From NCBI GenBank assembly GCA_019455325.1, contig JACFMQ010000008.1:1-64000 (forward strand): a stretch of DNA of 64,000 nt, in the 5' to 3' direction. The position numbers and the translations under genes were made by a program. The notes under the pieces were generated by a model. The model searched no databases and was not told the DNA's origin. It was given only the letters and a program-made list of their open reading frames with translations. The stretch is from Rhodocyclaceae bacterium. GTDB taxonomy: Bacteria > Pseudomonadota > Gammaproteobacteria > Burkholderiales > Rhodocyclaceae. Positions 1 through 64,000 of the stretch are shown piece by piece. The first letter of the stretch is position 1, and every line of letters begins with the position of its first letter.

Positions 1-50
1 CCTATTTCTTCCTGAAGATCAAGGCTGCCTTCCCCGGTAAAGCGCGATGA
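1..50 (+). CDS. C-terminal tail of an unidentified upstream gene (partial)
   Basis: Frame 3 is open from the window edge and ends at a TGA at 48-50, giving about 15 residues (YFFLKIKAAFPGKAR). The mix of aromatic and basic residues would suit the end of a membrane protein, but the piece is far too short to assign. It may equally be non-coding. Confidence 0.2.
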   Translation, partial: YFFLKIKAAFPGKAR

Positions 51-58
51 ACCAATTT

Positions 59-93
59 CTTTGCGCTTCCTTTGCGCCTTTGCGTCTTTGCGG
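59..93. repeat. Short tandem repeat of a CTTTGCGN 8-mer
   Basis: Four units (CTTTGCGC, CTTTGCGC, CTTTGCGT, CTTTGCGG) lie at 59-66, 70-77, 78-85 and 86-93, with TTC between the first two. It lies downstream of cofC between converging transcripts. No function is evident. Confidence 0.55.
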
Positions 94-139
94 TAGGTGT
101 TCACACCGCCCGCACCGGGCCCGCTGCGCCCGAGAACGC

Positions 140-853
140 TCATGCGATCGCCGCGGCGCCGGTTTCCGCGTTCTTGCGCGGCGGCCGGCCGCCGGTCGGC
201 GGCATCAGCGCGCGCAGCAGGCCGGCGGTCGCCCGGCCGGCCGGTTCGCCGCGGGCGCAGGCGGTGAAGAGCGCCGCCAGGTCGCCGGGTTCGTCGATAT
301 CGGCGGCCAGCGCTGCGTCGCGCACCACGTCGATGGCGACGCCGGCGGTCGCCGCCGCCAGGCAGAAGCGCGCCAGGCTGTCCCGGCCGAAGACCAGGGG
401 CAGGGGCAGGGGAACGGGCGCCAGCAGCAGGTTGGTGCCGCGGCCTTCCTTGCAGGCCGCGGCGCGCACGCGCGGCGCCGGCCCGGCGCCGCGGACGAAG
501 CGGTCGACGGCGCGCGGCGTCAGCCGCGGCAGGTCGGCGTGCGCGACGAGGACGTGCGTCGCGCCCTGCGCGCCGGCCCAGCCGGCCGCGTCCGCCAGGT
601 CCTCGTTCAGCCCGCGCGCCTGCCGGGTGTCGAAATGCTCGACGCCGTCGACGCCGATCAGCCGGTCGAGCGCCGGCACGTCGCTGACCATGAGCACGCG
701 CGCGACGGTCCGCGAGCGCGCCAGCGCCGCCGCCACGTCGCGCGCCATGGCCAGCGCCAGCGCGCGCCGCTCGTCGGCGTCGAGCGCCGCGGTCAGGCGG
801 CTCTTGGCGCCGGCGAAGTCCTTGAGCGGGACGAGGGCCCAGACCCGGTTCAT
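140..853 (-). CDS. cofC: CofC, 2-phospho-L-lactate (or related phospho-C3 acid) guanylyltransferase
   Basis: CofC activates a three-carbon phospho-acid (2-phospholactate, PEP or 3-phosphoglycerate depending on lineage) with GTP, giving the guanylylated donor used by CofD in coenzyme F420 assembly. The 237-residue protein opens with the nucleotidyltransferase start VPLKDFAGAKSRL (residues 8-20) and has a central GRGTNLLLAP motif typical of the family. A basic, proline-rich C-terminal tail of about 30 residues exceeds the usual core. Its ATG overlaps the cofD stop by 4 bp, so it is the last gene of the pnt-cof run. The sequence alone does not reveal which C3 acid is used. Confidence 0.9.
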   Translation of the reverse strand: MNRVWALVPLKDFAGAKSRLTAALDADERRALALAMARDVAAALARSRTVARVLMVSDVPALDRLIGVDGVEHFDTRQARGLNEDLADAAGWAGAQGATHVLVAHADLPRLTPRAVDRFVRGAGPAPRVRAAACKEGRGTNLLLAPVPLPLPLVFGRDSLARFCLAAATAGVAIDVVRDAALAADIDEPGDLAALFTACARGEPAGRATAGLLRALMPPTGGRPPRKNAETGAAAIA

Positions 854-1788
854 GGCCGCCCCGCCAGTTCGTCGCAGAAATCGAGGCAGCGGCGCGCCAG
901 CGCCGTCTTGTCGGCGAGGGTGTTCATCACGATGTCGCCGGCGGCGACGGCGACGCCGGGCAGCTCGACCGGGTCCGCCGGATCGACCAGGTAGCCGTCG
1001 AGGAAATCGGCGTAGTGCGCGGCCACGGCCGCGGCCGTGGGTTCGACGCCCAGTTCGCGCATGAGCTTGGCCGTCGGCCCCTTGATCGCCCGGCGGCCGA
1101 CGATCGGCGCCACGGCGACGACCGGCGCCGCCGCCCCGGCGAGCAGCCGGCGGACGCCGGGCAGCGCGAGGATCGGGCCGATGCTGAGGTAGGGGTTGGA
1201 CGGGCAGACGACGATGCCGGCGAGCGCCGGATCGGCGAGCGCCGCGGCCAGCGCCGGCGACGGCCGCGCGTGCTCGGCGCCGGCGTAGCGGACGCCGGTG
1301 ACCACGGGCGCGCAGCGCTCCCGGACGAAGTAATGCTGGAACGACAGGGGGCCGGCGTCGGTGTCGAGCAGGGTGCGCACGGCGCCGTCGCTCATCGGCG
1401 CGATGGCGTGGGCGACGCCGAGGCGCCGCGCGATGCGGTCGGTGACGGCGGAGAGCGACAGCCCTTCGCCGAGCAGCGTGCGCCGCACCAGGTGCAGGCC
1501 GATGTCCTTGTCGCCGAGCCGGAACCAGGTGTCGCCGCCGAGCCGGCCGACGGTGTCGAGCGCGGCGAAGCTCTCCTCGTCGCGGCCCCAGCCCTGCCCG
1601 GGCTGCACCAGGCCGGCCAGCGTGTAGGTGACGGTGTCGAGGTCCGGGCTGATCGAGAGGCCAAGGTGCTCGAAGTCGTCGCCGGTATTGACGACGACGG
1701 TCAGTTGTCCGGGGGCGAGGACGTGCGCCAGGCCGAGCGCCAGCTTGGCGCCGCCGACGCCGCCGCAGAGCGCCAGGTAGCGTTTCAC
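850..1788 (-). CDS. cofD: CofD, 2-phospho-L-lactate transferase
   Basis: CofD transfers the phospho-C3 moiety from the guanylylated donor to the deazaflavin Fo, giving F420-0 or dehydro-F420-0. The protein is 312 residues, normal for the family, with the diagnostic N-terminus LALCGGVGGAKLALGL and later CPSNPYLSIGPIL and GRRAIKGPTAK segments. The start is the GTG at 1788, which overlaps the cofE stop codon (GTGA) and places the glycine-rich loop at residue 7; the frame stays open further upstream, but that extension has no family character. It overlaps cofC by 4 bp, so the three cof genes are translationally coupled. Confidence 0.93.
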   Translation of the reverse strand: MKRYLALCGGVGGAKLALGLAHVLAPGQLTVVVNTGDDFEHLGLSISPDLDTVTYTLAGLVQPGQGWGRDEESFAALDTVGRLGGDTWFRLGDKDIGLHLVRRTLLGEGLSLSAVTDRIARRLGVAHAIAPMSDGAVRTLLDTDAGPLSFQHYFVRERCAPVVTGVRYAGAEHARPSPALAAALADPALAGIVVCPSNPYLSIGPILALPGVRRLLAGAAAPVVAVAPIVGRRAIKGPTAKLMRELGVEPTAAAVAAHYADFLDGYLVDPADPVELPGVAVAAGDIVMNTLADKTALARRCLDFCDELAGRP

Positions 1789-2579
1789 AGGAAGCGGTCC
1801 TGCGGCGCCGGCCGGATCAGGTCGGCGGCGCGGCCGGCGCCGGCGAAGTCGAGGCCGCGCACGACGACGATGGGCAGCGACTGGTCGGACGGCCCCATCA
1901 GGATCGAGGCGCCGGCGGCGATCTCGTCGGCCTGCGCCACCTCGGTCACTTCCAGCCTGCGGCCGGCGAGGTCGAGCCGGCCGCGGTAGTCTTCGAGGGC
2001 GACGATGCCGGCGCTGCCGATGCACGCGCCGCAGGTGCCGAGGCGCCACGGGCGGCCGAAGCTGTCGATGATGAGCACGCCGACGTCCACGCCGCAGGCG
2101 GCGCGGATGCCGTCGCGCAGTTCGGCGGCGCTGCGGTCCGGGTCAGCCGGCAGCAGCAGCATGCACGCCTCGCCGTCGTCGATGTTCGAGCGGTCGATGC
2201 CGGCGTTGGCGCAGACGTGGCCGAGGCGGTGGCGGACGATGAGCACGTCGGCGTCGCAGCGGACGATGCGCTCGGATTCGCGCAGGATCATCTCGACCAG
2301 GCGCGGGTCCTTGCCGCTTTCTGCCGCGACCTCGCGCGCGCGCGCCGAGACGGCGACGTCGGCGAAGGCGACGTAGCGGTTTTCCGACTTGGAGAGGATC
2401 TTCTGGGTGACGACCAGGATGTCGCCGTCGCGCAGCGGCAGGTCGTTCTCGCGCAGGTTTTCCAGGATCAGCGGCAGCAGGGGCTCCCCCGGCCGGACCA
2501 TGGGGAAGCCCACGGGCGCGAGCATTTCGAGGCGCCGCGGGCGGGCGCCGGATTCCTTGTGCGGGGTGCTGGCAGGCAT
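1785..2579 (-). CDS. cofE: CofE, coenzyme F420-0:L-glutamate ligase
   Basis: CofE adds gamma-linked glutamates to F420-0 using GTP. This is a stand-alone CofE domain of 264 residues without the nitroreductase-like extension found in actinobacterial FbiB. Family signatures are LPLRDGDILVVTQKILSKSE near residues 42-61 and LLIIDSFGRPWRLG. The ATG at 2579 is preferred because GGAG sits 5-6 bases upstream; an in-frame ATG at 2639 would add 20 residues lacking family character. It follows pntB after 94 bases that contain a strong hairpin, and its stop overlaps the cofD start. Confidence 0.92.
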   Translation of the reverse strand: MPASTPHKESGARPRRLEMLAPVGFPMVRPGEPLLPLILENLRENDLPLRDGDILVVTQKILSKSENRYVAFADVAVSARAREVAAESGKDPRLVEMILRESERIVRCDADVLIVRHRLGHVCANAGIDRSNIDDGEACMLLLPADPDRSAAELRDGIRAACGVDVGVLIIDSFGRPWRLGTCGACIGSAGIVALEDYRGRLDLAGRRLEVTEVAQADEIAAGASILMGPSDQSLPIVVVRGLDFAGAGRAADLIRPAPQDRFL

Positions 2580-2625
2580 GTCGTCTCCGCTGCGCCGGTC
2601 CATCGGCCGGTCGTCGTTCGCTTTT

Positions 2626-2661
2626 GCAGCGCCCGGCACCGCCTGCGGCGCCGGGCGCTGC
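2626..2661 (-). promoter_or_regulatory. Stem-loop between pntB and cofE
   Basis: A perfect 12-bp inverted repeat (GCAGCGCCCGGC / GCCGGGCGCTGC) with a 12-base loop lies in the 94-base pntB-cofE gap. There is no T-run on the transcribed (minus) strand after the hairpin, so it is not a classical terminator. An mRNA-processing or partial-termination role that sets cof expression below pnt is an inference. Confidence 0.4.
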
Positions 2662-2673
2662 GCCGTTTTCCCG

Positions 2674-4065
2674 CTACGCCTGCATCGTCTTGACGTTGGC
2701 GATCACCTCGGCGACGACCTGCTGCGCCGAGCCGTAGAGCATGCGGGTGTTGTCGTTGTAGAACAGCGCGTTCTCGATCCCCGAGTAGCCGGTGCCCTGG
2801 CCGCGCTTGACGACGATGACGTTCTGCGCGTAATCGGCGTTGAGGATCGGCATGCCGTAGATCGGGCTCGACTTGTTGGTGCGCGCCGCCGGGTTGACCA
2901 CGTCGTTGGCGCCGATCACCAGCGCCACGTCGGCGGTGGCGAACTCGGCGTTGATGTCTTCGAGGTCGAAGATCTTGTCGTAGGGCACGCCGGCCTCGGC
3001 GAGCAGCACGTTCATGTGCCCCGGCATGCGCCCGGCCACCGGGTGGATGGCGAACTTCACTTCGACGCCGGCTTCTTCGAGCAGCATCGCCATCTCCCAG
3101 ACCTTGTGCTGGGCATGCGCGACGGCCATGCCGTAGCCGGGCACGATGATCACCTTCTGCGCATAGCGCATCACCGCGGCGGCGTCGAGCGGCGTCAGCG
3201 CGCGCATGCTGCCGGTCACCCCGCCGTCGTCGCCGCCGGCGGTGCCCATCGGCACGAACAGGATGTTCGAGAGCGGCCGGTTCATGGCGCGCGCCATCAA
3301 CTGCGTCAGCAGCGTGCCGGCGGCGCCGACGACGATGCCGGCGATCATCAGCGCCGGATTGCCCAGGACAAAGCCTTCCAGGCCCACGGCCAGCCCGGTG
3401 AAGGCGTTGAACAGCGAGATCACCACCGGCATGTCGGCGCCGCCGATGGGCAGCGTGACGATGGCGCCGAGCAGCAGGGCGGCGACGAAGAAGGCGACGA
3501 CCAGGGTCGGGTCCGCCGGCTGGCCGAGGACCACGGCGACGCCGAGGCCGACGGTGACCAGCGAGAGCACGGCGTTCACCGCGTTCTGCGCCGGCAGCCG
3601 GAAGGTCTTGTTCATCAGCCCCTGCAGCTTGGCGTAGGCGACGCAGGAGCCGCTGAAGGCGACGGCGCCGATCAGCGCGCCGAGGGCGGCGAGCCCGGCG
3701 ACGAGCGGCGAGAGCGCCTCGCCGCGAGCGAACTCGACGGCGGCGATGGCCGCGGCCGCGCCGCCGCCCATGCCGTTGTAGATGGCGATCATCTGCGGCA
3801 TGTCGGTCATCTTCACGGTCTTGCCGCTCCACCAGGCGAGCACGGTGCCGACGGCGATGGCGACGAGCATCAGGCCGATGTTGTGCAGGCCCGGCGTCAG
3901 GAAGGTGGCGAGCGTCGCCAGCAGCATGCCGACGCCGGCCCAGACGATGCCGCCGCGCGCCGTCACCGGCGAGCTCATGGCCTTGAGGCCGAGGATGAAG
4001 AGCACCGCGGCGATGAAGTAGCTGCCCTGGATGGCAGGGACGATGAAGGGCTGCAGGCCGCTCAT
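2674..4065 (-). CDS. pntB: PntB, proton-translocating NAD(P) transhydrogenase beta subunit
   Basis: PntB forms the NADP(H)-binding domain and most of the membrane proton channel of the transhydrogenase, which uses the proton motive force to make NADPH from NADH. At 463 residues it has full length. The N-terminal half has about nine hydrophobic segments. The C-terminal domain carries the conserved VIIVPGYGMAVAHAQH, IHPVAGRMPGHMNVLLAEA and VIGANDVVNP segments that bind NADP(H). Its start overlaps the pntAB stop by 4 bp, so pntAA-AB-B are co-translated, and cofEDC follow on the same strand. Confidence 0.97.
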   Translation of the reverse strand: MSGLQPFIVPAIQGSYFIAAVLFILGLKAMSSPVTARGGIVWAGVGMLLATLATFLTPGLHNIGLMLVAIAVGTVLAWWSGKTVKMTDMPQMIAIYNGMGGGAAAAIAAVEFARGEALSPLVAGLAALGALIGAVAFSGSCVAYAKLQGLMNKTFRLPAQNAVNAVLSLVTVGLGVAVVLGQPADPTLVVAFFVAALLLGAIVTLPIGGADMPVVISLFNAFTGLAVGLEGFVLGNPALMIAGIVVGAAGTLLTQLMARAMNRPLSNILFVPMGTAGGDDGGVTGSMRALTPLDAAAVMRYAQKVIIVPGYGMAVAHAQHKVWEMAMLLEEAGVEVKFAIHPVAGRMPGHMNVLLAEAGVPYDKIFDLEDINAEFATADVALVIGANDVVNPAARTNKSSPIYGMPILNADYAQNVIVVKRGQGTGYSGIENALFYNDNTRMLYGSAQQVVAEVIANVKTMQA

Positions 4066-4376
4066 GATTGATCTCCGTTGCCGGCGGACTTCGGCTTGAA
4101 CATGCCGAGCATGCGCTCGGTGACGACGTAGCCGCCGGCGGCGTTGGCCGCGCCGAGGACGACGGCGATGAAGCCGATGACCTGTTCGAGCGGCGTCACC
4201 GCGTGGCCGAGCACGATCATGGCGCCGACCAGCACCACGCCGTGGACGAAGTTCGAGCCGGACATCAGCGGCGTGTGGAGAATCACCGGCACGCGCGCGA
4301 TCACTTCGTAGCCGGTGAATGCCGCGAGCACGAAGATGTACAGCGCGGCGAGACCGGAAATTGCAAGACCATCCAT
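4062..4376 (-). CDS. pntAB: PntAB, transhydrogenase alpha subunit 2 (membrane part)
   Basis: This 104-residue protein is the short membrane piece that completes the transhydrogenase alpha subunit in three-gene versions. It has three hydrophobic segments, including ISGLAALYIFVLAAFTGYEV and FVHGVVLVGAMIVLG, and a short basic tail. The ATG at 4376 is chosen because a near-perfect AGGAGG lies about seven bases upstream; the frame continues further upstream without homology. It starts one base after the pntAA stop and overlaps pntB by 4 bp. Confidence 0.95.
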   Translation of the reverse strand: MDGLAISGLAALYIFVLAAFTGYEVIARVPVILHTPLMSGSNFVHGVVLVGAMIVLGHAVTPLEQVIGFIAVVLGAANAAGGYVVTERMLGMFKPKSAGNGDQS

Positions 4377-4377
4377 G

Positions 4378-5523
4378 TCAGACGCCTCCTGTCTGTTTGA
4401 GGGCGGCAAAGGCGGCCTTGGCGCCCGCGTGGACGATCTCGCCATCGCGGGTCAGGGCCGTGCCGGAAACGATCTCGTCGCTCCAGTCCAGCGCCAGGGC
4501 GCCGTCCTTGAGCTGCGGAGAAAGGAAATTGAAGAGGTTGCGCGCGTACATCTCGGACGCGTGGTAGGGCATGCGGCTCGGCAGGTTGGTGTGGCCGACG
4601 ATCTTGACGTGGCCGACGTGGACGATCTCGCCGGCGACGGTGCCCTCGACGTTGCCGCCGGATTCGGCGGCCAGGTCGACGACCACGGCGCCGTACTTCA
4701 TGGCCGCGACCATCTGCGCGCTGATGATGCGCGGCGCGGTGCGGCCCGGGATGGCGGCGGTGGTGATCACCGCGTCGGCCTGGGCCACGGCCTTGCCGAG
4801 GCGCTCGGCCTGCTGCCGCTTCTCGTCGTCCGACAGCTCGCGCGCGTAGCCGCCCTGGCCGCTGGCGGTGACGCCGGTGTCGACGAACTTGGCGCCGAGC
4901 GACTCGATCTGCTCGCGCGTCTCCGGACGGACGTCGTAGGCGTCGACGATGGCGCCGAGGCGGCGGGCGGTGGCGATCGCCTGCAGGCCGGCGACGCCGG
5001 CGCCGACGACGAGCACGCGCGCCGGCCGGACGGTGCCGGCGGCGTAGGTGAGCATCGGGAAGAACTTCGGGCAGTGGGCGGCGGCGATCACCGCGCACAG
5101 GTAGCCGGAGACGGCGGCCTGCGACGACAGGGCGTCCATGCTCTGGGCGCGCGAGATGCGCGGCACCAGCTCCATGGCGAAGCCGGTGACGCGGCGTTCG
5201 ATCAGCGTCTCGATCAGCGCCGGGTTCTGGTACGGCTGCAGGAAGCCGGCGAGGATGGCGCCGGGCTTGAGGCGCGCCGCCTGTTCGACGGGCGGCGGGC
5301 GGACGCAGAAGACGGCGTCCGCCTGCGTCCAGATTTCGGTCGGGTCGCCTGTCCAGCGCGCGTCGGCGAAATCGGCGTCGGGATACGCCGACAATTCGCC
5401 GGCGCCCCGCTCCATGAGGAATTCCGCGCCCAGCGCCCGGAAGCGCTTGACGACTTCGGGGACCACCGCGATGCGCGTTTCGCCCGCGGCGGTCTCCCTG
5501 GGTATGCCTATGATCACTGTCAT
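4378..5523 (-). CDS. pntAA: PntAA, NAD(P) transhydrogenase alpha subunit 1 (NAD-binding)
   Basis: PntAA is the soluble NAD(H)-binding subunit of the proton-translocating transhydrogenase. The 381-residue protein starts MTVIIGIPRETAAGETRIA, the alanine-dehydrogenase/PNT N-terminal signature. The NAD-binding Rossmann motif VLVVGAGVAGLQAIATARRL is near residue 170, and VITTAAIPGRTAPRII is further on. The ATG at 5523 fits the family; an open extension upstream has no homology. It heads the pntAA-AB-B-cofE-cofD-cofC run and diverges from the molybdoenzyme operon across a 425-base region. Confidence 0.96.
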   Translation of the reverse strand: MTVIIGIPRETAAGETRIAVVPEVVKRFRALGAEFLMERGAGELSAYPDADFADARWTGDPTEIWTQADAVFCVRPPPVEQAARLKPGAILAGFLQPYQNPALIETLIERRVTGFAMELVPRISRAQSMDALSSQAAVSGYLCAVIAAAHCPKFFPMLTYAAGTVRPARVLVVGAGVAGLQAIATARRLGAIVDAYDVRPETREQIESLGAKFVDTGVTASGQGGYARELSDDEKRQQAERLGKAVAQADAVITTAAIPGRTAPRIISAQMVAAMKYGAVVVDLAAESGGNVEGTVAGEIVHVGHVKIVGHTNLPSRMPYHASEMYARNLFNFLSPQLKDGALALDWSDEIVSGTALTRDGEIVHAGAKAAFAALKQTGGV

Positions 5524-5948
5524 GTCTGTCTTTCCATCGCTGTTCGTTCGATTGCCTGCGGCGGCGCCGTCGTCGGAGGGCCTGAGCCGGTGACGCCACG
5601 TTAGCCGCCGCGCTTGCGGGGGTCTTGCCCGACTCGGCAGGAAGCATTGATTGCCAGTGCAGGCGCGCGCAACGATTCTTTCACGGAAACGGCGCTCCCG
5701 CATACGGGTCCCGGCGGCGCTTGCGCTTCCGGTCAGGCGGCTTTGCACAGACAGTCAAGACGGTCCCCCTTGCCCGCTCTATCGTGCGATCGTTGCGGCG
5801 CATGCGTGCGGCCGGCGACGGAAGGCGCGGCAGGCGGTTCCGGAGGAAAATTCCCCGGACCCAGGAGCCAGGGCCGCGGTTTCGGGCAGAAGGCACTACA
5901 GAGGACGAAAGTCCCGCAACGAAGGCGGAGGAGATGGAGAAAAGATCG
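5524..5948. other. Divergent intergenic region between pntAA and the molybdoenzyme operon
   Basis: These 425 bases should hold the promoters of both divergent operons. I see no convincing -35/-10 pair, full FNR palindrome or protein-like reading frame. A single TTGAT half-site occurs at 5647-5651 without a partner at the right spacing. GGAG at 5927-5930 and 5936-5939 precede the candidate starts of the plus-strand gene. Confidence 0.5.
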
Positions 5949-8576
5949 ATGAGCAAACCGCAAGCGAATCAGAATTCCCTGAAGCCGGGGAAGTGGATCA
6001 GATCGACCTGCAAGATGTGCCTGCATTCCTGTTCGACGCGGGTGCACGTCACGGACGACGGCGTGATCAACAAGATCGAGGGCGATCCGACCAATCCCTC
6101 GAACGCCGGCAAGCTGTGCCCGAAGGGCAACGCCGGCATCATGCGCCACTACGATCCGCAGCGCTTCAAGCAGCCGCTGCGCCGCACCAATCCCGAGAAG
6201 GGCCCGGGCATCGATCCGAAGTGGGAGCCGATTTCCTGGGAAGAGGCGTTCGCGATCACGGCGCGCGAGATCAAGAAGTCGCTGGACCGCGACCCGCGCC
6301 TGATCCTGCCGTCGCTGGAAGACTTCCAGAAGATGCACATCTGGTTCTGGCCGCTGGCGATCGGCAACCACAACTTCTACCAGTCGGGCGGCACCATGTG
6401 CGGCGGCGCCTACCATCCGCTGAACGGCTACATCCACTCCGCCTTCGGCGCGGTGAACGACGCCAAGTACTGCAACTACTGGATCAGCAACGGCGCCGGC
6501 GACGGCTTCTCCTCGCACCTGCACGCGGCGGCGCAGTCGCACTGGGTGGCGAAGGCGCGCATCGAGCGCGGCATGAAGGTCGTCACCGTCGAGCCGCGCA
6601 TGTCGATCGCCGCGGCCAAGGCCGAGGAATGGATTCCGATCCGCCCGGCCTCCGACCGCCACTTCGCCATGAGCCTGAGCCACGTGCTGGTCTACGAGGG
6701 CCTGTGCGACTACGCCTTCCTGCGCAAGGACACCAACGCCCCCTATCTGGTCGGGCCGGATCAACTGTTCGTGCGCGACGCCGATGGGCAGATCTACGTC
6801 TGGGACACGGCCGACAATCGTGCCAAGCCGTGGAACGACCCGACGCTGAAGAACGAGAACCTGGCGCTGGAAGGCGAGTACGAGGTGAACGGCGTCAAGT
6901 GCCGCCCCGCCTTCCAGGTCTACAAGGACACCCTCAAGGAGGCGGCGCCGGAGATCATCGAGAAGATCACCACGGTGCCGGCCGCGACCGTGCGCCGCAT
7001 CGCCCGCGAGTTCGCGCGCGAGGCGCGCATCGGCGACACCATCACGCTCGCCGACGGCCGCACCGTGCCCTTCCGCCCGGCCGCCTACAACTACTACCGC
7101 GGCGCGCAGGGGCGCAAGACCGGCATGATGACCAACCAGGCCTTCCAACTGGTCAACATGCTGATCGGCAACATCGACCATCCCGGCGGGCGCTGCGGCG
7201 TCACCATCACCGACGGCAGCATCGACAACAACCACTGCCTCCCCGGCGAGTGCGGGCAGATGCTCGGCACGCCGCACCAGCTCGGCCACATGCCGCCCTT
7301 CTCCTGGCCGCCGAACGAGTACCACCTGGCCGGCTTCTTCCCGGTCGGCGTGAACGGGCCGCACCTCAACATGCTCTCCTACCTGGAGCCGGAGAAGTAC
7401 GGTTCGACCTACAAGCCGGACGTGCTGGTGAACTGCCACTCCAACCCGGTGTGGGCGATCCAGGGGCCGCGCGACAAGTGGCTGCAGTTCCTGCGCGAGA
7501 TGCGCTTCATCGTCTGCGTCGACGTCATCCCGACCGAGATGACCGACTTCGCCGACATCATCCTGCCCGCCAGCGACTACCTGGAGACGTGGAACGGCGT
7601 GATGATCGAGCCGCCCTACACCGAGGGCATCTGCTTCCGCCAGCCGATCACGCCGCCGATCCACGACACCAAGAGCGAGGAGGAGATCTTCTTCGAACTC
7701 TCCGAGCGGCTCGGCGTCCTCGACCAGTACAACGAGGTCATCAACATGATCCTCGGCTTCGAGCAGAAGCCGCACCTGAAGCTGGAACCGGGCAAGAAGT
7801 ACAGCGACCGCGACATCGCCGAGCGCGTCGGCCTGCTGTGGAACGACAAGCCGATCGAGTGGTACATGGAGCACGGCCATTCGTCCACCGAGCGCCGCCT
7901 CGACAAGTGGTACCGGCCGTGGGAGGGCATGCGCCTGCTGTTCTACATCGAGGACCTGGTGGTGCAGCGCGAGACCCTGCGCAAGCAGTTCGAGGAAGCC
8001 AAGGTGCCGTTCCGCGACGAGTGGCCGTTCGACGACTACCAGCCGCTGCCGACGACGGTGCTCGACCCGATCCACCTGGAGCCGGCGGAGTACAACCTCT
8101 ACGCCATCACCTTCAAGGACATCCAGATGAACTTCGGCGAAAGCCTGAGCAACCCCTGGATCAAGGACATCACCTACCGCGACCCGGTGCACACCGGCCT
8201 CCTGCTCAACCGCGGCACGGCGCAGAAGCTCGGCTTCACGGACGGCGACATCGTCCTCGTCGAATCGCCCTACGGCAAGCTGTACGGCCGCCTGACGACG
8301 ACCGAGGCGATGCACCACGAGACCCTCGGCGTCTCCAATTCGCTGTCGCGCACGAAGAGCGAGAACCGCTCGGTGCTGATGGCCGGCGGGCACTACAACG
8401 ATCTGCTGCCCTACGACATGCGCAACACCGACGGCGCCACCGGCCAGCCGGAGACCAGTTGCCGCGTCAAGCTGACCAAGCTCGACGACTGGCCCGACTT
8501 CCTCAAGCACGGCCAGACCGTCTACGACCTGGTCGATTCGATCAGGAACGCCAAGGGCAAGGGAGGGACGCACTGA
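5949..8576 (+). CDS. Mo-bisPGD oxidoreductase, PadB-like catalytic subunit
   Basis: This is a DMSO-reductase-superfamily molybdopterin protein of 875 residues and the catalytic subunit of a three-part complex. An N-terminal CxxCxxxC plus C motif (C21, C24, C28, C57) binds one [4Fe-4S] cluster. GGTMCGGAY near residue 151 offers a cysteine as the likely Mo ligand. There is no twin-arginine signal, so the enzyme should be cytoplasmic, unlike exported thiosulfate, tetrathionate or polysulfide reductases. Order and layout (Mo subunit, Fe-S protein, NrfD-type anchor) resemble phenylacetyl-CoA:acceptor oxidoreductase PadBCD, which acts on a CoA thioester. That substrate is an inference. The ATG at 5949 has GGAG nine bases upstream; 5934 is an alternative. 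Its stop overlaps the next gene's start. Confidence 0.8.
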   Translation: MSKPQANQNSLKPGKWIRSTCKMCLHSCSTRVHVTDDGVINKIEGDPTNPSNAGKLCPKGNAGIMRHYDPQRFKQPLRRTNPEKGPGIDPKWEPISWEEAFAITAREIKKSLDRDPRLILPSLEDFQKMHIWFWPLAIGNHNFYQSGGTMCGGAYHPLNGYIHSAFGAVNDAKYCNYWISNGAGDGFSSHLHAAAQSHWVAKARIERGMKVVTVEPRMSIAAAKAEEWIPIRPASDRHFAMSLSHVLVYEGLCDYAFLRKDTNAPYLVGPDQLFVRDADGQIYVWDTADNRAKPWNDPTLKNENLALEGEYEVNGVKCRPAFQVYKDTLKEAAPEIIEKITTVPAATVRRIAREFAREARIGDTITLADGRTVPFRPAAYNYYRGAQGRKTGMMTNQAFQLVNMLIGNIDHPGGRCGVTITDGSIDNNHCLPGECGQMLGTPHQLGHMPPFSWPPNEYHLAGFFPVGVNGPHLNMLSYLEPEKYGSTYKPDVLVNCHSNPVWAIQGPRDKWLQFLREMRFIVCVDVIPTEMTDFADIILPASDYLETWNGVMIEPPYTEGICFRQPITPPIHDTKSEEEIFFELSERLGVLDQYNEVINMILGFEQKPHLKLEPGKKYSDRDIAERVGLLWNDKPIEWYMEHGHSSTERRLDKWYRPWEGMRLLFYIEDLVVQRETLRKQFEEAKVPFRDEWPFDDYQPLPTTVLDPIHLEPAEYNLYAITFKDIQMNFGESLSNPWIKDITYRDPVHTGLLLNRGTAQKLGFTDGDIVLVESPYGKLYGRLTTTEAMHHETLGVSNSLSRTKSENRSVLMAGGHYNDLLPYDMRNTDGATGQPETSCRVKLTKLDDWPDFLKHGQTVYDLVDSIRNAKGKGGTH

Positions 8577-9190
8577 TGGCCAAGATGGGAATGGTCTTCG
8601 ACCTCAAGGCGTGCATCGGCTGCAATGCCTGCGTGGTCGCCTGCAAGCAGGAGAACTCGCTGCCGGACGGCGTCTTCTTCACGCGCACGCTGAGCCACGA
8701 GCACGGCACCTATCCGAACGTCAAGCGCGTGTACATCCCGACCATCTGCAACCAGTGCGAGGACGCGCCGTGCGAGAAGGTGTGCCCGAGCGGCGCCACC
8801 TACACCCGCGCCGACGGCATCGTCATGGTCGACAAGGACAAGTGCATCGGTTGCAGCAGTTGCGCGGTGGCTTGCCCCTACGACATGCGCACCATGCTCG
8901 ACAAGGAGCTGTTCACCAAGGGCCTGTTCGGCACCGGCGAACTGACGCCGTTCGAGCAGCAGGGCTACGGCCGCTACTCGCCCGGCACCGCGGTCAAGTG
9001 CGACTTCTGCAGCGAACGCGTCGACGCCGGCCTGCAGCCCGCCTGCGTCGCCACCTGCCCGACCAACGCCCGCATCTTCGGCGACATCGACGACCCGAAC
9101 AGCGCGCCCAGCGTTCTCATCCGCGAGCGCAACGGCCGCCAGCCGCTGCCGGAGAAGAACACCCGGCCGAAGGTCTGGTACGTCGATTGA
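8576..9190 (+). CDS. Four-cluster ferredoxin-like electron-transfer subunit
   Basis: This 204-residue protein belongs to the DmsB/NrfC/PhsB group. It carries sixteen cysteines in four groups: CIGCNACVVAC (13-23), CNQCEDAPCEKVCP, CIGCSSCAVACP and CDFCSERVDAGLQPACVATC. It should therefore hold four [4Fe-4S] clusters that pass electrons between the Mo subunit and the membrane anchor. No signal peptide is present, in line with a cytoplasmic complex. The ATG overlaps the upstream TGA by one base (TGATG) behind a GGGAGGG ribosome-binding site. It corresponds to PadC in the PadBCD comparison. Confidence 0.88.
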   Translation: MAKMGMVFDLKACIGCNACVVACKQENSLPDGVFFTRTLSHEHGTYPNVKRVYIPTICNQCEDAPCEKVCPSGATYTRADGIVMVDKDKCIGCSSCAVACPYDMRTMLDKELFTKGLFGTGELTPFEQQGYGRYSPGTAVKCDFCSERVDAGLQPACVATCPTNARIFGDIDDPNSAPSVLIRERNGRQPLPEKNTRPKVWYVD

Positions 9191-9224
9191 GCCGAACGTT
9201 CAAACTACCCTGGGTGATCCTACG

Positions 9225-10139
9225 ATGACGCAAACGAATCCCCGCCTGGTCGGCAACTCCTTCAAGCTGGGCTACCGCTTCCAGCGCTACTGGGATACCT
9301 CGATGGCGCTGGCCTTCTTCTTCGCGGAAGCCGGCGCCGGGCTGTTCCTGGTCTCCTTCCACTTCGACTTCCTGCCGGGAATGATCGCCGGCCTGGCCGT
9401 CGCCGGCACGCTCAAGCCCTATTTCCACCTGGCGCACATGGGCGTGCCGAACAAGTCCTGGCGGGCGATCCTGCGGCCGGACCGCTCCTGGGTCAGCCGC
9501 GGCGCCATCGCCATCGGCGTCATGGTCGGCTTCGGCGTGCTCTACGTCGTCGACCTCGGCTTCGGCCTGGCGTCCCGCCTCGGCCTGCCGGCGGGCGCCG
9601 GCGAGCTGGCCGGCTGGCTGGCGGTGGCCGGCGCGCTGACGGTGATGTGCTATCAGGGCATGGCCATGTCCGACTCGGAGTCGTTCACCCTCTGGGCGAG
9701 CACGCTGCTGCCGGCGTCGAGCTTCCTCTACGCCCTCACCGCCGGCAGCCTGATCGCGCTCGCCGCCGGCTGGGAGATTCTCGGCGAACGGCGGGCGGCG
9801 CTCGCTGACCTGGCGCTGCTGCTGCTCCTGCTCGACTTCGTCGTCGTCGCCGGCATCCTCGTCCGCGCCGCGCGCAAGTCGAAGGGCGGCGCGTTCTCGG
9901 TCGAGCTGCTGACGCGCGGGGAATACGCCGGCACCTTCATCGGCCTGGTGTTCGTCGTCGGCCTGGCGCTGCCAGCGGCGATCCTCTTCGCGTCGGCCAC
10001 GCAGGCGGCCGCGCTGGCGGCGACGGCGACGATGCTCGCCGGCTTCCTCGCCTTCCGCCTGCTGCTCTTCAAGGCGGCGGTGTTCGAGCCGATCATGCAC
10101 GACCTGGCCGGCAGCCTCGGCCTGCCGTCGGCGCGCTGA
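9225..10139 (+). CDS. NrfD/DmsC-like membrane anchor, quinone-reactive subunit
   Basis: A 304-residue integral membrane protein with about eight hydrophobic segments, the first being MALAFFFAEAGAGLFLVSF. It matches the NrfD/DmsC/PsrC type of anchor that exchanges electrons with quinone. Position behind the Mo and Fe-S subunits makes it the third part of the complex. The motif LKPYFHLAHMG between early membrane segments holds histidines that could lie near the quinone site; this is inferred. It ends 28 bases before fdhD. Confidence 0.85.
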   Translation: MTQTNPRLVGNSFKLGYRFQRYWDTSMALAFFFAEAGAGLFLVSFHFDFLPGMIAGLAVAGTLKPYFHLAHMGVPNKSWRAILRPDRSWVSRGAIAIGVMVGFGVLYVVDLGFGLASRLGLPAGAGELAGWLAVAGALTVMCYQGMAMSDSESFTLWASTLLPASSFLYALTAGSLIALAAGWEILGERRAALADLALLLLLLDFVVVAGILVRAARKSKGGAFSVELLTRGEYAGTFIGLVFVVGLALPAAILFASATQAAALAATATMLAGFLAFRLLLFKAAVFEPIMHDLAGSLGLPSAR

Positions 10140-10167
10140 CCGGCCGCCACACGGGGAACGGCAAGCC

Positions 10168-11058
10168 GTGAGCCAGATGATCTTCGCGCCCGTGCCCGGC
10201 CGCGCCGGCGTCAAGTCGGTGCCGGCGACCCGCCTGGCGGCCGACGGCGCCTGCGGCGGCGCGTGCCTGGTGGTCGAGGAAGACGTCCTGACCATCGAGA
10301 TCGAGGAGGTCGGCACCTACGCGCTGATGTGGACGCCGACCGAGGCCGGCGGGGCCGTCGGCTACACGATCGAGGACGGCGTGCTCGCCGACGCCGGCGG
10401 CGTGCCGGAAGCCCTGGCGCTGGCCGCCGGCTTCGCGTTCACCGAAGGCATCATCGATCGCCGCGAGGACATCGCCCACATGTCGGTGTGCCCCGACCGG
10501 CCGGACGTACTGCGCATGCGCCTCGCCGATCCGGCCGGCGCCGTGGTGCGCCGCCGCGACGTCGTCGTGAACAGCTCCTGCGGCATCTGTGGCGGGCGCG
10601 AGCGCGTGCGCGAGCACCTCGCCGCGAGCTGCCGCGTCGGCGACGCGCTGCGCCTGTCGGTCACCGACTTCGCGCCGCTGCGCGAGGCCATGCGCCGGCA
10701 GCAGGAGATCTTCAACAGCACCGGCGGCGCGCACGGCGCCGCCATCTTCGACGCTGCCCTGCGCCTGGTGGCGACGGCCGAGGATCTCGGGCGGCACAAC
10801 GCGCTGGACAAGGCCATCGGCCAGCACTTCCTCGCCGGCGGCGACTTCGCCGGCAGCGGCGTCTTCATCAGCAGCCGCATCAGCTACGAAATGGTCGCCA
10901 AGTCGGTGCGCGCCGGCTTCGAGCTGATCGCGGCGATCTCCGCGCCGTCGTCGATGGCCATCGAGACCGCCGACCGCTTCGGCATCACCCTCTGCGGCTT
11001 CGTGCGCGACGAGGGCGCCAAGCTGTACTCGCACCCGCACCGCATCGCCACGGACTGA
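10168..11058 (+). CDS. fdhD: FdhD, sulfurtransferase for Mo-bisPGD enzyme maturation
   Basis: FdhD passes sulfur from IscS to the Mo-bisPGD cofactor, best known for formate dehydrogenase. The 296-residue protein contains the catalytic NSSCGICGGRERV motif (C138 and C141), and later VATAEDLGRHNALDKAIG and SSRISYEMVAKS segments, all typical. The GTG at 10168 has GGGGAA upstream; an ATG lies nine bases later. It is the last gene of the molybdoenzyme operon, and no formate dehydrogenase occurs in the window, so it probably serves the preceding Mo subunit. Confidence 0.93.
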   Translation: MSQMIFAPVPGRAGVKSVPATRLAADGACGGACLVVEEDVLTIEIEEVGTYALMWTPTEAGGAVGYTIEDGVLADAGGVPEALALAAGFAFTEGIIDRREDIAHMSVCPDRPDVLRMRLADPAGAVVRRRDVVVNSSCGICGGRERVREHLAASCRVGDALRLSVTDFAPLREAMRRQQEIFNSTGGAHGAAIFDAALRLVATAEDLGRHNALDKAIGQHFLAGGDFAGSGVFISSRISYEMVAKSVRAGFELIAAISAPSSMAIETADRFGITLCGFVRDEGAKLYSHPHRIATD

Positions 11059-11060
11059 AA

Positions 11061-11106
11061 TCCGCCGCCGGGGCGCAGAGGATTCGCTCTGCGCCCCGGC
11101 GGCGGA
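11061..11106. terminator. Bidirectional terminator hairpin between fdhD and gcdH
   Basis: A perfect 19-bp inverted repeat (11061-11079 with 11088-11106) with an eight-base loop separates two converging genes. It begins three bases after the fdhD stop and ends three bases before the gcdH stop. Short A and T stretches flank it, so it can serve both strands. Confidence 0.8.
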
Positions 11107-11109
11107 CGT

Positions 11110-12288
11110 TTACGAAAACGCGGCGATGCCGGTGATCGCGCGCCCAAGAATCAGCGCGTGCACGTCGTGCGTGCCTTCGTAGGTGTTGACCACTTCCAGG
11201 TTGACCAGATGCCGCGCCACGCCGAACTCGTCGCTGATGCCGTTGCCGCCGAGCATGTCGCGCGCCGTGCGGGCGATGTCGAGCGACTTGCCGCAGGAGT
11301 TGCGCTTCATGATCGAGGTCAGCTCGACCGCCGCCGTGCCTTCGTCCTTCATGCGGCCGAGGCGCAGGCAGCCCTGCAGGCCGAGGGTGATCTCGGTGAG
11401 CATGTCGGCCAGCTTCTTCTGGACCAACTGGTTCGCTGCCAGCGGCCGGTCGAACTGCCGGCGGTCCAGGGTGTACTGGCGGGCGCGCTGGAAGCAGTCC
11501 TCGGCGGCGCCGAGCGCGCCCCAGGCGATGCCGTAGCGGGCGCTGTTCAGGCAGGTGAACGGGCCCTTCAGGCCGCGAATCTCGGGGAAGGCGTTTTCCT
11601 CCGGGCAGAACACCTCGTCCATGACGATCTCGCCGGTGATCGACGCGCGCAGCCCGACCTTGCCGTGGATGGCCGGCGCCGACAGGCCCTGCCAGCCCTT
11701 CTCCAGGATGAAGCCGCGGATGTCGCCGGCGTCGTCCTTGGCCCAGACCACGAAGACGTCGGCGATCGGGCTGTTGGTGATCCACATCTTGCTGCCGCTG
11801 AGCGCGTAGCCGCCCTCGACCTTCCTGGCGCGCGTGACCATGCCGCCGGGGTCGGAGCCGTGGTTCGGCTCGGTCAGGCCGAAGCAGCCGATCAGCTCGC
11901 CGCGCGCCAGCCGGGGCAGGTATTTGCGCTTCTGCTCCTCGGTGCCGAATTCGTTGATCGGCACCATCACCAGCGAGCTCTGCACGCTCATCATCGAGCG
12001 GTAGCCCGAATCGACGCGCTCGACCTCGCGCGCGACGAGGCCGTAGCAGACGTAGTTGAGGCCGGCGCCGCCGTAGACCTCGGGAATGGTCGCGCCAAGG
12101 AGGCCGAGGGCGCCCATCTCGCGGAAGATTTCGGCGTCGGTCCGTTCGTGGCGGAACGCCTCGACGATGCGCGGCGCCAGGCGCTCCTGGCAGTAGGCGG
12201 CGGCAGCGTCGCGCACCATGCGCTCGTCCTCGCTCAGTTGCCCGTCGAGCAGCAGCGGATCGTCCCAGTGGAAGTTTGTCTTGGCCAT
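11110..12288 (-). CDS. gcdH: Glutaryl-CoA dehydrogenase
   Basis: Oxidatively decarboxylates glutaryl-CoA to crotonyl-CoA, passing electrons to ETF. Glutaryl-CoA arises from lysine/tryptophan breakdown and from the anaerobic benzoyl-CoA pathway. The 392-residue protein shows [15 protein letters not shown], the flavin-binding [17 protein letters not shown] segment and [17 protein letters not shown], where the glutamate is the canonical catalytic base. [12 protein letters not shown] near the C-terminus is typical of GcdH. It follows the F420 reductase-like gene by 26 bases on the same strand, and ETF genes occur at 44 kb. Confidence 0.95.
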
Positions 12289-12314
12289 GTCTTTTTCTCT
12301 AGGGTGGTTGCGGA

Positions 12315-12992
12315 TCACGCCGCGTTCTTCGGCGTGCCGGTGATGCGGATGCCGGCGCCGGCGATGCCGTAGCGCTTGTTCATGAAGATCAGCACCGAGG
12401 TCAGCGCCTCGGCCACCGCCGAGTTCTCGATGCCGCCGGCGTGCCACGCCTTGAAGCCGATCTCGCCGGCCAGGCCGACGACGCGCTCGCACGCCTCGGC
12501 GTCGTTGCCGGCGACGAGCACGTCGCAGTCGTCGAGGTGCGCCTGCGCGCTCTGCAGGTGCGCCGCCGCCACGTTCTGGAAGGCCGAGACGACGCGCACG
12601 CCGTCGCCGAGGAAGGCCTGCGTCCGCTTGGCGGCCGAGCCGCCGGCCGGCAACTGCACGCGCGTGACCTTCGGCGGCATCAGCGGCACCGTGGTGTCGA
12701 CCAGGATCTTGCCCTGCACGGCCTCGCGTATCGCGGCCAGCGTGCCTTCCTGGCTGGCGAAGGGGACGGTCATGAAGACGATGTCGCCCGCCGCCGCCGC
12801 TTCTTCGTTGCCCATGCCGGCGACGTCGGCGCCGTCGCGCGCGCGCAGGTCGGCGGCGGCCTGCACCGCCTTCTCGGCGGCGCGCGATCCGATGAGCACG
12901 CGGTAGCCGGCCCTGGCGAAGCGCCAGGCCAGACCCGATCCGAGATCGCCCGTGCCGCCGATGAATGAAAGAGTGGGTTTTCTGTCCGCCAT
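12315..12992 (-). CDS. fno: F420H2:NADP+ oxidoreductase-like protein (Fno/NPDR family)
   Basis: This family transfers hydride between NADPH and coenzyme F420. The 225-residue protein opens with an NADP-binding Rossmann fold, [20 protein letters not shown], followed by [12 protein letters not shown], a typical Fno start. [11 protein letters not shown] and [10 protein letters not shown] segments also fit. GGAG stands seven bases before the ATG. cofCDE lie only 10 kb away, so F420 use rather than simple NADPH reduction is plausible, although members of this family have been loosely annotated in organisms lacking F420. It heads a two-gene unit with gcdH. Confidence 0.82.
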
Positions 12993-13348
12993 TTGAATCT
13001 CCGAGTGGTTGTCTGCGACGACGGCGATCGTCCGGATCGCCCCTGCGGCCAGACTAGCGCGGGCGGACGCGAGGCGCTTGCCCGTGCGCGCGCTCGCCTT
13101 GATCGACAGGGCGACGGCAGCGGGCGGCGGCGGCCGTTGCGTCGTCAATCAAATACTTCAGCGTTTGCGGACAAGAAATCGATGCGTCGCAGCGCCAGAC
13201 TCCATCCAACAAATACAGACGCTGTCCGAAAAGTGCAGCCCCGCTCGTGCGGGGCTGATCGCGGCGGCGGCTGTGGCGCTCCGCAGCGCCGCCGGGCGGC
13301 GCGCGGAAGCAAAAAAACGACAAGGGATGTCGGCGAAGAGGAGGGGGA
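12993..13348. other. Divergent intergenic region upstream of fno and the first YCF48-like gene
   Basis: These 356 bases separate two divergent operons. The only distinct structure is a perfect hairpin at 13236-13257. No gene-like frame or clear promoter pair was seen. GAGGGGG at 13341-13347 lies directly before the YCF48-like start. Confidence 0.5.
13236..13257 (+). promoter_or_regulatory. Small perfect hairpin upstream of the first envelope module
   Basis: CAGCCCCGC and GCGGGGCTG form a 9-bp stem with loop TCGT, about 90 bases before the start at 13349. There is no T-run, and no gene on the plus strand needs a terminator here. It may be a leader structure or an operator; the function is unknown. 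Confidence 0.35.
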
Positions 13349-14377
13349 ATGACGATGGCAAGCATGGCGAAGGCGGGGACGGCAATGGAACGTCTGATCA
13401 GGATCGGCCTGTCGGCGCTCCCCTGGCTGATCATCGGCAGCCTGCTCTGGGCGGGTCTGTTCGTCAAGCCGCAGCCGGTCGGTGCCAGTGTGCAGCCGCC
13501 GGTGCTCGAACGCCGCGACAATTTCTACGGCATCGCCGCCGGCCGGGAAGGCCAGCTTCTGGTGGCCGGCACCGGCGGCAAGATCCTGCGCATCGACCCG
13601 GCCTCGGGACGCGTCTCGCGCGACCGGACGCCCGTCGGCGAAACCCTGCAGGACATCGCCGGCTGGAACGGCGAACGGGCCGTCGCCGTCGGCAACGACG
13701 GCGCCATCCTGATTTCCGCCGACGGCGGTCCGGCCTGGGAACGGGTCGCCGACGTGCCGCGCTCCGAGGTCGCCAACAAGCTGACGCGGGTGAAGACCGC
13801 GGCCGGCGGCGTTGCCGTGGCCAGCGGCGAGATGGGCGCCCTGCTCGTCAGCCGGGATTTCGGCGCGACCTGGGCACGCCTGCGCGAGGAGGAAGACCTG
13901 GCGTGGAACGACGTGGCGCTGGTCGACGCATCGCGCATGGTCGTCGTCGGCGAGTTCGGCCGCATCCTCGTCAGCGAGGACGGCGGCACCGCGTGGACGG
14001 AGCCGGCCAGCCCGGTGCCCAGCTCGCTGATGGCGGTCGCCTTCCGCGACGCAAAAAACGGCGTGGCCGTCGGCCTCGAAGGCGTCGTGCTGGCGACGCA
14101 CGACGGCGGCAGGACGTGGCGCCAGGCCGAGCTCGGCATCCACGAGCACCTTTTCGACGTGGCCTGGGACGCTGCCGGCGGACGCTGGATCGGCGCCGGC
14201 GCGCTCGGCCGCTGGATCACGGCGGACGCCGCGGCCGAGCGCTGGCAATCCGGGCGCCTCGACGAGCGCGACCTCTCCTGGCATACCCGCGTGCTGCCGC
14301 TGAACGGCCAGGTCTGGTTCGCCGGCGCCAACGTCGGACGCTGGGACGGCCAGGCCTGGACGCCGCTCGCCGACTGA
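13349..14377 (+). CDS. YCF48-like beta-propeller protein of envelope module 1
   Basis: A 342-residue protein built from repeated propeller blades with the pattern 'GxxGxIxxSxDGGxxW', seen as GNDGAILISADGG, GEFGRILVSEDGGTAW and GLEGVVLATHDGGRTW. This resembles YCF48/HCF136 photosystem assembly factors and bacterial BNR-repeat proteins. A single N-terminal hydrophobic segment (about residues 20-40, LSALPWLIIGSLLWAGLFV) would anchor it in the inner membrane with the propeller outside. Start at 13349 has GGAGGG four to nine bases upstream. An RND permease follows 40 bases on. Its exact role is unknown; a scaffold or adaptor role in the export module is inferred. Confidence 0.8.
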   Translation: MTMASMAKAGTAMERLIRIGLSALPWLIIGSLLWAGLFVKPQPVGASVQPPVLERRDNFYGIAAGREGQLLVAGTGGKILRIDPASGRVSRDRTPVGETLQDIAGWNGERAVAVGNDGAILISADGGPAWERVADVPRSEVANKLTRVKTAAGGVAVASGEMGALLVSRDFGATWARLREEEDLAWNDVALVDASRMVVVGEFGRILVSEDGGTAWTEPASPVPSSLMAVAFRDAKNGVAVGLEGVVLATHDGGRTWRQAELGIHEHLFDVAWDAAGGRWIGAGALGRWITADAAAERWQSGRLDERDLSWHTRVLPLNGQVWFAGANVGRWDGQAWTPLAD

Positions 14378-14417
14378 GCCGGCCGCCTTCACGAACCTCC
14401 TTCATCGAGAACGGAAA

Positions 14418-16790
14418 ATGATCGAACGCATTGCCGAGTTCAGCATCCGCCGGCGCGCCTGGGTCGCCGGCGCCATCGCCGCGCTGACGCTGGTCCTCTC
14501 CTGGTTCGCGCTGCACGTGGAAGTGCGCACCGTGTTCGAGGACATGCTGCCGTCCAGGCACGAGTACATCCGCACGCACGAGAAGTTCAAGGACACCTTC
14601 GGCGGCTCGAACATGGTGACGATCATGGTCGAGGTGGAGCAGGGCGAGATCTTCGAGCGCCACGTGCTCGACAAGGTGCGCACGATCACCCTCGGCCTGC
14701 GCGAGCTGTCGGCGGTCAACCAGTACCAGATCATTTCGCTCGCCTCGAAGAAGCTGAAAGAGGTGCGCGCCTCGACCGAGGGCATCGAGTCGCGGCCGCT
14801 GATGTGGCCGGACCTGCCCGCCTCCGCCGAGGACATGGCCGAGCTGCGCGACGCGGTGCTGCGCAACCCGCTGGTCTACGGCCCCTACGTGTCGAAGGAC
14901 CTGCAGGCGACGCTGATCACCGTCGACTTCATCGACCACGCGGTCGACTACGCCACCGCCTTCGCCGAGATCCGCGCGCTGATCGCCGGCGTGGACGACG
15001 GCTCGGTGCGCATCCGCGCAGTCGGCGACCCGATCCTCTACGGCTGGGTCAACCACTACGTGCCGGAAACGGTCAACCTGGTCGCCGCCGCCATGGGGCT
15101 GACGCTGGTCATGCTCTTCGTGCTGCTGCGCACCTGGCGCGGCGTGCTGCTGCCGCTGCTCGCCGGCGTCGTCAGCGCCATCTGGGCGCTCGGCATCTGC
15201 CGCCTGCTCGGCATCCACTTCGAGCCGCTGGTCATCGTCGTGGCGATGCTGATCACCTCGCGCGCCGTGTCGCACTCGGTGCAGATCGTCAACCGCTTCG
15301 ACGACGAGCTGGCGGTCATCGCCGCCGATCCGGGCTGCGCGCGGCAGGCCGCCAAGGTGGCGCTGGCCGACCTGTTCCGGCCGGGCATGCTCGGCGTCAT
15401 CGCCGATGCCGCCTGCATGGCGGTGGTCGCCCTGTCGCCGATCCCGATGCTGCAGAAGCTGACGCTGCTGGCCGTGGTCTGGGTGTCGACGCTGACCATC
15501 AGCGCGGTGATCCTGACGCCGGTGCTGCTCTCGTGGATCCGCCGGCCGCACGGCTTCGCGCAGCCGGTCGACTTCGCGCCGCTGCTGCACAAGGTGCTCG
15601 ACTTCGGCGTGTGGATGGCGACCTCGCGCTTCCGCTACGCCGTCATCGGCTGCAGCCTGGTGGTGACGCTCGCCTCCGGGCTCTACGCCTTCAACCTCAA
15701 GATCGGCGACGCCAACCCGGGCTCGCCGATCCTCTGGCCGGATGCCACCTACAACGTCGATTCGGCGGCGATCAACGGGCGCTTCCAGGGCGTCGACCGG
15801 ATGTTCATCGTCATCGGCGAGGACGGCCGGGAAGGGCTGGTCAAGTCGAACGAGGTGCTGCACGCGATGAACGGCTTCCAGCGTTTCATCGAGGCGCAGC
15901 CCGAGGTCGGCGGCTCGCTGTCGCTCGCCGACGTCCTGCCGGTGGTGAACAGCACGCTGCGCGAGGGCAACCCGCGCTACCTCGAACTCGGCGACAACCA
16001 GATGGTGAACGGCAGCCTGATCGCCATGCTCGATTCGGTGTCCGAGCCGGGCGACATGGACCGCTTCACCGACAACCACTACGCCAACGGCGCCGTCACC
16101 ATGATGTTCCGCGACCGCCAGGGCGAGACGATCCGCACCGCCGTCGCGCGCGTCAAGGAATTCATCGAGAAGAATCCGCTGAACGAGGGGCACTGGCAGC
16201 TCGCCGGCGGGCTGATCGGCGTCACCGCGGCGGTGAACGAGGTGATCCTGTCCAGCCAGATCGAGCACATCGCGCTCGCCCTGCTCGTGCTCGTCGTCAT
16301 CTGCACCGTCGTCTACCGCTCGACCATGGCCGGGCTGCTGTTCATGGTGCCGGTGATCATCTCGAACACGCTGACCTTCAGCTTCATGGCCTGGAAGGGC
16401 ATCGGCATGAACATCAACACCGTGCCGGTGGCCGCGCTGGGCATCGGCCTCGGCGTCGATTACGCGTTCTACGTGGCCGACCGCATCAAGGAAGAGATCG
16501 CCGCCGGCAGCACGCCCGAGAAGGCGGTCTTCGAGTCCATGCACTCGGCCGGCATGGGCGTGCTGGTCACGGCCAGCGTGCTGATCCTCAGCACCGCGCT
16601 GTGGTGGGCCTCGTCGCTGCGCTTCCAGGCCGAGATGGGCCTCCTGATGGCGATCTGGCTCGGCGTCTCGGCGATGTCGGCGCTGTTCGTCATGCCCTCG
16701 GTCATCTACGTGTTCCGTCCGGCCTTCATCTTCGGCCGCAGGGAGCGTCCGGTCCTTTCCGGACTGCGCCCCGCGTCCGCAGGCGCGTAG
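14418..16790 (+). CDS. RND/MMPL-family permease of envelope module 1
   Basis: A 790-residue permease with two repeats, each a membrane helix, a large periplasmic domain and five more helices. It belongs to the MMPL/HpnN-like RND group, which moves lipids, hopanoids or other hydrophobic molecules. The second half has GLGVDYAFYVADRI, with the membrane aspartate expected for proton coupling. The matching place in the first half reads ITSRAVSHSVQ and lacks it. FEDMLPSRHEYIRTHEKF opens the first periplasmic domain. It lies between the propeller protein and the DUF1302 protein; substrate and direction of transport are not shown by the sequence. Confidence 0.85.
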   Translation: MIERIAEFSIRRRAWVAGAIAALTLVLSWFALHVEVRTVFEDMLPSRHEYIRTHEKFKDTFGGSNMVTIMVEVEQGEIFERHVLDKVRTITLGLRELSAVNQYQIISLASKKLKEVRASTEGIESRPLMWPDLPASAEDMAELRDAVLRNPLVYGPYVSKDLQATLITVDFIDHAVDYATAFAEIRALIAGVDDGSVRIRAVGDPILYGWVNHYVPETVNLVAAAMGLTLVMLFVLLRTWRGVLLPLLAGVVSAIWALGICRLLGIHFEPLVIVVAMLITSRAVSHSVQIVNRFDDELAVIAADPGCARQAAKVALADLFRPGMLGVIADAACMAVVALSPIPMLQKLTLLAVVWVSTLTISAVILTPVLLSWIRRPHGFAQPVDFAPLLHKVLDFGVWMATSRFRYAVIGCSLVVTLASGLYAFNLKIGDANPGSPILWPDATYNVDSAAINGRFQGVDRMFIVIGEDGREGLVKSNEVLHAMNGFQRFIEAQPEVGGSLSLADVLPVVNSTLREGNPRYLELGDNQMVNGSLIAMLDSVSEPGDMDRFTDNHYANGAVTMMFRDRQGETIRTAVARVKEFIEKNPLNEGHWQLAGGLIGVTAAVNEVILSSQIEHIALALLVLVVICTVVYRSTMAGLLFMVPVIISNTLTFSFMAWKGIGMNINTVPVAALGIGLGVDYAFYVADRIKEEIAAGSTPEKAVFESMHSAGMGVLVTASVLILSTALWWASSLRFQAEMGLLMAIWLGVSAMSALFVMPSVIYVFRPAFIFGRRERPVLSGLRPASAGA

Positions 16791-16844
16791 CCCCGCGCCG
16801 GTCTTCCAGTGCGGCACCTTCCACCCACGATCAAAGGAGCATCC

Positions 16845-18440
16845 ATGAAGAAAAGAAACGACAGAGCGGGGTTCTCACTCACCCTGCCGAGCGCGGCGCT
16901 CGCCGCCGGGCTCGCCTTCCCGGCCATGCCGACCTTCGCCGATACCGGCCTGAAGGTCGACGGCTACCTGCGCCAGGAACTGTCCTGGAACATGCAGGAC
17001 TGGAAGGACACGCCGAACTACGACGACCGCGGCAAGCTGTCGATGGCGCGCACCACCGCCCGCCTGAACCTCGACTGGAAGGCGACCAACGACGTCTTCG
17101 TCATCGCCAAGCTGCGCGCCGTCGGCGAGGTGCAGACGCCGTTCCTGCGCCACCTCGAAAAGATGGGCGCGAACAACTACCGCGGCGGCGACATCATGGA
17201 TCTCTACAACCGCAACCGGATCAGTGACGTGGTCCGCGAGCTGTACGTCGACTTCCCGCTCGGCGAACGTACCCGCCTGCGCCTGGGCAAGCAGCAGATC
17301 GCCTGGGGCGAGACCGACTTCTTCGCCGCCAACGACCTGGTGCACGGCTTCGACTACACCTGGCGCTCCTTCCTCGAACCGGCCAACGAGGAGCTGCGCA
17401 AGGCCAACATCATGGCCAAGATGAACATCGACGTGCCCGAATGGGACGGCGGCATCGAGCTGTTCGTCCGTCCGGGCTGGGACCGCAAGAGCGACATCGG
17501 CACCGAGCTGGAAATCTACGGCGGCCGCTGGTCGAGCCAGCCCTGGGCCGGCGTCGACTTCCGCAACATCGACCCCTACGACTACAAGAACAAGAAGGGC
17601 GACGTGCGCGACGTCACCGGCGGCATCCGCTGGAGCGGCATGGCCGGCGACGTCAACTACTCGGTCTCGTGGATGAAGACCTACTGGCAGAACCCGATCA
17701 TGAACGGCACCAGCAAGTTCAACGGCATGCCCGGCACCAGCCCGGTGCAGACCGAGGGCCGCGCCGACACCATCGGCCTGTTCGGCGACGTGATCTACCC
17801 GACCGTCGACGTCTTCGGCTTCACCGCCAGCGGCTACGCCGAATGGGCGGACGCGGTGTTCAGCACCGAGGTGGCCTACGTCAAGGACGCGCCCTACAAC
17901 ATCTCGTCGATCCCCGGTTCGTTCGCGACGCAGAACGTGGCGCCGGGCTTCGACGGCGTGAAGTACAAGAACGTGCTGGCGTGGATGCTGCGCATGGACA
18001 AGAACCTCGCCTTCACGAAGTCGCTGCTCGGCACCGAGAAGCCGATGTTCTTCTCGGTGCAACTGTTCGACAAGTGGGTCCAGAACTACGACAAGGACGA
18101 CCGCCTGCTGTACTCGGTGGGCTGGGGCGGCAAGGTCAAGGAGCACTCCGTGCTGCTCACCGGCATCTTCGGCCTTTCCTACGACAACGGCCGCATCCGG
18201 CCGGAGCTCGTGGTCGGCGCCGACCTGAGCAACGGCGGCGGCTTCGCCGTGCCGTCGGTGACCTTCGAGCTGGCCAAGAACTGGCGCTGGAAGGTCGAGT
18301 ACGACAAGTTCTGGAACGACGACTGGCGCGACGGCAGGAAGTGCGGCGCGCCGAACGCCGGCAACTGCGACAAGGCCAGCCTGTTCGGCTACTTCCACAA
18401 GCGCGACCAGTTCTACACCAGCCTGACCTACCTGTTCTGA
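16845..18440 (+). CDS. DUF1302 outer-membrane protein of envelope module 1
   Basis: A 531-residue exported protein with an N-terminal signal peptide (LPSAALAAGLAFPAMPTFA) and alternating, tyrosine/tryptophan-rich stretches ending in an aromatic residue (FYTSLTYLF), as in outer-membrane beta-barrels. LRLGKQQIAWGETDFF and WNDDWRDG are recognisable DUF1302 features. The ATG at 16845 has AGGAG six bases upstream. DUF1302 genes usually neighbour DUF1329 genes in hydrocarbon, terpene or steroid degraders, where uptake or export of hydrophobic compounds is suspected but not proven. Confidence 0.85.
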   Translation: MKKRNDRAGFSLTLPSAALAAGLAFPAMPTFADTGLKVDGYLRQELSWNMQDWKDTPNYDDRGKLSMARTTARLNLDWKATNDVFVIAKLRAVGEVQTPFLRHLEKMGANNYRGGDIMDLYNRNRISDVVRELYVDFPLGERTRLRLGKQQIAWGETDFFAANDLVHGFDYTWRSFLEPANEELRKANIMAKMNIDVPEWDGGIELFVRPGWDRKSDIGTELEIYGGRWSSQPWAGVDFRNIDPYDYKNKKGDVRDVTGGIRWSGMAGDVNYSVSWMKTYWQNPIMNGTSKFNGMPGTSPVQTEGRADTIGLFGDVIYPTVDVFGFTASGYAEWADAVFSTEVAYVKDAPYNISSIPGSFATQNVAPGFDGVKYKNVLAWMLRMDKNLAFTKSLLGTEKPMFFSVQLFDKWVQNYDKDDRLLYSVGWGGKVKEHSVLLTGIFGLSYDNGRIRPELVVGADLSNGGGFAVPSVTFELAKNWRWKVEYDKFWNDDWRDGRKCGAPNAGNCDKASLFGYFHKRDQFYTSLTYLF

Positions 18441-18456
18441 CCCCGGGAGCGATCAC

Positions 18457-19725
18457 ATGCACGACATCAAGAAACCCTTCCTGCGCGCGGCCGCGGCGAC
18501 GCTCGCCGTCGCCGCCTGCGGCTTCGCCCAGGCCGCCGAACTGCCGGCCGGCACCGTCATCTCCGCCGAGAACATCGACAAGATCAAGAACGACACCTTC
18601 GAGGGCCACACCATCGCCAGCCTGCTCACCGAGCGCATGGAGTGGCGCATCCGCAACAGCGGCTGGAAGCTGCCGCTGGTGAAATCGAAGGAGATTCCGC
18701 TCGATCCGAAATGGGTCAAGGCGTCCAAGGCCAACGCCGGCAAGACGAAGATCAACGCCGGCACCTGCCAGGTCGACGGCTGGGGCGCCGGCCAGCCCTT
18801 TCCCGACGTCGACATGAAGGACCCGCAGGCCGCCGAGAAGATCATCTGGAACTGGCACCTCGGCCAGCTCGCCGGCGATTCGGCCTTTGCCCCGGCCAGC
18901 CAGATCCTCATCGACGGCAAGCGCGGCATACATGCCGATCTGACGTGGGAGTATTCCCGCTACTCCATGAAGGGGCGGCTGAGCGGCGACGCCACGACCG
19001 AAGGCGACGGCAGCGAGCGCGGCCGCCAGTTCGTGCACTTCAAGTCGCCGGCCGACATGAAGGGGCTGGGCACCTTCTCCATCACCTACGACTCGGCCAA
19101 GGTGCCCGACGTCTGGGCCTACATCCCGGCGGTGCGGCGCGTGCGCCGGCTGTCGGGCGGCGCCTGGATGGACCCGGTCGGCTCCTCCGACCAGCTCAAC
19201 GACGACCTGGAAATCTTCAACGCCCGGCCGTGCTGGTACACCGGCTACAAGATACTCGAAAAGCGCCACGTGCTCGCCGTCGCGAACAGCAAGACGCAGT
19301 TGTGGAACCGCAACGCCAAGGCTTTCGAGGAAAGATTCCCGATCCTCGAAAACCAGCCGCCGTTCTGGAACATGAACAACAACGTGTTCGAGCCGCGCGA
19401 GGTCTACGTGATCGAGGCCATCACGCCGCCCGAGCACCCCTACAGCAAGAAGGTGCTGTACGTGGACACCAAGTACCCGCGCATCTATTACGGCGAGGCC
19501 TACAACCGCAAGGGCGAGTTCTGGAAGATGATGGAATTCCACTCCTATCCGGCCGTGGCCGAGGACGGGTTCCGCGACGTGCGCTCCTCGGCCGGCGCCA
19601 TCATCGACTTCCAGCGTAACCACGCGACGGTGTTCGTGTCCGAAGCCGAGACCTGGAAGACCAACTCGCCGGGCGTGAGCGCCAAGGACTTCACGCTGCA
19701 GCTCCTGCAGTCCGGCGGCCGCTGA
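18457..19725 (+). CDS. DUF1329 periplasmic (LolB/LppX-like) protein of envelope module 1
   Basis: A 422-residue protein with a signal peptide ending near FAQAAELPAG. The body has the DUF1329 pattern, including WAYIPAVRRVRRLSGG, DWDL-type acidic stretches and KKVLYVDTKYPRIYYGE. DUF1329 is predicted to adopt a half-barrel fold like the lipoprotein carriers LolB and LppX, so it could carry a hydrophobic ligand across the periplasm between the RND permease and the DUF1302 barrel. It is the last gene of module 1 and a GC-rich hairpin follows. Confidence 0.85.
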   Translation: MHDIKKPFLRAAAATLAVAACGFAQAAELPAGTVISAENIDKIKNDTFEGHTIASLLTERMEWRIRNSGWKLPLVKSKEIPLDPKWVKASKANAGKTKINAGTCQVDGWGAGQPFPDVDMKDPQAAEKIIWNWHLGQLAGDSAFAPASQILIDGKRGIHADLTWEYSRYSMKGRLSGDATTEGDGSERGRQFVHFKSPADMKGLGTFSITYDSAKVPDVWAYIPAVRRVRRLSGGAWMDPVGSSDQLNDDLEIFNARPCWYTGYKILEKRHVLAVANSKTQLWNRNAKAFEERFPILENQPPFWNMNNNVFEPREVYVIEAITPPEHPYSKKVLYVDTKYPRIYYGEAYNRKGEFWKMMEFHSYPAVAEDGFRDVRSSAGAIIDFQRNHATVFVSEAETWKTNSPGVSAKDFTLQLLQSGGR

Positions 19726-19732
19726 CCGCAGC

Positions 19733-19763
19733 GCCGGCCTCGTCCCCCCGGGGCGAGGCCGGC
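19733..19763 (+). terminator. Probable terminator hairpin after envelope module 1
   Basis: GCCGGCCTCG-T-CCCC pairs with GGGGCGAGGCCGGC (14 bp with one bulged T), eight bases after the DUF1329 stop. No T-run follows, so termination strength is uncertain. Confidence 0.55.
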
Positions 19764-19779
19764 CGCGGCTTCGCCTGCG

Positions 19780-19869
19780 GCGCCTGTGCCGTGACAGACA
19801 AGAAGAATCGCATCGTCGATCAAGATTCGCCGGCAATTTGCCCATAAGTTGCAAGCGAAGGCGATGAGG
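19780..19869. repeat. Dispersed intergenic repeat, copy A (diverged)
   Basis: It shares GCGCCTGTGCCGTG-CAGACAAG, AATCGCATCG, GTCAAG-like and CATAAG blocks in the same order and spacing as copies at 40167 and 61338. It lacks their central CCGGCG/CGCCGG hairpin and 3' extension. It lies between the DUF1329 gene and the porin. Confidence 0.65.
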
Positions 19870-19964
19870 TCAGGCACGACGGATCCCGGTCACACCTCGT
19901 AGATCGTTGATTTATTCCTGTTTATCCGGCATCGGCGGCAGGAATCCAGGCGCACGCGATTTTT

Positions 19965-19992
19965 TGTCACTGTCGTGGATATATCTGTGACA
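19965..19992. promoter_or_regulatory. Inverted repeat upstream of the porin gene
   Basis: TGTCAC and GTGACA are perfect inverted 6-mers separated by 16 AT-rich bases, centred about 60 bases before the porin start in the most AT-rich stretch of the neighbourhood. It could be an operator or part of the promoter. Nothing identifies the regulator. Confidence 0.35.
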
Positions 19993-20041
19993 TATCGGCA
20001 GAAATGCCAGTTGTTTAAATAAACTGAAAAAGGAGAGGTGC

Positions 20042-21148
20042 ATGAAGATTGTCAAAGCCACAGCAATTGGCGTCCTGTCGTTGTCCGGTGCCGCGTTCGC
20101 CCAGTCGAACGTGACCATCTACGGGGTCATCGATGCGGCCTACGTCTATACCAGCGGGCACGATGCCGCAGGCAAGTCGTCCCACTTCAACGGCGTCGTC
20201 GCCGGCGGCCTGGCCGGCTCGCGTCTCGGCTTCAGGGGGGAGGAATCCCTCGGCAACGGACTTTCGGCGATTTTTACGCTCGAATACGCCATCAACAACG
20301 ACGACAACTCCGGCGTCGGCACCGGCGCCACGGCCAACCCCGGCACGCTCGCCCGGCAGCAGTTCGTCGGCCTGAAGGGGAACTGGGGCGCGCTGACGCT
20401 CGGTCGCCAATATGCGCCCGGCTTCCTCTCCACGGTGAAGAACGACGCCTCGGGCGGCGCGCTCTGGTCGCCGCAGGCGATGCTCGCCGCCTTCTCCGGC
20501 AGCACCTTCGTTCCCGGCAACCCGGCGCGGATCAACAACTCGGTGGCGTACAAGAGCCCGAACCTTTCCGGCATGGTCTTCGACGTCATCTACGGCTACG
20601 GCGAGAACGTCGGCGCCGGCACGAGCCGCACCGACGACGGCTTCATGGGCGTGGGCGTCAATTACGGCAGCGGCCCCCTGAACGTCGATCTCGCCTGGCA
20701 GTCCCGGCAGAATCGAGCCAAGGTCGGCGGCGGCCGCGACGACATCAACGAGTGGTTCCTGGGCGCGAGCTACGACTTCAAGGTCGTCAAGCTCTTCGGC
20801 TCCTATCAGACCGCCGATGACAAGACCAATCCGGCGGCGAATGCCGACTTCGACATTTTCAATGTCGGCGTCGGCGTTCCGGTGACCGCGAACGGCGTCG
20901 TCAATCTGTCCTGGGCAGGCTACCGGCCGGACAAGGGCAGCAACAACGAGTCGTCGGCATGGAACCTCGGCTACGTGCATGCGCTCTCGAAGCGGACCAA
21001 GCTCTACACCGGCTATACGCGCGTGAGCAACGATTCGGGCAGCGTGCCGGCCCGGATGATCACGACGAGCGCGGCGCTGGCGGGTAACGCCAGCGGCACC
21101 GCCGGCGACAACAGCACCTTCTACGCCGGCATCAATCACTCGTTCTAA
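20042..21148 (+). CDS. Neisseria-type general porin
   Basis: A 368-residue trimeric-porin family protein. Signal peptide MKIVKATAIGVLSLSGAAFA is followed by QSNVTIYGVIDAAYVY, the classic betaproteobacterial porin start. LAGSRLGFRGEESLG (about 57-71), LARQQFVGLKGNWGALTLGR and a C-terminal beta-strand ending in phenylalanine (INHSF) complete the picture. AGGAGAGG is placed correctly before the ATG. It stands alone between a repeat element and a terminator, so it is probably monocistronic. It should give passive diffusion of small hydrophilic solutes. Confidence 0.95.
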   Translation: MKIVKATAIGVLSLSGAAFAQSNVTIYGVIDAAYVYTSGHDAAGKSSHFNGVVAGGLAGSRLGFRGEESLGNGLSAIFTLEYAINNDDNSGVGTGATANPGTLARQQFVGLKGNWGALTLGRQYAPGFLSTVKNDASGGALWSPQAMLAAFSGSTFVPGNPARINNSVAYKSPNLSGMVFDVIYGYGENVGAGTSRTDDGFMGVGVNYGSGPLNVDLAWQSRQNRAKVGGGRDDINEWFLGASYDFKVVKLFGSYQTADDKTNPAANADFDIFNVGVGVPVTANGVVNLSWAGYRPDKGSNNESSAWNLGYVHALSKRTKLYTGYTRVSNDSGSVPARMITTSAALAGNASGTAGDNSTFYAGINHSF

Positions 21149-21164
21149 GTAGTCAGCGCAGGAA

Positions 21165-21190
21165 ACGGGGCCGCGCCTGCGCGGCCCCGT
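21165..21190 (+). terminator. Terminator hairpin after the porin gene
   Basis: ACGGGGCCGCGC and GCGCGGCCCCGT form a perfect inverted repeat 16 bases after the porin stop (effective loop of four or more bases). No clear T-run follows. Confidence 0.65.
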
Positions 21191-21270
21191 CCGTTCGACG
21201 CGACGGGGCGTCCGGGCGCGAACGCCCAATCCTGGCGCGCCTTTCAGCGCGGCCGGCGGTGTGCCACCTG

Positions 21271-21288
21271 GTGTTTACCGTGTAACAC
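21271..21288. promoter_or_regulatory. Palindromic operator-like site before the antitoxin remnant
   Basis: GTGTT-TACCGTGT-AACAC is a perfect 5-bp inverted repeat 14 bases before the truncated antitoxin ATG. This is where RHH antitoxins bind to repress their own operon. Binding is inferred from position only. Confidence 0.4.
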
Positions 21289-21302
21289 ATGAGGGCGACG
21301 CC

Positions 21303-21440
21303 ATGAGCGAGGCAACCTTTACCTTCCGGGTCGATGAGACTCTGAAAAACGATTTCGCCACGGCCGCAAAGGCCCGTGACCGCACCGGCGCGTCGCACCG
21401 ACACCCAACCGCCATGCCGACACTTCTCTTCCAGAGTTGA
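21303..21440 (+). pseudogene. Truncated RelB/DinJ-type ribbon-helix-helix antitoxin remnant
   Basis: The frame encodes 45 residues. The first 30 (MSEATFTFRVDETLKNDFAT then AAKARDRTGA) match the start of RelB/DinJ-like antitoxins: a short beta-strand and the first helix of a ribbon-helix-helix domain. After that the sequence turns into unrelated SHRHPTAMPTLLFQS and stops. The second helix and toxin-binding tail are missing, and no toxin gene follows. It is therefore a broken toxin-antitoxin relic, probably cut when the arsenic operon or its promoter became joined here. Confidence 0.6.
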
Positions 21441-21450
21441 CCCGGATGAA

Positions 21451-21472
21451 TATTTCGATAATAGTCGAAATA
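21451..21472. promoter_or_regulatory. Palindrome overlapping the arsR start (likely ArsR operator)
   Basis: TATTTCGA-TAATAG-TCGAAATA is a perfect 8-bp inverted repeat, and its last A is the first base of the arsR ATG. The AT-rich dyad with TTCGA/TCGAA arms suits ArsR/SmtB-type winged-helix repressors, and its place implies autorepression of the arsRC-acr3 operon. Confidence 0.65.
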
Positions 21473-21819
21473 TGGAATCATTAGCCATAGCCAAGGCGCT
21501 CGGCGCCATCGCCCACGAAACGCGGCTCGAAGTCTTCCGCCTGCTGGTTCAGGCCGGCCCCGCCGGTCTGCCGGCCGGCAAACTGGCGGAACTCACGGGG
21601 CTTGCGCCCTCGTCGCTCTCCTTCCACCTCAAAGAGCTGGTGCTGGCCGAGATGGCCGGTTCGAAGCAGGAAGGGCGCTTTGTCATCTATTCCGCACGGT
21701 ACGAAACCATGAACGCCGTGCTCACCTATCTCACGGAGAACTGCTGCGGCGGCAATCCATGTTCTCCCGCGTCTGCCTGCTGCGAACCGGAGCCGGTCGG
21801 GGCCGCGCGTCGCCGCTGA
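21472..21819 (+). CDS. arsR: ArsR-family arsenic-responsive repressor
   Basis: A 115-residue winged-helix repressor. The helix-turn-helix is LAELTGLAPSSLSFHLKEL (about 38-56) and the wing is GRFVIYSA. The usual metal motif CVC in helix 3 is missing. Instead the C-terminus has C91, C92, C97, C103 and C104, resembling repressors such as Acidithiobacillus ArsR that bind As(III) with a C-terminal cysteine set. The ATG at 21472 lies within the operator palindrome and has no good Shine-Dalgarno site, so translation may be weak or leaderless. arsC follows 22 bases on. Confidence 0.93.
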   Translation: MESLAIAKALGAIAHETRLEVFRLLVQAGPAGLPAGKLAELTGLAPSSLSFHLKELVLAEMAGSKQEGRFVIYSARYETMNAVLTYLTENCCGGNPCSPASACCEPEPVGAARRR

Positions 21820-21841
21820 TTGCCAGAGCAAGGGATTTTTC

Positions 21842-22345
21842 ATGTCCGACAAGACCTACAGCGTTCTCTTCCTCTGCACGGGCAATTCCGCTCGCAGCGT
21901 CATGGCCGAAGTGGTGCTCGGTACCCTGGGCAAGGGCCGCTTCAAGGTATTCAGCGCCGGCAGCCATCCAACTGGCCAGGTCAATCCCTTCGCCATCGAG
22001 AAGATCCAGGGGCTCGGCTATCCGCTCGAGAAACTCCGTTCCAAGAGCTGGGACGAGTTCGCCGTGCCGGGCGCGCCGCAAATGGATTTCATCATCACTG
22101 TCTGCGACCAGGCCGCCGGCGAGGTCTGCCCGGTCTGGCCCGGGCAACCGATCTCTGCCCATTGGGGGTTCCGCGATCCGGCCGCGGCGACCGGCACGGA
22201 TACCGAGAAGCGCAGGGCCTTCGACGAAGTCTTCCGCCAGATCATGATCCGCGCCCGACTCTTCGCCCAGTTGCCGCTCGCCGTTCTCGACAAGCAGGCC
22301 ATCCACCGCGAGCTACGCGCCATCGGCGAGCGGGAAGCCGAATAG
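21842..22345 (+). CDS. arsC: Arsenate reductase, low-molecular-weight phosphatase type
   Basis: Reduces arsenate to arsenite, which Acr3 then exports. The 167-residue protein has the phosphatase loop LCTGNSARSV with nucleophile C12, and two more cysteines, C88 and C96, that can form the thiol relay of thioredoxin-coupled ArsC enzymes. WPGQPISAHWGFRDP is typical of this group. It lies 22 bases after arsR, and its TAG directly abuts the acr3 ATG. Confidence 0.93.
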   Translation: MSDKTYSVLFLCTGNSARSVMAEVVLGTLGKGRFKVFSAGSHPTGQVNPFAIEKIQGLGYPLEKLRSKSWDEFAVPGAPQMDFIITVCDQAAGEVCPVWPGQPISAHWGFRDPAAATGTDTEKRRAFDEVFRQIMIRARLFAQLPLAVLDKQAIHRELRAIGEREAE

Positions 22346-23383
22346 ATGGAAGCCCGCATCGGTTTCTTCGAGCGCTACCTGACCGTCTGGGTCGCGCTCT
22401 GCATCGTGCTCGGCATCGCGTTCGGGCAAGCCTCCCCGGCGCTGGTTCAGGCCGTTGGTCGCATGGAGGTGGCGCGGGTCAACTTGCCGGTCGGCATCCT
22501 GATCTGGGTGATGATCGTGCCGATGCTGCTCAAGATCGATTTCGGCGCGCTGCACCAGGTCAGGCAGCACTGGAAGGGGATCGGCGTCACGCTGTTCATC
22601 AATTGGGCGGTCAAGCCGTTCTCGATGGCCTTCCTCGCCTGGCTCTTCATCCGCCACGTGTTCGCCGAGCAGTTGCCGGCCGATCAACTCGACAGCTACG
22701 TGGCGGGACTGATCCTGCTGGCAGCGGCGCCGTGCACGGCGATGGTGTTCGTGTGGAGTCAGCTCACCAAGGGCGATCCCTACTTCACGCTGTCGCAGGT
22801 CGCCCTGAACGACGGCATCATGGTCGTGGCCTTCGCCCCCATCGTGGCGCTGCTGCTGGGCTTGTCCAGCATCGTCGTGCCCTGGGACACGCTGCTCGTG
22901 TCCGTGGCGCTCTACATCGTCATTCCGGTGATTCTTGCCCAGGTGTGGCGCAGGCAATTGCTGCAGCGCGGCGAAGCCGCTTTCAGTGCGACGGTGCAGA
23001 AGATCGGGCCGTTCTCGATCGCCGCGCTACTGCTGACGCTGGTGCTGCTCTTCGCATTTCAGGGCAAGGCCATTCTGGAGCAGCCGCTGGTGATCGCCAT
23101 GCTCGCCGTGCCGATCCTGATCCAGGTGTTCTTCAATTCCGGAGCCGCGTATCTGCTCAACCGGAAACTGGGTGTGGCCCATTGCGTCGCCGGGCCGTCC
23201 TGTCTGATCGGCGCCTCCAACTTCTTCGAGCTGGCGGTGGCGACGGCGATCAGCCTGTTCGGGTTCCATTCCGGGGCAGCCCTGGCCACCGTGGTCGGCG
23301 TGCTGATCGAAGTGCCGGTGATGCTGCTGGTGGTGCGGCTGGTCAACGGCTCGAAGCGCTGGTACGAGGCGAGCATGGCCTGA
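22346..23383 (+). CDS. acr3: Acr3 arsenite efflux permease
   Basis: A 345-residue membrane protein with about ten hydrophobic helices. It carries APCTAMVFVWSQLTKGDPYF with the conserved cysteine needed for As(III) transport, and GPSCLIGASNFFELAVATAI, both hallmarks of Acr3. The ATG follows the arsC stop without any gap, so the two are translationally coupled. Together with arsR and arsC it forms a minimal arsenic resistance operon. The three genes have less extreme G+C and codon use than their flanks, which suggests separate acquisition. Confidence 0.95.
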   Translation: MEARIGFFERYLTVWVALCIVLGIAFGQASPALVQAVGRMEVARVNLPVGILIWVMIVPMLLKIDFGALHQVRQHWKGIGVTLFINWAVKPFSMAFLAWLFIRHVFAEQLPADQLDSYVAGLILLAAAPCTAMVFVWSQLTKGDPYFTLSQVALNDGIMVVAFAPIVALLLGLSSIVVPWDTLLVSVALYIVIPVILAQVWRRQLLQRGEAAFSATVQKIGPFSIAALLLTLVLLFAFQGKAILEQPLVIAMLAVPILIQVFFNSGAAYLLNRKLGVAHCVAGPSCLIGASNFFELAVATAISLFGFHSGAALATVVGVLIEVPVMLLVVRLVNGSKRWYEASMA

Positions 23384-23387
23384 GGCG

Positions 23388-23410
23388 GCACGCGGCCCTG
23401 CCGGCCGTGC
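23388..23410 (+). terminator. Possible terminator after acr3
   Basis: GCACG-C-GGCC pairs with GGCCGTGC around a five-base loop immediately behind the acr3 stop, with one bulged base. The following bases are GCTTTCTTCG, a weak U-rich tail. Confidence 0.4.
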
Positions 23411-23645
23411 GCTTTCTTCGCCCTCTCCCATATCGAACACGCCAGCAAGGTCGTGGCGCCGGCCTCCAGCGCGGCGCGCGTTTCACCAACACTTCCTCCC
23501 CTCCGAGCCTCAGTTTCCGGGCTTTGCCCGAGGTCAGGCAGACCTCGCGGACGGGCGCTTGCCGCGTCAGAACCAGGGCGTTGTATACGGCTGGTCAATG
23601 TGCGTTGTCAGTCAAGACGGACTGCGCGCGCAATCACTTCTTTAC

Positions 23646-23657
23646 ATGAAAATTCAT
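23646..23657. promoter_or_regulatory. Small palindrome upstream of the DapA-like operon
   Basis: ATGAA-AA-TTCAT is a perfect dyad 63 bases before the DapA-like start, in AT-rich DNA. It resembles the ATGA-N5-TCAT site at 35296-35308 before the ABC importer, so both might be bound by the MarR protein encoded at 33.5 kb. This is speculative. Confidence 0.3.
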
Positions 23658-23720
23658 ATTCAATGACTCCTCGGCAGCCTGGCAGCAGTGACCGGGCCCT
23701 TTGAATCCAAGGAGTGAAGA

Positions 23721-24689
23721 ATGAAATATCGGAAGCACGAAGCCAAGGAGTGGGCGCGCAAGAATCTGCCCGGCATCAACGGCGGCATCATCCAGCCGCT
23801 GAACAAGGATTACAGCATCGACTTCGAGGGGACCAAGGCCTGGATCAACCGCCAGATCGAGATGGGCGTCGATTCGATCACCTGCGACGGCGCCTGCGGC
23901 GAGTGGCTGACCTTCACCGTCGAGGAACGCAAGAAGATCTACGAAGTGGCGGCGGAGACGGTCGCCGGCCGCGTGCCGCTCTTGGCCAACACCAGCCACC
24001 CGAGCATCATGGCCGCCGTCGAGCTGGCCAAGCACGCCGAGGCGGTCGGCGCCGACGCGCTGATGCACGTCACGCCCTACTCGAATTCCTCCAGCAACGA
24101 AGGCGTGCTGCGCTACTTCGAGTATCTGGCGGAGCGGGTCGACATCGGCATCTGCCTGTACAACACGCGCCCCTCCGGCTACGTGCTGACGCCCGAGTTC
24201 ATCAAGGAGCTGGCCGAGAAGATCCCGAACATCTGCGGCATCAAGCAGGGCATGGGCAGCATCGACCAGACGCTCAAGGCCTACAAGCTCGCCGGCGACC
24301 TGATCGTCATCGGCGATCCGTTCGAGGACTACTGGCCCGAGCAGATGCGCTACATGCCGAAGACCGCGATGCAGTTCTGCAACTTCGTCGGCGCGCTCTT
24401 CCAGACCCCGGCCAAGCCGCGCGTGTCGCAGTACACCAAGCTGATCAAGGAAGGCAAGGTCGACGAGGGGATGAAGATCTACAACGAGCTGTCGCCGCTG
24501 CGCGTCCTCTTCCACGAGACGCAGGTCGCCTACCTGATGGGCAAGGGCGTGTTCCCGCTGGCCGGCCTCAAGTACTGGGCGGAGAAGCTGGGGCTGCCGG
24601 GCGGCCCGGTGCGTCCGCCGTTCGAGGTGCTGCCGGACTACGTGCGCGGGCAGATCGACGCCCGCCTGGCCGAAGCCGGCCTGATCTGA
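23721..24689 (+). CDS. DapA/NanA-superfamily Schiff-base lyase, substrate unknown
   Basis: A 322-residue TIM-barrel protein of the dihydrodipicolinate synthase/N-acetylneuraminate lyase superfamily. The Schiff-base lysine lies in CGIKQGMGS (K175) and the conserved tyrosine in CLYNTRPSGY (Y147). The threonine pair of true DHDPS (GTTGE) is replaced by GACGE (57-61), so lysine biosynthesis is unlikely. Other members of the family perform aldol cleavage, dehydration or hydration-cleavage of oxo acids. It heads an operon of acyl-CoA enzymes, so a C-C cleaving step in a catabolic pathway is inferred. Confidence 0.85.
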   Translation: MKYRKHEAKEWARKNLPGINGGIIQPLNKDYSIDFEGTKAWINRQIEMGVDSITCDGACGEWLTFTVEERKKIYEVAAETVAGRVPLLANTSHPSIMAAVELAKHAEAVGADALMHVTPYSNSSSNEGVLRYFEYLAERVDIGICLYNTRPSGYVLTPEFIKELAEKIPNICGIKQGMGSIDQTLKAYKLAGDLIVIGDPFEDYWPEQMRYMPKTAMQFCNFVGALFQTPAKPRVSQYTKLIKEGKVDEGMKIYNELSPLRVLFHETQVAYLMGKGVFPLAGLKYWAEKLGLPGGPVRPPFEVLPDYVRGQIDARLAEAGLI

Positions 24690-24736
24690 TCGCGATCGCG
24701 CGCCCTTGCGGGCGCGCACCAACCTGGGATGAGACC

Positions 24737-25933
24737 ATGATTGGATTCGAGCTGTCCGAAGAGCAGCGGCAACTGCAGGACGTCGCGCGGCGCTTCGCCG
24801 AGAACGAGATCAAGCCGATCGCCGCCGCCGTCGACCGCATCGCCGATCCCCGGCAGGCCTTTCCGCTCGAGGTGATCCGGAAGGGCTTCGAGCTGGGCTT
24901 CCACGCGCTGCTGATCCCCGAGGAATACGGCGGCATGGGCGGCAGCACGCTCGACTACGCCGTGCTGCTCGAAGAGCTGGCGGCCGGCGACATCGGCATG
25001 GCCAACGCCTTCCACGTCGTCATGTCGATGTCGGAAATGATCGCGCGCATGGGCACGCCGGAGCAGTGCGAGCGCTGGCTGACGCCGATCGCCGCCGACA
25101 CCACGGGAACGCACCTGATCTGCTTCGGCGCCACCGAGCCGTCCGGCGGCAGCGAGATCTTCTGCCCGCTGTCCGACCCGAAGCTCGGCACGCGCACCCG
25201 CGCGCGCCGCGACGGCGACCACTACGTGCTCAACGGCAGCAAGGTGTTCTCCAGCAACGCCAGCGTCTCCAATCTCTATGGGGTGCTCGCGCGCAGCGAC
25301 AGCAGCAAGGCCAACGCCGAATCCTGCTCGGTCTTCTTCTTCCCCGCCGACACGCCGGGTTTCTCGATCGGCACGATCGAAGACAAGATGGGGCACCGCG
25401 CGTCGATGAACGGCGAACTCATCTTCGAGGACATGCGCCTGCCCAGGGAGTACATGCTGGGCAAGGAAGGCGGCGGCTTCGAGACGATCAACGCCATCTA
25501 CGACACCAACGGCGTCGGCACCGGCACGATGGCCGTCGGCGTCGCCCGCGCCGCCTACGAGCAGGCCCTGCAGTACGCCAGGGAGCGGGAGATCTGGGGG
25601 CAGCCGATCGGCAAGTACCAGGCGGTCGGCCAGATGCTGGTCGACATGAAGGCGGACATCGAAATGGCGCGGCTGATGGTCCGGCGCATCGCCTGGCAGA
25701 GCGCCAACCGCAGCTCCGCCGAGGGCATGCTGCCGCCGAACATGGCCAAGGTCTATCCGGCCGAGATGGCGCGGCGCGTCACCATCAAGGCCATGCAGAT
25801 CTTCGGCGGCTCGGGCTACATGAAGGACTACCCGCTGGAAAAGTACGTGCGCGACGCCATGGTGCTGCCGATCATCAGCGGCGCCAACGAAGTGCTCAAG
25901 CATTTCATGTCGCAGCGGCTGCTGGACGCCTGA
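24737..25933 (+). CDS. Acyl-CoA dehydrogenase family protein with atypical catalytic position
   Basis: A 398-residue flavoprotein with the normal three-part fold. CFGATEPSGGSE (129-140) and AREREIWGQPIGKYQ (281-295) bind flavin and substrate, and GGSGYMKDYPLEKYVRD is the usual C-terminal region. Where medium-chain and glutaryl-CoA dehydrogenases have the base in YEGT, this protein has ISGA (S381). The alternative position used by isovaleryl-CoA dehydrogenase also shows no obvious glutamate (NAIYDTNGVG). It may use another residue (such as an aspartate) or catalyse a different reaction. Electrons would go to the EtfBA pair at 44 kb. It lies 47 bases after the DapA-like gene. Confidence 0.85.
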   Translation: MIGFELSEEQRQLQDVARRFAENEIKPIAAAVDRIADPRQAFPLEVIRKGFELGFHALLIPEEYGGMGGSTLDYAVLLEELAAGDIGMANAFHVVMSMSEMIARMGTPEQCERWLTPIAADTTGTHLICFGATEPSGGSEIFCPLSDPKLGTRTRARRDGDHYVLNGSKVFSSNASVSNLYGVLARSDSSKANAESCSVFFFPADTPGFSIGTIEDKMGHRASMNGELIFEDMRLPREYMLGKEGGGFETINAIYDTNGVGTGTMAVGVARAAYEQALQYAREREIWGQPIGKYQAVGQMLVDMKADIEMARLMVRRIAWQSANRSSAEGMLPPNMAKVYPAEMARRVTIKAMQIFGGSGYMKDYPLEKYVRDAMVLPIISGANEVLKHFMSQRLLDA

Positions 25934-25961
25934 CCCCCTGCGAACGAACGAGGATTTCCCC

Positions 25962-27284
25962 ATGAGTCTGGACAGTCTGTTCAAACCGAAGTCGGTCGCC
26001 GTCTATGGCGCGTCGGCCGCCGACAGCCGCAAGCTCGGCAACACCCTGCTGAAGAACGCCGCCAGCGGCGCCGGCGACGTGCTCGCCGTGCATCCCGAGG
26101 CGGACGTCATCGACGGCATTCCCGCCGTCGCCAAACTCCACCGGCCGGTCGACCTGGCGCTGATCTCGGTGCCCGACAGGCGCGTCGAGGCGGCCGTCGT
26201 CGACGCCGCCGCCGCCGGCTGCGGCGCCGCCATCGTGCTTTCCTCCGGCTTCGGCGAAACCGGCGCCGAGGGGCGCGCGGTGCAGGATCGCCTGGTGGCC
26301 ATCGCCCGCGCCGCCGGCATGCGGCTGATCGGGCCGAACTGCATGGGCGTGGTCAGCCACCTCGGCAGCGGGCGCTGGCTCAACGGCTCCTACTTCTGGC
26401 GCATCCCGACGACGCCGGGCGGGCTTTCCTTCGTCAGCCAGTCCGGCGCCTTCGGCGGCATGTTCTTCGGCCACATGCGCAGCGGCGGCCTCGGCCTGTC
26501 GCGCTTCCTGAGCGTCGGCAACTCGGCCGACGTCGGCATCACCGATGCGCTCGAATGGCTCGGCGACGATCCGCAGACAACGGCGATCGGCATGTTCGTC
26601 GAGGGCTTCGGCGACGGCCGGCGCTTTGTCGAGGTGGCGCGCAAGGTCACTGCCAGGAAGCCGGTGGTCGTGCTCAAGGCCGGCAAGATGGCGGCCGGCG
26701 CCAAGGCCGCGGCCAGCCACACCGGCAGCATGGCCGGCAGCCACGCCGCGGTCCGCGCCGCGCTGCGCCGCGCCGGCGTGATCGAGGCCGCCGACACCGA
26801 AACCTTCTTCGACGCGATGGACGCGGCGGCGGTCGGGCTGCGCAAGAAGCCGGTGCGCAACATCGCCGTCGTCACCATCTCCGGCGGCCCGTCGGTGCTC
26901 GCCGCCGACGCCTCGGAGCGCGCCGGGCTCGCCCTGCCGTCGCTGAGCGCCGCCACCGTCGAGCGCCTGCGCGGCCTGGTGCCGTCGTTCGCCGCGCTCG
27001 GCAACCCGATCGACCTGACGCCGCAATGCCCGATCGACGGCTTCATCCCGGCGATCGAGGCGATCTACGCCGACCCGGCGGTCGATGGCGTCGTCGCCAT
27101 CAACTGCGGCCTCGACCTGAAACCCTTCGGCACCGGCGTCGCACGCGGCGTCGCCGCCACCGGCAAGCCGACCACCGCCTTCGTGCTCGACGCGCCGGGC
27201 GTCGAGGCCGAGATGGCGGGCGCCGGCGTGCTGCGCTTCGCGTCGCCGGAACGCGCCGTCAATGCACTGGCCTCGGGAGTCTGA
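25962..27284 (+). CDS. NDP-forming acyl-CoA synthetase, alpha-type subunit
   Basis: A 440-residue protein with a CoA-binding Rossmann domain (VAVYGASAADSRKLGNTLLK at 11-30) and two succinyl-CoA-synthetase-like domains. GPNCMGVVS and FVSQSGAFGG are typical. The phosphohistidine loop is AAASHTGSMAGSHAA. Such enzymes interconvert acyl-CoA + NDP + Pi with acid + CoA + NTP. In this catabolic setting, harvesting ATP from a product thioester is as likely as substrate activation. The ATP-grasp subunit follows one base after the stop. Confidence 0.85.
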   Translation: MSLDSLFKPKSVAVYGASAADSRKLGNTLLKNAASGAGDVLAVHPEADVIDGIPAVAKLHRPVDLALISVPDRRVEAAVVDAAAAGCGAAIVLSSGFGETGAEGRAVQDRLVAIARAAGMRLIGPNCMGVVSHLGSGRWLNGSYFWRIPTTPGGLSFVSQSGAFGGMFFGHMRSGGLGLSRFLSVGNSADVGITDALEWLGDDPQTTAIGMFVEGFGDGRRFVEVARKVTARKPVVVLKAGKMAAGAKAAASHTGSMAGSHAAVRAALRRAGVIEAADTETFFDAMDAAAVGLRKKPVRNIAVVTISGGPSVLAADASERAGLALPSLSAATVERLRGLVPSFAALGNPIDLTPQCPIDGFIPAIEAIYADPAVDGVVAINCGLDLKPFGTGVARGVAATGKPTTAFVLDAPGVEAEMAGAGVLRFASPERAVNALASGV

Positions 27285-27285
27285 A

Positions 27286-27912
27286 ATGAAAACGCTGAGT
27301 GAATGGGAAAGCAAGCGGCGCCTCGCCGGGCTGCCGTATCCGAAGGAACTGCTGGCGACTTCGCGCGCACAGGCTGAGGACTTCGTCGCCGCGCTGGGCA
27401 AGCCGGTCGTGGCCAAGGCCTCCGGCGTCGCGCACAAGACCGAGGGCGGCCTGGTGCGCTTCGGCATCGATGCGCGCTCGGTCGGCCCGACCTGGGACGA
27501 GCTGGCCGCCGCCGGCGACGGCAGCGTGCTGCTCGCCGAGCAGCTCAGCGCCGAGCTGGAGCTGATCGTCGGCGGCTATCGTGACCCGAGCTTCGGGCCG
27601 CTGGTGACCATCGGCATCGGCGGCATCGCCGCCGAGATCTTCGGCGACGTCGTCGCCATCCTGGCGCCGCCCGAGCCGGGCGAGGTGGCGGCGGCGGTGC
27701 GGCAACTGGCCGGACGCAAGCTGCTCGACGGCATCCGCGGCGGTCCGCCGGTCGACGTCCACGCGCTGGCGAAGATCGTCGACGTCGTCGCCGGGCTGCT
27801 GGTCGCGGACCCGGCGGTGGCCGAGATCGACTGCAACCCGGTCATGGTCTGCAAGGGCCGGCCGATGGCGGTCGATGCGCTGGTCGTGCTGGAGGACGGC
27901 GCAGCCGCGTGA
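27286..27912 (+). CDS. NDP-forming acyl-CoA synthetase, ATP-grasp beta subunit
   Basis: A 208-residue ATP-grasp protein that completes the preceding subunit. GKPVVAKASGVAHKTEGGLV (about 35-54) is the nucleotide-binding start. FGPLVTIGIGGIAAEIFGD and VAEIDCNPVMVCKGRP with the metal-binding D-x-N are conserved. The ATG at 27286 has GGGAG eight bases before it and follows the alpha stop at once, so the pair is translationally linked. The split arrangement matches archaeal-type two-subunit ADP-forming acyl-CoA synthetases. Confidence 0.87.
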   Translation: MKTLSEWESKRRLAGLPYPKELLATSRAQAEDFVAALGKPVVAKASGVAHKTEGGLVRFGIDARSVGPTWDELAAAGDGSVLLAEQLSAELELIVGGYRDPSFGPLVTIGIGGIAAEIFGDVVAILAPPEPGEVAAAVRQLAGRKLLDGIRGGPPVDVHALAKIVDVVAGLLVADPAVAEIDCNPVMVCKGRPMAVDALVVLEDGAAA

Positions 27913-27952
27913 GGCGCCGCCATTTCGTCAATTCGAGAATCGAGAGCGGACT

Positions 27953-28819
27953 ATGCAGGAAATAAAGAGCTATCTGGCGCCCCGCAGCCTGGACGAGGCG
28001 GTGAAGGCGATGGCGGCGGGCGATGTCACCGTCTTCTGCGGCGGCACCGATCTGACGCCGCAGACCGATTCCGGCGCCAAACGGTACGGCGCCACGCTGA
28101 TGAACATTCGCCGCATCGAGGGATTGAGCGGCATCGCCGAAGCGGGCGACAGCATCCGCATCGGCGCCGCCACCACGGTCACCGAGGTCCGGCGCGATCC
28201 GCTGATCGCCAGGGCCGCGCCGATCCTGGCCGAGGCCGCCGAGCATTTCGCCAGCGACCAGATCCGCAACGCGGCCTCGCTCGGCGGCAACATCTGCAAC
28301 GCCTCGCCGGCCGGCGACATGATCAACCCGCTGCTGGTGCTCGACGCCGCCGTCGAGCTGGCGAGCTGGGCCGACGGCGCGCTGCGCACGCGCTCGGTGC
28401 CGCTGGAGAATTTCTTCACCGGCCCGCGCAGGCACGTCAAGCGGCCCGATGAACTGCTGACGGCGATCGTCTTCAGGAAGCCGGCAACGGATTTCGTCGG
28501 CTGGTTCCGCAAGTCGGGGCCGCGGCCGGCGCTGGAAATTTCGACGGTCTCGGTCGGCATCGGCGGCAATCTCAGCGACGGCGTCTTCCGCAACGTGCGC
28601 GTGGCCATGGGCTCGGTGGCGCCGACGCCGCTGCGCGCGCACGGCGTCGAGGCCGCGCTCGAAGGCCGGCCGCTCGACGCCGACAGCATCCGCGCGGCGG
28701 TCGCCGCCGCCGACGCCGACGCCACGCCGATCGACGACGTGCGCGCCAGCGCCTGGTACCGGAAGCATCTCGTCAAGGTATTCACCGAAGAGGTTCTGAA
28801 TCATGTCCTTGGAAACTGA
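27953..28819 (+). CDS. Mo hydroxylase 1, FAD-binding medium subunit
   Basis: A 288-residue FAD subunit of the xanthine dehydrogenase/CO dehydrogenase family. The FAD-binding motifs are VFCGGTDLTP (25-34, VxxGGT type) and RNAASLGGNICNASPAGDM near residues 104-122. There is no extra cysteine insert for a [4Fe-4S] cluster, so it is not a 4-hydroxybenzoyl-CoA reductase. It overlaps the 2Fe-2S gene by 17 bases. Order FAD, 2Fe-2S, Mo is common in catabolic Mo hydroxylases acting on N-heterocycles or CoA-bound aromatics. Confidence 0.92.
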   Translation: MQEIKSYLAPRSLDEAVKAMAAGDVTVFCGGTDLTPQTDSGAKRYGATLMNIRRIEGLSGIAEAGDSIRIGAATTVTEVRRDPLIARAAPILAEAAEHFASDQIRNAASLGGNICNASPAGDMINPLLVLDAAVELASWADGALRTRSVPLENFFTGPRRHVKRPDELLTAIVFRKPATDFVGWFRKSGPRPALEISTVSVGIGGNLSDGVFRNVRVAMGSVAPTPLRAHGVEAALEGRPLDADSIRAAVAAADADATPIDDVRASAWYRKHLVKVFTEEVLNHVLGN

Positions 28820-29285
28820 AATCAATTTCACGCTCAACGGCCGCCCCGTCACCGTGCGGGTGCCGGTCGCGATGAAGACCCTGACCATGCTGCGCGAGGT
28901 GCTCGGGCTGACCGGCACCAAGTACGCCTGCGGCGAGGGCGAGTGCGGCGCGTGCACGGTCAAGGTCGACGGCCGGACGCTCAACAGTTGCCTGATGCAC
29001 GCCGTCGATTGTGACGGCCGCGAGCTCGTCACCATCGAGGGCCTGAAGTCGCCGGCCGGCATGAACCCGACGCAGAAGGCCTTCGTCGATCACGGCGCCG
29101 TGCAGTGCGGCTTCTGCATGCCGGGCATGATCATCCAGGCCGACTACCTGACGGACGACGATCCGCAGCTCACGCGCGAACAGGCGCAGCGCGGCCTGGA
29201 GGGCAACCTCTGCCGCTGCACCGGCTACACCAAGGTGCTCGACGCGGTCGAGGCCGCGGTCGAGGCGAAGCGCTGCGGCCGCTGA
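28803..29285 (+). CDS. Mo hydroxylase 1, [2Fe-2S] small subunit
   Basis: A 160-residue protein with two [2Fe-2S] domains. The plant-type ferredoxin part has CGEGECGACTVKVDGR and a further cysteine in NSCLMHA. The helical part has QCGFCMPGMI and EGNLCRCTGYTKVLD. It passes electrons from the Mo site to FAD. Its start lies inside the FAD-subunit gene, so the two are translationally coupled, and the Mo subunit starts 39 bases downstream. Confidence 0.95.
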   Translation: MSLETEINFTLNGRPVTVRVPVAMKTLTMLREVLGLTGTKYACGEGECGACTVKVDGRTLNSCLMHAVDCDGRELVTIEGLKSPAGMNPTQKAFVDHGAVQCGFCMPGMIIQADYLTDDDPQLTREQAQRGLEGNLCRCTGYTKVLDAVEAAVEAKRCGR

Positions 29286-29324
29286 GCGCGGCCAGGCACG
29301 AAAACGCTTAGAGAGAGCCAAGCC

Positions 29325-31649
29325 ATGGACCAGAAAGTCACCGCTCCAACCATCGAGAAGAAGACGCTGATCGGCCAGCGCGTCAAGAAACCCGACGCGC
29401 CGGACAAGGCGATCGGCAAGACCCGCTACATCAACGACATGGTCCTGCCGCAGATGCTGATCGGCAAGGTGCTGTTCGCCGGCCGCCCGCACGCGCGCAT
29501 CGTCAGCATCGACACCGCGGCCGCGGAACGCCTGCCCGGCGTGCATGCCGTGCTCACCGGCAAGGACGCCGCCGGCCTCAGGTTCGGCTTCGTCCGCGAC
29601 AACGCCGCGCTCAAGGACAAGGTGCGCTGCGAGCACGACGAGATCGCCGCCGTGGCCGCCGAGAGCGAGGAGATCGCCAGACAGGCGATCGGCCTGATCG
29701 AGGTGGTCTACGAGGATCTGCCCGGCGTGTTCACGCCCGAGGACGGCGCCCGGGAAGACGCGCCGCAGATCCACGACAACTTCCCCGGCAACAAGAGCCT
29801 GTACTTCGAATTCAGCCACGGCGAGGTCGCCGCGGCCGAGGCGGACTCCGACTTCGTCGTCGACAACGTGTTCCGGCCGCACCACGTCACGCACTGCTGC
29901 ATGGGCACCTCGTGCGCCATCGCCGACTTCGACCACAACGGCAAGCTGACGATCTGGACGCAGACCCAGTACCCGTACAACTACAAGATGGACCTGGCGC
30001 CGGCGCTCGGCCTGCAGCCCGGCGACATCCGCGTGATCCAGCCGCCGGTCGGCGGCGCCTTCGGCTCCAAGCTCGACGTCTATCCCTACGAGCCGATCGC
30101 CGCGCTGCTGGCGAAGAGGACCGGCCGGCCGGTGAAGGTGATCTATTCGCGCGAGGAGGAGTTCAAGGCCTCGCCGACGCGCCAGCCGGCGATCATCCAC
30201 ATGCGCACCGGCTGCACGCGCGACGGCACGCTGACCTTCCGCACCGCCGACGTGCTGCTCGACAACGGCGCCTACACCTCGTGGGGGCCGACCATCCCGG
30301 TGATCATGATGCGCACGGTGTCGGGCCACTACCGCGTGCCGGTGGTCGACTTCAAGGCGCAGGCGATCTACACCAACAACCCCTACGCCGGCTCCTTCCG
30401 CGGCTACGGCAACGTCCAGACGACCTGGGCCACGGCCCAGCAGATGGACATGCTGGCCGACATGGTGGACATGGAGCCGCTGGCCTTCCACCTGAAGAAC
30501 TCGCAGGTGTCCGGCGAGATCACGCCGCAGAAATCCTTCCTGCGCGAATGCGTGCTCGTCGAATGCCTGGAGACGGCCGCCGGCGCCAGCGACTACAGCC
30601 GCAAGCGCAAGGAATACGCGGCGGCGCGCGCCGAGCCGGGCCGCTACAAGAAGGGCATCGGCCTGGCCTCGTCGATCCACAACGCCGGCGGCGCCAAGAT
30701 CCACAAGTCGGACGGCATCGGCACCATCCTCAAGGTGGACGACTACGCCCGCGTCACGGTGATCACCGGCGCCTCGGAAATCGGCCAGGGCATCGACGCG
30801 GTGATCACGCTGATCGTCGCCGAGGAGCTCGGCGTGCCGCTCGAACACGTGCTCATCGTCAACAACGATTCCGACATCGCGCCGTGGGACGTCGGCGTGC
30901 ATGCCTCGCGCACCACCTTCATCGCCGGCAACGGCACGCGCCGCGCCGCGCGCAAGGCCAAGGCGCAGATCCTGGCGGCGGCCGAGAAGATGCTCGGCGA
31001 GCCGGCGGACACGCTCGAACTGCGCGGCGGCTCGGTGGTGCGCGACGCCTGCGGCACGCCGCTGATCAAGCTCGACCGCCTGCTGCGCCAGATGCACTTC
31101 CAGGCCGAGCCGGAGCTGGTGATGGTCACCGACTACTACGAGCCGAAGAGCGAGCCGGAGGGCGCCAAGCACGTCTCCGACCACTCCGCCGCCTATTCGC
31201 ACGCCGTGCACGTCGCCGAGATCACCGTCGACACGCTGACCGGCGAGATCACGGTGGACAAGATCACCATGGCGCAGGACGTCGGCCGCGTCATCAACCG
31301 CATGGGCCTCGAAGCCCAGATCGAGGGCGGGCTGGCCATCGGCCTCGGCTACGCGCTGAGCGAGAACATGCTGCTCGACCGGGGCCTGCTGAAGAATCCC
31401 TGCTTCCGCGACTACAAGCTGCTGACGGCGCCGGAGATGCCGCCGCTCGACCTGCACTTCATCGAGAGCGACTGCGCCGAGGGGCCGTACGGCGCCAAGG
31501 GCATCTCCGAGCTGCCGACCATCGTCATCGCCCCGGCCATCGCCAACGCGCTCTACAACGCGACCGGCGTGCGCGTCTTCGATCCGCCGATGTCGCCGGA
31601 GAAGGTGGCGCGGGCGATCGACGCGCAGCGGCAGGCGGCCGGCGGCTGA
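29325..31649 (+). CDS. Mo hydroxylase 1, molybdopterin large subunit
   Basis: A 774-residue catalytic subunit of the xanthine dehydrogenase family. QPPVGGAFGSKLD binds the cofactor, FRGYGNVQTTWATAQQMD is the conserved central loop, and the C-terminal GAKGISELPT provides the glutamate expected to act as base at the Mo site. Such enzymes hydroxylate carbon centres with water, or reduce aromatic CoA esters. The neighbouring CoA ligase suggests an acyl-CoA or a ring acid as substrate, but the sequence does not settle it. Confidence 0.93.
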   Translation: MDQKVTAPTIEKKTLIGQRVKKPDAPDKAIGKTRYINDMVLPQMLIGKVLFAGRPHARIVSIDTAAAERLPGVHAVLTGKDAAGLRFGFVRDNAALKDKVRCEHDEIAAVAAESEEIARQAIGLIEVVYEDLPGVFTPEDGAREDAPQIHDNFPGNKSLYFEFSHGEVAAAEADSDFVVDNVFRPHHVTHCCMGTSCAIADFDHNGKLTIWTQTQYPYNYKMDLAPALGLQPGDIRVIQPPVGGAFGSKLDVYPYEPIAALLAKRTGRPVKVIYSREEEFKASPTRQPAIIHMRTGCTRDGTLTFRTADVLLDNGAYTSWGPTIPVIMMRTVSGHYRVPVVDFKAQAIYTNNPYAGSFRGYGNVQTTWATAQQMDMLADMVDMEPLAFHLKNSQVSGEITPQKSFLRECVLVECLETAAGASDYSRKRKEYAAARAEPGRYKKGIGLASSIHNAGGAKIHKSDGIGTILKVDDYARVTVITGASEIGQGIDAVITLIVAEELGVPLEHVLIVNNDSDIAPWDVGVHASRTTFIAGNGTRRAARKAKAQILAAAEKMLGEPADTLELRGGSVVRDACGTPLIKLDRLLRQMHFQAEPELVMVTDYYEPKSEPEGAKHVSDHSAAYSHAVHVAEITVDTLTGEITVDKITMAQDVGRVINRMGLEAQIEGGLAIGLGYALSENMLLDRGLLKNPCFRDYKLLTAPEMPPLDLHFIESDCAEGPYGAKGISELPTIVIAPAIANALYNATGVRVFDPPMSPEKVARAIDAQRQAAGG

Positions 31650-31672
31650 GCCGCCGAACGGAAGAGTCGAAG

Positions 31673-33199
31673 ATGAACATAGCCGACTGGATCGAAAAAT
31701 GGGCGCGGGCGACGCCCGACAAGATCGCGCTCCGCTTCGAGGGTGAAGCGCTCAGCTACCCGCAGTTCAACGAGGCGATCAAGGCCTGCGCCTGCATGCT
31801 GCGCAACGAGCTTGGCATCAGGCCCGGCGACCGCATCGCCTACCTCGGGCAGAACCATCCGCAGAATCTCGTCCTGGTCTTCGCCTGCGCGCGCCTGGGG
31901 GCGATCTGCGTGCCGCTCAACTGGCGGCTGGCGGCGCAGGAGCATCTGCGCATGCTGCAGGACTGCGGCGCCACGGCGCTGTTCGTCGATGCGCCGTACC
32001 TGACGCAGTGCGCGGAATTCCCCGGCGCGCTGCCCGACTGCCGGTGCATCGCCCTCAACGACGACGGGGCGAGCGGCTGGCCGCAGCTCGACGAGCTGGT
32101 GTCGGCGGCCGAGGGCGAGGACCGCCATCCGGGCGTCGGCCTCGACAGCCCGCTGCTGATCATCTACACCTCGGGCACCACCGGCTTCCCCAAGGGCGCC
32201 GTGCTGACGCAGGAGGCGGTGCAGTGCAACGCCTGCAACTGCGTGCTGCTGCACGACATGACCAGCCGCGACGTGGTCCTGACCCTGCTGCCGCTGTTCC
32301 ACGTCGGCGGACTGAACATCCAGACGACGACGGCCTTCTACGCCGGCGCCACGGTCATCCTGCACCGGGTCTTCGAGCCGCCGCTGGTGCTCGCCGCGCT
32401 GGCCGACGAGCGGCCGACGCTGACCATCATCCTGCCGGCCCACATGCAGGCGCTGCGGGCGCTGCCGGACTGGGAGTCGGCGGATCTGTCGAGCCTGCGC
32501 GCGGTGCTCACCGGCTCGTCGTGCATTCCGTCGGAGATGGTGCGCTACTGGCACGACCGCGGCATTCCGCTGCTCAACATGTACGGCGCCAGCGAGACCG
32601 CGCCGGTGGCCATCCATCAGACGATCGCCAACGCTTTCGCCACCGAGGGCACGATCGGCTTTCCGGCGATGCACTGCGAGATCCGCATCGTCGACGTCAC
32701 CGGCAAGGACTGCCCGGCCGGCGAACCGGGCGAGATCCTGATCCGCGGCAAGAACGTGATGTCGCACTACTGGAACAACGAACGGGCGACGCACGACGCC
32801 CTCGAGGGCGGCTGGTTCCACAGCGGCGACATCGGCTACGTCGACGACAGCGGCTGCTATCGCATCATCGACCGCAAGAAGGACATGATCATTTCCGGCG
32901 GCGAGAACATCTATCCGACCGAGCTCGAGAACGTGCTGATGGACCACCCCGACGTGCTGGAAGCGGCGGTCGTCGGGCGGCCGGACGCGCGCTGGGGCGA
33001 GGTGCCGGTGGCCATCGTGGTGCCCAAGCCGGGCTGCCGGCTGGACAAGGACGCCGTGTTCGCCTGGTTCGACGGCCGGCTCGGCCGCTACAAGCATCCG
33101 AAGGACGTGCTGTTCGTCGAGGCACTGCCGCGCAACGAGATGCGCAAGGTGGTCAAGCACGTCCTGCGCAACATGGTGGCGCGGCCGGCAAGCGGATGA
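31673..33199 (+). CDS. AMP-forming acyl-CoA synthetase (ANL superfamily)
   Basis: A 508-residue acid:CoA ligase. The P-loop is IIYTSGTTGFPKGAVLT (about 162-178), MYGASETAP is the A5-type motif, and WFHSGDIGYVDD, DRKKDMIISGGENIYPTELE and the C-terminal lysine in NEMRKVVKH are in place. It resembles fatty-acid or aryl-acid CoA ligases. Set between the Mo hydroxylase and the MoaD-like gene, it probably activates the imported acid as the first step of the pathway. Its stop overlaps the next ATG. Confidence 0.93.
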   Translation: MNIADWIEKWARATPDKIALRFEGEALSYPQFNEAIKACACMLRNELGIRPGDRIAYLGQNHPQNLVLVFACARLGAICVPLNWRLAAQEHLRMLQDCGATALFVDAPYLTQCAEFPGALPDCRCIALNDDGASGWPQLDELVSAAEGEDRHPGVGLDSPLLIIYTSGTTGFPKGAVLTQEAVQCNACNCVLLHDMTSRDVVLTLLPLFHVGGLNIQTTTAFYAGATVILHRVFEPPLVLAALADERPTLTIILPAHMQALRALPDWESADLSSLRAVLTGSSCIPSEMVRYWHDRGIPLLNMYGASETAPVAIHQTIANAFATEGTIGFPAMHCEIRIVDVTGKDCPAGEPGEILIRGKNVMSHYWNNERATHDALEGGWFHSGDIGYVDDSGCYRIIDRKKDMIISGGENIYPTELENVLMDHPDVLEAAVVGRPDARWGEVPVAIVVPKPGCRLDKDAVFAWFDGRLGRYKHPKDVLFVEALPRNEMRKVVKHVLRNMVARPASG

Positions 33200-33447
33200 A
33201 GCTGCGCTATTTCGCCTGGCTGCGCGACAGCGTCGGCTGCGCCGAGGAGGAGGTGACGCTGCCCGCCGGCGTCGACAACGTCGGCAAGCTGCTCGACTGG
33301 CTGGCCGGGCGCGGGGAGCGGTATGAGCAGGCGTTCGAATTCATCGCCGTCGTCATGGTGTTCGTGAACCAGCACTACGCCGACCGCAGCCGGCCGGTGA
33401 GCGACGACGACGAGGTCTGGCTGGTGCCGCCGATCGCCGGCGGCTGA
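33196..33447 (+). CDS. MoaD/ThiS-like ubiquitin-fold sulfur carrier
   Basis: An 83-residue protein with a MoaD-type beta-grasp fold, starting MKLRYFAWLRDSVGCAEEEV and ending in the GG needed for thiocarboxylate formation (VPPIAGG). It overlaps the CoA ligase stop by four bases (ATGA). MoaD supplies sulfur for molybdopterin. Its place in a catabolic operon, away from other moa genes, suggests either extra cofactor supply for the Mo hydroxylase or a separate sulfur-carrier role. Confidence 0.85.
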   Translation: MKLRYFAWLRDSVGCAEEEVTLPAGVDNVGKLLDWLAGRGERYEQAFEFIAVVMVFVNQHYADRSRPVSDDDEVWLVPPIAGG

Positions 33448-33546
33448 GCCGGCGACGCGGGAACAGGGGAGTGCGCTTTTCCGGCCGGCCTGCGGAGAAG
33501 CGAGACGACAGAAGCTGCCGAACAGGATCAATGGAGTACTGCCGCC

Positions 33547-34068
33547 ATGGCAAAGCAAGCCGAAAAACGATCTTCCATCGACGCCTCCGCGACGGGTCGC
33601 TTCCTCGACGAGTACCTGCCCTACTGGCTGACGCAGGCCAGCCACTCGATCACCAAGGAATTCCACCGCGAGGTCGAGCGGGAAGGGCTGAGCAACGCCG
33701 AATGGCGGGTGTTGGCCAGCCTGCACGGCAGCGCCGGCGAGACCATCGGCGCGCTGTGCCGCCTGGCCGTGATCAAGCAGCCGACGCTGTCGAAGCTGGT
33801 GCAGCGGCTGGAGGCGGAAAAGCTGGTGCTGCGCCAGACCATCGCCGGCGACCGGCGGCAGACCCTGGTCACCAGCACGCCCCGCGGGCGGGCGCGCATC
33901 GATGCGCTGGTGAGCAAGGCGCGGGCGCAGCAGCGGGCGATCCTGCGGCCCTTCGGCAGCACCAATTCCCGGCAGTTGATCGGCATGCTCCAGGAACTGG
34001 TGCGGCAGCGCGAGCACGCCGGATCGCCCGGCGCCGACCTGGTGCCGGACGAAGGGGAAGGCGCGTGA
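33547..34068 (+). CDS. MarR-family transcriptional regulator
   Basis: A 173-residue winged-helix regulator. LSNAEWRVLASLHGSAGETI and IKQPTLSKLVQRLEAEKLVL form the MarR DNA-binding core (about 50-97), followed by the wing DRRQTLVTSTPRGRA. Many MarR members in degraders bind the CoA ester or aromatic acid of their pathway. It lies inside the island and its stop overlaps the NnrS start, so it is a good candidate regulator for the flanking catabolic and ABC operons. Confidence 0.9.
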   Translation: MAKQAEKRSSIDASATGRFLDEYLPYWLTQASHSITKEFHREVEREGLSNAEWRVLASLHGSAGETIGALCRLAVIKQPTLSKLVQRLEAEKLVLRQTIAGDRRQTLVTSTPRGRARIDALVSKARAQQRAILRPFGSTNSRQLIGMLQELVRQREHAGSPGADLVPDEGEGA

Positions 34069-35279
34069 TCCGGCAGGTCGGCGCCACCCTGGCCGGCATC
34101 GCCGCCCCGCGCGCGTCCGCCCTCTGGCGCAGCGCCTTCCGCCCCTTCTTCCTGCTCGGCGCGGTCTACGGTCCGCTGCTGATGATCCACGCCCTCGGCG
34201 TTGCCGCCGGCCTGTGGCCGGTGCCGGTCCCCGGCCTGTCCCTGTACGCCTGGCACGGCCACGAGATCGTCTTCGGCTTCGCCGCCGCCGTCATCGTCGG
34301 CATCGTGCTCACCGCGCTGCCGAGCTGGGCGCACACCGAGGAGATCGACGGCGTGCGCCTGCAGTGGCTGGCCGGCCTCTGGCTGGCCGGCCGGGCGGGC
34401 CTGCTGCTGCCGCTGCCGGCGGCGCTGGCGGCGGCGCTCGACGGCGCGCTGTACCTGCTGCTGGCGTGGCTGCTGACGCCGCAACTGCTGCGGGCGGCGA
34501 ACCGCTATTACCGGATGCTGCTGGTCGTGCTCGCCGGCCTGCTGGCGGCGAACCTCGTCTTCCACGTCGGCGCGGCGACCGGCGACGAGGCCCTGGCCGC
34601 CTTCGGCCTGCGCCTGGCGATCTATGCCGTGATCCTGCTCTTCGTGATGAAGAGCGGCGTGTTCACGCCGGTGTTCACCGGCAATGCGCTGCGCGAAACC
34701 GGGCGCGGGGAACAGGCCGTCTTCCTGCCCTGGCTCGACGTTCTCGCCGCGGCCAGCGTCGTGGCGCTGGCCGTCGCCGATCTCGCCGGACTGCCGCCCG
34801 CGCTGGTCGGCGCCGCCGCCGCCTTCGCCGGCGCCGTGCATGCGCTGCGCCTGGCGCGCTGGCGCGGCTGGCTGGTCGCCGGCGAGCCGCTGCTGCTGGT
34901 CATGCACCTCGGCTACCTCTGGCTGGTCGTCGCCTTCGTCCTGAAAGCCTGCGCGGAATTCTCCTGGGGCGTCGCCGGCCCGGCCTGGCTGCACGCCTTC
35001 ACGGTCGGCGCGCTGGGCACGACGATGATCGGCATGATGACGCGCGTCAGCCTGCGCCACACCGGCCGTTCCCTGCGCGTGCCGCCGCCGCTCCTCGTCG
35101 CCTTCGTTGCCATGTCCGCGGCCGCGCTGCTGCGCGTGGCGGTCGCGCTGAACGCGCTGGGAACCGCGTGGCTGGCGGCGTCGGCGCTGCTGTGGACGGC
35201 CGCTCTCCTGATCTTTCTCTTCCGCTGCGGCCACATGCTCTGGCAGCCGAGCCTGCCGGCGCGCAGAAAACAGTCGTGA
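34065..35279 (+). CDS. nnrS: NnrS family membrane protein (nitric oxide stress/denitrification)
   Basis: A 404-residue protein with about twelve hydrophobic helices. Its start ALWRSAFRPFFLLGAVYGPL and HGHEIVFGFAAAVIVGIVLT are typical of NnrS, a haem- and copper-containing protein that protects cells from metabolic effects of NO. The start is the GTG at 34065, overlapping the marR stop (GTGA), with GGGGAAGG upstream. It signals a denitrifying or NO-exposed life. Coupling to a MarR regulator within a catabolic island is unusual, since NnrS is often controlled by NnrR/NsrR. Confidence 0.92.
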   Translation: MIRQVGATLAGIAAPRASALWRSAFRPFFLLGAVYGPLLMIHALGVAAGLWPVPVPGLSLYAWHGHEIVFGFAAAVIVGIVLTALPSWAHTEEIDGVRLQWLAGLWLAGRAGLLLPLPAALAAALDGALYLLLAWLLTPQLLRAANRYYRMLLVVLAGLLAANLVFHVGAATGDEALAAFGLRLAIYAVILLFVMKSGVFTPVFTGNALRETGRGEQAVFLPWLDVLAAASVVALAVADLAGLPPALVGAAAAFAGAVHALRLARWRGWLVAGEPLLLVMHLGYLWLVVAFVLKACAEFSWGVAGPAWLHAFTVGALGTTMIGMMTRVSLRHTGRSLRVPPPLLVAFVAMSAAALLRVAVALNALGTAWLAASALLWTAALLIFLFRCGHMLWQPSLPARRKQS

Positions 35280-35611
35280 TATGTCATTTTTTGAAATGAG
35301 TTTTTCATCAAAATCAACGGATTGCATGCGGTATTCTGGTTTTTTCGCGACGCTTCTGCGCGGCGCGTGCCCAGTGCCCTCTGAGTCAATCCGTTTCGCG
35401 TCGGCGATCAAGAATTCGTCGATTGCCGAAAATAGACTGTGGTCGTCGGTGCGTCCTGCACCGGGCTGTCGCGCACCGTCGCCGTGGCCGGCGGCAGGGA
35501 GGTGACGACGGGAAACGTTCGGAAATCCGCGGTTTTTTTACCGCGCTGCAGCAACAAGGGGTTCGTACACATGAAGTAGTTCCGTTGCAAACGACAAGGA
35601 GGAGACGATCA
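35280..35611. other. Intergenic region between nnrS and the ABC importer operon
   Basis: These 332 bases begin with a strikingly AT-rich segment (35281-35345) holding an imperfect inverted repeat, then a GC-rich part without credible coding. The promoter of the importer operon probably lies here. AGGAGG at about 35599-35604 serves the binding-protein start. Confidence 0.5.
35286..35314. promoter_or_regulatory. AT-rich imperfect palindrome, possible MarR operator
   Basis: ATTTTTTGAAATGA and TCATCAAAAT face each other around GTTTT with two extra bases in the left arm. It lies about 300 bases before the importer genes and just behind marR-nnrS. AT-rich dyads of this size suit MarR dimers. No regulator is proven. 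Confidence 0.35.
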
Positions 35612-36775
35612 ATGAAAAAGACACTGTTGTGCATTGCCCTGGCCGGCGCGCTGTCGGCTTCCGCGCAGGCTGCGGATAAGATCAAGGTGGGATTCATCAG
35701 CACGCTGTCCGGTCCCGGCGGCGTGCTCGGCGGCGCCATCCGCGACGGCTTCCAGCTCGGCCTCGACCATGCCGGCGGCAAGCTCGGCGGGCTGCCGGCC
35801 GAGCTGATCGTCGAGGACGACCAGCAGAAGCCCGACGTCGCCAAGCAACTGGCCGACAAGCTGATCAAGCGCGACAAGGTCGACTTCATGACCGGCATCG
35901 TGTTCCAGAACATCATGCAGGCGGTGCAGGGCACCGTGCTCGGCGCCGAGACCTACTACGTCAGCCCGAACACCGGCCCCTCGAATCTGGCCGGCGCCGG
36001 CTGCAATCCCTATTTCTTCGCCGTCTCCTGGGTCAGCGACAGCTATTCCGAGGCGACCGGCAAGACCATGACCGACAAGGGGCTCAACAAGGTCTTCGTG
36101 ATCGCCCCCAACTATCCGGGCGGCATGGACGTGGTCAACGGCTTCAAGCGCTACTACAAGGGCGGCTACGCCGGCGAGGCGTACACCAAGCTCGGCCAGC
36201 TCGACTACGCCGTCGAGATTTCGCAGATCCGCGCCGCCAAGCCCGACGCCGTGTTCTTCTTCCTGCCCGGCGGCATGGGCGTGAACTTCCTCAAGCAGTG
36301 GCACCAGGCCGGCATGGGCAAGGAGTTCCCGCTGTTCGGCACGGGCTGGTCCTTCGACCAGGACACGCTGGCGGCGGTGGGCGAGCCGACCGAGTTCGCG
36401 CTCAACACCTCGCACTGGAACCTGGACCTCGACAACCCGGCGAACAAGAAATTCGTCGCCGACTTCGAGAAGAAGTACAAGCGCCTGCCCAACGAGTTCG
36501 CGGCGCAGGGCTACGACGCGGCCAGGCTGCTCGACGCCGCCGTGCGCGACGTCAAGGGCAAGGTCGAGGACAAGGCGGCGCTGGGCGCGGCCCTGAAGGC
36601 CGCCAATTTCGAATCGGTGCGCGGCGCCTTCAAGTTCAACAAGAACAACTTCCCGATCCAGAACTACTACCTGCGGCAAGTCAGAAAGGACGACAAGGGA
36701 CGCTTCGTCAACAAGACCGTCGGCACGATCTTCACCGATCATCAGGACGCCTACGTTTCCGCCTGCAAAATGTAA
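35612..36775 (+). CDS. ABC importer, branched-chain amino acid/aromatic acid-type binding protein
   Basis: A 387-residue periplasmic binding protein with signal peptide MKKTLLCIALAGALSASAQA and the Leu/Ile/Val-type fold start KIKVGFISTLSGPGG. This family (Peripla_BP_6) also binds aromatic acids, amides and urea, and in degraders often imports benzoate-like compounds. The long spacing to the permease (66 bases) and absence of other transporters suggest it supplies the island's substrate. The frame is open upstream of the ATG but without a signal peptide, so the ATG at 35612 is preferred. Confidence 0.92.
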   Translation: MKKTLLCIALAGALSASAQAADKIKVGFISTLSGPGGVLGGAIRDGFQLGLDHAGGKLGGLPAELIVEDDQQKPDVAKQLADKLIKRDKVDFMTGIVFQNIMQAVQGTVLGAETYYVSPNTGPSNLAGAGCNPYFFAVSWVSDSYSEATGKTMTDKGLNKVFVIAPNYPGGMDVVNGFKRYYKGGYAGEAYTKLGQLDYAVEISQIRAAKPDAVFFFLPGGMGVNFLKQWHQAGMGKEFPLFGTGWSFDQDTLAAVGEPTEFALNTSHWNLDLDNPANKKFVADFEKKYKRLPNEFAAQGYDAARLLDAAVRDVKGKVEDKAALGAALKAANFESVRGAFKFNKNNFPIQNYYLRQVRKDDKGRFVNKTVGTIFTDHQDAYVSACKM

Positions 36776-36841
36776 GGAGCCGGTCTCGCCCGCCGCCCGC
36801 CGCCGACGAGGACGGCGCGCGGCGGACGCGCCCCGATCGCT

Positions 36842-37762
36842 ATGAACTGGATATTCTTCTTCGAGCAATGCCTCAACGGCCTGCAGTTCGGCCTGATGCT
36901 CTTCCTCCTGGTGGCCGGATTGACGCTGATCTTCGGCATCATGGATCTGATCAATCTCGCCCACGGCTCGCTGTACATGATCGGCGCCTACCTGGTGGCG
37001 ACCTTCGCCCAGGCCAGCGGTTCGTTCATGCTCGCCGTGGCGCTCGGCCTGGTCGCCACCGCGATCATCGGCATGGCGGTCGAGGTCCTGGTGTTGCGCG
37101 GCCTCTACAAGCGCGACCACCTGAGCCAGGTGCTCGCCACCTTCGCGCTGATCCTCATCGCCAACGAGACGACGCGCGCGATCTGGGGCGTGCAGCCGCT
37201 GTCGCTGAGCGTGCCGGCGGCGCTGTCCGGTTCCGTCGAGCTGCTGCCGGGGCTGCACTATTCCACCTTCCGCCTGGTCATCATCGCCGTCGGCCTGGCC
37301 GTCGCCGCGCTGCTCTACTTCGTCGTCGTGCGCACGCGCGTCGGCATGCTGGTGCGCGCCGGCGCCTCCAACCGGCAGATGGCGACGGCCATGGGCACCA
37401 ACATCAAGTGGCTGTTCACCGCCGTCTTCGGCGCCGGCGCCATGCTCTGCGCGCTCGCCGGCGCCATGCTCGGGCCGCTCTTGGCGGTGCAGGTCGGCAT
37501 GGGTGAGAACATCCTGATCCTGGCCTTCGTCACCGTCGTCATCGGCGGCATCGGCTCGATGCGCGGCGCCTTCATCGGCGCGCTGCTGGTCGGCGTCGTC
37601 GATACCTTCGGCCGCGCCTTCATTCCCACCCTGCTGCGCACGGCGCTGCCGCCGTCGCTCGCCGACGCCGCCGGCCCCTCGCTGGCGGCGATCACGACCT
37701 ATCTGCTGATGGTCGTCGTGCTCTTCTGGAAGCCGCAGGGACTCTTCCCTGCCGGGAGCTGA
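36842..37762 (+). CDS. livH: ABC importer permease, LivH type
   Basis: A 306-residue inner-membrane permease with about eight hydrophobic helices. LIFGIMDLINLAHGSLYMIGAY is replaced here by the closely similar run near residues 25-45, the LivH hallmark, and GAMLCALAGAMLGPLLAVQVG and GGIGSMRGAFIGALLVGV are conserved. It forms a heterodimer with the LivM-type permease, whose ATG lies two bases after its stop. Confidence 0.93.
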   Translation: MNWIFFFEQCLNGLQFGLMLFLLVAGLTLIFGIMDLINLAHGSLYMIGAYLVATFAQASGSFMLAVALGLVATAIIGMAVEVLVLRGLYKRDHLSQVLATFALILIANETTRAIWGVQPLSLSVPAALSGSVELLPGLHYSTFRLVIIAVGLAVAALLYFVVVRTRVGMLVRAGASNRQMATAMGTNIKWLFTAVFGAGAMLCALAGAMLGPLLAVQVGMGENILILAFVTVVIGGIGSMRGAFIGALLVGVVDTFGRAFIPTLLRTALPPSLADAAGPSLAAITTYLLMVVVLFWKPQGLFPAGS

Positions 37763-37764
37763 CC

Positions 37765-38699
37765 ATGCGGCTGCTTCGTTACGCAGTGCTCGCCGCCGTC
37801 TGCCTGCTGGCGCTGGCCTTCCCGCAACTGGCCACCTGGGCCGACCAGGAGTTCTACATCTCGGTGGCCAGCCGCGTGCTGATCTGGGGCCTGTTCGCCA
37901 CCAGCCTCAACCTGCTGGTCGGCATGGGCGGCATGGTCAGCATGGGGCACGCCGCCTTCTTCGGCATCGGCGCCTATGTCGTCGGCATCACGGCGGTCGA
38001 GGCGCCGCAGTGGTCGGGCGCGCTGCTGGTCCTGCCGTTGGCGGTGCTGGTCACCGGCGCGCTGGCGCTGGTCATCGGCGCCATCAGCCTGCGCACGCGC
38101 GGCGTCTATTTCATCATGATCACGCTGGCCTTCGCGCAGATGCTGTTCTACGTCTTCATCTCGCTCAAGGGCTACGGCGGCGACGACGGCATGCAACTGC
38201 TCGCGCGCTCGCCGCTCGGCTCGCTCAAGATGGCCGACGACACGGTGTTCTACTACCTGGTGCTGGCGCTGCTCGCGCTCTGCCTGCTGGGCCTGGCGCG
38301 GCTGCGCGATTCGCGCTTCGGCCGCGTCCTCGCCGGCATCAAGGACAACGAGGCGCGCATGGAATCGCTGGGCTACGCCACCTTCCGCTTCAAGCTGACG
38401 GCCTTCGTCATCGCCGGCGGGATGGGCGGCCTGGCCGGCGCGCTGATGGCCAACCAGAACGGCTACCTCAGCCCCAACATGCTCTACTGGGATCAGTCGG
38501 GCACGGCGCTGGTGATGGTCATCCTCGGCGGCCTCGGCAGCCTGTGGGGCGGCCTGGCCGGGGCCGCGGCCTTCCTCCTGCTGGAGGAGGTGCTGGCCGC
38601 CTTCACCCCGCACTGGCAGATCATCCTCGGCCTGGTCCTGCTCGGCGTGGTCTTCTTCGCCCCGAGGGGCCTCGCCGGTCTGTTCGCGAGGAAGCCGCG

Positions 38700-38703
<4 letters not shown>
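37765..38703 (+). CDS. livM: ABC importer permease, LivM type
   Basis: A 312-residue permease, partner of LivH. FATSLNLLVGMGGMVSMGHA (about 42-61) is the family signature, followed by SLRTRGVYFIMITLAFAQM and a C-terminal GGLGSLWGGLAGAAAF loop that meets the ATPase. Its stop overlaps the next ATG by four bases. Confidence 0.93.
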
Positions 38704-39451
<748 letters not shown>

Positions 39452-39455
<4 letters not shown>

Positions 39456-40162
39456 GCGCCCTGCTTGAAGTCGAGAATCTGGAAACTTTCTACGGCGCCA
39501 GCCAGGCGCTGTTCGGCGTCGGGCTGCGCATCGCGCCGGGCGAGATGGTGACGCTGCTCGGCCGCAACGGCATGGGCAAGACGACGACCGTGCGCAGCAT
39601 CCTCGGCCTGGTGCGCGCGCGCGGCGGCACGGTGCGCTTCCGCGGCGAGGCGATCCACCAGCGCAGCGCCGACCACATCGGCCGCGCCGGCATCGGGCTG
39701 GTGCCCGAGGGGCGGCAGATCTTCCCCAACCTCACGGTGCGCGAGAACCTGGTGGCCTGGGCGTCGAACCGCAGCGGCACCGCCACGCCGTGGACGCTGG
39801 ACAAGGTGTTCGCCTTCTTTCCGCGCCTCGCCGAGCGCCAGAAGAACATGGGCAACCAGCTTTCCGGTGGCGAGCAGCAGATGCTGGCGATCGGCCGCGT
39901 GCTGATGACCAACCCGCACCTGGTGATCCTCGACGAAGCGACCGAGGGGCTGGCGCCGCTGATCCGCGAGGAGATCTGGTGCTGCCTGAGCAGGCTCAAG
40001 GCCGACGGCCTGGCGATCCTGACGATCGACAAGTACGTGCGCAAGCTGATCGCCATCGCCGATCGCCACTACATCCTCGAACGCGGCCGCATCCGCTGGG
40101 AAGGCAGTTCGGCGGAGCTTTCCGGCCAGCCGGAGCTGTGGCACCGCTATCTGGGGGTGTGA
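39452..40162 (+). CDS. livF: ABC importer ATPase, LivF type
   Basis: A 236-residue ATPase. Walker A is GRNGMGKTTTVRSIL, IGLVPEGRQIFPNLTVREN is the LivF Q-loop region, LSGGEQQMLAIGR the signature and LVILDEATEGLAP the Walker B part. The start codon is the TTG at 39452, overlapping the livG stop (TTGA), with GAGGAGG upstream. It ends the importer operon and is followed by repeat copy B. Confidence 0.93.
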
Positions 40163-40166
40163 CGCC

Positions 40167-40339
40167 GCGCCTGTGCCGTGGCAGACAAGCCGAATCGCAT
40201 CGCCGGTCAAGAGCCGGCGGCGCTTTGCTCATAAGCTGAGGGCATCGGTTTCCGGCGCTGGCGCCGGAAACCGCGAGGCGCCCGCGCTCGCGCGGCCGCC
40301 GACGACGAATTTTTTGTGACGAGCGATCGACGAATGACG
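40167..40339. repeat. Dispersed intergenic repeat, copy B
   Basis: It starts five bases after livF and runs into the start of the next gene. The core 40167-40281 is bounded by GCGCCT and AGGCGC in inverted orientation. An 11-bp perfect hairpin (GGTTTCCGGCG / CGCCGGAAACC) lies at 40247-40272. The 3' part (GACGACGAA ... GATCGACGAATGACGACGA) is nearly identical to copy C at 61338. Copy A at 19780 shares the 5' half. Confidence 0.8.
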
Positions 40340-41308
40340 ACGAGACCGATTAAACGAACCTGCGTGGCCGGCGCCGGCGCCATCGGCAGCCTCTTTGCCG
40401 GGCACCTGGCCAGCGTCGCCGAATCCACGGTGCTGACCCGGCGCACGGAGCACGCGGCCCGGCTCAACGAACGCGGCCTGCGGGTCAGCGGCAAGAGCGA
40501 GCGCCAGGCCAAGGTCCTGGCCTCGACCGATCCGGCCGAGCTCGGCGACGTGGATCTGGTGATCATCGCCACCAAGGCGAGCGCCGTCGAGGAGACGGCG
40601 CAGAGCCTCGCCGGCCACTTTCCGAACGCGCTGGTGATGACCGTGCAGAACGGCCTCGGCTGCGAGGCGGTGGTCGCCGAGTACGGCGACTGGCCGATCA
40701 TCTCCGCCGTCACCTTCATGAGCGGCAACCGCCATTCCGACGTGCACGTCGAGTACGAGCTCGACACCGCCACCTGGATGGGGCCGTGGGCCAGGCGCCC
40801 GGCCGACTACGCGCAGGTGCAGGCGGCGGCCGCGCTGATCGAGGCCGCCGGCCTGAAGGCGCAGCCCTTCCCCGACCTGCTGCCGGCGCAGTGGTCGAAG
40901 CTGATCTTCAACGCGGCGGTGAACAGCATCGCCGCCGTCTCCGGCCTGCCGCACGTCAAGGCTTTCGCCGCCTGCGATCAACTACAGGATCTCGGCCACG
41001 TCGTGCGCGCCATGATGGACGAGGGCAAGGCGGTCGCCGCCGCGCTCGGCATCGCGCTCTACGAAGACCCGTGGGAGATGAACGTCGAGGCCACCAGCCA
41101 CGGCAGCACCGGCAGCGAAGAGTACGCGCACGCGCCGTCGATGCTCGAAGACGTGCGCGCGCGCCGGCCGACCGAGATCGACTGGATCACCGGCGCCATC
41201 GTGCGCGCGGCGCGACAGGCCGGCGTGCCGGTGCCGGTCAGCGAAACCCTGTACCGGCTCGTCAAGGCGCGCGAGGCGAGCTGGCGGCTCGAACAACGAA
41301 ACCACTGA
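40334..41308 (+). CDS. Ketopantoate-reductase-family oxidoreductase 1
   Basis: A 324-residue member of the 2-dehydropantoate 2-reductase family. CVAGAGAIGSLFAGHLASVA (about 10-29) binds NADP(H). QWSKLIFNAAVNSIAAVSG carries the catalytic lysine, and APSMLEDVRARRPTEIDWI the substrate-binding part. With a second family member directly behind it in a catabolic island, reduction or oxidation of a pathway hydroxy/oxo acid is more likely than pantothenate synthesis. The ATG at 40334 lies in the end of repeat copy B; a GTG at 40316 would lie deeper in it. Confidence 0.85.
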   Translation: MTTRPIKRTCVAGAGAIGSLFAGHLASVAESTVLTRRTEHAARLNERGLRVSGKSERQAKVLASTDPAELGDVDLVIIATKASAVEETAQSLAGHFPNALVMTVQNGLGCEAVVAEYGDWPIISAVTFMSGNRHSDVHVEYELDTATWMGPWARRPADYAQVQAAAALIEAAGLKAQPFPDLLPAQWSKLIFNAAVNSIAAVSGLPHVKAFAACDQLQDLGHVVRAMMDEGKAVAAALGIALYEDPWEMNVEATSHGSTGSEEYAHAPSMLEDVRARRPTEIDWITGAIVRAARQAGVPVPVSETLYRLVKAREASWRLEQRNH

Positions 41309-41320
41309 ACGGGTGAAACC

Positions 41321-42235
41321 ATGAAAGTATGCATCATCGGCTGCGGCGCCATCGGCAGCCTCTTCGGCGCCCACCTGGCGAAGCTCGACGACGTCGAGGT
41401 CTGGGCCTACGACCCGAACGCCGCGCACGTCGACGCGATCAACAAGAACGGCCTGCGCCTGACCGGCCTCGCCGACATCGTGGCGCCGGTGCAGGCGCGC
41501 ACCGACGCCGCCCAGATTCCCGACTGCGACTTCGGCATCATCGCCGCCAAGACGCTGCACACCCGCGCGGCGATGGAAGCGACCGCGCGCATCTTCCGGA
41601 ACGGCGCGGTCTGCTCGGTGCAGAACGGCGTCGGCAACGAGGAGATCATCGCCGAGTACGTGCCGCGCGTGATCCTCGGCACGACCTTCCCGGCCGGCCA
41701 CATCACGGCGCCGGGCGTGGTCAACCAGGACACCGGCGGCAAGACCTGGATCGGGCCGTTCGCCCCGAAGCCGGCGCCGATGGTCGAGGTCGAGCGGCTG
41801 GCCGACGCGATGAACCGCAGCGGCATGACCTGCGTGCCGATGGCCGACGCCCGCGGCGCGCTGTGGACCAAGCTGATCTTCAACTCCGCCTCGAACGCCA
41901 TGGGCGCGCTGACCCGGCTGCCGCACGGCATCGCCTGCGAGCAGGTGTGGCCGGTGATGTTCGCGCTGGCGCAGGAGGGCATCGCCGTCGCCAAGGCGCT
42001 GGGCGTCACGCTCGACGGCGATCCGGTGGCGCTGCTCGAATACGGCAAGAAGGTCGCCTACCGGCACAAGCCGAGCATGCTGCAGGACGTGCTCGCCGAG
42101 CGCGCCACCGAGGTCGACGCGCTGAACGGCGGCATCGCCCGCATCGGCAAGGAAGTCGGCGTACCGACGCCGCTCAACGACGCCATGGCCGTGATGATCA
42201 AGGGCCTCGAACATTCCTGGACACTGAAGGACTGA
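41321..42235 (+). CDS. Ketopantoate-reductase-family oxidoreductase 2
   Basis: A 304-residue paralogue of the preceding gene. CIIGCGAIGSLFGAHLAKLD (3-22) is the dinucleotide fold, ALWTKLIFNSASNAMGALTR carries the catalytic lysine, and KPSMLQDVLAERATEVDALN is the C-terminal motif. The two differ clearly in sequence, so they probably act on different intermediates or form a heteromer. It lies 12 bases after paralogue 1 and seven bases before the M24 gene. Confidence 0.87.
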   Translation: MKVCIIGCGAIGSLFGAHLAKLDDVEVWAYDPNAAHVDAINKNGLRLTGLADIVAPVQARTDAAQIPDCDFGIIAAKTLHTRAAMEATARIFRNGAVCSVQNGVGNEEIIAEYVPRVILGTTFPAGHITAPGVVNQDTGGKTWIGPFAPKPAPMVEVERLADAMNRSGMTCVPMADARGALWTKLIFNSASNAMGALTRLPHGIACEQVWPVMFALAQEGIAVAKALGVTLDGDPVALLEYGKKVAYRHKPSMLQDVLAERATEVDALNGGIARIGKEVGVPTPLNDAMAVMIKGLEHSWTLKD

Positions 42236-42242
42236 GCGCATC

Positions 42243-43397
42243 ATGAACGAATACGTGAACAAGTACGCGCCGAGCAAGGCGGAGATCGAGCGCCGTTACG
42301 CCAACGTGCGCCGGGCGATGGAACAGGCCGGGCTGGACTACCTGATCGTCAGCGGCAGCGAATACACCGGCTTCGAGGGCGCGGTCCGCTACATGTGCGG
42401 CTTCCACATCCTGCACCGCTACGCCTACGTCGTCGTGCCGCTGGTCGGCGACCCGGTCGCCGTCTTCCCGCGCGAGGCCACCTGGGTCGGCGACCACAGC
42501 GCCACCTTCCTCGAACGGCGCGAGTTCCCGGCGCACTGCGGCGAGTGGATGGCCGACTACCTGAAGGGCAAGGGCGCGAAGAAGGTCGGCGTGTACGGCC
42601 TGGAATACGTGATCAACGTCCGCGACCACTCGGCGCTGGCCAAGACCGGCATCGAGCTGGTCGATTTCGACATCCCCTTCGACTACGCGCGCGCGCAGAA
42701 GAGCGAGGAGGAAATGGCCTCGGTGCGCCTCTCGATGGAGATCAACAAGGCCGGCGTCCTCGCCGTGCTCGGCGCCTACCGCGAGGGCGCGACCGAGGCC
42801 GAGCTGATGGGCGTCGCCGAGCATCTGTTCGCCGCCGCCGGCACCGCGCGCAAGACCATGGACATGATGTGCTCCGGCCCGGACGGCTCGATCCGGCCGC
42901 AGATGGTGTTCCCCACCGGCCGCAAGGTGCAGGCGAGCGACGCCATGGTCTACGGCCTGGAGATCGCCGGCGAGGGCGGCCATTGGGTCGAGTTCTCGCG
43001 CGTCCTGGCGCCGCGCGGCATCGACGCCGTCACCCGCGAGATGTTCACCGCCTACCAGGAGTTCCACGAACTGGCGAAGCAGCACATGAAGGCCGGCGCC
43101 ACCGCGGCCGAGGTCCATCACGCCTGCGTCAAGCCGTTCCAGGCGCGCGGCTACCGCCTCGGCCACGTTTCCGGCCACTCCATCGGCATGACCATGATCG
43201 AGATGCCGCGCATCGGCGAGGGCTACGACTTCGTGCTGCCGGAGAACATGGTCTGCTCGATGCATCCGCACATCATGACCGAGGATCGCCGGCATTCGCT
43301 GTACTTCCAGGAAACCTACCGCGTCGGCAAGACGGGCGGCGAGGCGCTGTCCGGCGTGCCGATCGAGGTTTACCACGGCGGCGAGACCGCCTTCTAG
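42243..43397 (+). CDS. M24-family 'pita-bread' hydrolase/lyase with altered metal site
   Basis: A 384-residue protein with a creatinase/prolidase N-terminal domain and an M24 domain. Family members include Xaa-Pro peptidases, creatinase, ectoine hydrolase and DMSP lyase DddP. The usual ligands D, D, H, E, E appear as E240, E250, H312, H341 and E357 (around GLEIAGEGGHWVEFSR, SGHSIGM, CSMHPHI and FQETYR). Both aspartates are thus glutamates and one glutamate is a histidine. Ordinary dimetal peptidase activity is doubtful; a C-N or C-S bond cleaving step of the pathway is a reasonable guess. It ends the KPR1-KPR2-M24 unit. Confidence 0.85.
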   Translation: MNEYVNKYAPSKAEIERRYANVRRAMEQAGLDYLIVSGSEYTGFEGAVRYMCGFHILHRYAYVVVPLVGDPVAVFPREATWVGDHSATFLERREFPAHCGEWMADYLKGKGAKKVGVYGLEYVINVRDHSALAKTGIELVDFDIPFDYARAQKSEEEMASVRLSMEINKAGVLAVLGAYREGATEAELMGVAEHLFAAAGTARKTMDMMCSGPDGSIRPQMVFPTGRKVQASDAMVYGLEIAGEGGHWVEFSRVLAPRGIDAVTREMFTAYQEFHELAKQHMKAGATAAEVHHACVKPFQARGYRLGHVSGHSIGMTMIEMPRIGEGYDFVLPENMVCSMHPHIMTEDRRHSLYFQETYRVGKTGGEALSGVPIEVYHGGETAF

Positions 43398-43513
43398 GAC
43401 GGGGCGGGGAGGGCGCCGGGAAAGGGTAGCCGGCCCGTCGCCCACGGCCTTTTGCCGAGGACGGCCGCTTCCCGCCCCGCCCGCGAATTCCGGACCGTGG
43501 CGTCGGGGGCTGA

Positions 43514-43711
43514 ATGGAACCGATCGACGAGGAAAAGGATGCGGCGGCGGCCGCCGTGCTGGCGCTGAAGCGGGTCGTCTCGCGCAGGCTCTGCGGCGAG
43601 ATTTCGGCGGCCGCGTTCCGCGCCGAAAGAATCCGGCTGCTCGAATGCATCCAGGCGCTCCGCCGGAACGGCCGGCGCGCCGGCAGCGGGCCCGGCCTCG
43701 CCGGGCGCTGA
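43514..43711 (+). CDS. Small hypothetical protein
   Basis: A possible 65-residue protein, acidic at the start (MEPIDEEKDAAAAAVLALKR) and basic at the end, with a predicted central helix. A GGGGG tract stands just before the ATG. I recognise no family, and the G+C-rich context means it may be a chance frame. Confidence 0.35.
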   Translation: MEPIDEEKDAAAAAVLALKRVVSRRLCGEISAAAFRAERIRLLECIQALRRNGRRAGSGPGLAGR

Positions 43712-43754
43712 GCGGCCGCGCGCGCCGGCGCGGATTTGCTAGGGAGAAAAATTC

Positions 43755-43790
43755 ATGCATCCATCGTATCGACGCGGGTCCGCCGCATGA
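43755..43790 (+). CDS. Possible 11-residue leader peptide coupled to the next gene
   Basis: AGGGAG lies eight bases before an ATG that encodes [11 protein letters not shown] and stops at TGA, overlapping the downstream ATG as ATGA. The downstream gene has no ribosome-binding site of its own, so translational coupling through this short frame would explain its expression. Confidence 0.35.
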   Translation: MHPSYRRGSAA

Positions 43791-44077
43791 AGACGGCGCC
43801 CCCCCGTCCCTTTCAGCCGCTGGATTTCGACGCCCTGTCGTCGATGGCGGCCACCGATCTTTCCGCCTTCGAGGCGCTGCGTTCGGCGCTGATCGAGCGC
43901 GTGATCCATATCCCCGGCGGCAACGCCGAGCAGTTGGCGGCCCTGCAGCGCCGCCTCAGCGAGGGCGGCGATGCCGCGACGCCGTGCTACCTCCGCTGCC
44001 TGCACCTGTCGGAATGGCTCGACGACCCCTATCGGCGGCTGGAACGGCAGTTGAGCGAGGCGCGGGCGCAGCGATGA
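43787..44077 (+). CDS. Hypothetical protein upstream of etfBA
   Basis: A 96-residue soluble protein, rich in leucine and glutamate, with [20 protein letters not shown] at the start and a helical body. I recognise no family. It lies between the M24 gene and etfB and ends at a terminator-like hairpin, so it may not belong to the etf operon. An in-frame TTG at 43736 would lengthen it by 17 residues; the ATG at 43787 is coupled to a short upstream frame. Confidence 0.5.
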
Positions 44078-44106
44078 GGCGGCCCGGAGCCGGCCGCCGC
44101 CTTTTT
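44077..44106 (+). terminator. Terminator-like hairpin just upstream of etfB
   Basis: AGGCGGC (44077-44083) pairs with GCCGCCT (44096-44102), with CCGG/CCGG inside, followed by five T residues. It begins at the last base of the preceding stop codon and ends only 24 bases before the etfB ATG. Confidence 0.65.
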
Positions 44107-44130
44107 CCGAACCCTATGAAGGATTGACCG

Positions 44131-44880
44131 ATGAAGATTCTCGTCCCCGTGAAACGCGTCGCGGACTACAACGTAAAGGTACGCGTGAAGAGCGACGGCA
44201 GCGGCGTGGACATCGCGAACGTGAAGATGTCGATGAACCCGTTCGACGAAATTGCCGTCGAAGAAGCGGTGCGGCTGAAGGAAGCGGGCGTGGCCACGGA
44301 AGTGGTGGCGGTGTCGGCGGGTGTCGCCGGCTGCCAGGAAACGCTGCGCACGGCGATGGCGATCGGCGCGGACCGGGGCATCCTGGTCGAGACGGATGCC
44401 GAACTGCAGCCGCTGGCCGTGGCCAAGCTGCTCAAGGCGCTGGTCGAGCGGGAGCAGCCGCAGGCGGTGATCCTCGGCAAGCAGGCGATCGACGACGACG
44501 CCAACCAGACCGGCCAGATGCTGGCGGCGCTGCTCGGCTGGCCGCAGGCCACGTTCGCCTCCAAGGTCGTGCTGGCCGACGGCCGGGCGACGGTGACGCG
44601 CGAGATCGACGGCGGCCTGGAAACGCTGTCGCTGCCCCTGCCGGCGGTGATCACCACCGACCTGCGGCTGAACGAACCGCGCTACGCGACGCTGCCGAAC
44701 ATCATGAAGGCAAAGAAAAAGCCGCTGGACACGGTAAAACCGGAAGACCTGGGCGTAGACGTCGCACCGCGGCTGAAGACGCTGAAAGTATCGGAGCCGG
44801 CGAAGCGGCAGGCCGGCGTGAAGGTGGCGGACGTCGCCGACCTGGTGGCGAAACTGAAGAACGAAGCGAAGGTGATCTGA
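44131..44880 (+). CDS. etfB: Electron transfer flavoprotein beta subunit
   Basis: EtfB binds AMP and pairs with EtfA to shuttle electrons from acyl-CoA dehydrogenases to the membrane. The 249-residue protein begins [20 protein letters not shown], has [18 protein letters not shown] and the [20 protein letters not shown] signature (about 110-130). It provides the electron outlet for the acyl-CoA dehydrogenases at 24.7 kb and 11.1 kb. etfA follows after two bases. Confidence 0.96.
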
Positions 44881-44882
44881 TC

Positions 44883-45815
44883 ATGGGCATACTCGTCATA
44901 GCCGAACACGACAACGACACCCTGAAGCCTGCGACGCTGAACGCCGTCACGGCGGCGGCCAAGCTCGGCGGCGACATCCACGTACTGGTGGCCGGCAGCG
45001 GCTGCGCGGGCGCGGCGGCCGCGGCGGCAAAGGTCGCCGGGGTGGCGAAGGTCAAGGTCGCGGACGCGGCGCACTACGCCGACCAGACGGCGGAGAACCT
45101 GGCGGCGCTGATCGTCGCCCACGTAGCCGGCTACAGCCACGTCGTCGCCCCGGCGACGACCGGCGGCAAGAACTTCATGCCGCGGGTGGCGGCGCTGCTG
45201 GACGTGGCGCAGATCTCGGACATCGTCGGCGTGGAGTCGGCGGACACGTTCGTCCGGCCGATCTACGCCGGCAACGTGCTGGCGACGGTGCAGTCGTCGG
45301 ACGCGGTAAAGGTGCTCACGGTGCGGACGACGGCCTTCGAGGCCGCGGGCGAGGGCGGTTCGGCCGCCGTCGAGTCGATCGCGGCGACGGCGGACGCCGG
45401 CAAGAGCCAACTGGTCGGCCGCGAACTGACGAAGTCGGCGCGTCCGGAACTGACGGCGGCGAAGATCATCGTCTCGGGCGGCCGCGGAGTGGGCAGCGGC
45501 GAGAACTACCAGGCGCTGCTCGAACCGCTGGCGGACAAGCTGGGGGCGGCGCTGGGCGCGTCGCGTGCGGCGGTGGACGCGGGGTTCGTGCCGAACGACT
45601 ACCAGGTGGGCCAGACGGGGAAGATCGTCGCGCCGCAGTTGTACATCGCGGTGGGGATCTCGGGGGCGATCCAGCATCTGGCGGGGATGAAGGACGCGAA
45701 GGTGATCGTGGCGATCAACAAGGACCCGGAGGCGCCGATCTTTCAGGTGGCGGACTATGGCCTGGTCGGCGATCTCTTCGAAATCGTGCCGCAGCTCACC
45801 GCGGCGCTTTCCTGA
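44883..45815 (+). CDS. etfA: Electron transfer flavoprotein alpha subunit
   Basis: A 310-residue FAD-binding partner of Etf[21 protein letters not shown] and the FAD signature [20 protein letters not shown] followed by [20 protein letters not shown] are all in place. It lies two bases after etfB and is followed by a paired-hairpin leader before the ETF:quinone oxidoreductase gene, so the three genes form one functional set. Confidence 0.96.
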
Positions 45816-45827
45816 CAATGTCTCCTC

Positions 45828-45858
45828 TACCGGTCGGGGCTGTCCTCCTGGACCGGTA
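45828..45858 (+). promoter_or_regulatory. First hairpin of a possible attenuator before etfQO
   Basis: TACCGGTC (45828-45835) pairs with GACCGGTA (45851-45858) around a 15-base loop. Its 3' arm can alternatively pair with the 5' arm of the downstream terminator (GGACCG with CGGTTC, one wobble), which would break the terminator. Confidence 0.4.
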
Positions 45859-45864
45859 ACTCGT

Positions 45865-45898
45865 CGGTTCGGGGCGAACGCCCCGAACCGATTTTTTT
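45865..45898 (+). terminator. Rho-independent terminator between etfA and etfQO
   Basis: CGGTTCGGGGCG and CGCCCCGAACCG (45865-45876 and 45879-45890) form a perfect stem, followed by A and seven T residues. This is the clearest intrinsic terminator in the window. It ends only 13 bases before the next start codon, leaving no room for a separate promoter. Confidence 0.88.
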
Positions 45899-45911
45899 GG
45901 ACTCGAATGTG

Positions 45912-47558
45912 ATGCAACGCGACGCGATGGAATTCGACGTGCTGGTGGTCGGCGGCGGCCCGGCCGGGCTGGCGTCGGCGATCCGGCTGAAGCAACTGGC
46001 GAACGAAGCCGGCTGCGAAGTGTCGGTCTGCCTGATCGAAAAAGGCTCCGAGATCGGCGCCCACATCCTCTCCGGCGCGGTCATGGACCCGCGCGCCATC
46101 GGCGAGCTGTTCCCGAACTGGAAGGAAGACGGCGCCCCGCTCAATGCGCCGGTCAGCGAAGACCGCTTCCTCGTCCTCTCCGAAACCGGCGCCCGCCAGG
46201 TGCCGAACCTGCTGCTGCCGGACTGTTTCCAGAACCACGGCAACTACGTCGTCTCGCTCGGCAACGTCTGCCGCTGGCTCGGCCAGCAGGCCGAGGCGCT
46301 CGGCGTCGAGGTCTATGCCGGCTTTGCCGGCGCCGAGGTGCTGTTCGACGAGAAGGGCGCCGTCAAGGGCGTCGCCACCGGCGACATGGGGCGGCTGAAG
46401 GACGGCAGCGAAGGCCCGGCCTTCCAGCCTGGCATGGAGCTGCACGCCAAGTACACCTTCTTCGCCGAGGGCTGCCGCGGCCACCTCGGCAAGCAGTTGC
46501 AGGCGCATTTCAAGCTCGACGCGGGCCGCGATCCGCAGGTCTACGGCATCGGCCTCAAGGAACTGTGGGAGATCGACCCGGCGCAGCACCAGGAAGGGCT
46601 GGTCATCCACACCGGCGGCTGGCCGCTCGAAGCCGACACCTACGGCGGCGGCTTCCTCTACCACCTGGAGAACCATCAGGTCAGCGTCGGCTACGTCGTC
46701 GGCCTCGGCTACGAGAATCCGTACCTCTCGCCCTACGAGGAGTTCCAGCGCTTCAAGACGCATCCGGCGATCCGCCGCTTCCTCGAAGGCGGCAAGCGCA
46801 TCGCCTACGGCGCGCGCGCCATCGCCGCCGGCGGGCTGCAGTCGCTGCCCCGGCTGACCTTCCCCGGCGGCGTGCTGGTCGGCGACGACGCCGGCTTTCT
46901 CAACGCCAGCCGGATCAAGGGCTCGCACTGCGCGATCAAGTCCGGTTCGCTGGCCGCCGAGGCGTGCTTCGCGGCGCTCGCGGCCGAACGGCAGCGCGAC
47001 GAGCTGGTCGCCTTCCCGGAGAAGTTCGAGGCGAGCTGGCTGCACGAGGAGCTGCATCGCGCGCGCAACTTCAAGCCGTGGATGGCCAAGGGGCTGCACC
47101 TCGGCGGGCTGATGTTCGGCATCGACCAGATGCTGTTCCGCGGCAAGGCGCCGTGGACGCTGCACCATGCGGGGCCGGACCACGCCAAGCTGAAGCCGGC
47201 GGCGCAGTATCGGCCGATCGACTACCCGAAGCCGGACGGGGTGGTCTCCTTCGACCGGCTGTCGTCGGTATTCCTGTCGAACACCAACCACGAGGAAGAC
47301 CAGCCCTGCCACCTGACGCTGAAGGACGCGTCGGTGCCGATTCGGGTGAACCTCGCCGAGTACGACGCGCCGGAGCAGCGCTACTGCCCGGCCGGGGTCT
47401 ATGAGATCGTGCGCGACGAATCGGGGCAGAACGCGCGCCTGCAGATCAACGCGCAGAACTGCGTGCACTGCAAGACCTGCGACATCAAGGACCCGACGCA
47501 GAACATCGTCTGGGTCGTGCCCCAGGGCGGCGAGGGGCCGAACTATCCGAACATGTGA
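45912..47558 (+). CDS. Electron transfer flavoprotein:ubiquinone oxidoreductase
   Basis: Takes electrons from reduced ETF and passes them to ubiquinone at the inner membrane. The 548-residue protein has the FAD-binding start DVLVVGGGPAGLASAIRLKQ, GSEIGAHILSGAVMDPRA and a C-terminal [4Fe-4S] domain with CPAGVYEI and NCVHCKTCDIKDPTQNI. The length is typical. The start is the ATG at 45912 or 45927; neither has a strong ribosome-binding site. It lies directly behind an intrinsic terminator, which hints at controlled read-through from etfBA. Confidence 0.95.
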   Translation: MQRDAMEFDVLVVGGGPAGLASAIRLKQLANEAGCEVSVCLIEKGSEIGAHILSGAVMDPRAIGELFPNWKEDGAPLNAPVSEDRFLVLSETGARQVPNLLLPDCFQNHGNYVVSLGNVCRWLGQQAEALGVEVYAGFAGAEVLFDEKGAVKGVATGDMGRLKDGSEGPAFQPGMELHAKYTFFAEGCRGHLGKQLQAHFKLDAGRDPQVYGIGLKELWEIDPAQHQEGLVIHTGGWPLEADTYGGGFLYHLENHQVSVGYVVGLGYENPYLSPYEEFQRFKTHPAIRRFLEGGKRIAYGARAIAAGGLQSLPRLTFPGGVLVGDDAGFLNASRIKGSHCAIKSGSLAAEACFAALAAERQRDELVAFPEKFEASWLHEELHRARNFKPWMAKGLHLGGLMFGIDQMLFRGKAPWTLHHAGPDHAKLKPAAQYRPIDYPKPDGVVSFDRLSSVFLSNTNHEEDQPCHLTLKDASVPIRVNLAEYDAPEQRYCPAGVYEIVRDESGQNARLQINAQNCVHCKTCDIKDPTQNIVWVVPQGGEGPNYPNM

Positions 47559-47640
47559 GGCGGATGCGACATCCGCCCGCCGTTGCCAAGCCTTTGAACT
47601 TTCTCGGCTTGCCGCTACTCTTTGCGCAGGAGGTTTGGCC

Positions 47641-47850
47641 ATGAGCAACGTCGAAAACCAGCTCTTCGAGCATCTGAAGAAGATTCAGGCCGAGCAGACG
47701 GCCGCGCGGGAGCGCGACGCAGAGATCGTTTCGCGGCTGGCGCGCATCTCGCGCGACGAGTCGGCCAACCATGCGGAGATCGTCGAGAACCGCCACGCAT
47801 TCGACAAGCTGCGCGAGCGCATCGAGCGAAGGCTCGAAATCAACGGCTGA
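47641..47850 (+). CDS. Small coiled-coil hypothetical protein
   Basis: A 69-residue highly charged protein (MSNVENQLFEHLKKIQAEQT onward) predicted to be almost entirely helical, with heptad-like spacing of hydrophobic residues. A perfect AGGAGG stands seven bases before the ATG and a strong terminator follows, so it is very probably expressed. Similar small proteins are annotated as hypothetical in betaproteobacteria; no function can be given. Confidence 0.75.
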   Translation: MSNVENQLFEHLKKIQAEQTAARERDAEIVSRLARISRDESANHAEIVENRHAFDKLRERIERRLEING

Positions 47851-47868
47851 TCAGCCGCCGCCACAGCC

Positions 47869-47895
47869 AAAAGGCCGGGGATTCCCGGCCTTTTT
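47869..47895 (+). terminator. Rho-independent terminator after the small coiled-coil gene
   Basis: AAAAGGCCGGG pairs with CCCGGCCTTTT around loop GATT, ending in five T residues. It lies 19 bases after the stop. Because of the A-tract on the other side it could also work on the minus strand. Confidence 0.9.
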
Positions 47896-48194
47896 CATGT
47901 GCCCGGCATGGGCGCGCTCTTGTGGATGTAAGCCCCTCCGAAAATCGATCACAGAAGCGCAACTGCACAAGGATGGAAGTAGATGCCATGGCTGACAAAT
48001 GCTTCCTGCCGCGTCTGCGGCAAGTGGCTGTTGATCTAATAATAAAGTTCAAGCATCATCTATTTTACCGAAACGGGGCCAGGGTCCATGGGCGGTTCGG
48101 GCTTCAAAGAGGTAAAGCCGCTCGCCGACCTGCAGACCCGTTCTCCGTCTCCCTCGAACAGCCAGGCTTCGACCTGGCATCACAAGGACATGCA
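47896..48194. other. Upstream region of the MFS transporter gene
   Basis: About 300 bases without a supported gene. The AT-rich patch at 48030-48065 (TTGATCTAATAATAAAG onward) is the best place for a promoter, but no standard spacing is convincing. AAGGACA precedes the MFS start. Confidence 0.4.
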
Positions 48195-49397
48195 ATGACT
48201 TCTGTATGGCGCAAGAGTTTCTGGCTGATGCTCGGGGCCTCGCTGGTTCTTTTCCTGTCGCTGGGCATTCGCCACGGCTTCGGCCTGTTTCTCTCGCCGA
48301 TGAGCAACGAGTTCGGCTGGGGGCGTGAAGTGTTCGCCTTCGCCATGGCGTTGCAGAATCTGGCCTGGGGCGTTGCCCAGCCTTTCGCCGGCGCGTTGGC
48401 CGACCGCTTCGGCGCACGGCGAACGGTCGTCGTCGGCGGCTTCCTGTATGCCGCCGGCCTGGTGTCGATGGGATATGCGGATTCCCCGCTGTCCTTGTCC
48501 ATCAGCGCAGGCCTGCTGATCGGCATCGGTCTGTCGGGAACCTCGTTTTCGGTGATCCTCGGCGTTGTCGGGCGTGCCGTGCCGGTGGAAAAACGAAGCA
48601 TGGCCATGGGCATTGCCGCCGCCGCCGGCTCTTTCGGCCAGTTTGCCATGCTGCCCGGCTCGCTGGAGCTGATCGAATGGCTGGGCTGGTCTGCGGCGCT
48701 GGTCGTGCTCGGCACGATGGCGGCCTTCATCATGCCGCTGGCCGCGATGCTCAAGGATCGGACTCACGTCTCACAGGGTCCGGAGCAGACCCTGAGCGAG
48801 GCGCTGCGGGAAGCGTGCAGTCATTCCGGCTTCTGGCTGCTGGCTTTCGGCTTTTTCGTCTGCGGCTTTCAGGTGGTTTTCATCGGCGTGCATCTGCCCT
48901 CCTATCTGGTCGATGAGCATCTGCCGGTGATCGTCGGCACGACGGTGCTTGCCCTGGTGGGACTGTTCAACGTGTTCGGCACCTACATCGCCGGCTGGCT
49001 CGGCGGACGCTACGCCAAACCGCGTTTGCTCAGTGCGCTGTACCTGGCGCGCGCCGTGGTGATTGCGTTGTTCATCGCGTTTCCAGTGAGTGCCTGGACG
49101 GCCTATCTCTTCGGCATCTTCATGGGGCTGCTGTGGCTGTCCACCGTTCCGCTGACCAACGGCACGGTCGCCACGATGTTCGGCGTGCGCAATCTGTCGA
49201 TGCTCGGCGGCATCGTGTTTCTACTCCACCAGGTGGGCTCGTTCCTCGGCGGATGGCTGGGAGGCTATTTGTTCGACCGCACCGGCAGTTACGACATGGT
49301 CTGGCACATTGCCATCCTGCTCAGTCTGGTTGCCGCGGCCTTGAACTGGCCCGTACGGGAACAGCCGGTGGCACGGCTGCAAGGGGCGCAAGCATGA
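48195..49397 (+). CDS. Major facilitator superfamily transporter (monocarboxylate/oxalate-formate-like)
   Basis: A 400-residue permease with about twelve hydrophobic helices in two halves. FGLFLSPMSNEFGWGREVFA and GALADRFGARRTVVVGGFLY (the loop 2-3 motif) resemble bacterial monocarboxylate-type MFS proteins. A central loop (about 190-215) separates the halves. Codon use is less G+C-biased than in the neighbouring catabolic genes. A tiny membrane protein overlaps its stop and a TetR gene converges on it, so it may be a recently gained, drug- or acid-responsive transporter. Confidence 0.9.
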   Translation: MTSVWRKSFWLMLGASLVLFLSLGIRHGFGLFLSPMSNEFGWGREVFAFAMALQNLAWGVAQPFAGALADRFGARRTVVVGGFLYAAGLVSMGYADSPLSLSISAGLLIGIGLSGTSFSVILGVVGRAVPVEKRSMAMGIAAAAGSFGQFAMLPGSLELIEWLGWSAALVVLGTMAAFIMPLAAMLKDRTHVSQGPEQTLSEALREACSHSGFWLLAFGFFVCGFQVVFIGVHLPSYLVDEHLPVIVGTTVLALVGLFNVFGTYIAGWLGGRYAKPRLLSALYLARAVVIALFIAFPVSAWTAYLFGIFMGLLWLSTVPLTNGTVATMFGVRNLSMLGGIVFLLHQVGSFLGGWLGGYLFDRTGSYDMVWHIAILLSLVAAALNWPVREQPVARLQGAQA

Positions 49398-49516
49398 TGC
49401 GCAAGCTGTGGCTCACCCTGGCCGTTTGCGCGATTGGCGCAGTGGCGCTTCTGATCCTCCACGGCTGGCGACAGGGCGGACTTGCCTTGTTGCCGCTGAG
49501 GATGGTCATTTGTTGA
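49394..49516 (+). CDS. Tiny single-helix membrane protein
   Basis: A 40-residue frame overlapping the MFS stop (ATGA), with one hydrophobic helix (LWLTLAVCAIGAVALLILHG) and a basic flank. The overlap suggests translational coupling with the transporter, perhaps as a small accessory subunit. It is short enough to be chance. Confidence 0.45.
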   Translation: MMRKLWLTLAVCAIGAVALLILHGWRQGGLALLPLRMVIC

Positions 49517-49542
49517 GCGCCTGAGTCCGGATCGGGAGAGGT

Positions 49543-50148
49543 CTAGGGGGCGGGCGCCTTTGGCTCGAACCGGAGCAAATGCTCGCGTGCCGCAGCCATC
49601 AGTTCATCGGAAACAGGACGGCCATCGGTCGCCCTGGCAAGCACCATGGCGCCGACCATCGTGGCTATCTGCGCCAGGGCGCTGGCCCGACGTTCTTCAT
49701 GGCCCAGGGCGGAAGGCTGGACCGATGCAAGCAGCTCGGCCAGCCGTTCGAGCCCGTCCTCGAAAGCTGCCCGGACGGGCTTGCCGTCGTCCTCCCGCGC
49801 AACGTCGACCGCCAGGGCCGCCAAGGGGCAACTGGTGCCGGGCGTCGAACGATTGCGGGCCGTGAGATAGCCCTCCACCAGCGCGGCCCGTGCGCCCTCG
49901 CTGTCTTTCGCTTTGGCCACGCGTTTCTTCCACCGCTCGACGGACTCGGCAAAGGCGTTCGCACAGGCAATGGCCGCGAGCTCGTCCTTTGACTGGAAGT
50001 GTCCGTAGAAGCCGCCGTGCGTCAGCCCGGCGGCGCCCATGAGATCCGCGACGCTGACGCTCAATCCGCGCTCTCGGATCAATTGTGACGAGGCGCGCTC
50101 GATGGCTGCGCGGTTTCTTTCTGCTTCAGCTCTGGAAACTCGTGGCAT
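49543..50148 (-). CDS. TetR-family transcriptional repressor
   Basis: A 201-residue regulator with the typical N-terminal helix-turn-helix (SVADLMGAAGLTHGGFYGHF, about 31-50) and a variable ligand-binding C-terminal part. MPRVSRAEAERNRAAIE is a common start in this subfamily, and supports the ATG at 50148 over one 42 bases upstream. It converges on the MFS gene and is a plausible regulator of it, or of the divergent second envelope module. Confidence 0.9.
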   Translation of the reverse strand: MPRVSRAEAERNRAAIERASSQLIRERGLSVSVADLMGAAGLTHGGFYGHFQSKDELAAIACANAFAESVERWKKRVAKAKDSEGARAALVEGYLTARNRSTPGTSCPLAALAVDVAREDDGKPVRAAFEDGLERLAELLASVQPSALGHEERRASALAQIATMVGAMVLARATDGRPVSDELMAAAREHLLRFEPKAPAP

Positions 50149-50486
50149 GTCTGGCAATCGTTTTCGGTTTACGGGGCAGCGCTTTCGCAAGCACTCGACC
50201 TCAGGCTGAACGATAGATCAAGACGGCCTTGAAGGGCAGCCCAAAAACGGCGTCCATCCCCGGATCGGGACGGCGGCGGACGCCAGGTCCCGCCTGGGCC
50301 GCGACTGCCGCCGGCGAGGCGATTTCCTCTGATGCGGCGCCGTTCTCCCTCGAATGCTGCATTGCCGCATGAAAGTGCGGTAGTTACGGGATAGGAAATG
50401 CGTTTCGCGGATAACGCAAGCGCCGTGCTTACCGTAACTTGCATCACCGTATGCGGCACATATTCATTCGAGGAAATCTGCAGAAA
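50149..50486. other. Divergent region between tetR and envelope module 2
   Basis: These 338 bases hold two inverted-repeat pairs, TGCGTT-N8-AACGCA at 50399-50418 and AGTTACGG ... CCGTAACT spanning 50382-50439. These are possible binding sites for the adjacent TetR protein or another regulator of module 2. No gene is supported. Confidence 0.45.
50399..50418. promoter_or_regulatory. Inverted repeat, possible operator of envelope module 2
   Basis: TGCGTT and AACGCA flank eight bases, nested within the wider AGTTACGG/CCGTAACT pair. The position shortly before the first module gene suits an operator. The regulator is unknown. Confidence 0.35.
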
Positions 50487-51521
50487 ATGGACCATCGCGG
50501 CAGCGAGCCCTTCGGCGGCGAAACGGCGTCATCGCATGACACGGGGATGTTCAGCCCGTGCCCGGCGTGCCGTGGCGGCCTTCTCCATTCGTGGAAAAAA
50601 CCGTTCATTCTGGCGGCGACGCTGGCGATCGCCGCCTGCTCGCACGAATACACCGGCAGCGACGAGGCGGCGAAGGCGCTCAGGCGCTACGACGTGATCC
50701 AGGCGCTGGCCGCCAACGAGAAGGTGGTGGTCGCCGGCACGCAGAACGGGGCGCTGCTGCTTTCCCGCGACGCGGGCAAGACCTGGTCGCGGCAGGCGCT
50801 CGGCCAGGCCTCCCTGATCGACCTCGCGGCCTGTCCGGACGGCAGCTTCGTCGGCATCGACTTCAACCACAAGGTTTGGTCCGCGGACGCCGACGGCGGC
50901 GGCTGGCAGGCGGGCGCGCTGGAAAAACCGCAGGTGCCGCTCGCCGTCGCCTGCGATTCGCTCGGCCGCTGGCACGTCGCCGGTTCGGGGGCGAAGATCG
51001 CCCGCAGCGCGGATCGGGGCGCCAGTTGGCAGGTCGCCGACCTCGGCGAGGACGCGCAGATCACCGCCGTGCAGATGATCGACGAACACCGCGGCGTCGC
51101 CCTCGGCGAATTCGGCCTGTTCGCCGTCACCGACGACGGCGGCGCCACGTGGCGGCCCGGCGCCCGGCTGCCGGGCGAGTTCTATCCCTACGCCGCGCTG
51201 TTCACCGGCCGCGACGAGGGCTACGTCAGCGGCCTCGCCGGCACCGTCCTGCGCACGCGGGACGGCGGCGCCTCCTGGCAGCAGATCGGCAACGCCGCAG
51301 AGGCGCCGCTGTACCGGCTGTTCATGCACGACGGCCGGCCGCACGGCGTCGGCGCCGGCGGCGTCGTCGCCCGGCTGGCCGGGGACGGCTTCGCGGCGCT
51401 TCCCTATCCGGACGCCGCGCCGGTCTTCCTCGGCGCCGGCGCCTCGCTCGCCGGCCGCGGCGCGATCGTCGTCGGCGGTCCGGGCGGGCTGGTCCGCAGC
51501 GTCGGCACCCAGGTCAACTAA
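50487..51521 (+). CDS. YCF48-like beta-propeller lipoprotein of envelope module 2
   Basis: A 344-residue counterpart of the protein at 13349. It has the same blade motifs (SADRGASWQVADLG, VTDDGGATWRPG, RTRDGGASWQQIG). Instead of a simple membrane anchor it carries a lipoprotein signal, FILAATLAIAACSHEYTG, with the lipobox cysteine, so it is probably tethered by lipid. The start may be 50487 (GAGGAA upstream) or the ATG at 50547, which better fits a short lipoprotein signal. An RND permease follows nine bases on. The function is unknown. Confidence 0.8.
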   Translation: MDHRGSEPFGGETASSHDTGMFSPCPACRGGLLHSWKKPFILAATLAIAACSHEYTGSDEAAKALRRYDVIQALAANEKVVVAGTQNGALLLSRDAGKTWSRQALGQASLIDLAACPDGSFVGIDFNHKVWSADADGGGWQAGALEKPQVPLAVACDSLGRWHVAGSGAKIARSADRGASWQVADLGEDAQITAVQMIDEHRGVALGEFGLFAVTDDGGATWRPGARLPGEFYPYAALFTGRDEGYVSGLAGTVLRTRDGGASWQQIGNAAEAPLYRLFMHDGRPHGVGAGGVVARLAGDGFAALPYPDAAPVFLGAGASLAGRGAIVVGGPGGLVRSVGTQVN

Positions 51522-51530
51522 GGAAAATCC

Positions 51531-53969
51531 ATGGTCAGCAAGCTGCGCTCCCTGCGCCAGATCGTCACTCGCGTGCTGCATCGCGGCGAGGAGTGGCTGT
51601 TCGCCAACCCGAAGATCGTCCTCGGCCTGATCTTCGGCGTCACCTGCCTGTTCGGCATCGCCCTGCCGCAACTGCGCGTCTATTCCGACTTCGCCGACCT
51701 GCTGCCGCAGAACCACCCCTACATCCAGACCTACAACCGGATCAAGGAGAACTTCGGCGGCGCCAACATGATCGTGATGTCGATCGAGGTCGAGCAGGGC
51801 ACCATCTTCAACGACGAGACCCTGCGCCTGATCCACGAGGCGACCCACGGCGTCGACGATCTGCCGGGCGTGAACCACAACCTCGTCTCCAGCCTGACGC
51901 ACCGCACCGCGCGCAAGGTCTACCTGTCGGCGGACGGCGCCTTCATGTCCGAGCCGTACTACGATCCGATCAAGCCCCGGCGGACGGTCGCCGAGCTGGA
52001 GCAGATGAAGAAGGACGTCATCGCCAACCCGGCGCTCTACGGCCTGCTCGTCTCCCCCGACCTGAAGGCGGCGCTGATCAAGGCGCAGCTCAACGAAACC
52101 GGCATCGACTACGCCGCCACCTTCGCGGCGCTGCAGAAGGTCAGGGCCGAGGTGGCGCGCGAGGGGCACCGCGTGCACGTCACCGGCAACCCGGTGCTCA
52201 CCGGCTGGGTGTACACCTACACCGGGCAGATCGTCGAGATCCTGGCCTGGACGGCGGTCTTGATCGCGGTCCTGCTGGTCTTCTACTTCCGCCGCTTCTA
52301 CGGCATCGCGCTGCCGCTGCTCGGCATCGCCCTGTCCACGATCTGGGGCCTGGGCTTCATGGCGATGACCGGCATCAACCTGGAACCGCTGTCCCTGCCC
52401 ATTCCCTTCCTGATCGCCGCGCGCGCCACCTCGCACGGCGTCCAGCTCGTCGCCCGCTACTACGAGGAGCTGGCGAAGGTGCACGACGGCCGGCGGGCCG
52501 CGCGCAATGCGCTCGACGCGCTGTTCCGGCCGGGCTCGCTGGCGATCATCATCGACGCCGTCGGCATCGCCGTCCTCGTGCTCGGCTCGGCGCCGTTCAA
52601 CCACAAGCTCGGCATCGCTGCCGGCTTCTGGGGCTTCTCGGTGATCTTCACCGTGCATTTCATGGTGCCGCTGGCGCTGACGGTGCTGCCGCAGCCGTCG
52701 ACCATGACCAACAACAACCAGGGCGTGCGCAACCTCCTCGGCCAGGCCATGGCCCGCACCGGCGGCACGGACGGGGGCGCGCGCGTGATCCTCATCCTCT
52801 CCGCGCTCGGCGCGCTCGGCAGCGTGTATTTCCTGAACAGCATCCAGATGGGCGAGTCCGAGCCGGGCAGCCCGCTGCTGCACCGCGACCACGACTACAA
52901 CCTGTCGACGAAGGCGATCAACACCCGCTTCCCCGGCTCCGAGGAGCTGCACGTCGTCGCCCGCACCGAGGAGAAGGGCGGCATCAAGCGGCCCGAGGTG
53001 ATGGCCGCCATCGAGCGCTTCCAGGCGCACATGCTCGACGACCCTGGCCTCGGCGGCACGCGGGCGATTCCCGGCGTCGTGCGCGTGATGAACCGGCTGA
53101 CCCACAACGACGATCCGCGCTGGTTCCAGATCCCGGATTCGGACGCCGAGGTCGGCGGGCTGATGTTCACCTACATGGCCAGCAGCCCGATCCCCGGCGC
53201 GCTCAAGGAGTACGTCAACGCCGACGAGAACGAAGCCAACATGGTCTTCTACTACAAGGACCGCCAGGCCGAGACCATCGCCCGCATCGTCGCCCAGGCC
53301 GAATCCGGCATCGCCCGGATCGAGGCCGAGGTGCCCGGCCTGCGCATTGAGCTCGGCGGCGGCATCGTCGGCGTCACCGCCGCCGCCAACCAGGCGTTGC
53401 ACACCGACCACATGATCATCATCCCGGCGGTGATGATCCTCGCCTTCCTGTTCGTCATGGTCTATTACCAGTCGCTGCACGCCGGCTGGCTGATGGTGCT
53501 GCCGATGCTCTTCTCGACGCTGATGACCTATGCCTACATGGGCGCGGCGAACATCGGCATCAACGTGAACACCGTGCCGGTGATCGCCGTCGGCGTCGGC
53601 GTCGGCATCGACTACGCCGTCTATTTCATGGACCGCATCCGCGAGGAGATGGCGGCCACGCGCAGCATCCACCGGGCGGTGGTGAACGCCGTCGCCACCA
53701 CCGGCTACGCCGTGTCCTTCACCGCCGCCATGCTGATCGCCGGCGTCGTCATGTGGATCTTCCTGTCGGATCTGCGCTTCCAGTCCGACGCGGCCGTGCT
53801 GCTGTCTTTCATGCTGATCGTGAACGCCATCGCCGCCATGCTCATCGTGCCGGCTTGGTGCGTCGTCTTCCGGCCGCACTTCGTGGTCGCCACCCACTAC
53901 GACGCGGACGGCGTGCTGGAAGAGGACGAAGCGGAATCGACCCGGGCGCCGGCGGCCGCCGGCGCGTGA
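51531..53969 (+). CDS. RND/MMPL-family permease of envelope module 2
   Basis: An 812-residue paralogue of the permease at 14418, with two six-helix halves and two periplasmic domains. FADLLPQNHPYIQTYNRIKE matches the first periplasmic start of its paralogue. GVGVGIDYAVYFMDRI in the second half has the membrane aspartate; the first half reads IAARATSHGVQLVARYY and again lacks one. The C-terminal tail has a short acidic stretch (LEEDEAEST). It lies nine bases after the propeller gene and 68 before DUF1302. Confidence 0.85.
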   Translation: MVSKLRSLRQIVTRVLHRGEEWLFANPKIVLGLIFGVTCLFGIALPQLRVYSDFADLLPQNHPYIQTYNRIKENFGGANMIVMSIEVEQGTIFNDETLRLIHEATHGVDDLPGVNHNLVSSLTHRTARKVYLSADGAFMSEPYYDPIKPRRTVAELEQMKKDVIANPALYGLLVSPDLKAALIKAQLNETGIDYAATFAALQKVRAEVAREGHRVHVTGNPVLTGWVYTYTGQIVEILAWTAVLIAVLLVFYFRRFYGIALPLLGIALSTIWGLGFMAMTGINLEPLSLPIPFLIAARATSHGVQLVARYYEELAKVHDGRRAARNALDALFRPGSLAIIIDAVGIAVLVLGSAPFNHKLGIAAGFWGFSVIFTVHFMVPLALTVLPQPSTMTNNNQGVRNLLGQAMARTGGTDGGARVILILSALGALGSVYFLNSIQMGESEPGSPLLHRDHDYNLSTKAINTRFPGSEELHVVARTEEKGGIKRPEVMAAIERFQAHMLDDPGLGGTRAIPGVVRVMNRLTHNDDPRWFQIPDSDAEVGGLMFTYMASSPIPGALKEYVNADENEANMVFYYKDRQAETIARIVAQAESGIARIEAEVPGLRIELGGGIVGVTAAANQALHTDHMIIIPAVMILAFLFVMVYYQSLHAGWLMVLPMLFSTLMTYAYMGAANIGINVNTVPVIAVGVGVGIDYAVYFMDRIREEMAATRSIHRAVVNAVATTGYAVSFTAAMLIAGVVMWIFLSDLRFQSDAAVLLSFMLIVNAIAAMLIVPAWCVVFRPHFVVATHYDADGVLEEDEAESTRAPAAAGA

Positions 53970-53993
53970 CGGGGAGTCGGGGAGGCCGGCCGC

Positions 53994-54013
53994 GGGGCCG
54001 GCCGGTTGCAGAA
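53994..54013 (+). promoter_or_regulatory. Hairpin between RND and DUF1302 genes of module 2
   Basis: GGCCGGCC-GCGG-GGCCGGCC is a perfect self-complementary stem 25 bases after the permease stop, with no T-run. It may stabilise the mRNA or lower downstream expression. Confidence 0.35.
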
Positions 54014-54037
54014 GAACGATATGGAGGAGACTGACAC

Positions 54038-56197
54038 ATGAAGCATGAAACCAGGAAACACCAGCGCCGGCTGTTCGGCGTCGCGGCCCTGACCCTGGCC
54101 GCGGCGATCGGCTCGCCCGGCGCGCTGGCCGAGGCGCAGATACCGTCGATCGACGTCCAGGACGAGCCGTGGAAGGTCGACGTCTTCTACGAGAACGACA
54201 CCCGCGCCCGCGGCAGGGACGCCACCGGCAAGACCGTCGGCCTGTCCAAGTTCCGCAACACGCTGCAGGTCGAGGCCGACAAGAAGCTCGGCGACGGCTG
54301 GTCGTTCCGCGGCATCTTCCGCGGCACCTACGACGGCGTCTATCGCCTGAACAAGGACCAGTTCGGCGAGGACGCCGGCAGCCGCAGCGCTTCGGAAGTG
54401 CGCCTGCACAACACCGCCGGCCCGGTCGCCGGCGGCCTGCCCGGCGTGCACCAGGGAACGACCGTGCCCTTCGGCGGCGGCATCGGCTACACCGTCGTCG
54501 ATGCGGTCCAGGCCGGCGCCGGCCTGCCCGACCTGGGCGGACCCGGCGGCGGACCGGGCATCAACCAGTTCATCGACCCCAACTACGCCGACCTGAACAC
54601 GCCGCCGGCGCAGTACGGCTCGGGCGCCGGCCTGCGCGTGCTCGGCGACGCCTGGCACAACCCCAACCACGGCGGCATCGCCTTCGCCGTGCCGGTGCGG
54701 CCGTGCGACGTGGACAAGCGCGGCTGCGCCGACTTCGGCGGCTACGGCAAGCAGAAGCGGCACGAACTGGAATCGCCGGAGTTCAACGACCGCTGGGATT
54801 TCCTCCGCGAGGCCTACGTCAGGAAGACCTTCAACCTCTCCGACGGCAGCAACTTCTTCGCCAAGATCGGCAAGCAGCAGGTGGTGTGGGGCCGCACCGA
54901 CCTGTTCCGCGTGCTCGACGTGATCAACCCGGTGGACTACTCGCGCAACAACATCTACGACGAGCTGCAGGACATCCGCATCCCGATGTGGATCGCCCAG
55001 GGCGAGTGGCGGATGGGGCCGTCCGAAAGCATGCAGGAGCGCAACCTGAGCGTCGTCTGGAACTTCGACCAGTTCCGCGCCAACAACCTCGGCCAGTGCG
55101 GCAGCCCGAACGTCATGCTCGACGCCGGCTGCTTCTTCCGCGGCATGAAGAACCTCTGGGACAACGGCGGCACCGTCGCCAACTTCGCCTCCTTCGTGCC
55201 GCCGGGCACGCCGGGGAATCTCTCGGGTCCGTGGCTGGCCACCAACTTCGGCGCCCACCAGATCGGCATCCGCAACGTCCATCTGCCGGACTGGTCGCTG
55301 TCCAACACCCAACTCGGCGTCAAGTTCGAGGGCGTGACGGAGGACGGCCTGTCCTTCTCGCTGAACGCGCTGCACTACCGCTCGCAACTGCCTTCCCTGC
55401 GCGCCATCAACACCGCCGCGGTCAACCCCTTCACCGGCGCCAGCGGCAACTCGTCGCCGTTCTCCGGGCCGGCGCAGGGCGCCAACAGCGCGCATCTGAT
55501 CGCCTTCGACATGCACTTCCCGCGGGTGAACCTGATCGGCGGCTCGATGGACTTCCAGTCCGAGACCCTCGGCGCCGCCTTCCGCCTGGAAGCGGCGATG
55601 ACCTCCGGCGAGGAGTTCGTGAACACCGCCCAGCCCAGGCTCTACTCCAGGAACCGCGTGCTGCGCACGGTGATCGGCGTCGACCGGCCGACCTTCATCC
55701 CGTTCATCAGCACGTCGACGGCGACGCTGATCTCCGCCCAGTTGTTCTACCAGCACATCTTCGACCACGAGGAATATTCCGGCGCGGCCGGCAAGATCGG
55801 CATGCCGGACTGGGAGCACAACGTGATCGGCACGCTGCTGATCAAGGGCAATCTGCACAACGGCCGCGTCAGCCCGCAGATCATCATGGCCCACGACTTC
55901 AAGGCGCGCGCCTGGGTCGCCTCGCCGTCCGTCGAATGGAGCCTGACCGACAACCTGAAGCTCACTTTCGGCGCCAACATCAAGGGCAAGAGAGACGATG
56001 CCGCCGACCGCTGGTCGTGGGACGACTGCCGCTCGTGCAACCCGTACGCGCCCTACACGAACTACGCCGGGCAGGGCTTCAATTCCGGCTCCGCCGGCCT
56101 CTCCGGCCTGGAACCGCTGGGCCGCTTCCGCGCCGGCCCGATCGGCGCCGCATGGAAGGAGAACGAAGTCTTCTTCACCATGCGCTACAAATTCTGA
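54038..56197 (+). CDS. DUF1302 outer-membrane protein of envelope module 2 (enlarged)
   Basis: A 719-residue exported protein with signal peptide around LTLAAAIGSPGALAEA and many amphipathic strands, ending FFTMRYKF as outer-membrane barrels do. KIGKQQVVWGRTDLFRVLDV is the DUF1302 hallmark shared with the 531-residue protein at 16845. It is about 190 residues longer, with glycine- and proline-rich insertions such as GGGIGYTVVDAVQAGAGLPD near residues 147-166. These could form extra surface loops or a plug suited to a different ligand. Confidence 0.85.
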   Translation: MKHETRKHQRRLFGVAALTLAAAIGSPGALAEAQIPSIDVQDEPWKVDVFYENDTRARGRDATGKTVGLSKFRNTLQVEADKKLGDGWSFRGIFRGTYDGVYRLNKDQFGEDAGSRSASEVRLHNTAGPVAGGLPGVHQGTTVPFGGGIGYTVVDAVQAGAGLPDLGGPGGGPGINQFIDPNYADLNTPPAQYGSGAGLRVLGDAWHNPNHGGIAFAVPVRPCDVDKRGCADFGGYGKQKRHELESPEFNDRWDFLREAYVRKTFNLSDGSNFFAKIGKQQVVWGRTDLFRVLDVINPVDYSRNNIYDELQDIRIPMWIAQGEWRMGPSESMQERNLSVVWNFDQFRANNLGQCGSPNVMLDAGCFFRGMKNLWDNGGTVANFASFVPPGTPGNLSGPWLATNFGAHQIGIRNVHLPDWSLSNTQLGVKFEGVTEDGLSFSLNALHYRSQLPSLRAINTAAVNPFTGASGNSSPFSGPAQGANSAHLIAFDMHFPRVNLIGGSMDFQSETLGAAFRLEAAMTSGEEFVNTAQPRLYSRNRVLRTVIGVDRPTFIPFISTSTATLISAQLFYQHIFDHEEYSGAAGKIGMPDWEHNVIGTLLIKGNLHNGRVSPQIIMAHDFKARAWVASPSVEWSLTDNLKLTFGANIKGKRDDAADRWSWDDCRSCNPYAPYTNYAGQGFNSGSAGLSGLEPLGRFRAGPIGAAWKENEVFFTMRYKF

Positions 56198-56215
56198 CAA
56201 CGGAGACACGATCCC

Positions 56216-57514
56216 ATGAAACGCACACTCATCGCGCTCACGCTCGCCGCCCTCGCGGCGCCGTCCGTCGCCGCCACCGACGCCGACGTGGACCGCAGCT
56301 TCCATCCCTACAAGGACGGCTTTCCGAGCCTGCCGGGGCTGACGCCCGGCGTCGTCGTCGGCAAGGGCAACGTCGAGCAGTTCAAGGACGCCTTCGATCC
56401 GGGCCTGTACGCCATGATCAAGGACGGCTGGGTCGAGATCAAGGTCGGTCCGACGACCAATTTCCCGCAGCCCAAGACCTACGTCGAGGCGACGCGCAAG
56501 AATCTGAACAAGACCAAGCTGGGCGCGAAGAACGGCGAGATCGAAGGCTTCGTCGCCGGCCGGCCGTTCCCGGAGGAGCCCGACGTGAAGGATGCGCGCG
56601 CCGGCGAGAAACTGGCCTGGAACTTCAAGTACGGCGTGAACTACGGCGATTCCGGCTCGATCTATCCGTTCTACTGGCGCTACCGCAACGCGGCCACGGG
56701 CCAGATCGAGCGCACCATCAAGTTCCAGTTCCACTTCCTGAACTTCATGCACCGCACCGAGCAGGCGCCGGTGCCGGAGATCACGCCGAACCCGGCGAAG
56801 ATCTTCCGCGGCACCTACGCCAAGGTGCACGAGCCGCAGGATCTGCGCAACACGCAGCTCCTGATCCACCGCTTCGAGGACGACACCAAGCTCGACGACG
56901 CCTACCTCTACCTCGGCTTCCAGCGCCGCGTGCGCCGCCTGGCCACCGGCCAGACGACCGACGCCTTCCTCGGCTCGGACATGATGATCGAGGACTTCGA
57001 GGGCTACAACGGCCGCATCTCGGACATGAACTGGGCGTACAAGGGCGTGCGCAACATCCTCGTGCCGTACTTCAACCACAACGAGCAGCCGCTGACCGAC
57101 GAGTACAAGGAGGCGGACGGCTACAAGTTCGTCGACTTCCACGGCAAGGGCAACTGCATGCCGAACGTCACCTACCAGCTGCGCAAGTCGTACGTGCTGG
57201 AGGCGACGCCGGTCAACCCGAACCACCCGGTGAGCAAGAAGGTCATGTACCTCGACGCGCAGACCATGAACCCCGGCCGCACGGTGATCTACGACCGCAA
57301 GGGCCAGATGTGGAAGAGCTTCACCATCGGCAAGTCGCACCCGGACCACCACCTGCCGCAGAACAAGGGTTCCGACGTGGCCATCGACGCCCTGTTCGCG
57401 CAGGTGGACATGCAGTCCATGCACTGCACCACCGGCCAGTTCAAGGTGCTGATCGACCCCAAGGTGAACCCGCCGAGCCTCTTCCAGGTGCAGCACCTGC
57501 GCGGCGGCGACTGA
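56216..57514 (+). CDS. DUF1329 periplasmic (LolB/LppX-like) protein of envelope module 2
   Basis: A 432-residue paralogue of the protein at 18457. The signal peptide is MKRTLIALTLAALAAPSVAA. LYLGFQRRVRRLATGQTTDA and SKKVMYLDAQTMNPGRTVIY match the DUF1329 pattern. It starts 18 bases after the DUF1302 gene and ends module 2. The fold prediction (open beta-barrel with hydrophobic cavity) makes it a candidate carrier between permease and outer-membrane protein; the ligand is unknown. Confidence 0.85.
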   Translation: MKRTLIALTLAALAAPSVAATDADVDRSFHPYKDGFPSLPGLTPGVVVGKGNVEQFKDAFDPGLYAMIKDGWVEIKVGPTTNFPQPKTYVEATRKNLNKTKLGAKNGEIEGFVAGRPFPEEPDVKDARAGEKLAWNFKYGVNYGDSGSIYPFYWRYRNAATGQIERTIKFQFHFLNFMHRTEQAPVPEITPNPAKIFRGTYAKVHEPQDLRNTQLLIHRFEDDTKLDDAYLYLGFQRRVRRLATGQTTDAFLGSDMMIEDFEGYNGRISDMNWAYKGVRNILVPYFNHNEQPLTDEYKEADGYKFVDFHGKGNCMPNVTYQLRKSYVLEATPVNPNHPVSKKVMYLDAQTMNPGRTVIYDRKGQMWKSFTIGKSHPDHHLPQNKGSDVAIDALFAQVDMQSMHCTTGQFKVLIDPKVNPPSLFQVQHLRGGD

Positions 57515-57530
57515 TCCATTCATGCCTTTG

Positions 57531-57552
57531 CCGCCCCGGCGTGCCGGGGCGG
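57531..57552 (+). terminator. Probable terminator after envelope module 2
   Basis: CCGCCCCGGC and GCCGGGGCGG form a perfect 10-bp repeat with a very short centre, 16 bases after the DUF1329 stop, followed after ten bases by a T5 run. It separates the module from the Mo hydroxylase genes, which start 28 bases later. Confidence 0.55.
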
Positions 57553-57579
57553 TCGTCTCCCGTTTTTCATGGAGCTGTC

Positions 57580-58452
57580 ATGGCCCTGCTCAATCTGAAA
57601 GAATTCCATTCCCCGAGATCGCTGGCCGATGCGCGCGCCCTCCTCGATGCGAACGAGGATGCGCTGGTGCTGTCCGGCGGCACCTTCCTGCACGGCCTCG
57701 AAGCGCGCGGCCTGCTGAGCGACGTCGAGGCGCTGGTGGACATCCGCCGGATCGGCCTGGACGCGGTGGAGATCGACGGCGCCGGGCTGGAAATCGGCGC
57801 AACGGCCACCTTCGCCCGGCTGCAGGCCGTTCCCGAGGTCGGGACGGAGGCCTGGCTGGGCGCCCTCGCCGACGCTTTGACCTATCCGCCGGTGCAGATC
57901 CGCAACACGGCGACGTTCGGCGGCTGCGTCGCCGCTGCCTGCCCCTTTTTCGACATTCCCACCGCGCTGCTCGCGCTCGATGCCAGCGTCGATACCGATG
58001 GCCCGGACGGCGGGCGCAGCCTGTCGCTCTCCGAGCTGTTCATGGGGCTTTTCGCCAATACGCTGGACACCGGCGAACTGATCACCGCCCTGTTCGTGCC
58101 GCGCCCGGCCGGCCGGGTGGCCAGCGCCTTCCTCAAGCTCGAAGGCAACGCCAACGATCTGGCCATCGTGAACGCGGCGGTGCGGCTTTCCGTCGATGCC
58201 GGCGGCGTGTGCACCGACGCCCGCGTCGCCCTCGGCGGCGGCGTCGCCGAATCGACGCTGCGCATTCCTTCGGCCGAGACGATCCTGCTCGGCGCGAAGC
58301 TCGACGAAGCGACGCTGCGGGCGGCCGGCGAGGCCGTCGCCGACGACATCTCGCCGATGTCCGACCACCGCGCCTCGGCCGCATACCGCAGCGCGCTCGC
58401 CAAGGTGATGACCCGCCGCGCGCTCGAACGCGCCGTGGCCCGCCTGTCCTGA
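57580..58452 (+). CDS. Mo hydroxylase 2, FAD-binding medium subunit
   Basis: A 290-residue FAD subunit of the xanthine dehydrogenase family. LVLSGGTFLHGLEARG (28-43) and IRNTATFGGCVAAACPFFDI are the two FAD motifs, and MSDHRASAAYRSALAKVM the C-terminal hallmark. No [4Fe-4S] insert is present. GGAG precedes the ATG. It differs markedly from the FAD subunit at 27953, so the two enzymes are not a recent duplication. Confidence 0.92.
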   Translation: MALLNLKEFHSPRSLADARALLDANEDALVLSGGTFLHGLEARGLLSDVEALVDIRRIGLDAVEIDGAGLEIGATATFARLQAVPEVGTEAWLGALADALTYPPVQIRNTATFGGCVAAACPFFDIPTALLALDASVDTDGPDGGRSLSLSELFMGLFANTLDTGELITALFVPRPAGRVASAFLKLEGNANDLAIVNAAVRLSVDAGGVCTDARVALGGGVAESTLRIPSAETILLGAKLDEATLRAAGEAVADDISPMSDHRASAAYRSALAKVMTRRALERAVARLS

Positions 58453-58467
58453 CAGAGGAGGGACCCC

Positions 58468-58938
58468 ATGAAACAGATGATCAGACTCGAAGTGAACGGC
58501 GAAACCCACGAACTCGCCGTCGACAAGGACGCCACGCTGCGCGACGTGCTGCGCGACCAGATCGGCCTGAACGGCCCGAAGCGCGGCTGCGACAGCGGCG
58601 GCTGCGGCTGCTGCACGGTGCACGTCGACGGCAGGGCGGTGTATTCGTGCCTGTGCTACGCCCTGTCCTACGACGGCGCCAGCGTGCTGACGGCCGACGG
58701 CCTGTCGACGGGCGCGGACCTGCACCCGATCCAGCAGGCGTTCATCGACGCCGGCGCCGTCCAGTGCGGCTACTGCACCTGCGGCATGATGATGTCGGCC
58801 AAGCAACTGCTCGACGAATGCCCGCAGCCGGACGAGGAGCAGATCCGCCACGGCATCGCCGGCAACCTCTGCCGCTGCACCGGCTACGTCAAGATCGTGG
58901 ACGCCGTCAAGCTGGCCGCCGAGCGCCTGGCGAAATGA
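58468..58938 (+). CDS. Mo hydroxylase 2, [2Fe-2S] small subunit
   Basis: A 156-residue iron-sulfur subunit. GCDSGGCGCCTVHVDGR with a later cysteine in YSCLCYA, QCGYCTCGMMM and AGNLCRCTGYVKIVD are the two cluster sites. The sequence has more cysteines (for example YCTCG) than usual. It lies 15 bases after the FAD subunit and 49 before the Mo subunit. Confidence 0.95.
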   Translation: MKQMIRLEVNGETHELAVDKDATLRDVLRDQIGLNGPKRGCDSGGCGCCTVHVDGRAVYSCLCYALSYDGASVLTADGLSTGADLHPIQQAFIDAGAVQCGYCTCGMMMSAKQLLDECPQPDEEQIRHGIAGNLCRCTGYVKIVDAVKLAAERLAK

Positions 58939-58987
58939 GCGCGCGCGCGGCGCGACCGGATTTTCGAGTTCTTCGGAGAGCGAAACA

Positions 58988-61327
58988 ATGAACAGGATGA
59001 ATGTCGTCGGGCACAGCGTCGAGCGGCCCGACGCGTACGACAAGGTCACCGGCGGCAAGGGCTACCCGGTCAACGTGAAGCTGCCGGGCATGCTGCACGC
59101 CAAGATACTGCGCAGCCCCTACGCCCATGCGCGCATCGTCGGCATCGACGCCTCGCGCGCCGAGAAGCTGCCCGGCGTCAAGGCCGTGCTGCTGTCCAGG
59201 GACGTGCCGCAGGTCAAGTTCTGCCCGGTGTTCTTCGTGCCGGTGGATGCGCCGAGCATGGTGCTCGATTTCGACGTGATGAACGGCGAGGTCGTGCGCT
59301 ACGTCGGCCAGCCGGTGGCGGCCGTGGCCGCGACGACCGCGGAGATCGCCGAGGCCGCGCTCAGCCTGATCGACGTCGAGTACGAGGAGCTGCCCGCGGT
59401 GTTCACGCCGGAGGCGGCCATGCAGCCCGGCGCGCCGCAACTGCACCCCGGCGCGGCGAACAACGTCGCCAAGAATCCCTCCTTCGTCGCCGGCGACGTC
59501 GAGAAGGGCTTCGCCGAGGCCGACTTCGTCTTCGAAGGCGTCTACGAGACGCAGCGGCAGCACACCTGCTACATGGAGCCGCGCGTCTGCGTCGCCGAGA
59601 TGGACCGGCAGGACAACGTCACCATCCACGTCACCACCCAGCACCTCTTCGGCACGCGCGAGAAGCTTGCCTACGCGCTCAAGCTGCCGGAGAGCAAGGT
59701 CAAGGTGATCAAGTCGCCGTACATCGGCGGCGGCTTCGGCGGCAAGCTGGAACTCTCCTACATGGAGCCGATCGCCACCCTGCTCAGCAAGAAGAGCGGC
59801 GGCCGGCCGGTGCGCCTGGAACAGACGCGCCACGAGGATTTCATCACGACCACGCGCAACCCGATCAAGGTCTACCTGAAGACCGGCGTGAAGAAGGACG
59901 GCACCTTCACCGCGCGCTACGCCAGAAGCGTGCTCGACTGCGGCGCCTACGCCACCCACGGCGCCGAGGTGATCATGGTGCACGGCGCCTTCGGCCTGTT
60001 CTTCAACTACCACGCGCCGCATACCCACTGGGAAGGGCAGACGGTCTACACCAACAACATGATCGGCGGCGGCTTCCGCGGCTACGGCGCGCCGCAGGGC
60101 AGCTTCGCCGTCGAGTCGCAGATCGACGAGATCTGCGACAAGCTCGGCCTCGATCCGATCGAGATGCGCCTGAAGAACGCCCGCAAGCAGGGCGAGCCGC
60201 ATCCGTTCAACCCGGCCTTCACCATCGCCACCTACGGCCTCGAAGACTGCCTGCGCCAGGGCGCGGCCAAGATCGACTGGCCGGGGCGGCGCTCCGCGCG
60301 GGGCGGCGACGGCGTCAGGAAACGCGGCTTCGGCATGGCCGTGCACCCGGTCTGGGTCAGCGGCTGCATGGGCTTTCCGGACATCTACGAGCATTCCGGC
60401 GCGATCATCAAGCTCAACCGCGACGGCACCGCCGACCTCGCCAGCGCGGCCATGGACATCGGCTCCGGGCAGATCACCACGCTCTGCCAGATCGCCGCCG
60501 AGGAACTGGGCCTGCCCGCCGGCGCGGTGCGCATGAGCAGCGGCTGCGATACCGACAACGTGCCCTTCGATGCGCCGACGCACGCCAGCCGGGTGACCTA
60601 CTCGGCCGGCAACGCCGTCAAGGCGGCGGCCGCGGCGGCCAAGAAGCGCCTGTTCGAAGTGGTCGCCACCATGATGGAGGTCAGCCCGGACGATCTCGAG
60701 GTCGCCAACGGAACGGTCAGCGTCAAGGGCGCGCCCGGAAAGTCGGTGACGGTGGCCGAGGCGGCGCAGCGCGCGGAATCGCCGTTCGTGCAGATGACCG
60801 CGGAGGGGCCGAAGGAAACGACCATCGGGGAAAAGGGCACGATCGTCGGCATCGCCAGCCTGTCGCCGACGTCGAACCCGCCGCCCTGCGCGGCGCAGTT
60901 CGTCGAGGTCGAGGTCGATACCGAAACCGGCGAGGTCAAGGTGCTGCACGCGGTGTATGCGCACGACATCGGCCGCGTCATCAACCCGGCGGCGGCGGAA
61001 GGGCAGGTCGAGGGCGGCTTCCAGCAGGGCATGGGCTACGCGCTGATGGAGCACATCCAGTTCGACCCCGAGACCGGCGCCTGCCTGACCTCCGATTTCC
61101 TCGACTACAAGATGCCGACTGCCGTCGAAATGCCGCGCCGGATCGACAGCATCTTCATCGAGACCGACGAACCGAGCGGCCCGTTCGGCGCCAAGAGCCT
61201 GAGCGAGTGCTGCGTCATCACGCCGGCGCCGGCCATCGCCAACGCCATCTTCGACGCCATCGGCGTGCGCTTCCGGCAACTGCCGATCACGCCGGAGAAG
61301 ATCCTGGCCGGGCTGGGCAAGCTGTGA
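58988..61327 (+). CDS. Mo hydroxylase 2, molybdopterin large subunit
   Basis: A 779-residue catalytic subunit. YIGGGFGGKLELSYMEPIA binds the cofactor, GGGFRGYGAPQGSFAVESQI is the central loop, and the active-site glutamate lies in FGAKSLSECCVITPAP, where the usual GAKGxGE has serines. Its place directly behind a DUF1302/DUF1329 envelope module suggests a hydrophobic substrate; Mo enzymes such as the 1-testosterone hydratase AtcABC of anaerobic steroid degraders belong to this family, but identity with them is untested. Repeat copy C follows. Confidence 0.92.
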   Translation: MNRMNVVGHSVERPDAYDKVTGGKGYPVNVKLPGMLHAKILRSPYAHARIVGIDASRAEKLPGVKAVLLSRDVPQVKFCPVFFVPVDAPSMVLDFDVMNGEVVRYVGQPVAAVAATTAEIAEAALSLIDVEYEELPAVFTPEAAMQPGAPQLHPGAANNVAKNPSFVAGDVEKGFAEADFVFEGVYETQRQHTCYMEPRVCVAEMDRQDNVTIHVTTQHLFGTREKLAYALKLPESKVKVIKSPYIGGGFGGKLELSYMEPIATLLSKKSGGRPVRLEQTRHEDFITTTRNPIKVYLKTGVKKDGTFTARYARSVLDCGAYATHGAEVIMVHGAFGLFFNYHAPHTHWEGQTVYTNNMIGGGFRGYGAPQGSFAVESQIDEICDKLGLDPIEMRLKNARKQGEPHPFNPAFTIATYGLEDCLRQGAAKIDWPGRRSARGGDGVRKRGFGMAVHPVWVSGCMGFPDIYEHSGAIIKLNRDGTADLASAAMDIGSGQITTLCQIAAEELGLPAGAVRMSSGCDTDNVPFDAPTHASRVTYSAGNAVKAAAAAAKKRLFEVVATMMEVSPDDLEVANGTVSVKGAPGKSVTVAEAAQRAESPFVQMTAEGPKETTIGEKGTIVGIASLSPTSNPPPCAAQFVEVEVDTETGEVKVLHAVYAHDIGRVINPAAAEGQVEGGFQQGMGYALMEHIQFDPETGACLTSDFLDYKMPTAVEMPRRIDSIFIETDEPSGPFGAKSLSECCVITPAPAIANAIFDAIGVRFRQLPITPEKILAGLGKL

Positions 61328-61620
61328 CCCCGCCGCGGCGCCTGTGCCGTGGCAGACAAGCCGAATCGCATCGCCGGTCAAGCGCCGGCGGTGCGTTGGT
61401 CATAAGCTGAGGCATTGCTTTCCGGCGCTGGCGCCGGAAGCGCAAGGCGCCCGCGCCGCAGGGGCGGCGGCGCAGGCCGCCGGACCGGCCAGGGCCGACG
61501 ACGAACTTCTCTGTGACGGGCGATCGACGAATGACGACGAAACGGAACGCGCCGCGGCGCGCGCAGGCAGGCGACGTGCGCCTGTCGCCGCCACGCCCCT
61601 CGGCAAGCCGGAGACAGCGA
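61328..61620. other. Intergenic region holding repeat copy C before the chemoreceptor
   Basis: Most of the 293 bases are taken up by the dispersed repeat (61338-61546). The remaining 74 bases before the receptor start contain no clear promoter; GGAG lies seven bases before the ATG at 61621. Confidence 0.5.
61338..61546. repeat. Dispersed intergenic repeat, copy C
   Basis: The core 61338-61450 runs from GCGCCT to AGGCGC and is nearly identical to copy B, with the same TTCCGGCG/CGCCGGAA hairpin at 61420-61439. The 3' part (GACGACGAA ... GATCGACGAATGACGACGA) also matches copy B but is separated from the core by about 27 extra GC-rich bases. Confidence 0.8.
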
Positions 61621-63276
61621 ATGCGCTTCAAGCTACGGATTTCCCACCGCATCCTCTACATCACCGTCGTTTCGTGCGTGCTCTACGTCGTCGCCGCGGC
61701 CATCGGCTGGATCGGCCTCGACGCCGCCAGCGCCTCGCTGCAGGCGGTCTACCGGGAGCGCGCGCTGCCGATGCAGGATCTCGCGCGCATCGACGCCGCC
61801 ATCCGCGAGGACACGCTGAACATCCTGTTCGCCTTCGAGGGCGCGCCGGGGCGGCCGGCGGCCGGGCTGATGGACGATTCGCTGAGCACCCTGACCGAGG
61901 CCATCCGGAAGAACGAGGAACGCTTCGCCGGCCTGTGGTCGGGCTATCTCGCCGGCTTCCACCCGCCGGAGGAGATGCGGCTCGCCGGCGAATTCGAGAC
62001 CAAGCACGCGGCCTGGATGGCCAAGCTGCGGGAAACGCGCGAGGCGATCGAGGAGCGCAAGCTGAACAACCCCGGCGTCGTCGCCAACTTCCTCTACGCG
62101 GTGCGCGAGGAGCGACAGGAGGCGGTCGAGGCGCTGGCCAAGCTGATCACCTACCAGGCGGAGTTCGCCAAGGACGAATACGAACGCGCCGAGATGCGCT
62201 ACGCGACCAGCCGCTTCCTGCTGCTCGCCTTCTTCGTCGCCGGCATCCTCTTCATCGCCGTGCCGGCCGTGGCCACCTGGCGGCACATCACGCGCAGCCT
62301 GCGCGAGGCCGGCGAAGCGGCGTCGGCGATCGCCGCCGGCGACCTGGCGCGGCCGATGCCGCCGGCCGGCGGCGACGAGGTCGGCGAGATGATGGGCCGG
62401 CTCGGCCAGATGCGCGGCGCGCTGCACGAACTGATCGCCGCCATCCGCAAGAACGTCGATACCCTCAGCGCCGAGGCCGCGGCGCTCTCCGACGCGGCTG
62501 CCAGCAGCGCGCAGGCGATCGACAGCCAGACCCGCGCGGCGGCGAGCATGGCGACGGCCGTCGAGGCGCTGTCCACCTCGATCGCGCAGGTCGAGGGCGG
62601 CGCCGGCGAAGCCCACGACGTCAGCCGGCAGGCCAGCGCGCAGGCCGTCGAAGGCGGCCGCATCATCGACGAGACGGCCGGCGAGATGAAGCTGGTGGCG
62701 GCCGCGGTCAACGCCACCTCGGAGACGATCCGCGAGCTGGAAAACTTCTCCGGCCAGATCTCGACGATCGTCCAGGTCATCAACGAGATTTCCGACCAGA
62801 CCAACCTGCTCGCCCTCAACGCCGCCATCGAGGCTGCCCGCGCCGGCGAGCAGGGCCGGGGCTTCGCCGTCGTCGCCGACGAGGTCAGGAAGCTCGCCGA
62901 ACGCACGCGCCTGTCGACCCAGGAGATCGCCGGCATGATCGACAAGATCCGCGAGGGGACGCAGGGCGCGGTGCGCGAGATGGAGGCCGGCGTCGCGCGC
63001 GTCGGCGACGGCGTGCGCCTGGCGGCGCACGCGGGAGAATCGGTGACCGCCATCCGGGCCTCCGCCGAGCAGGCGGCGCAGGTGGTCGAGGACATCTCGA
63101 AGGCGCTCAACGACCAGGCGGCCTCGGCCCGGGAGGTGGCGCACAAGGTCGAGACCATCGCCCAGGGCACGGAGGAGAACAACGCCACCGTGCAGAAGAC
63201 GGCGGCGCTGGCGCAGGGCTTGTCCGACCTGGCCGGCGGGCTGGCGCAACTGATCGGGCGCTTCCGCGTCAACTGA
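61621..63276 (+). CDS. Methyl-accepting chemotaxis protein
   Basis: A 551-residue transmembrane chemoreceptor. Helix 1 (about 10-30, [20 protein letters not shown]) and helix 2 (about 198-220, [20 protein letters not shown]) enclose a roughly 170-residue helical periplasmic sensor. A HAMP domain and the long signalling coiled coil follow, with the tip [20 protein letters not shown] and [19 protein letters not shown]. The ATG at 61621 has GGAG seven bases before it; an upstream GTG at 61513 would lie inside repeat copy C. It may sense a substrate of the nearby pathways, but the ligand is unknown. Confidence 0.93.
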
Positions 63277-63288
63277 CGGCGCGGCGGC

Positions 63289-64000
63289 TCACTCCCCGCC
63301 GCTCAGCCTTTCCAGCAGCTTCAGCGCGGCGATCGAATCCTCCTCGCCCAGGCCGCTGCCGACCAGCGCGTTGAACATCTGCGCGGTGGCGGCGGCGGCG
63401 GGCAGCATCAGGCCGAGGCGGTGCGCCTCCTCCATGACGATGCGCAGGTCCTTCTGGTGCATCCAGGCCTTGAAGCCGGGCCGGAAGTTGCGGTCGAGCA
63501 TGCGCTGGCCGTGGTTTTCCAGGATCTTCGAATAGGCGAAGCCGCCGAGCAGCGCCGCGCGCACGCGCGCCGGATCGACGCCGCTCTTCGCCGCGAAGTC
63601 GAAGGCCTCGGCGACGGCGAGGATGCCGACGCCGGTGAGGATCTGGTTGCAGGCCTTGGCCACCTGGCCGGCGCCGCTGGCGCCGACCAGCGTGATCGAT
63701 TTGCCCATCTTCTCGAACAGCGGCTTCACCTGCTCGAACGCTTCCGGCCGGCCGCCGACCATGATCGTCAGCGTCGCCCCGATGGCGCCGACCTGGCCGC
63801 CGGAGACCGGCGCATCGAGAAATTCGATGCCCCTGGCGGCGAGCGCGGCGCCGATCTCGCGCGCTGCGTTCGGGTTGATCGTGCTCATGTCGACGACGAT
63901 CAGCCCCGGCTTGGCGCCGGCGGCGATGCCGTTCTCGCCGAGCGTCACCTCGCGCACGTCCGGCGCGTCGGCGACCATGGTGATCACCACCTCGCTGTGG
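63289..64000 (-). CDS. Beta-hydroxyacid dehydrogenase, tartronate-semialdehyde-reductase-like (partial)
   Basis: The gene runs off the right edge, so the N-terminal NAD(P)-binding loop is not visible. The 237 residues present include FLDAPVSGGQVGAIGATLTI and the catalytic lysine region ASGAGQVAKACNQILTGVGI, then MHQKDLRIVMEEAHRLGLML, all typical of GarR/GlxR and related 3-hydroxyacid dehydrogenases. It converges on the chemoreceptor gene with 12 bases between. It could act in glyoxylate/glycerate metabolism or on another 3-hydroxy acid. Confidence 0.88.
   Translation of the reverse strand, partial: HSEVVITMVADAPDVREVTLGENGIAAGAKPGLIVVDMSTINPNAAREIGAALAARGIEFLDAPVSGGQVGAIGATLTIMVGGRPEAFEQVKPLFEKMGKSITLVGASGAGQVAKACNQILTGVGILAVAEAFDFAAKSGVDPARVRAALLGGFAYSKILENHGQRMLDRNFRPGFKAWMHQKDLRIVMEEAHRLGLMLPAAAATAQMFNALVGSGLGEEDSIAALKLLERLSGGE

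What the first reader, a model, noticed from the sequence alone, without database searches (positions are those of the whole stretch)
23721..47558. Undescribed catabolic island for a CoA-activated organic acid
One strand carries a branched-chain-type ABC importer, AMP-forming CoA ligase, Mo hydroxylase, unusual acyl-CoA dehydrogenase, DapA-like lyase, two ketopantoate-reductase-like enzymes, an M24 hydrolase/lyase, NDP-forming acyl-CoA synthetase and ETF/ETF-QO. The combination matches no pathway I know. A logical reading is import, CoA activation, Mo-dependent hydroxylation, dehydrogenation to ETF, Schiff-base C-C cleavage, redox trimming and ATP recovery. An N-heterocyclic or branched acid is possible.
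Basis: inference. Interest (0 to 1): 0.78.

Follow-up and report, generated by a model that had tools for sequence, protein, structure and literature searches.

The report
Variant oxygen-free auxin-type breakdown operon
The stretch holds two separate gene sets side by side: most of it looks like an altered version of the known oxygen-free route that bacteria use to break down the plant hormone auxin, with the ring-opening half replaced by other enzymes, so it may be a new way to finish the job.

Summary
The genes are real and on one strand, but they are not one island. (1) dapA to livF (23.7-40.2 kb) is an operon-like set built from parts of the anaerobic indoleacetate (iaa) system. Its Mo hydroxylase is 87-89% identical to the one in iaa-type loci of relatives, its ABC importer is up to 84% identical to importers near two of those loci, and its MarR matches auxin-binding IadR regulators. 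The published next steps (IaaCE lactamase, B12 mutase, IaaF, IaaL) are not in it; the lactamase and a short mutase were not found in the whole genome either. In their place stand a DapA-like lyase, an acyl-CoA dehydrogenase without its catalytic Glu, and an ADP-forming acyl-CoA synthetase. The set recurs in two more genomes; a gammaproteobacterial MAG has only the dapA-dehydrogenase pair. (2) kpr1-kpr2-M24 belongs to an F420-linked cluster (M24 in 5 of 249 family genomes, all five with CofD). (3) ETF/ETF-QO is near neither set in the relative regions compared.

Most likely function: oxygenase-free breakdown of indoleacetate or a close indolic acid by a changed lower route. Substrate and later steps are inferred. 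Against this, all four genomes with the pair also carry the F420/M24 set, one without the iaa-type Mo enzyme.

The parts
23721..24689 (+). DapA-like (DHDPS family) lyase, 322 aa; Schiff-base Lys175 (GIKQG) and Tyr147 kept, 'GTTGE' motif reads GACGE
   Evidence: Pfam PF00701 E 3e-40; orthologs 93/87/80% in G114, G635, G636, 3 of 14 genomes searched; motifs; residue roles and the GTTGE comparison recalled
24737..25933 (+). acyl-CoA dehydrogenase, YEG motif replaced by ISG (no catalytic Glu), 398 aa
   Evidence: Pfam; alignment of 17 sequences; orthologs 93/88/76%
25962..27284 (+). ADP(NDP)-forming acyl-CoA synthetase alpha
   Evidence: TIGR02717 359 bits, below its cut-off of 567; conserved in G114 and L024
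27286..27912 (+). ADP(NDP)-forming acyl-CoA synthetase beta (ATP-grasp)
   Evidence: PF13549, matched on a longer reading of the same frame; conserved in G114 and L024
27953..28819 (+). Mo hydroxylase FAD subunit (moM)
   Evidence: PF00941, matched on a longer reading of the same frame; 69-72% to copies in six iaa-type loci
28803..29285 (+). Mo hydroxylase 2Fe-2S subunit (moS)
   Evidence: 76-80% to copies in six iaa-type loci
29325..31649 (+). Mo hydroxylase large subunit (moL), iaa type
   Evidence: 87-89% in 8 other family genomes of 249, one of them G114 with the same variant operon; tree does not separate it from iaa-locus copies, no branch there is starred
31673..33199 (+). AMP-forming CoA ligase, 46-50% to the ligase of eight iaa-type loci; own clade with G114 and L024
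33196..33447 (+). MoaD-type sulfur carrier of the Mo operon
   Evidence: TIGR01682 just above cut-off (68 of 66.15 bits); follows moL in six iaa-type loci
33547..34068 (+). MarR regulator of the IadR (auxin-binding) type
   Evidence: best PDB match 7KKI/7KFO, V. paradoxus MarR_73; contact residues
34065..35279 (+). NnrS-family membrane protein
   Evidence: PF05940
35612..36775 (+). ABC solute-binding protein, aromatic-acid-like
   Evidence: 84% to copies about 5 kb downstream of the iaa-type loci of G006 and G119, 2 of 10 regions; best PDB match 4evq
36842..40162 (+). ABC importer livH-livM-livG-livF
   Evidence: 71-81% in G006; same order after the operon in G114
40334..42235 (+). kpr1 and kpr2, ketopantoate-reductase family; part of the separate F420-linked set
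   Evidence: PF02558/PF08546; directly before M24 in G083, G116, G129, G114, G635 and G636
42243..43397 (+). M24-fold hydrolase with altered metal-ligand positions; part of the F420-linked set
   Evidence: PF00557; 5 of 249 family genomes, also G635 and G636; alignments
44131..47558 (+). ETF beta, ETF alpha, ETF-QO; probably general electron carriers
   Evidence: no match in 19 relative regions (9, 10); other copies in the own genome not searched

Best explanation
The stretch is composite. The 23.7-40.2 kb part is a rebuilt version of the anaerobic indoleacetate (iaa) operon. Shown by sequence: importer, CoA ligase, three-subunit Mo hydroxylase with its MoaD, and an IadR-type MarR. Inferred mechanism: the acid (indole-3-acetate or a close indolic acid) is imported and made into its CoA ester; the Mo enzyme adds water-derived oxygen at C2 of the indole to give 2-oxoindole-3-acetyl-CoA, the intermediate named for the iaa route. 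Ordinary iaa then opens the lactam with ATP (IaaCE), moves the CoA (IaaL), rearranges with a B12 mutase (IaaGH) and oxidises with loss of CO2 (IaaF). None of these is in the operon here, and a HyuB-type lactamase subunit and a short mutase were not found in the genome. Instead the Glu-less acyl-CoA dehydrogenase would oxidise the side chain-ring bond of the oxindole ester (its C3-H is acidic, so no strong base is needed) and pass electrons to ETF, and the DapA-like lyase would hydrate and cleave the C-C bond, giving an isatin- or oxindole-type product and a two-carbon unit. The ADP-forming synthetase would recover ATP from an acyl-CoA product. The order and chemistry of these last three steps are speculation. 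kpr1-kpr2-M24 is part of an adjoining F420-linked catabolic cluster of unknown substrate.
For: moL is 87-89% identical in 8 other family genomes of 249. Six of these were fetched, G114 (same variant operon) was held, G078 was not fetched; all six lie in iaa-type loci. Of the ten regions fetched (six close, four at 54-57%), eight show HyuA, HyuB, IaaF, B12 subunit, mutase and IaaL (in G095 HyuB and mutase as partial alignments); the other two are contig ends with mutase and IaaL. The dehydrogenase of those eight loci shows GGG, which PMC8360864 gives as the mark of IaaF, in 8 of 8. Importer genes 71-84% identical near 2 of the ten loci, G006 and G119. MarR: the four best of 21 PDB sequences are 7KKI, 7KFO, 7KRH (entries of the MarR_73 paper; 7KRH is probably a mutant) and 3CDH, whose protein is reported to bind indoleacetate; Tyr15, His32, Trp45, Arg46 kept, Ser28 is Thr here and Ser in G114 and L024. 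The own genome has no HyuB match at E<=1e-30 and, with a related mutase as query, only 736- and 1101-aa frames at 34% and 30%. Replacement set conserved in order in G114 and L024. 2-Oxoindoleacetate or its CoA ester as the lactamase substrate: passages of PMC5214803 and PMC8453981.
Against: G636 has dapA-acad but no iaa-type Mo enzyme (best 36%), so the pair need not act on an oxindole. All four genomes with the pair also have the kpr1-kpr2-M24 trio, which hints that the pair serves the F420-linked pathway. The ligase is only 46-50% identical to iaa-locus ligases and forms its own clade, so the acid may differ. The importer was near only 2 of 10 iaa-type loci. DapA-family enzymes usually form a Schiff base with a 2-oxo acid (recalled); an acetyl-CoA side chain offers none. 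Two of the seven MarR contact positions differ outright (Ala18 to Tyr, Val65 to Leu), and the two iaa-type loci listed gene by gene start with a GntR-like gene instead (by eye). IaaF and IaaL were not searched genome-wide. Nothing was assayed, and I had no sequence of the A. aromaticum Mo enzyme to compare.
Confidence: 0.55

Rival explanations
1. The operon handles another aryl or heteroaryl acid that arises in, or feeds, the neighbouring F420-linked pathway; the iaa-type Mo enzyme and importer were recruited for it.
For: dapA-acad occurs with kpr1-kpr2-M24 in 4 of 4 genomes, including G636, which lacks the iaa-type Mo enzyme. The ligase is a separate clade. In the window the operon sits between two parts of the F420-linked cluster.
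Against: moL is not separated from iaa-locus copies in the tree and the MarR keeps most auxin contacts. In G635 and G114 the operon is on a different contig from the trio.
Confidence: 0.27
2. One 24-kb pathway, with the ketopantoate-reductase-like enzymes and M24 acting on its intermediates.
For: Same strand, close spacing in the window (kpr1-kpr2-M24 gaps of 12 and 7 bases); co-occurrence of dapA-acad with the trio.
Against: The trio is elsewhere in G114, G635 and G636, and occurs without an orthologous dapA and without the iaa-type Mo enzyme in G083, G116 and G129.
Confidence: 0.08
3. A mosaic: Mo enzyme, ligase and importer only trim or clear an aromatic acid, while dapA-acad-acdAB does something unrelated and is merely co-transcribed.
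For: dapA-acad stands without the rest in L025.
Against: The nine-gene order is kept in three genomes, of at least two genera, at 57-93% identity to the window, more than chance neighbourhood would be expected to last.
Confidence: 0.1

Closest known systems
Anaerobic indoleacetate (iaa) operon of Aromatoleum (iaaABCDEFGHIJKLMPQR; passages of PMC9613470 and PMC8360864)
   Same: CoA ligase, Mo hydroxylase with MoaD (87-89% moL identity to copies in iaa-type loci of relatives), importer, oxygenase-free logic
   Different: no IaaCE lactamase, no B12 mutase, no IaaF (GGG motif) and no IaaL in the operon; has dapA, ISG-motif dehydrogenase, ADP-forming synthetase and a MarR, where the two iaa-type loci listed gene by gene start with a GntR-like gene (by eye)
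Aerobic iad loci of Variovorax/Bradyrhizobium (IAA to anthranilate through isatin; passages of PMC9613470 and PMC12633357)
   Same: IadR-type MarR; an AMP-forming CoA ligase (IadF); removal of the side chain as the proposed logic
   Different: no Rieske oxygenase IadDE and no IadG-type thiolase among the island genes; Mo hydroxylation instead of O2
IaaF benzylmalonyl-CoA dehydrogenase
   Same: acyl-CoA dehydrogenase fold with the catalytic Glu lost
   Different: ISG/IGG instead of GGG; 30-34% identity to the copies in eight loci; an eight-residue insertion after TEPSGGSE that three IaaF copies lack
DapA-family hydratase-aldolases and 4-hydroxy-2-oxoglutarate aldolase (recalled)
   Same: fold family, Schiff-base Lys and Tyr
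   Different: 322 aa against about 292 for several solved DapA chains, GACGE for GTTGE, orthologs in few genomes; substrate unknown

Membership tests
iaa (anaerobic indoleacetate) operon | iaa-type Mo hydroxylase moMSL plus MoaD | tested here: met
   moL 87-89%, moS 76-80%, moM 69-72%, MoaD 59-66% to copies in six iaa-type loci; that iaa operons carry this enzyme is seen in the relatives, not in a paper
iaa (anaerobic indoleacetate) operon | AMP-forming CoA ligase (IaaB type) | tested here: inconclusive
   46-50% identity to the ligase of eight such loci, separate clade
iaa (anaerobic indoleacetate) operon | IaaCE ATP-dependent lactamase | tested here: not met
   no HyuB match at E<=1e-30 in the own genome; no HyuA or HyuB in 104 kb of the contig
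iaa (anaerobic indoleacetate) operon | B12 mutase IaaGH and CoA-transferase IaaL | tested here: not met
   absent from 104 kb; own-genome search with the related G116 mutase finds only 736- and 1101-aa frames. IaaL was not searched genome-wide
iaa (anaerobic indoleacetate) operon | IaaF with GGG motif | tested here: not met
   window dehydrogenase has ISG and 30-34% identity; GGG in 8 of 8 relatives' loci. IaaF was not searched genome-wide
IadR auxin-binding MarR | IAA contact residues Tyr15, Ala18, Ser28, His32, Trp45, Arg46, Val65 (PMC9613470 passages) | tested here: inconclusive
   Y, Y, T, H, W, R, L in the window; Ser at 28 in G114 and L024: 4 of 7 identical here, 5 of 7 in the other two
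iad (aerobic) auxin locus | Rieske oxygenase IadDE | tested here: not met
   no such family among island genes; not searched genome-wide
Active acyl-CoA dehydrogenase (MCAD type) | catalytic Glu in YEG | tested here: not met
   ISG in 3 and IGG in 1 of 4 orthologs
M24 metallopeptidase | dinuclear metal ligands D-D-H-E-E | tested here: not met
   one pairwise alignment to prolidase 1pv9 puts G or E, E, H, H, and Q or E at these places; these stretches are unchanged in 5 of 5 sequences aligned; which prolidase residues are ligands is recalled

The most novel reading that the evidence does not exclude
A further, oxygenase-free auxin route in which the side chain is cut from the oxindole ring by a base-less acyl-CoA dehydrogenase and a DapA-like lyase, with no lactamase and no B12 mutase, ending in ATP recovery by an ADP-forming synthetase.
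Probability: 0.3. Interest if true: 0.78.

Novelty: new variant of a known kind. Interest (0 to 1): 0.55.

Why it matters
Auxin breakdown by microbes shapes plant-microbe relations, and the passages I saw describe three locus types (iac, iad, iaa; PMC9613470). If the reading holds, this is a further arrangement that needs neither oxygen nor B12 nor the ATP-dependent lactamase, with two enzymes whose active sites point to unusual chemistry (a dehydrogenase without its base, a DapA-type lyase on a CoA ester). It gives a short list of genes to assay. It also separates, out of the same window, a conserved F420-linked cluster of unknown substrate.

Tried and rejected
Furan/thiophene acid pathway, hydroxybenzoate reduction, steroid or terpene degradation, pantothenate and creatinine-type ideas for the KPR/M24 genes: considered from memory and dropped when the Mo enzyme matched iaa-type loci. 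4-Hydroxybenzoyl-CoA reductase: best NCBIfam model for moL (553 bits) but far under its cut-off of 994.55. Plasmid collection: 53 records with a DapA relative, 20 rows seen, 30-33% identity; the two contexts opened lie beside a 3-hydroxyanthranilate dioxygenase gene; M24 and kpr2 none; dehydrogenase and moL only distant, 10 of 50 and 12 of 67 rows seen. Viral contigs, searched with the DapA-like protein: none. Isatin hydrolase in the pathway: a PF04199 gene exists elsewhere in the own genome but G114 has none, so it does not track the operon. AlphaFold model of the DapA-like protein was poor (mean pLDDT 57) and was not used for a fold search. Order-wide DapA search found only the own genome among 399 sampled; G114, which has the gene, was evidently not in that sample, so it says little. 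Papers: searches aimed at this combination returned nothing relevant; searches on the iaa route gave the papers cited; on F420 with such clusters nothing relevant. All saw listings of open-licence PMC papers only; the primary iaa paper of 2012 is not held.


Full report
What is there. Between 23.7 and 47.6 kb the genes lie on the + strand in open frames: dapA-acad-acdA-acdB-moM-moS-moL-CoA ligase-moaD-marR-nnrS-sbp-livHMGF-kpr1-kpr2-m24-etfBA-etfqo.

It is more than one thing. The nine genes dapA to moaD stay together in G114 (93% to 69% identity to the window) and L024 (89% to 57%); G114 is in another genus, the genus of L024's genome relative to the window is not told. In G114 the same ABC importer follows at 80-88%, with a malate synthase gene in between. 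A MarR related to the window's points away upstream, directly in L024 and about 6.7 kb off in G114 with other genes between. L025, a gammaproteobacterial MAG (isolate MH-Pat-SR; a sponge source is my recollection, not in the record title), has only dapA-acad (80% and 76%). kpr1-kpr2-m24 is a tight trio of its own in G083, G116, G129, G114, G635 and G636. ETF and ETF-QO had no match in the nine regions (operon in 2, pair in 1, trio in 6) or in the ten iaa-type regions.

What the first set is. A family-wide search with moL (249 genomes) gave 34 genomes: the own one, 8 at 87-89% and 25 at 54-57%. Of the 8 I fetched six; G114 was already held and G078 was not fetched. Of the 25 I fetched four. All ten regions look like iaa loci: eight show HyuA, HyuB, dehydrogenase, B12 subunit, mutase and CoA transferase around moMSL (in G095 HyuB and mutase align only in part), two are contig ends with mutase and CoA transferase. 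In 8 of 8 the dehydrogenase reads GGG where other members read YEG, the mark of IaaF, a decarboxylating benzylmalonyl-CoA dehydrogenase (PMC8360864, first of six parts and passages). The lactamase substrate is described as 2-oxoindoleacetate or its CoA ester (passages of PMC8453981 and PMC5214803); that the Mo enzyme makes it is my inference from operon position. In a tree the window, G114 and L024 moL are not separated from the iaa-locus copies, though no branch there is starred. The importer of the window is 71-84% identical to one about 5 kb downstream of the iaa locus in G006, and 74-84% for the part seen in G119; the other eight regions show none that close.

The regulator agrees. The window MarR matches three chain sequences from the V. 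paradoxus MarR_73 work first (7KKI, 7KFO, 7KRH; E 1e-28 to 1e-27) and R. pomeroyi 3CDH next (1e-18), of 21 sequences matched. PMC9613470 (passages) reports MarR_73 and the 3CDH protein as binding indoleacetate. Of seven contacts, Tyr15, His32, Trp45 and Arg46 are kept; Ser28 is Thr here and Ser in G114 and L024; Ala18 and Val65 differ. The solute-binding protein is closest to 4evq, which I recall as R. palustris RPA0668, a benzoate-type binder (PMC3223731 passages on RPA0668).

What has been swapped. The own genome shows no HyuB-type subunit at E<=1e-30 (G017, G114 and G116 have one at 51% or more, L024's genome one at 37%, G083 none) and no short mutase (query the G116 mutase). IaaF and IaaL were looked for only in 104 kb of the contig. 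dapA orthologs at 80% or more occur in 3 of the 14 relatives searched (G114, G635, G636); the others show only 30-37% partial matches or, in G095, none. None of dapA, acdA or acdB matched in the ten iaa-type regions. The dehydrogenase clade reads ISG in three and IGG in one of four orthologs and carries an eight-residue insertion after TEPSGGSE; paralogs at 50-57% in G083, G116 and G129 read YDG.

Mechanism. Shown: gene content, homology, conservation. Inferred from known families: import, CoA activation, ring hydroxylation with water. Speculative: dehydrogenation of the oxindole ester without a base, hydration and C-C cleavage by the DapA-like lyase, ATP recovery. A two-carbon product could leave as acetyl-CoA (with isatin) or as a glyoxylate unit (with oxindole); the malate synthase in G114 would fit the second, weakly.

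Against it. G636, the genome of L025, has dapA-acad and the trio (64-71%) with F420 synthesis genes and the LLM enzyme, but no iaa-type Mo enzyme (best 36%). So the pair may belong to the F420-linked pathway, or to a step shared by both. The ligase clade is distinct.

The second set. M24 is in 5 of 249 family genomes, the same five that held a dehydrogenase match of 50% or more among 150 searched (the further genomes were not searched for it). If independent, the chance of the same five is about 2e-9, but genomes and clusters are related, so this overstates it. CofD is over cut-off in 21 of 249, including all five (3e-6 under the same caveat). Within the stretches fetched, the trio shares a region with FO synthase, the LLM enzyme and FAH in G129, G116, G635 and G636; in G083 only the MMPL-DUF1329-Mo part is near and CofD lies elsewhere. 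In the window CofC, CofE, an F420 reductase and FdhD reach their cut-offs, and CofD does too. The iaa-like operon sits between two parts of this cluster.

Verdict. Composite locus; the main part is a new variant of the anaerobic auxin operon, not an unknown kind. I know of no assay of it, so the substrate stays inferred.

Noticed in passing
window 140-2639 (-), 5625-13148, 13349-19725, 40334-43397, 50439-61327; own contig C27 (L201, L202): F420-linked catabolic supercluster of unknown substrate: CofC/CofD/CofE, F420 reductase, FO synthase, LLM enzyme, FAH, M20, PF04199 hydrolase, DMSO-reductase-family enzyme with FdhD, two MMPL-DUF1302-DUF1329 sets, second Mo hydroxylase, kpr1-kpr2-M24. Large parts lie together in G129, G116 and G635, a smaller set in G636, the trio with MMPL-DUF1329-Mo in G083 (some names by eye).
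   Followed up: partly
window 42243-43397: M24 protein with most of the usual metal-ligand positions altered and these stretches unchanged in five sequences from four genera; perhaps a non-metal hydrolase or lyase like creatinase.
   Followed up: partly
G114 contig C134 28.6-42.7 kb (L112, L104); G116 C1 728-741 kb (L110): A second HyuAB-mutase cluster, about 51% identical to the iaa lactamase, with CoA ligases, an OYE-type reductase and a large acyl-CoA dehydrogenase (last two by eye): possibly an iaa-like route for another lactam-forming acid.
   Followed up: partly
L122 12001-12972 and L123 12001-12954 (plasmids of Chelatococcus and Ruegeria): Distant DapA-like relatives of about the same length beside a 3-hydroxyanthranilate 3,4-dioxygenase gene, an aspartate dehydrogenase gene and transporters; on the Chelatococcus plasmid also a Mo hydroxylase and a branched-chain-type ABC importer.
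   Followed up: partly
window 21376-23383: Arsenic set (ArsR, ArsC, Acr3-like transporter) directly upstream of dapA, named by eye from the translations.
   Followed up: no
L105 79-1674 (G114): Malate synthase A gene inside the G114 version of the locus, between moaD and the importer; a hint at acetyl-CoA or glyoxylate as product.
   Followed up: no
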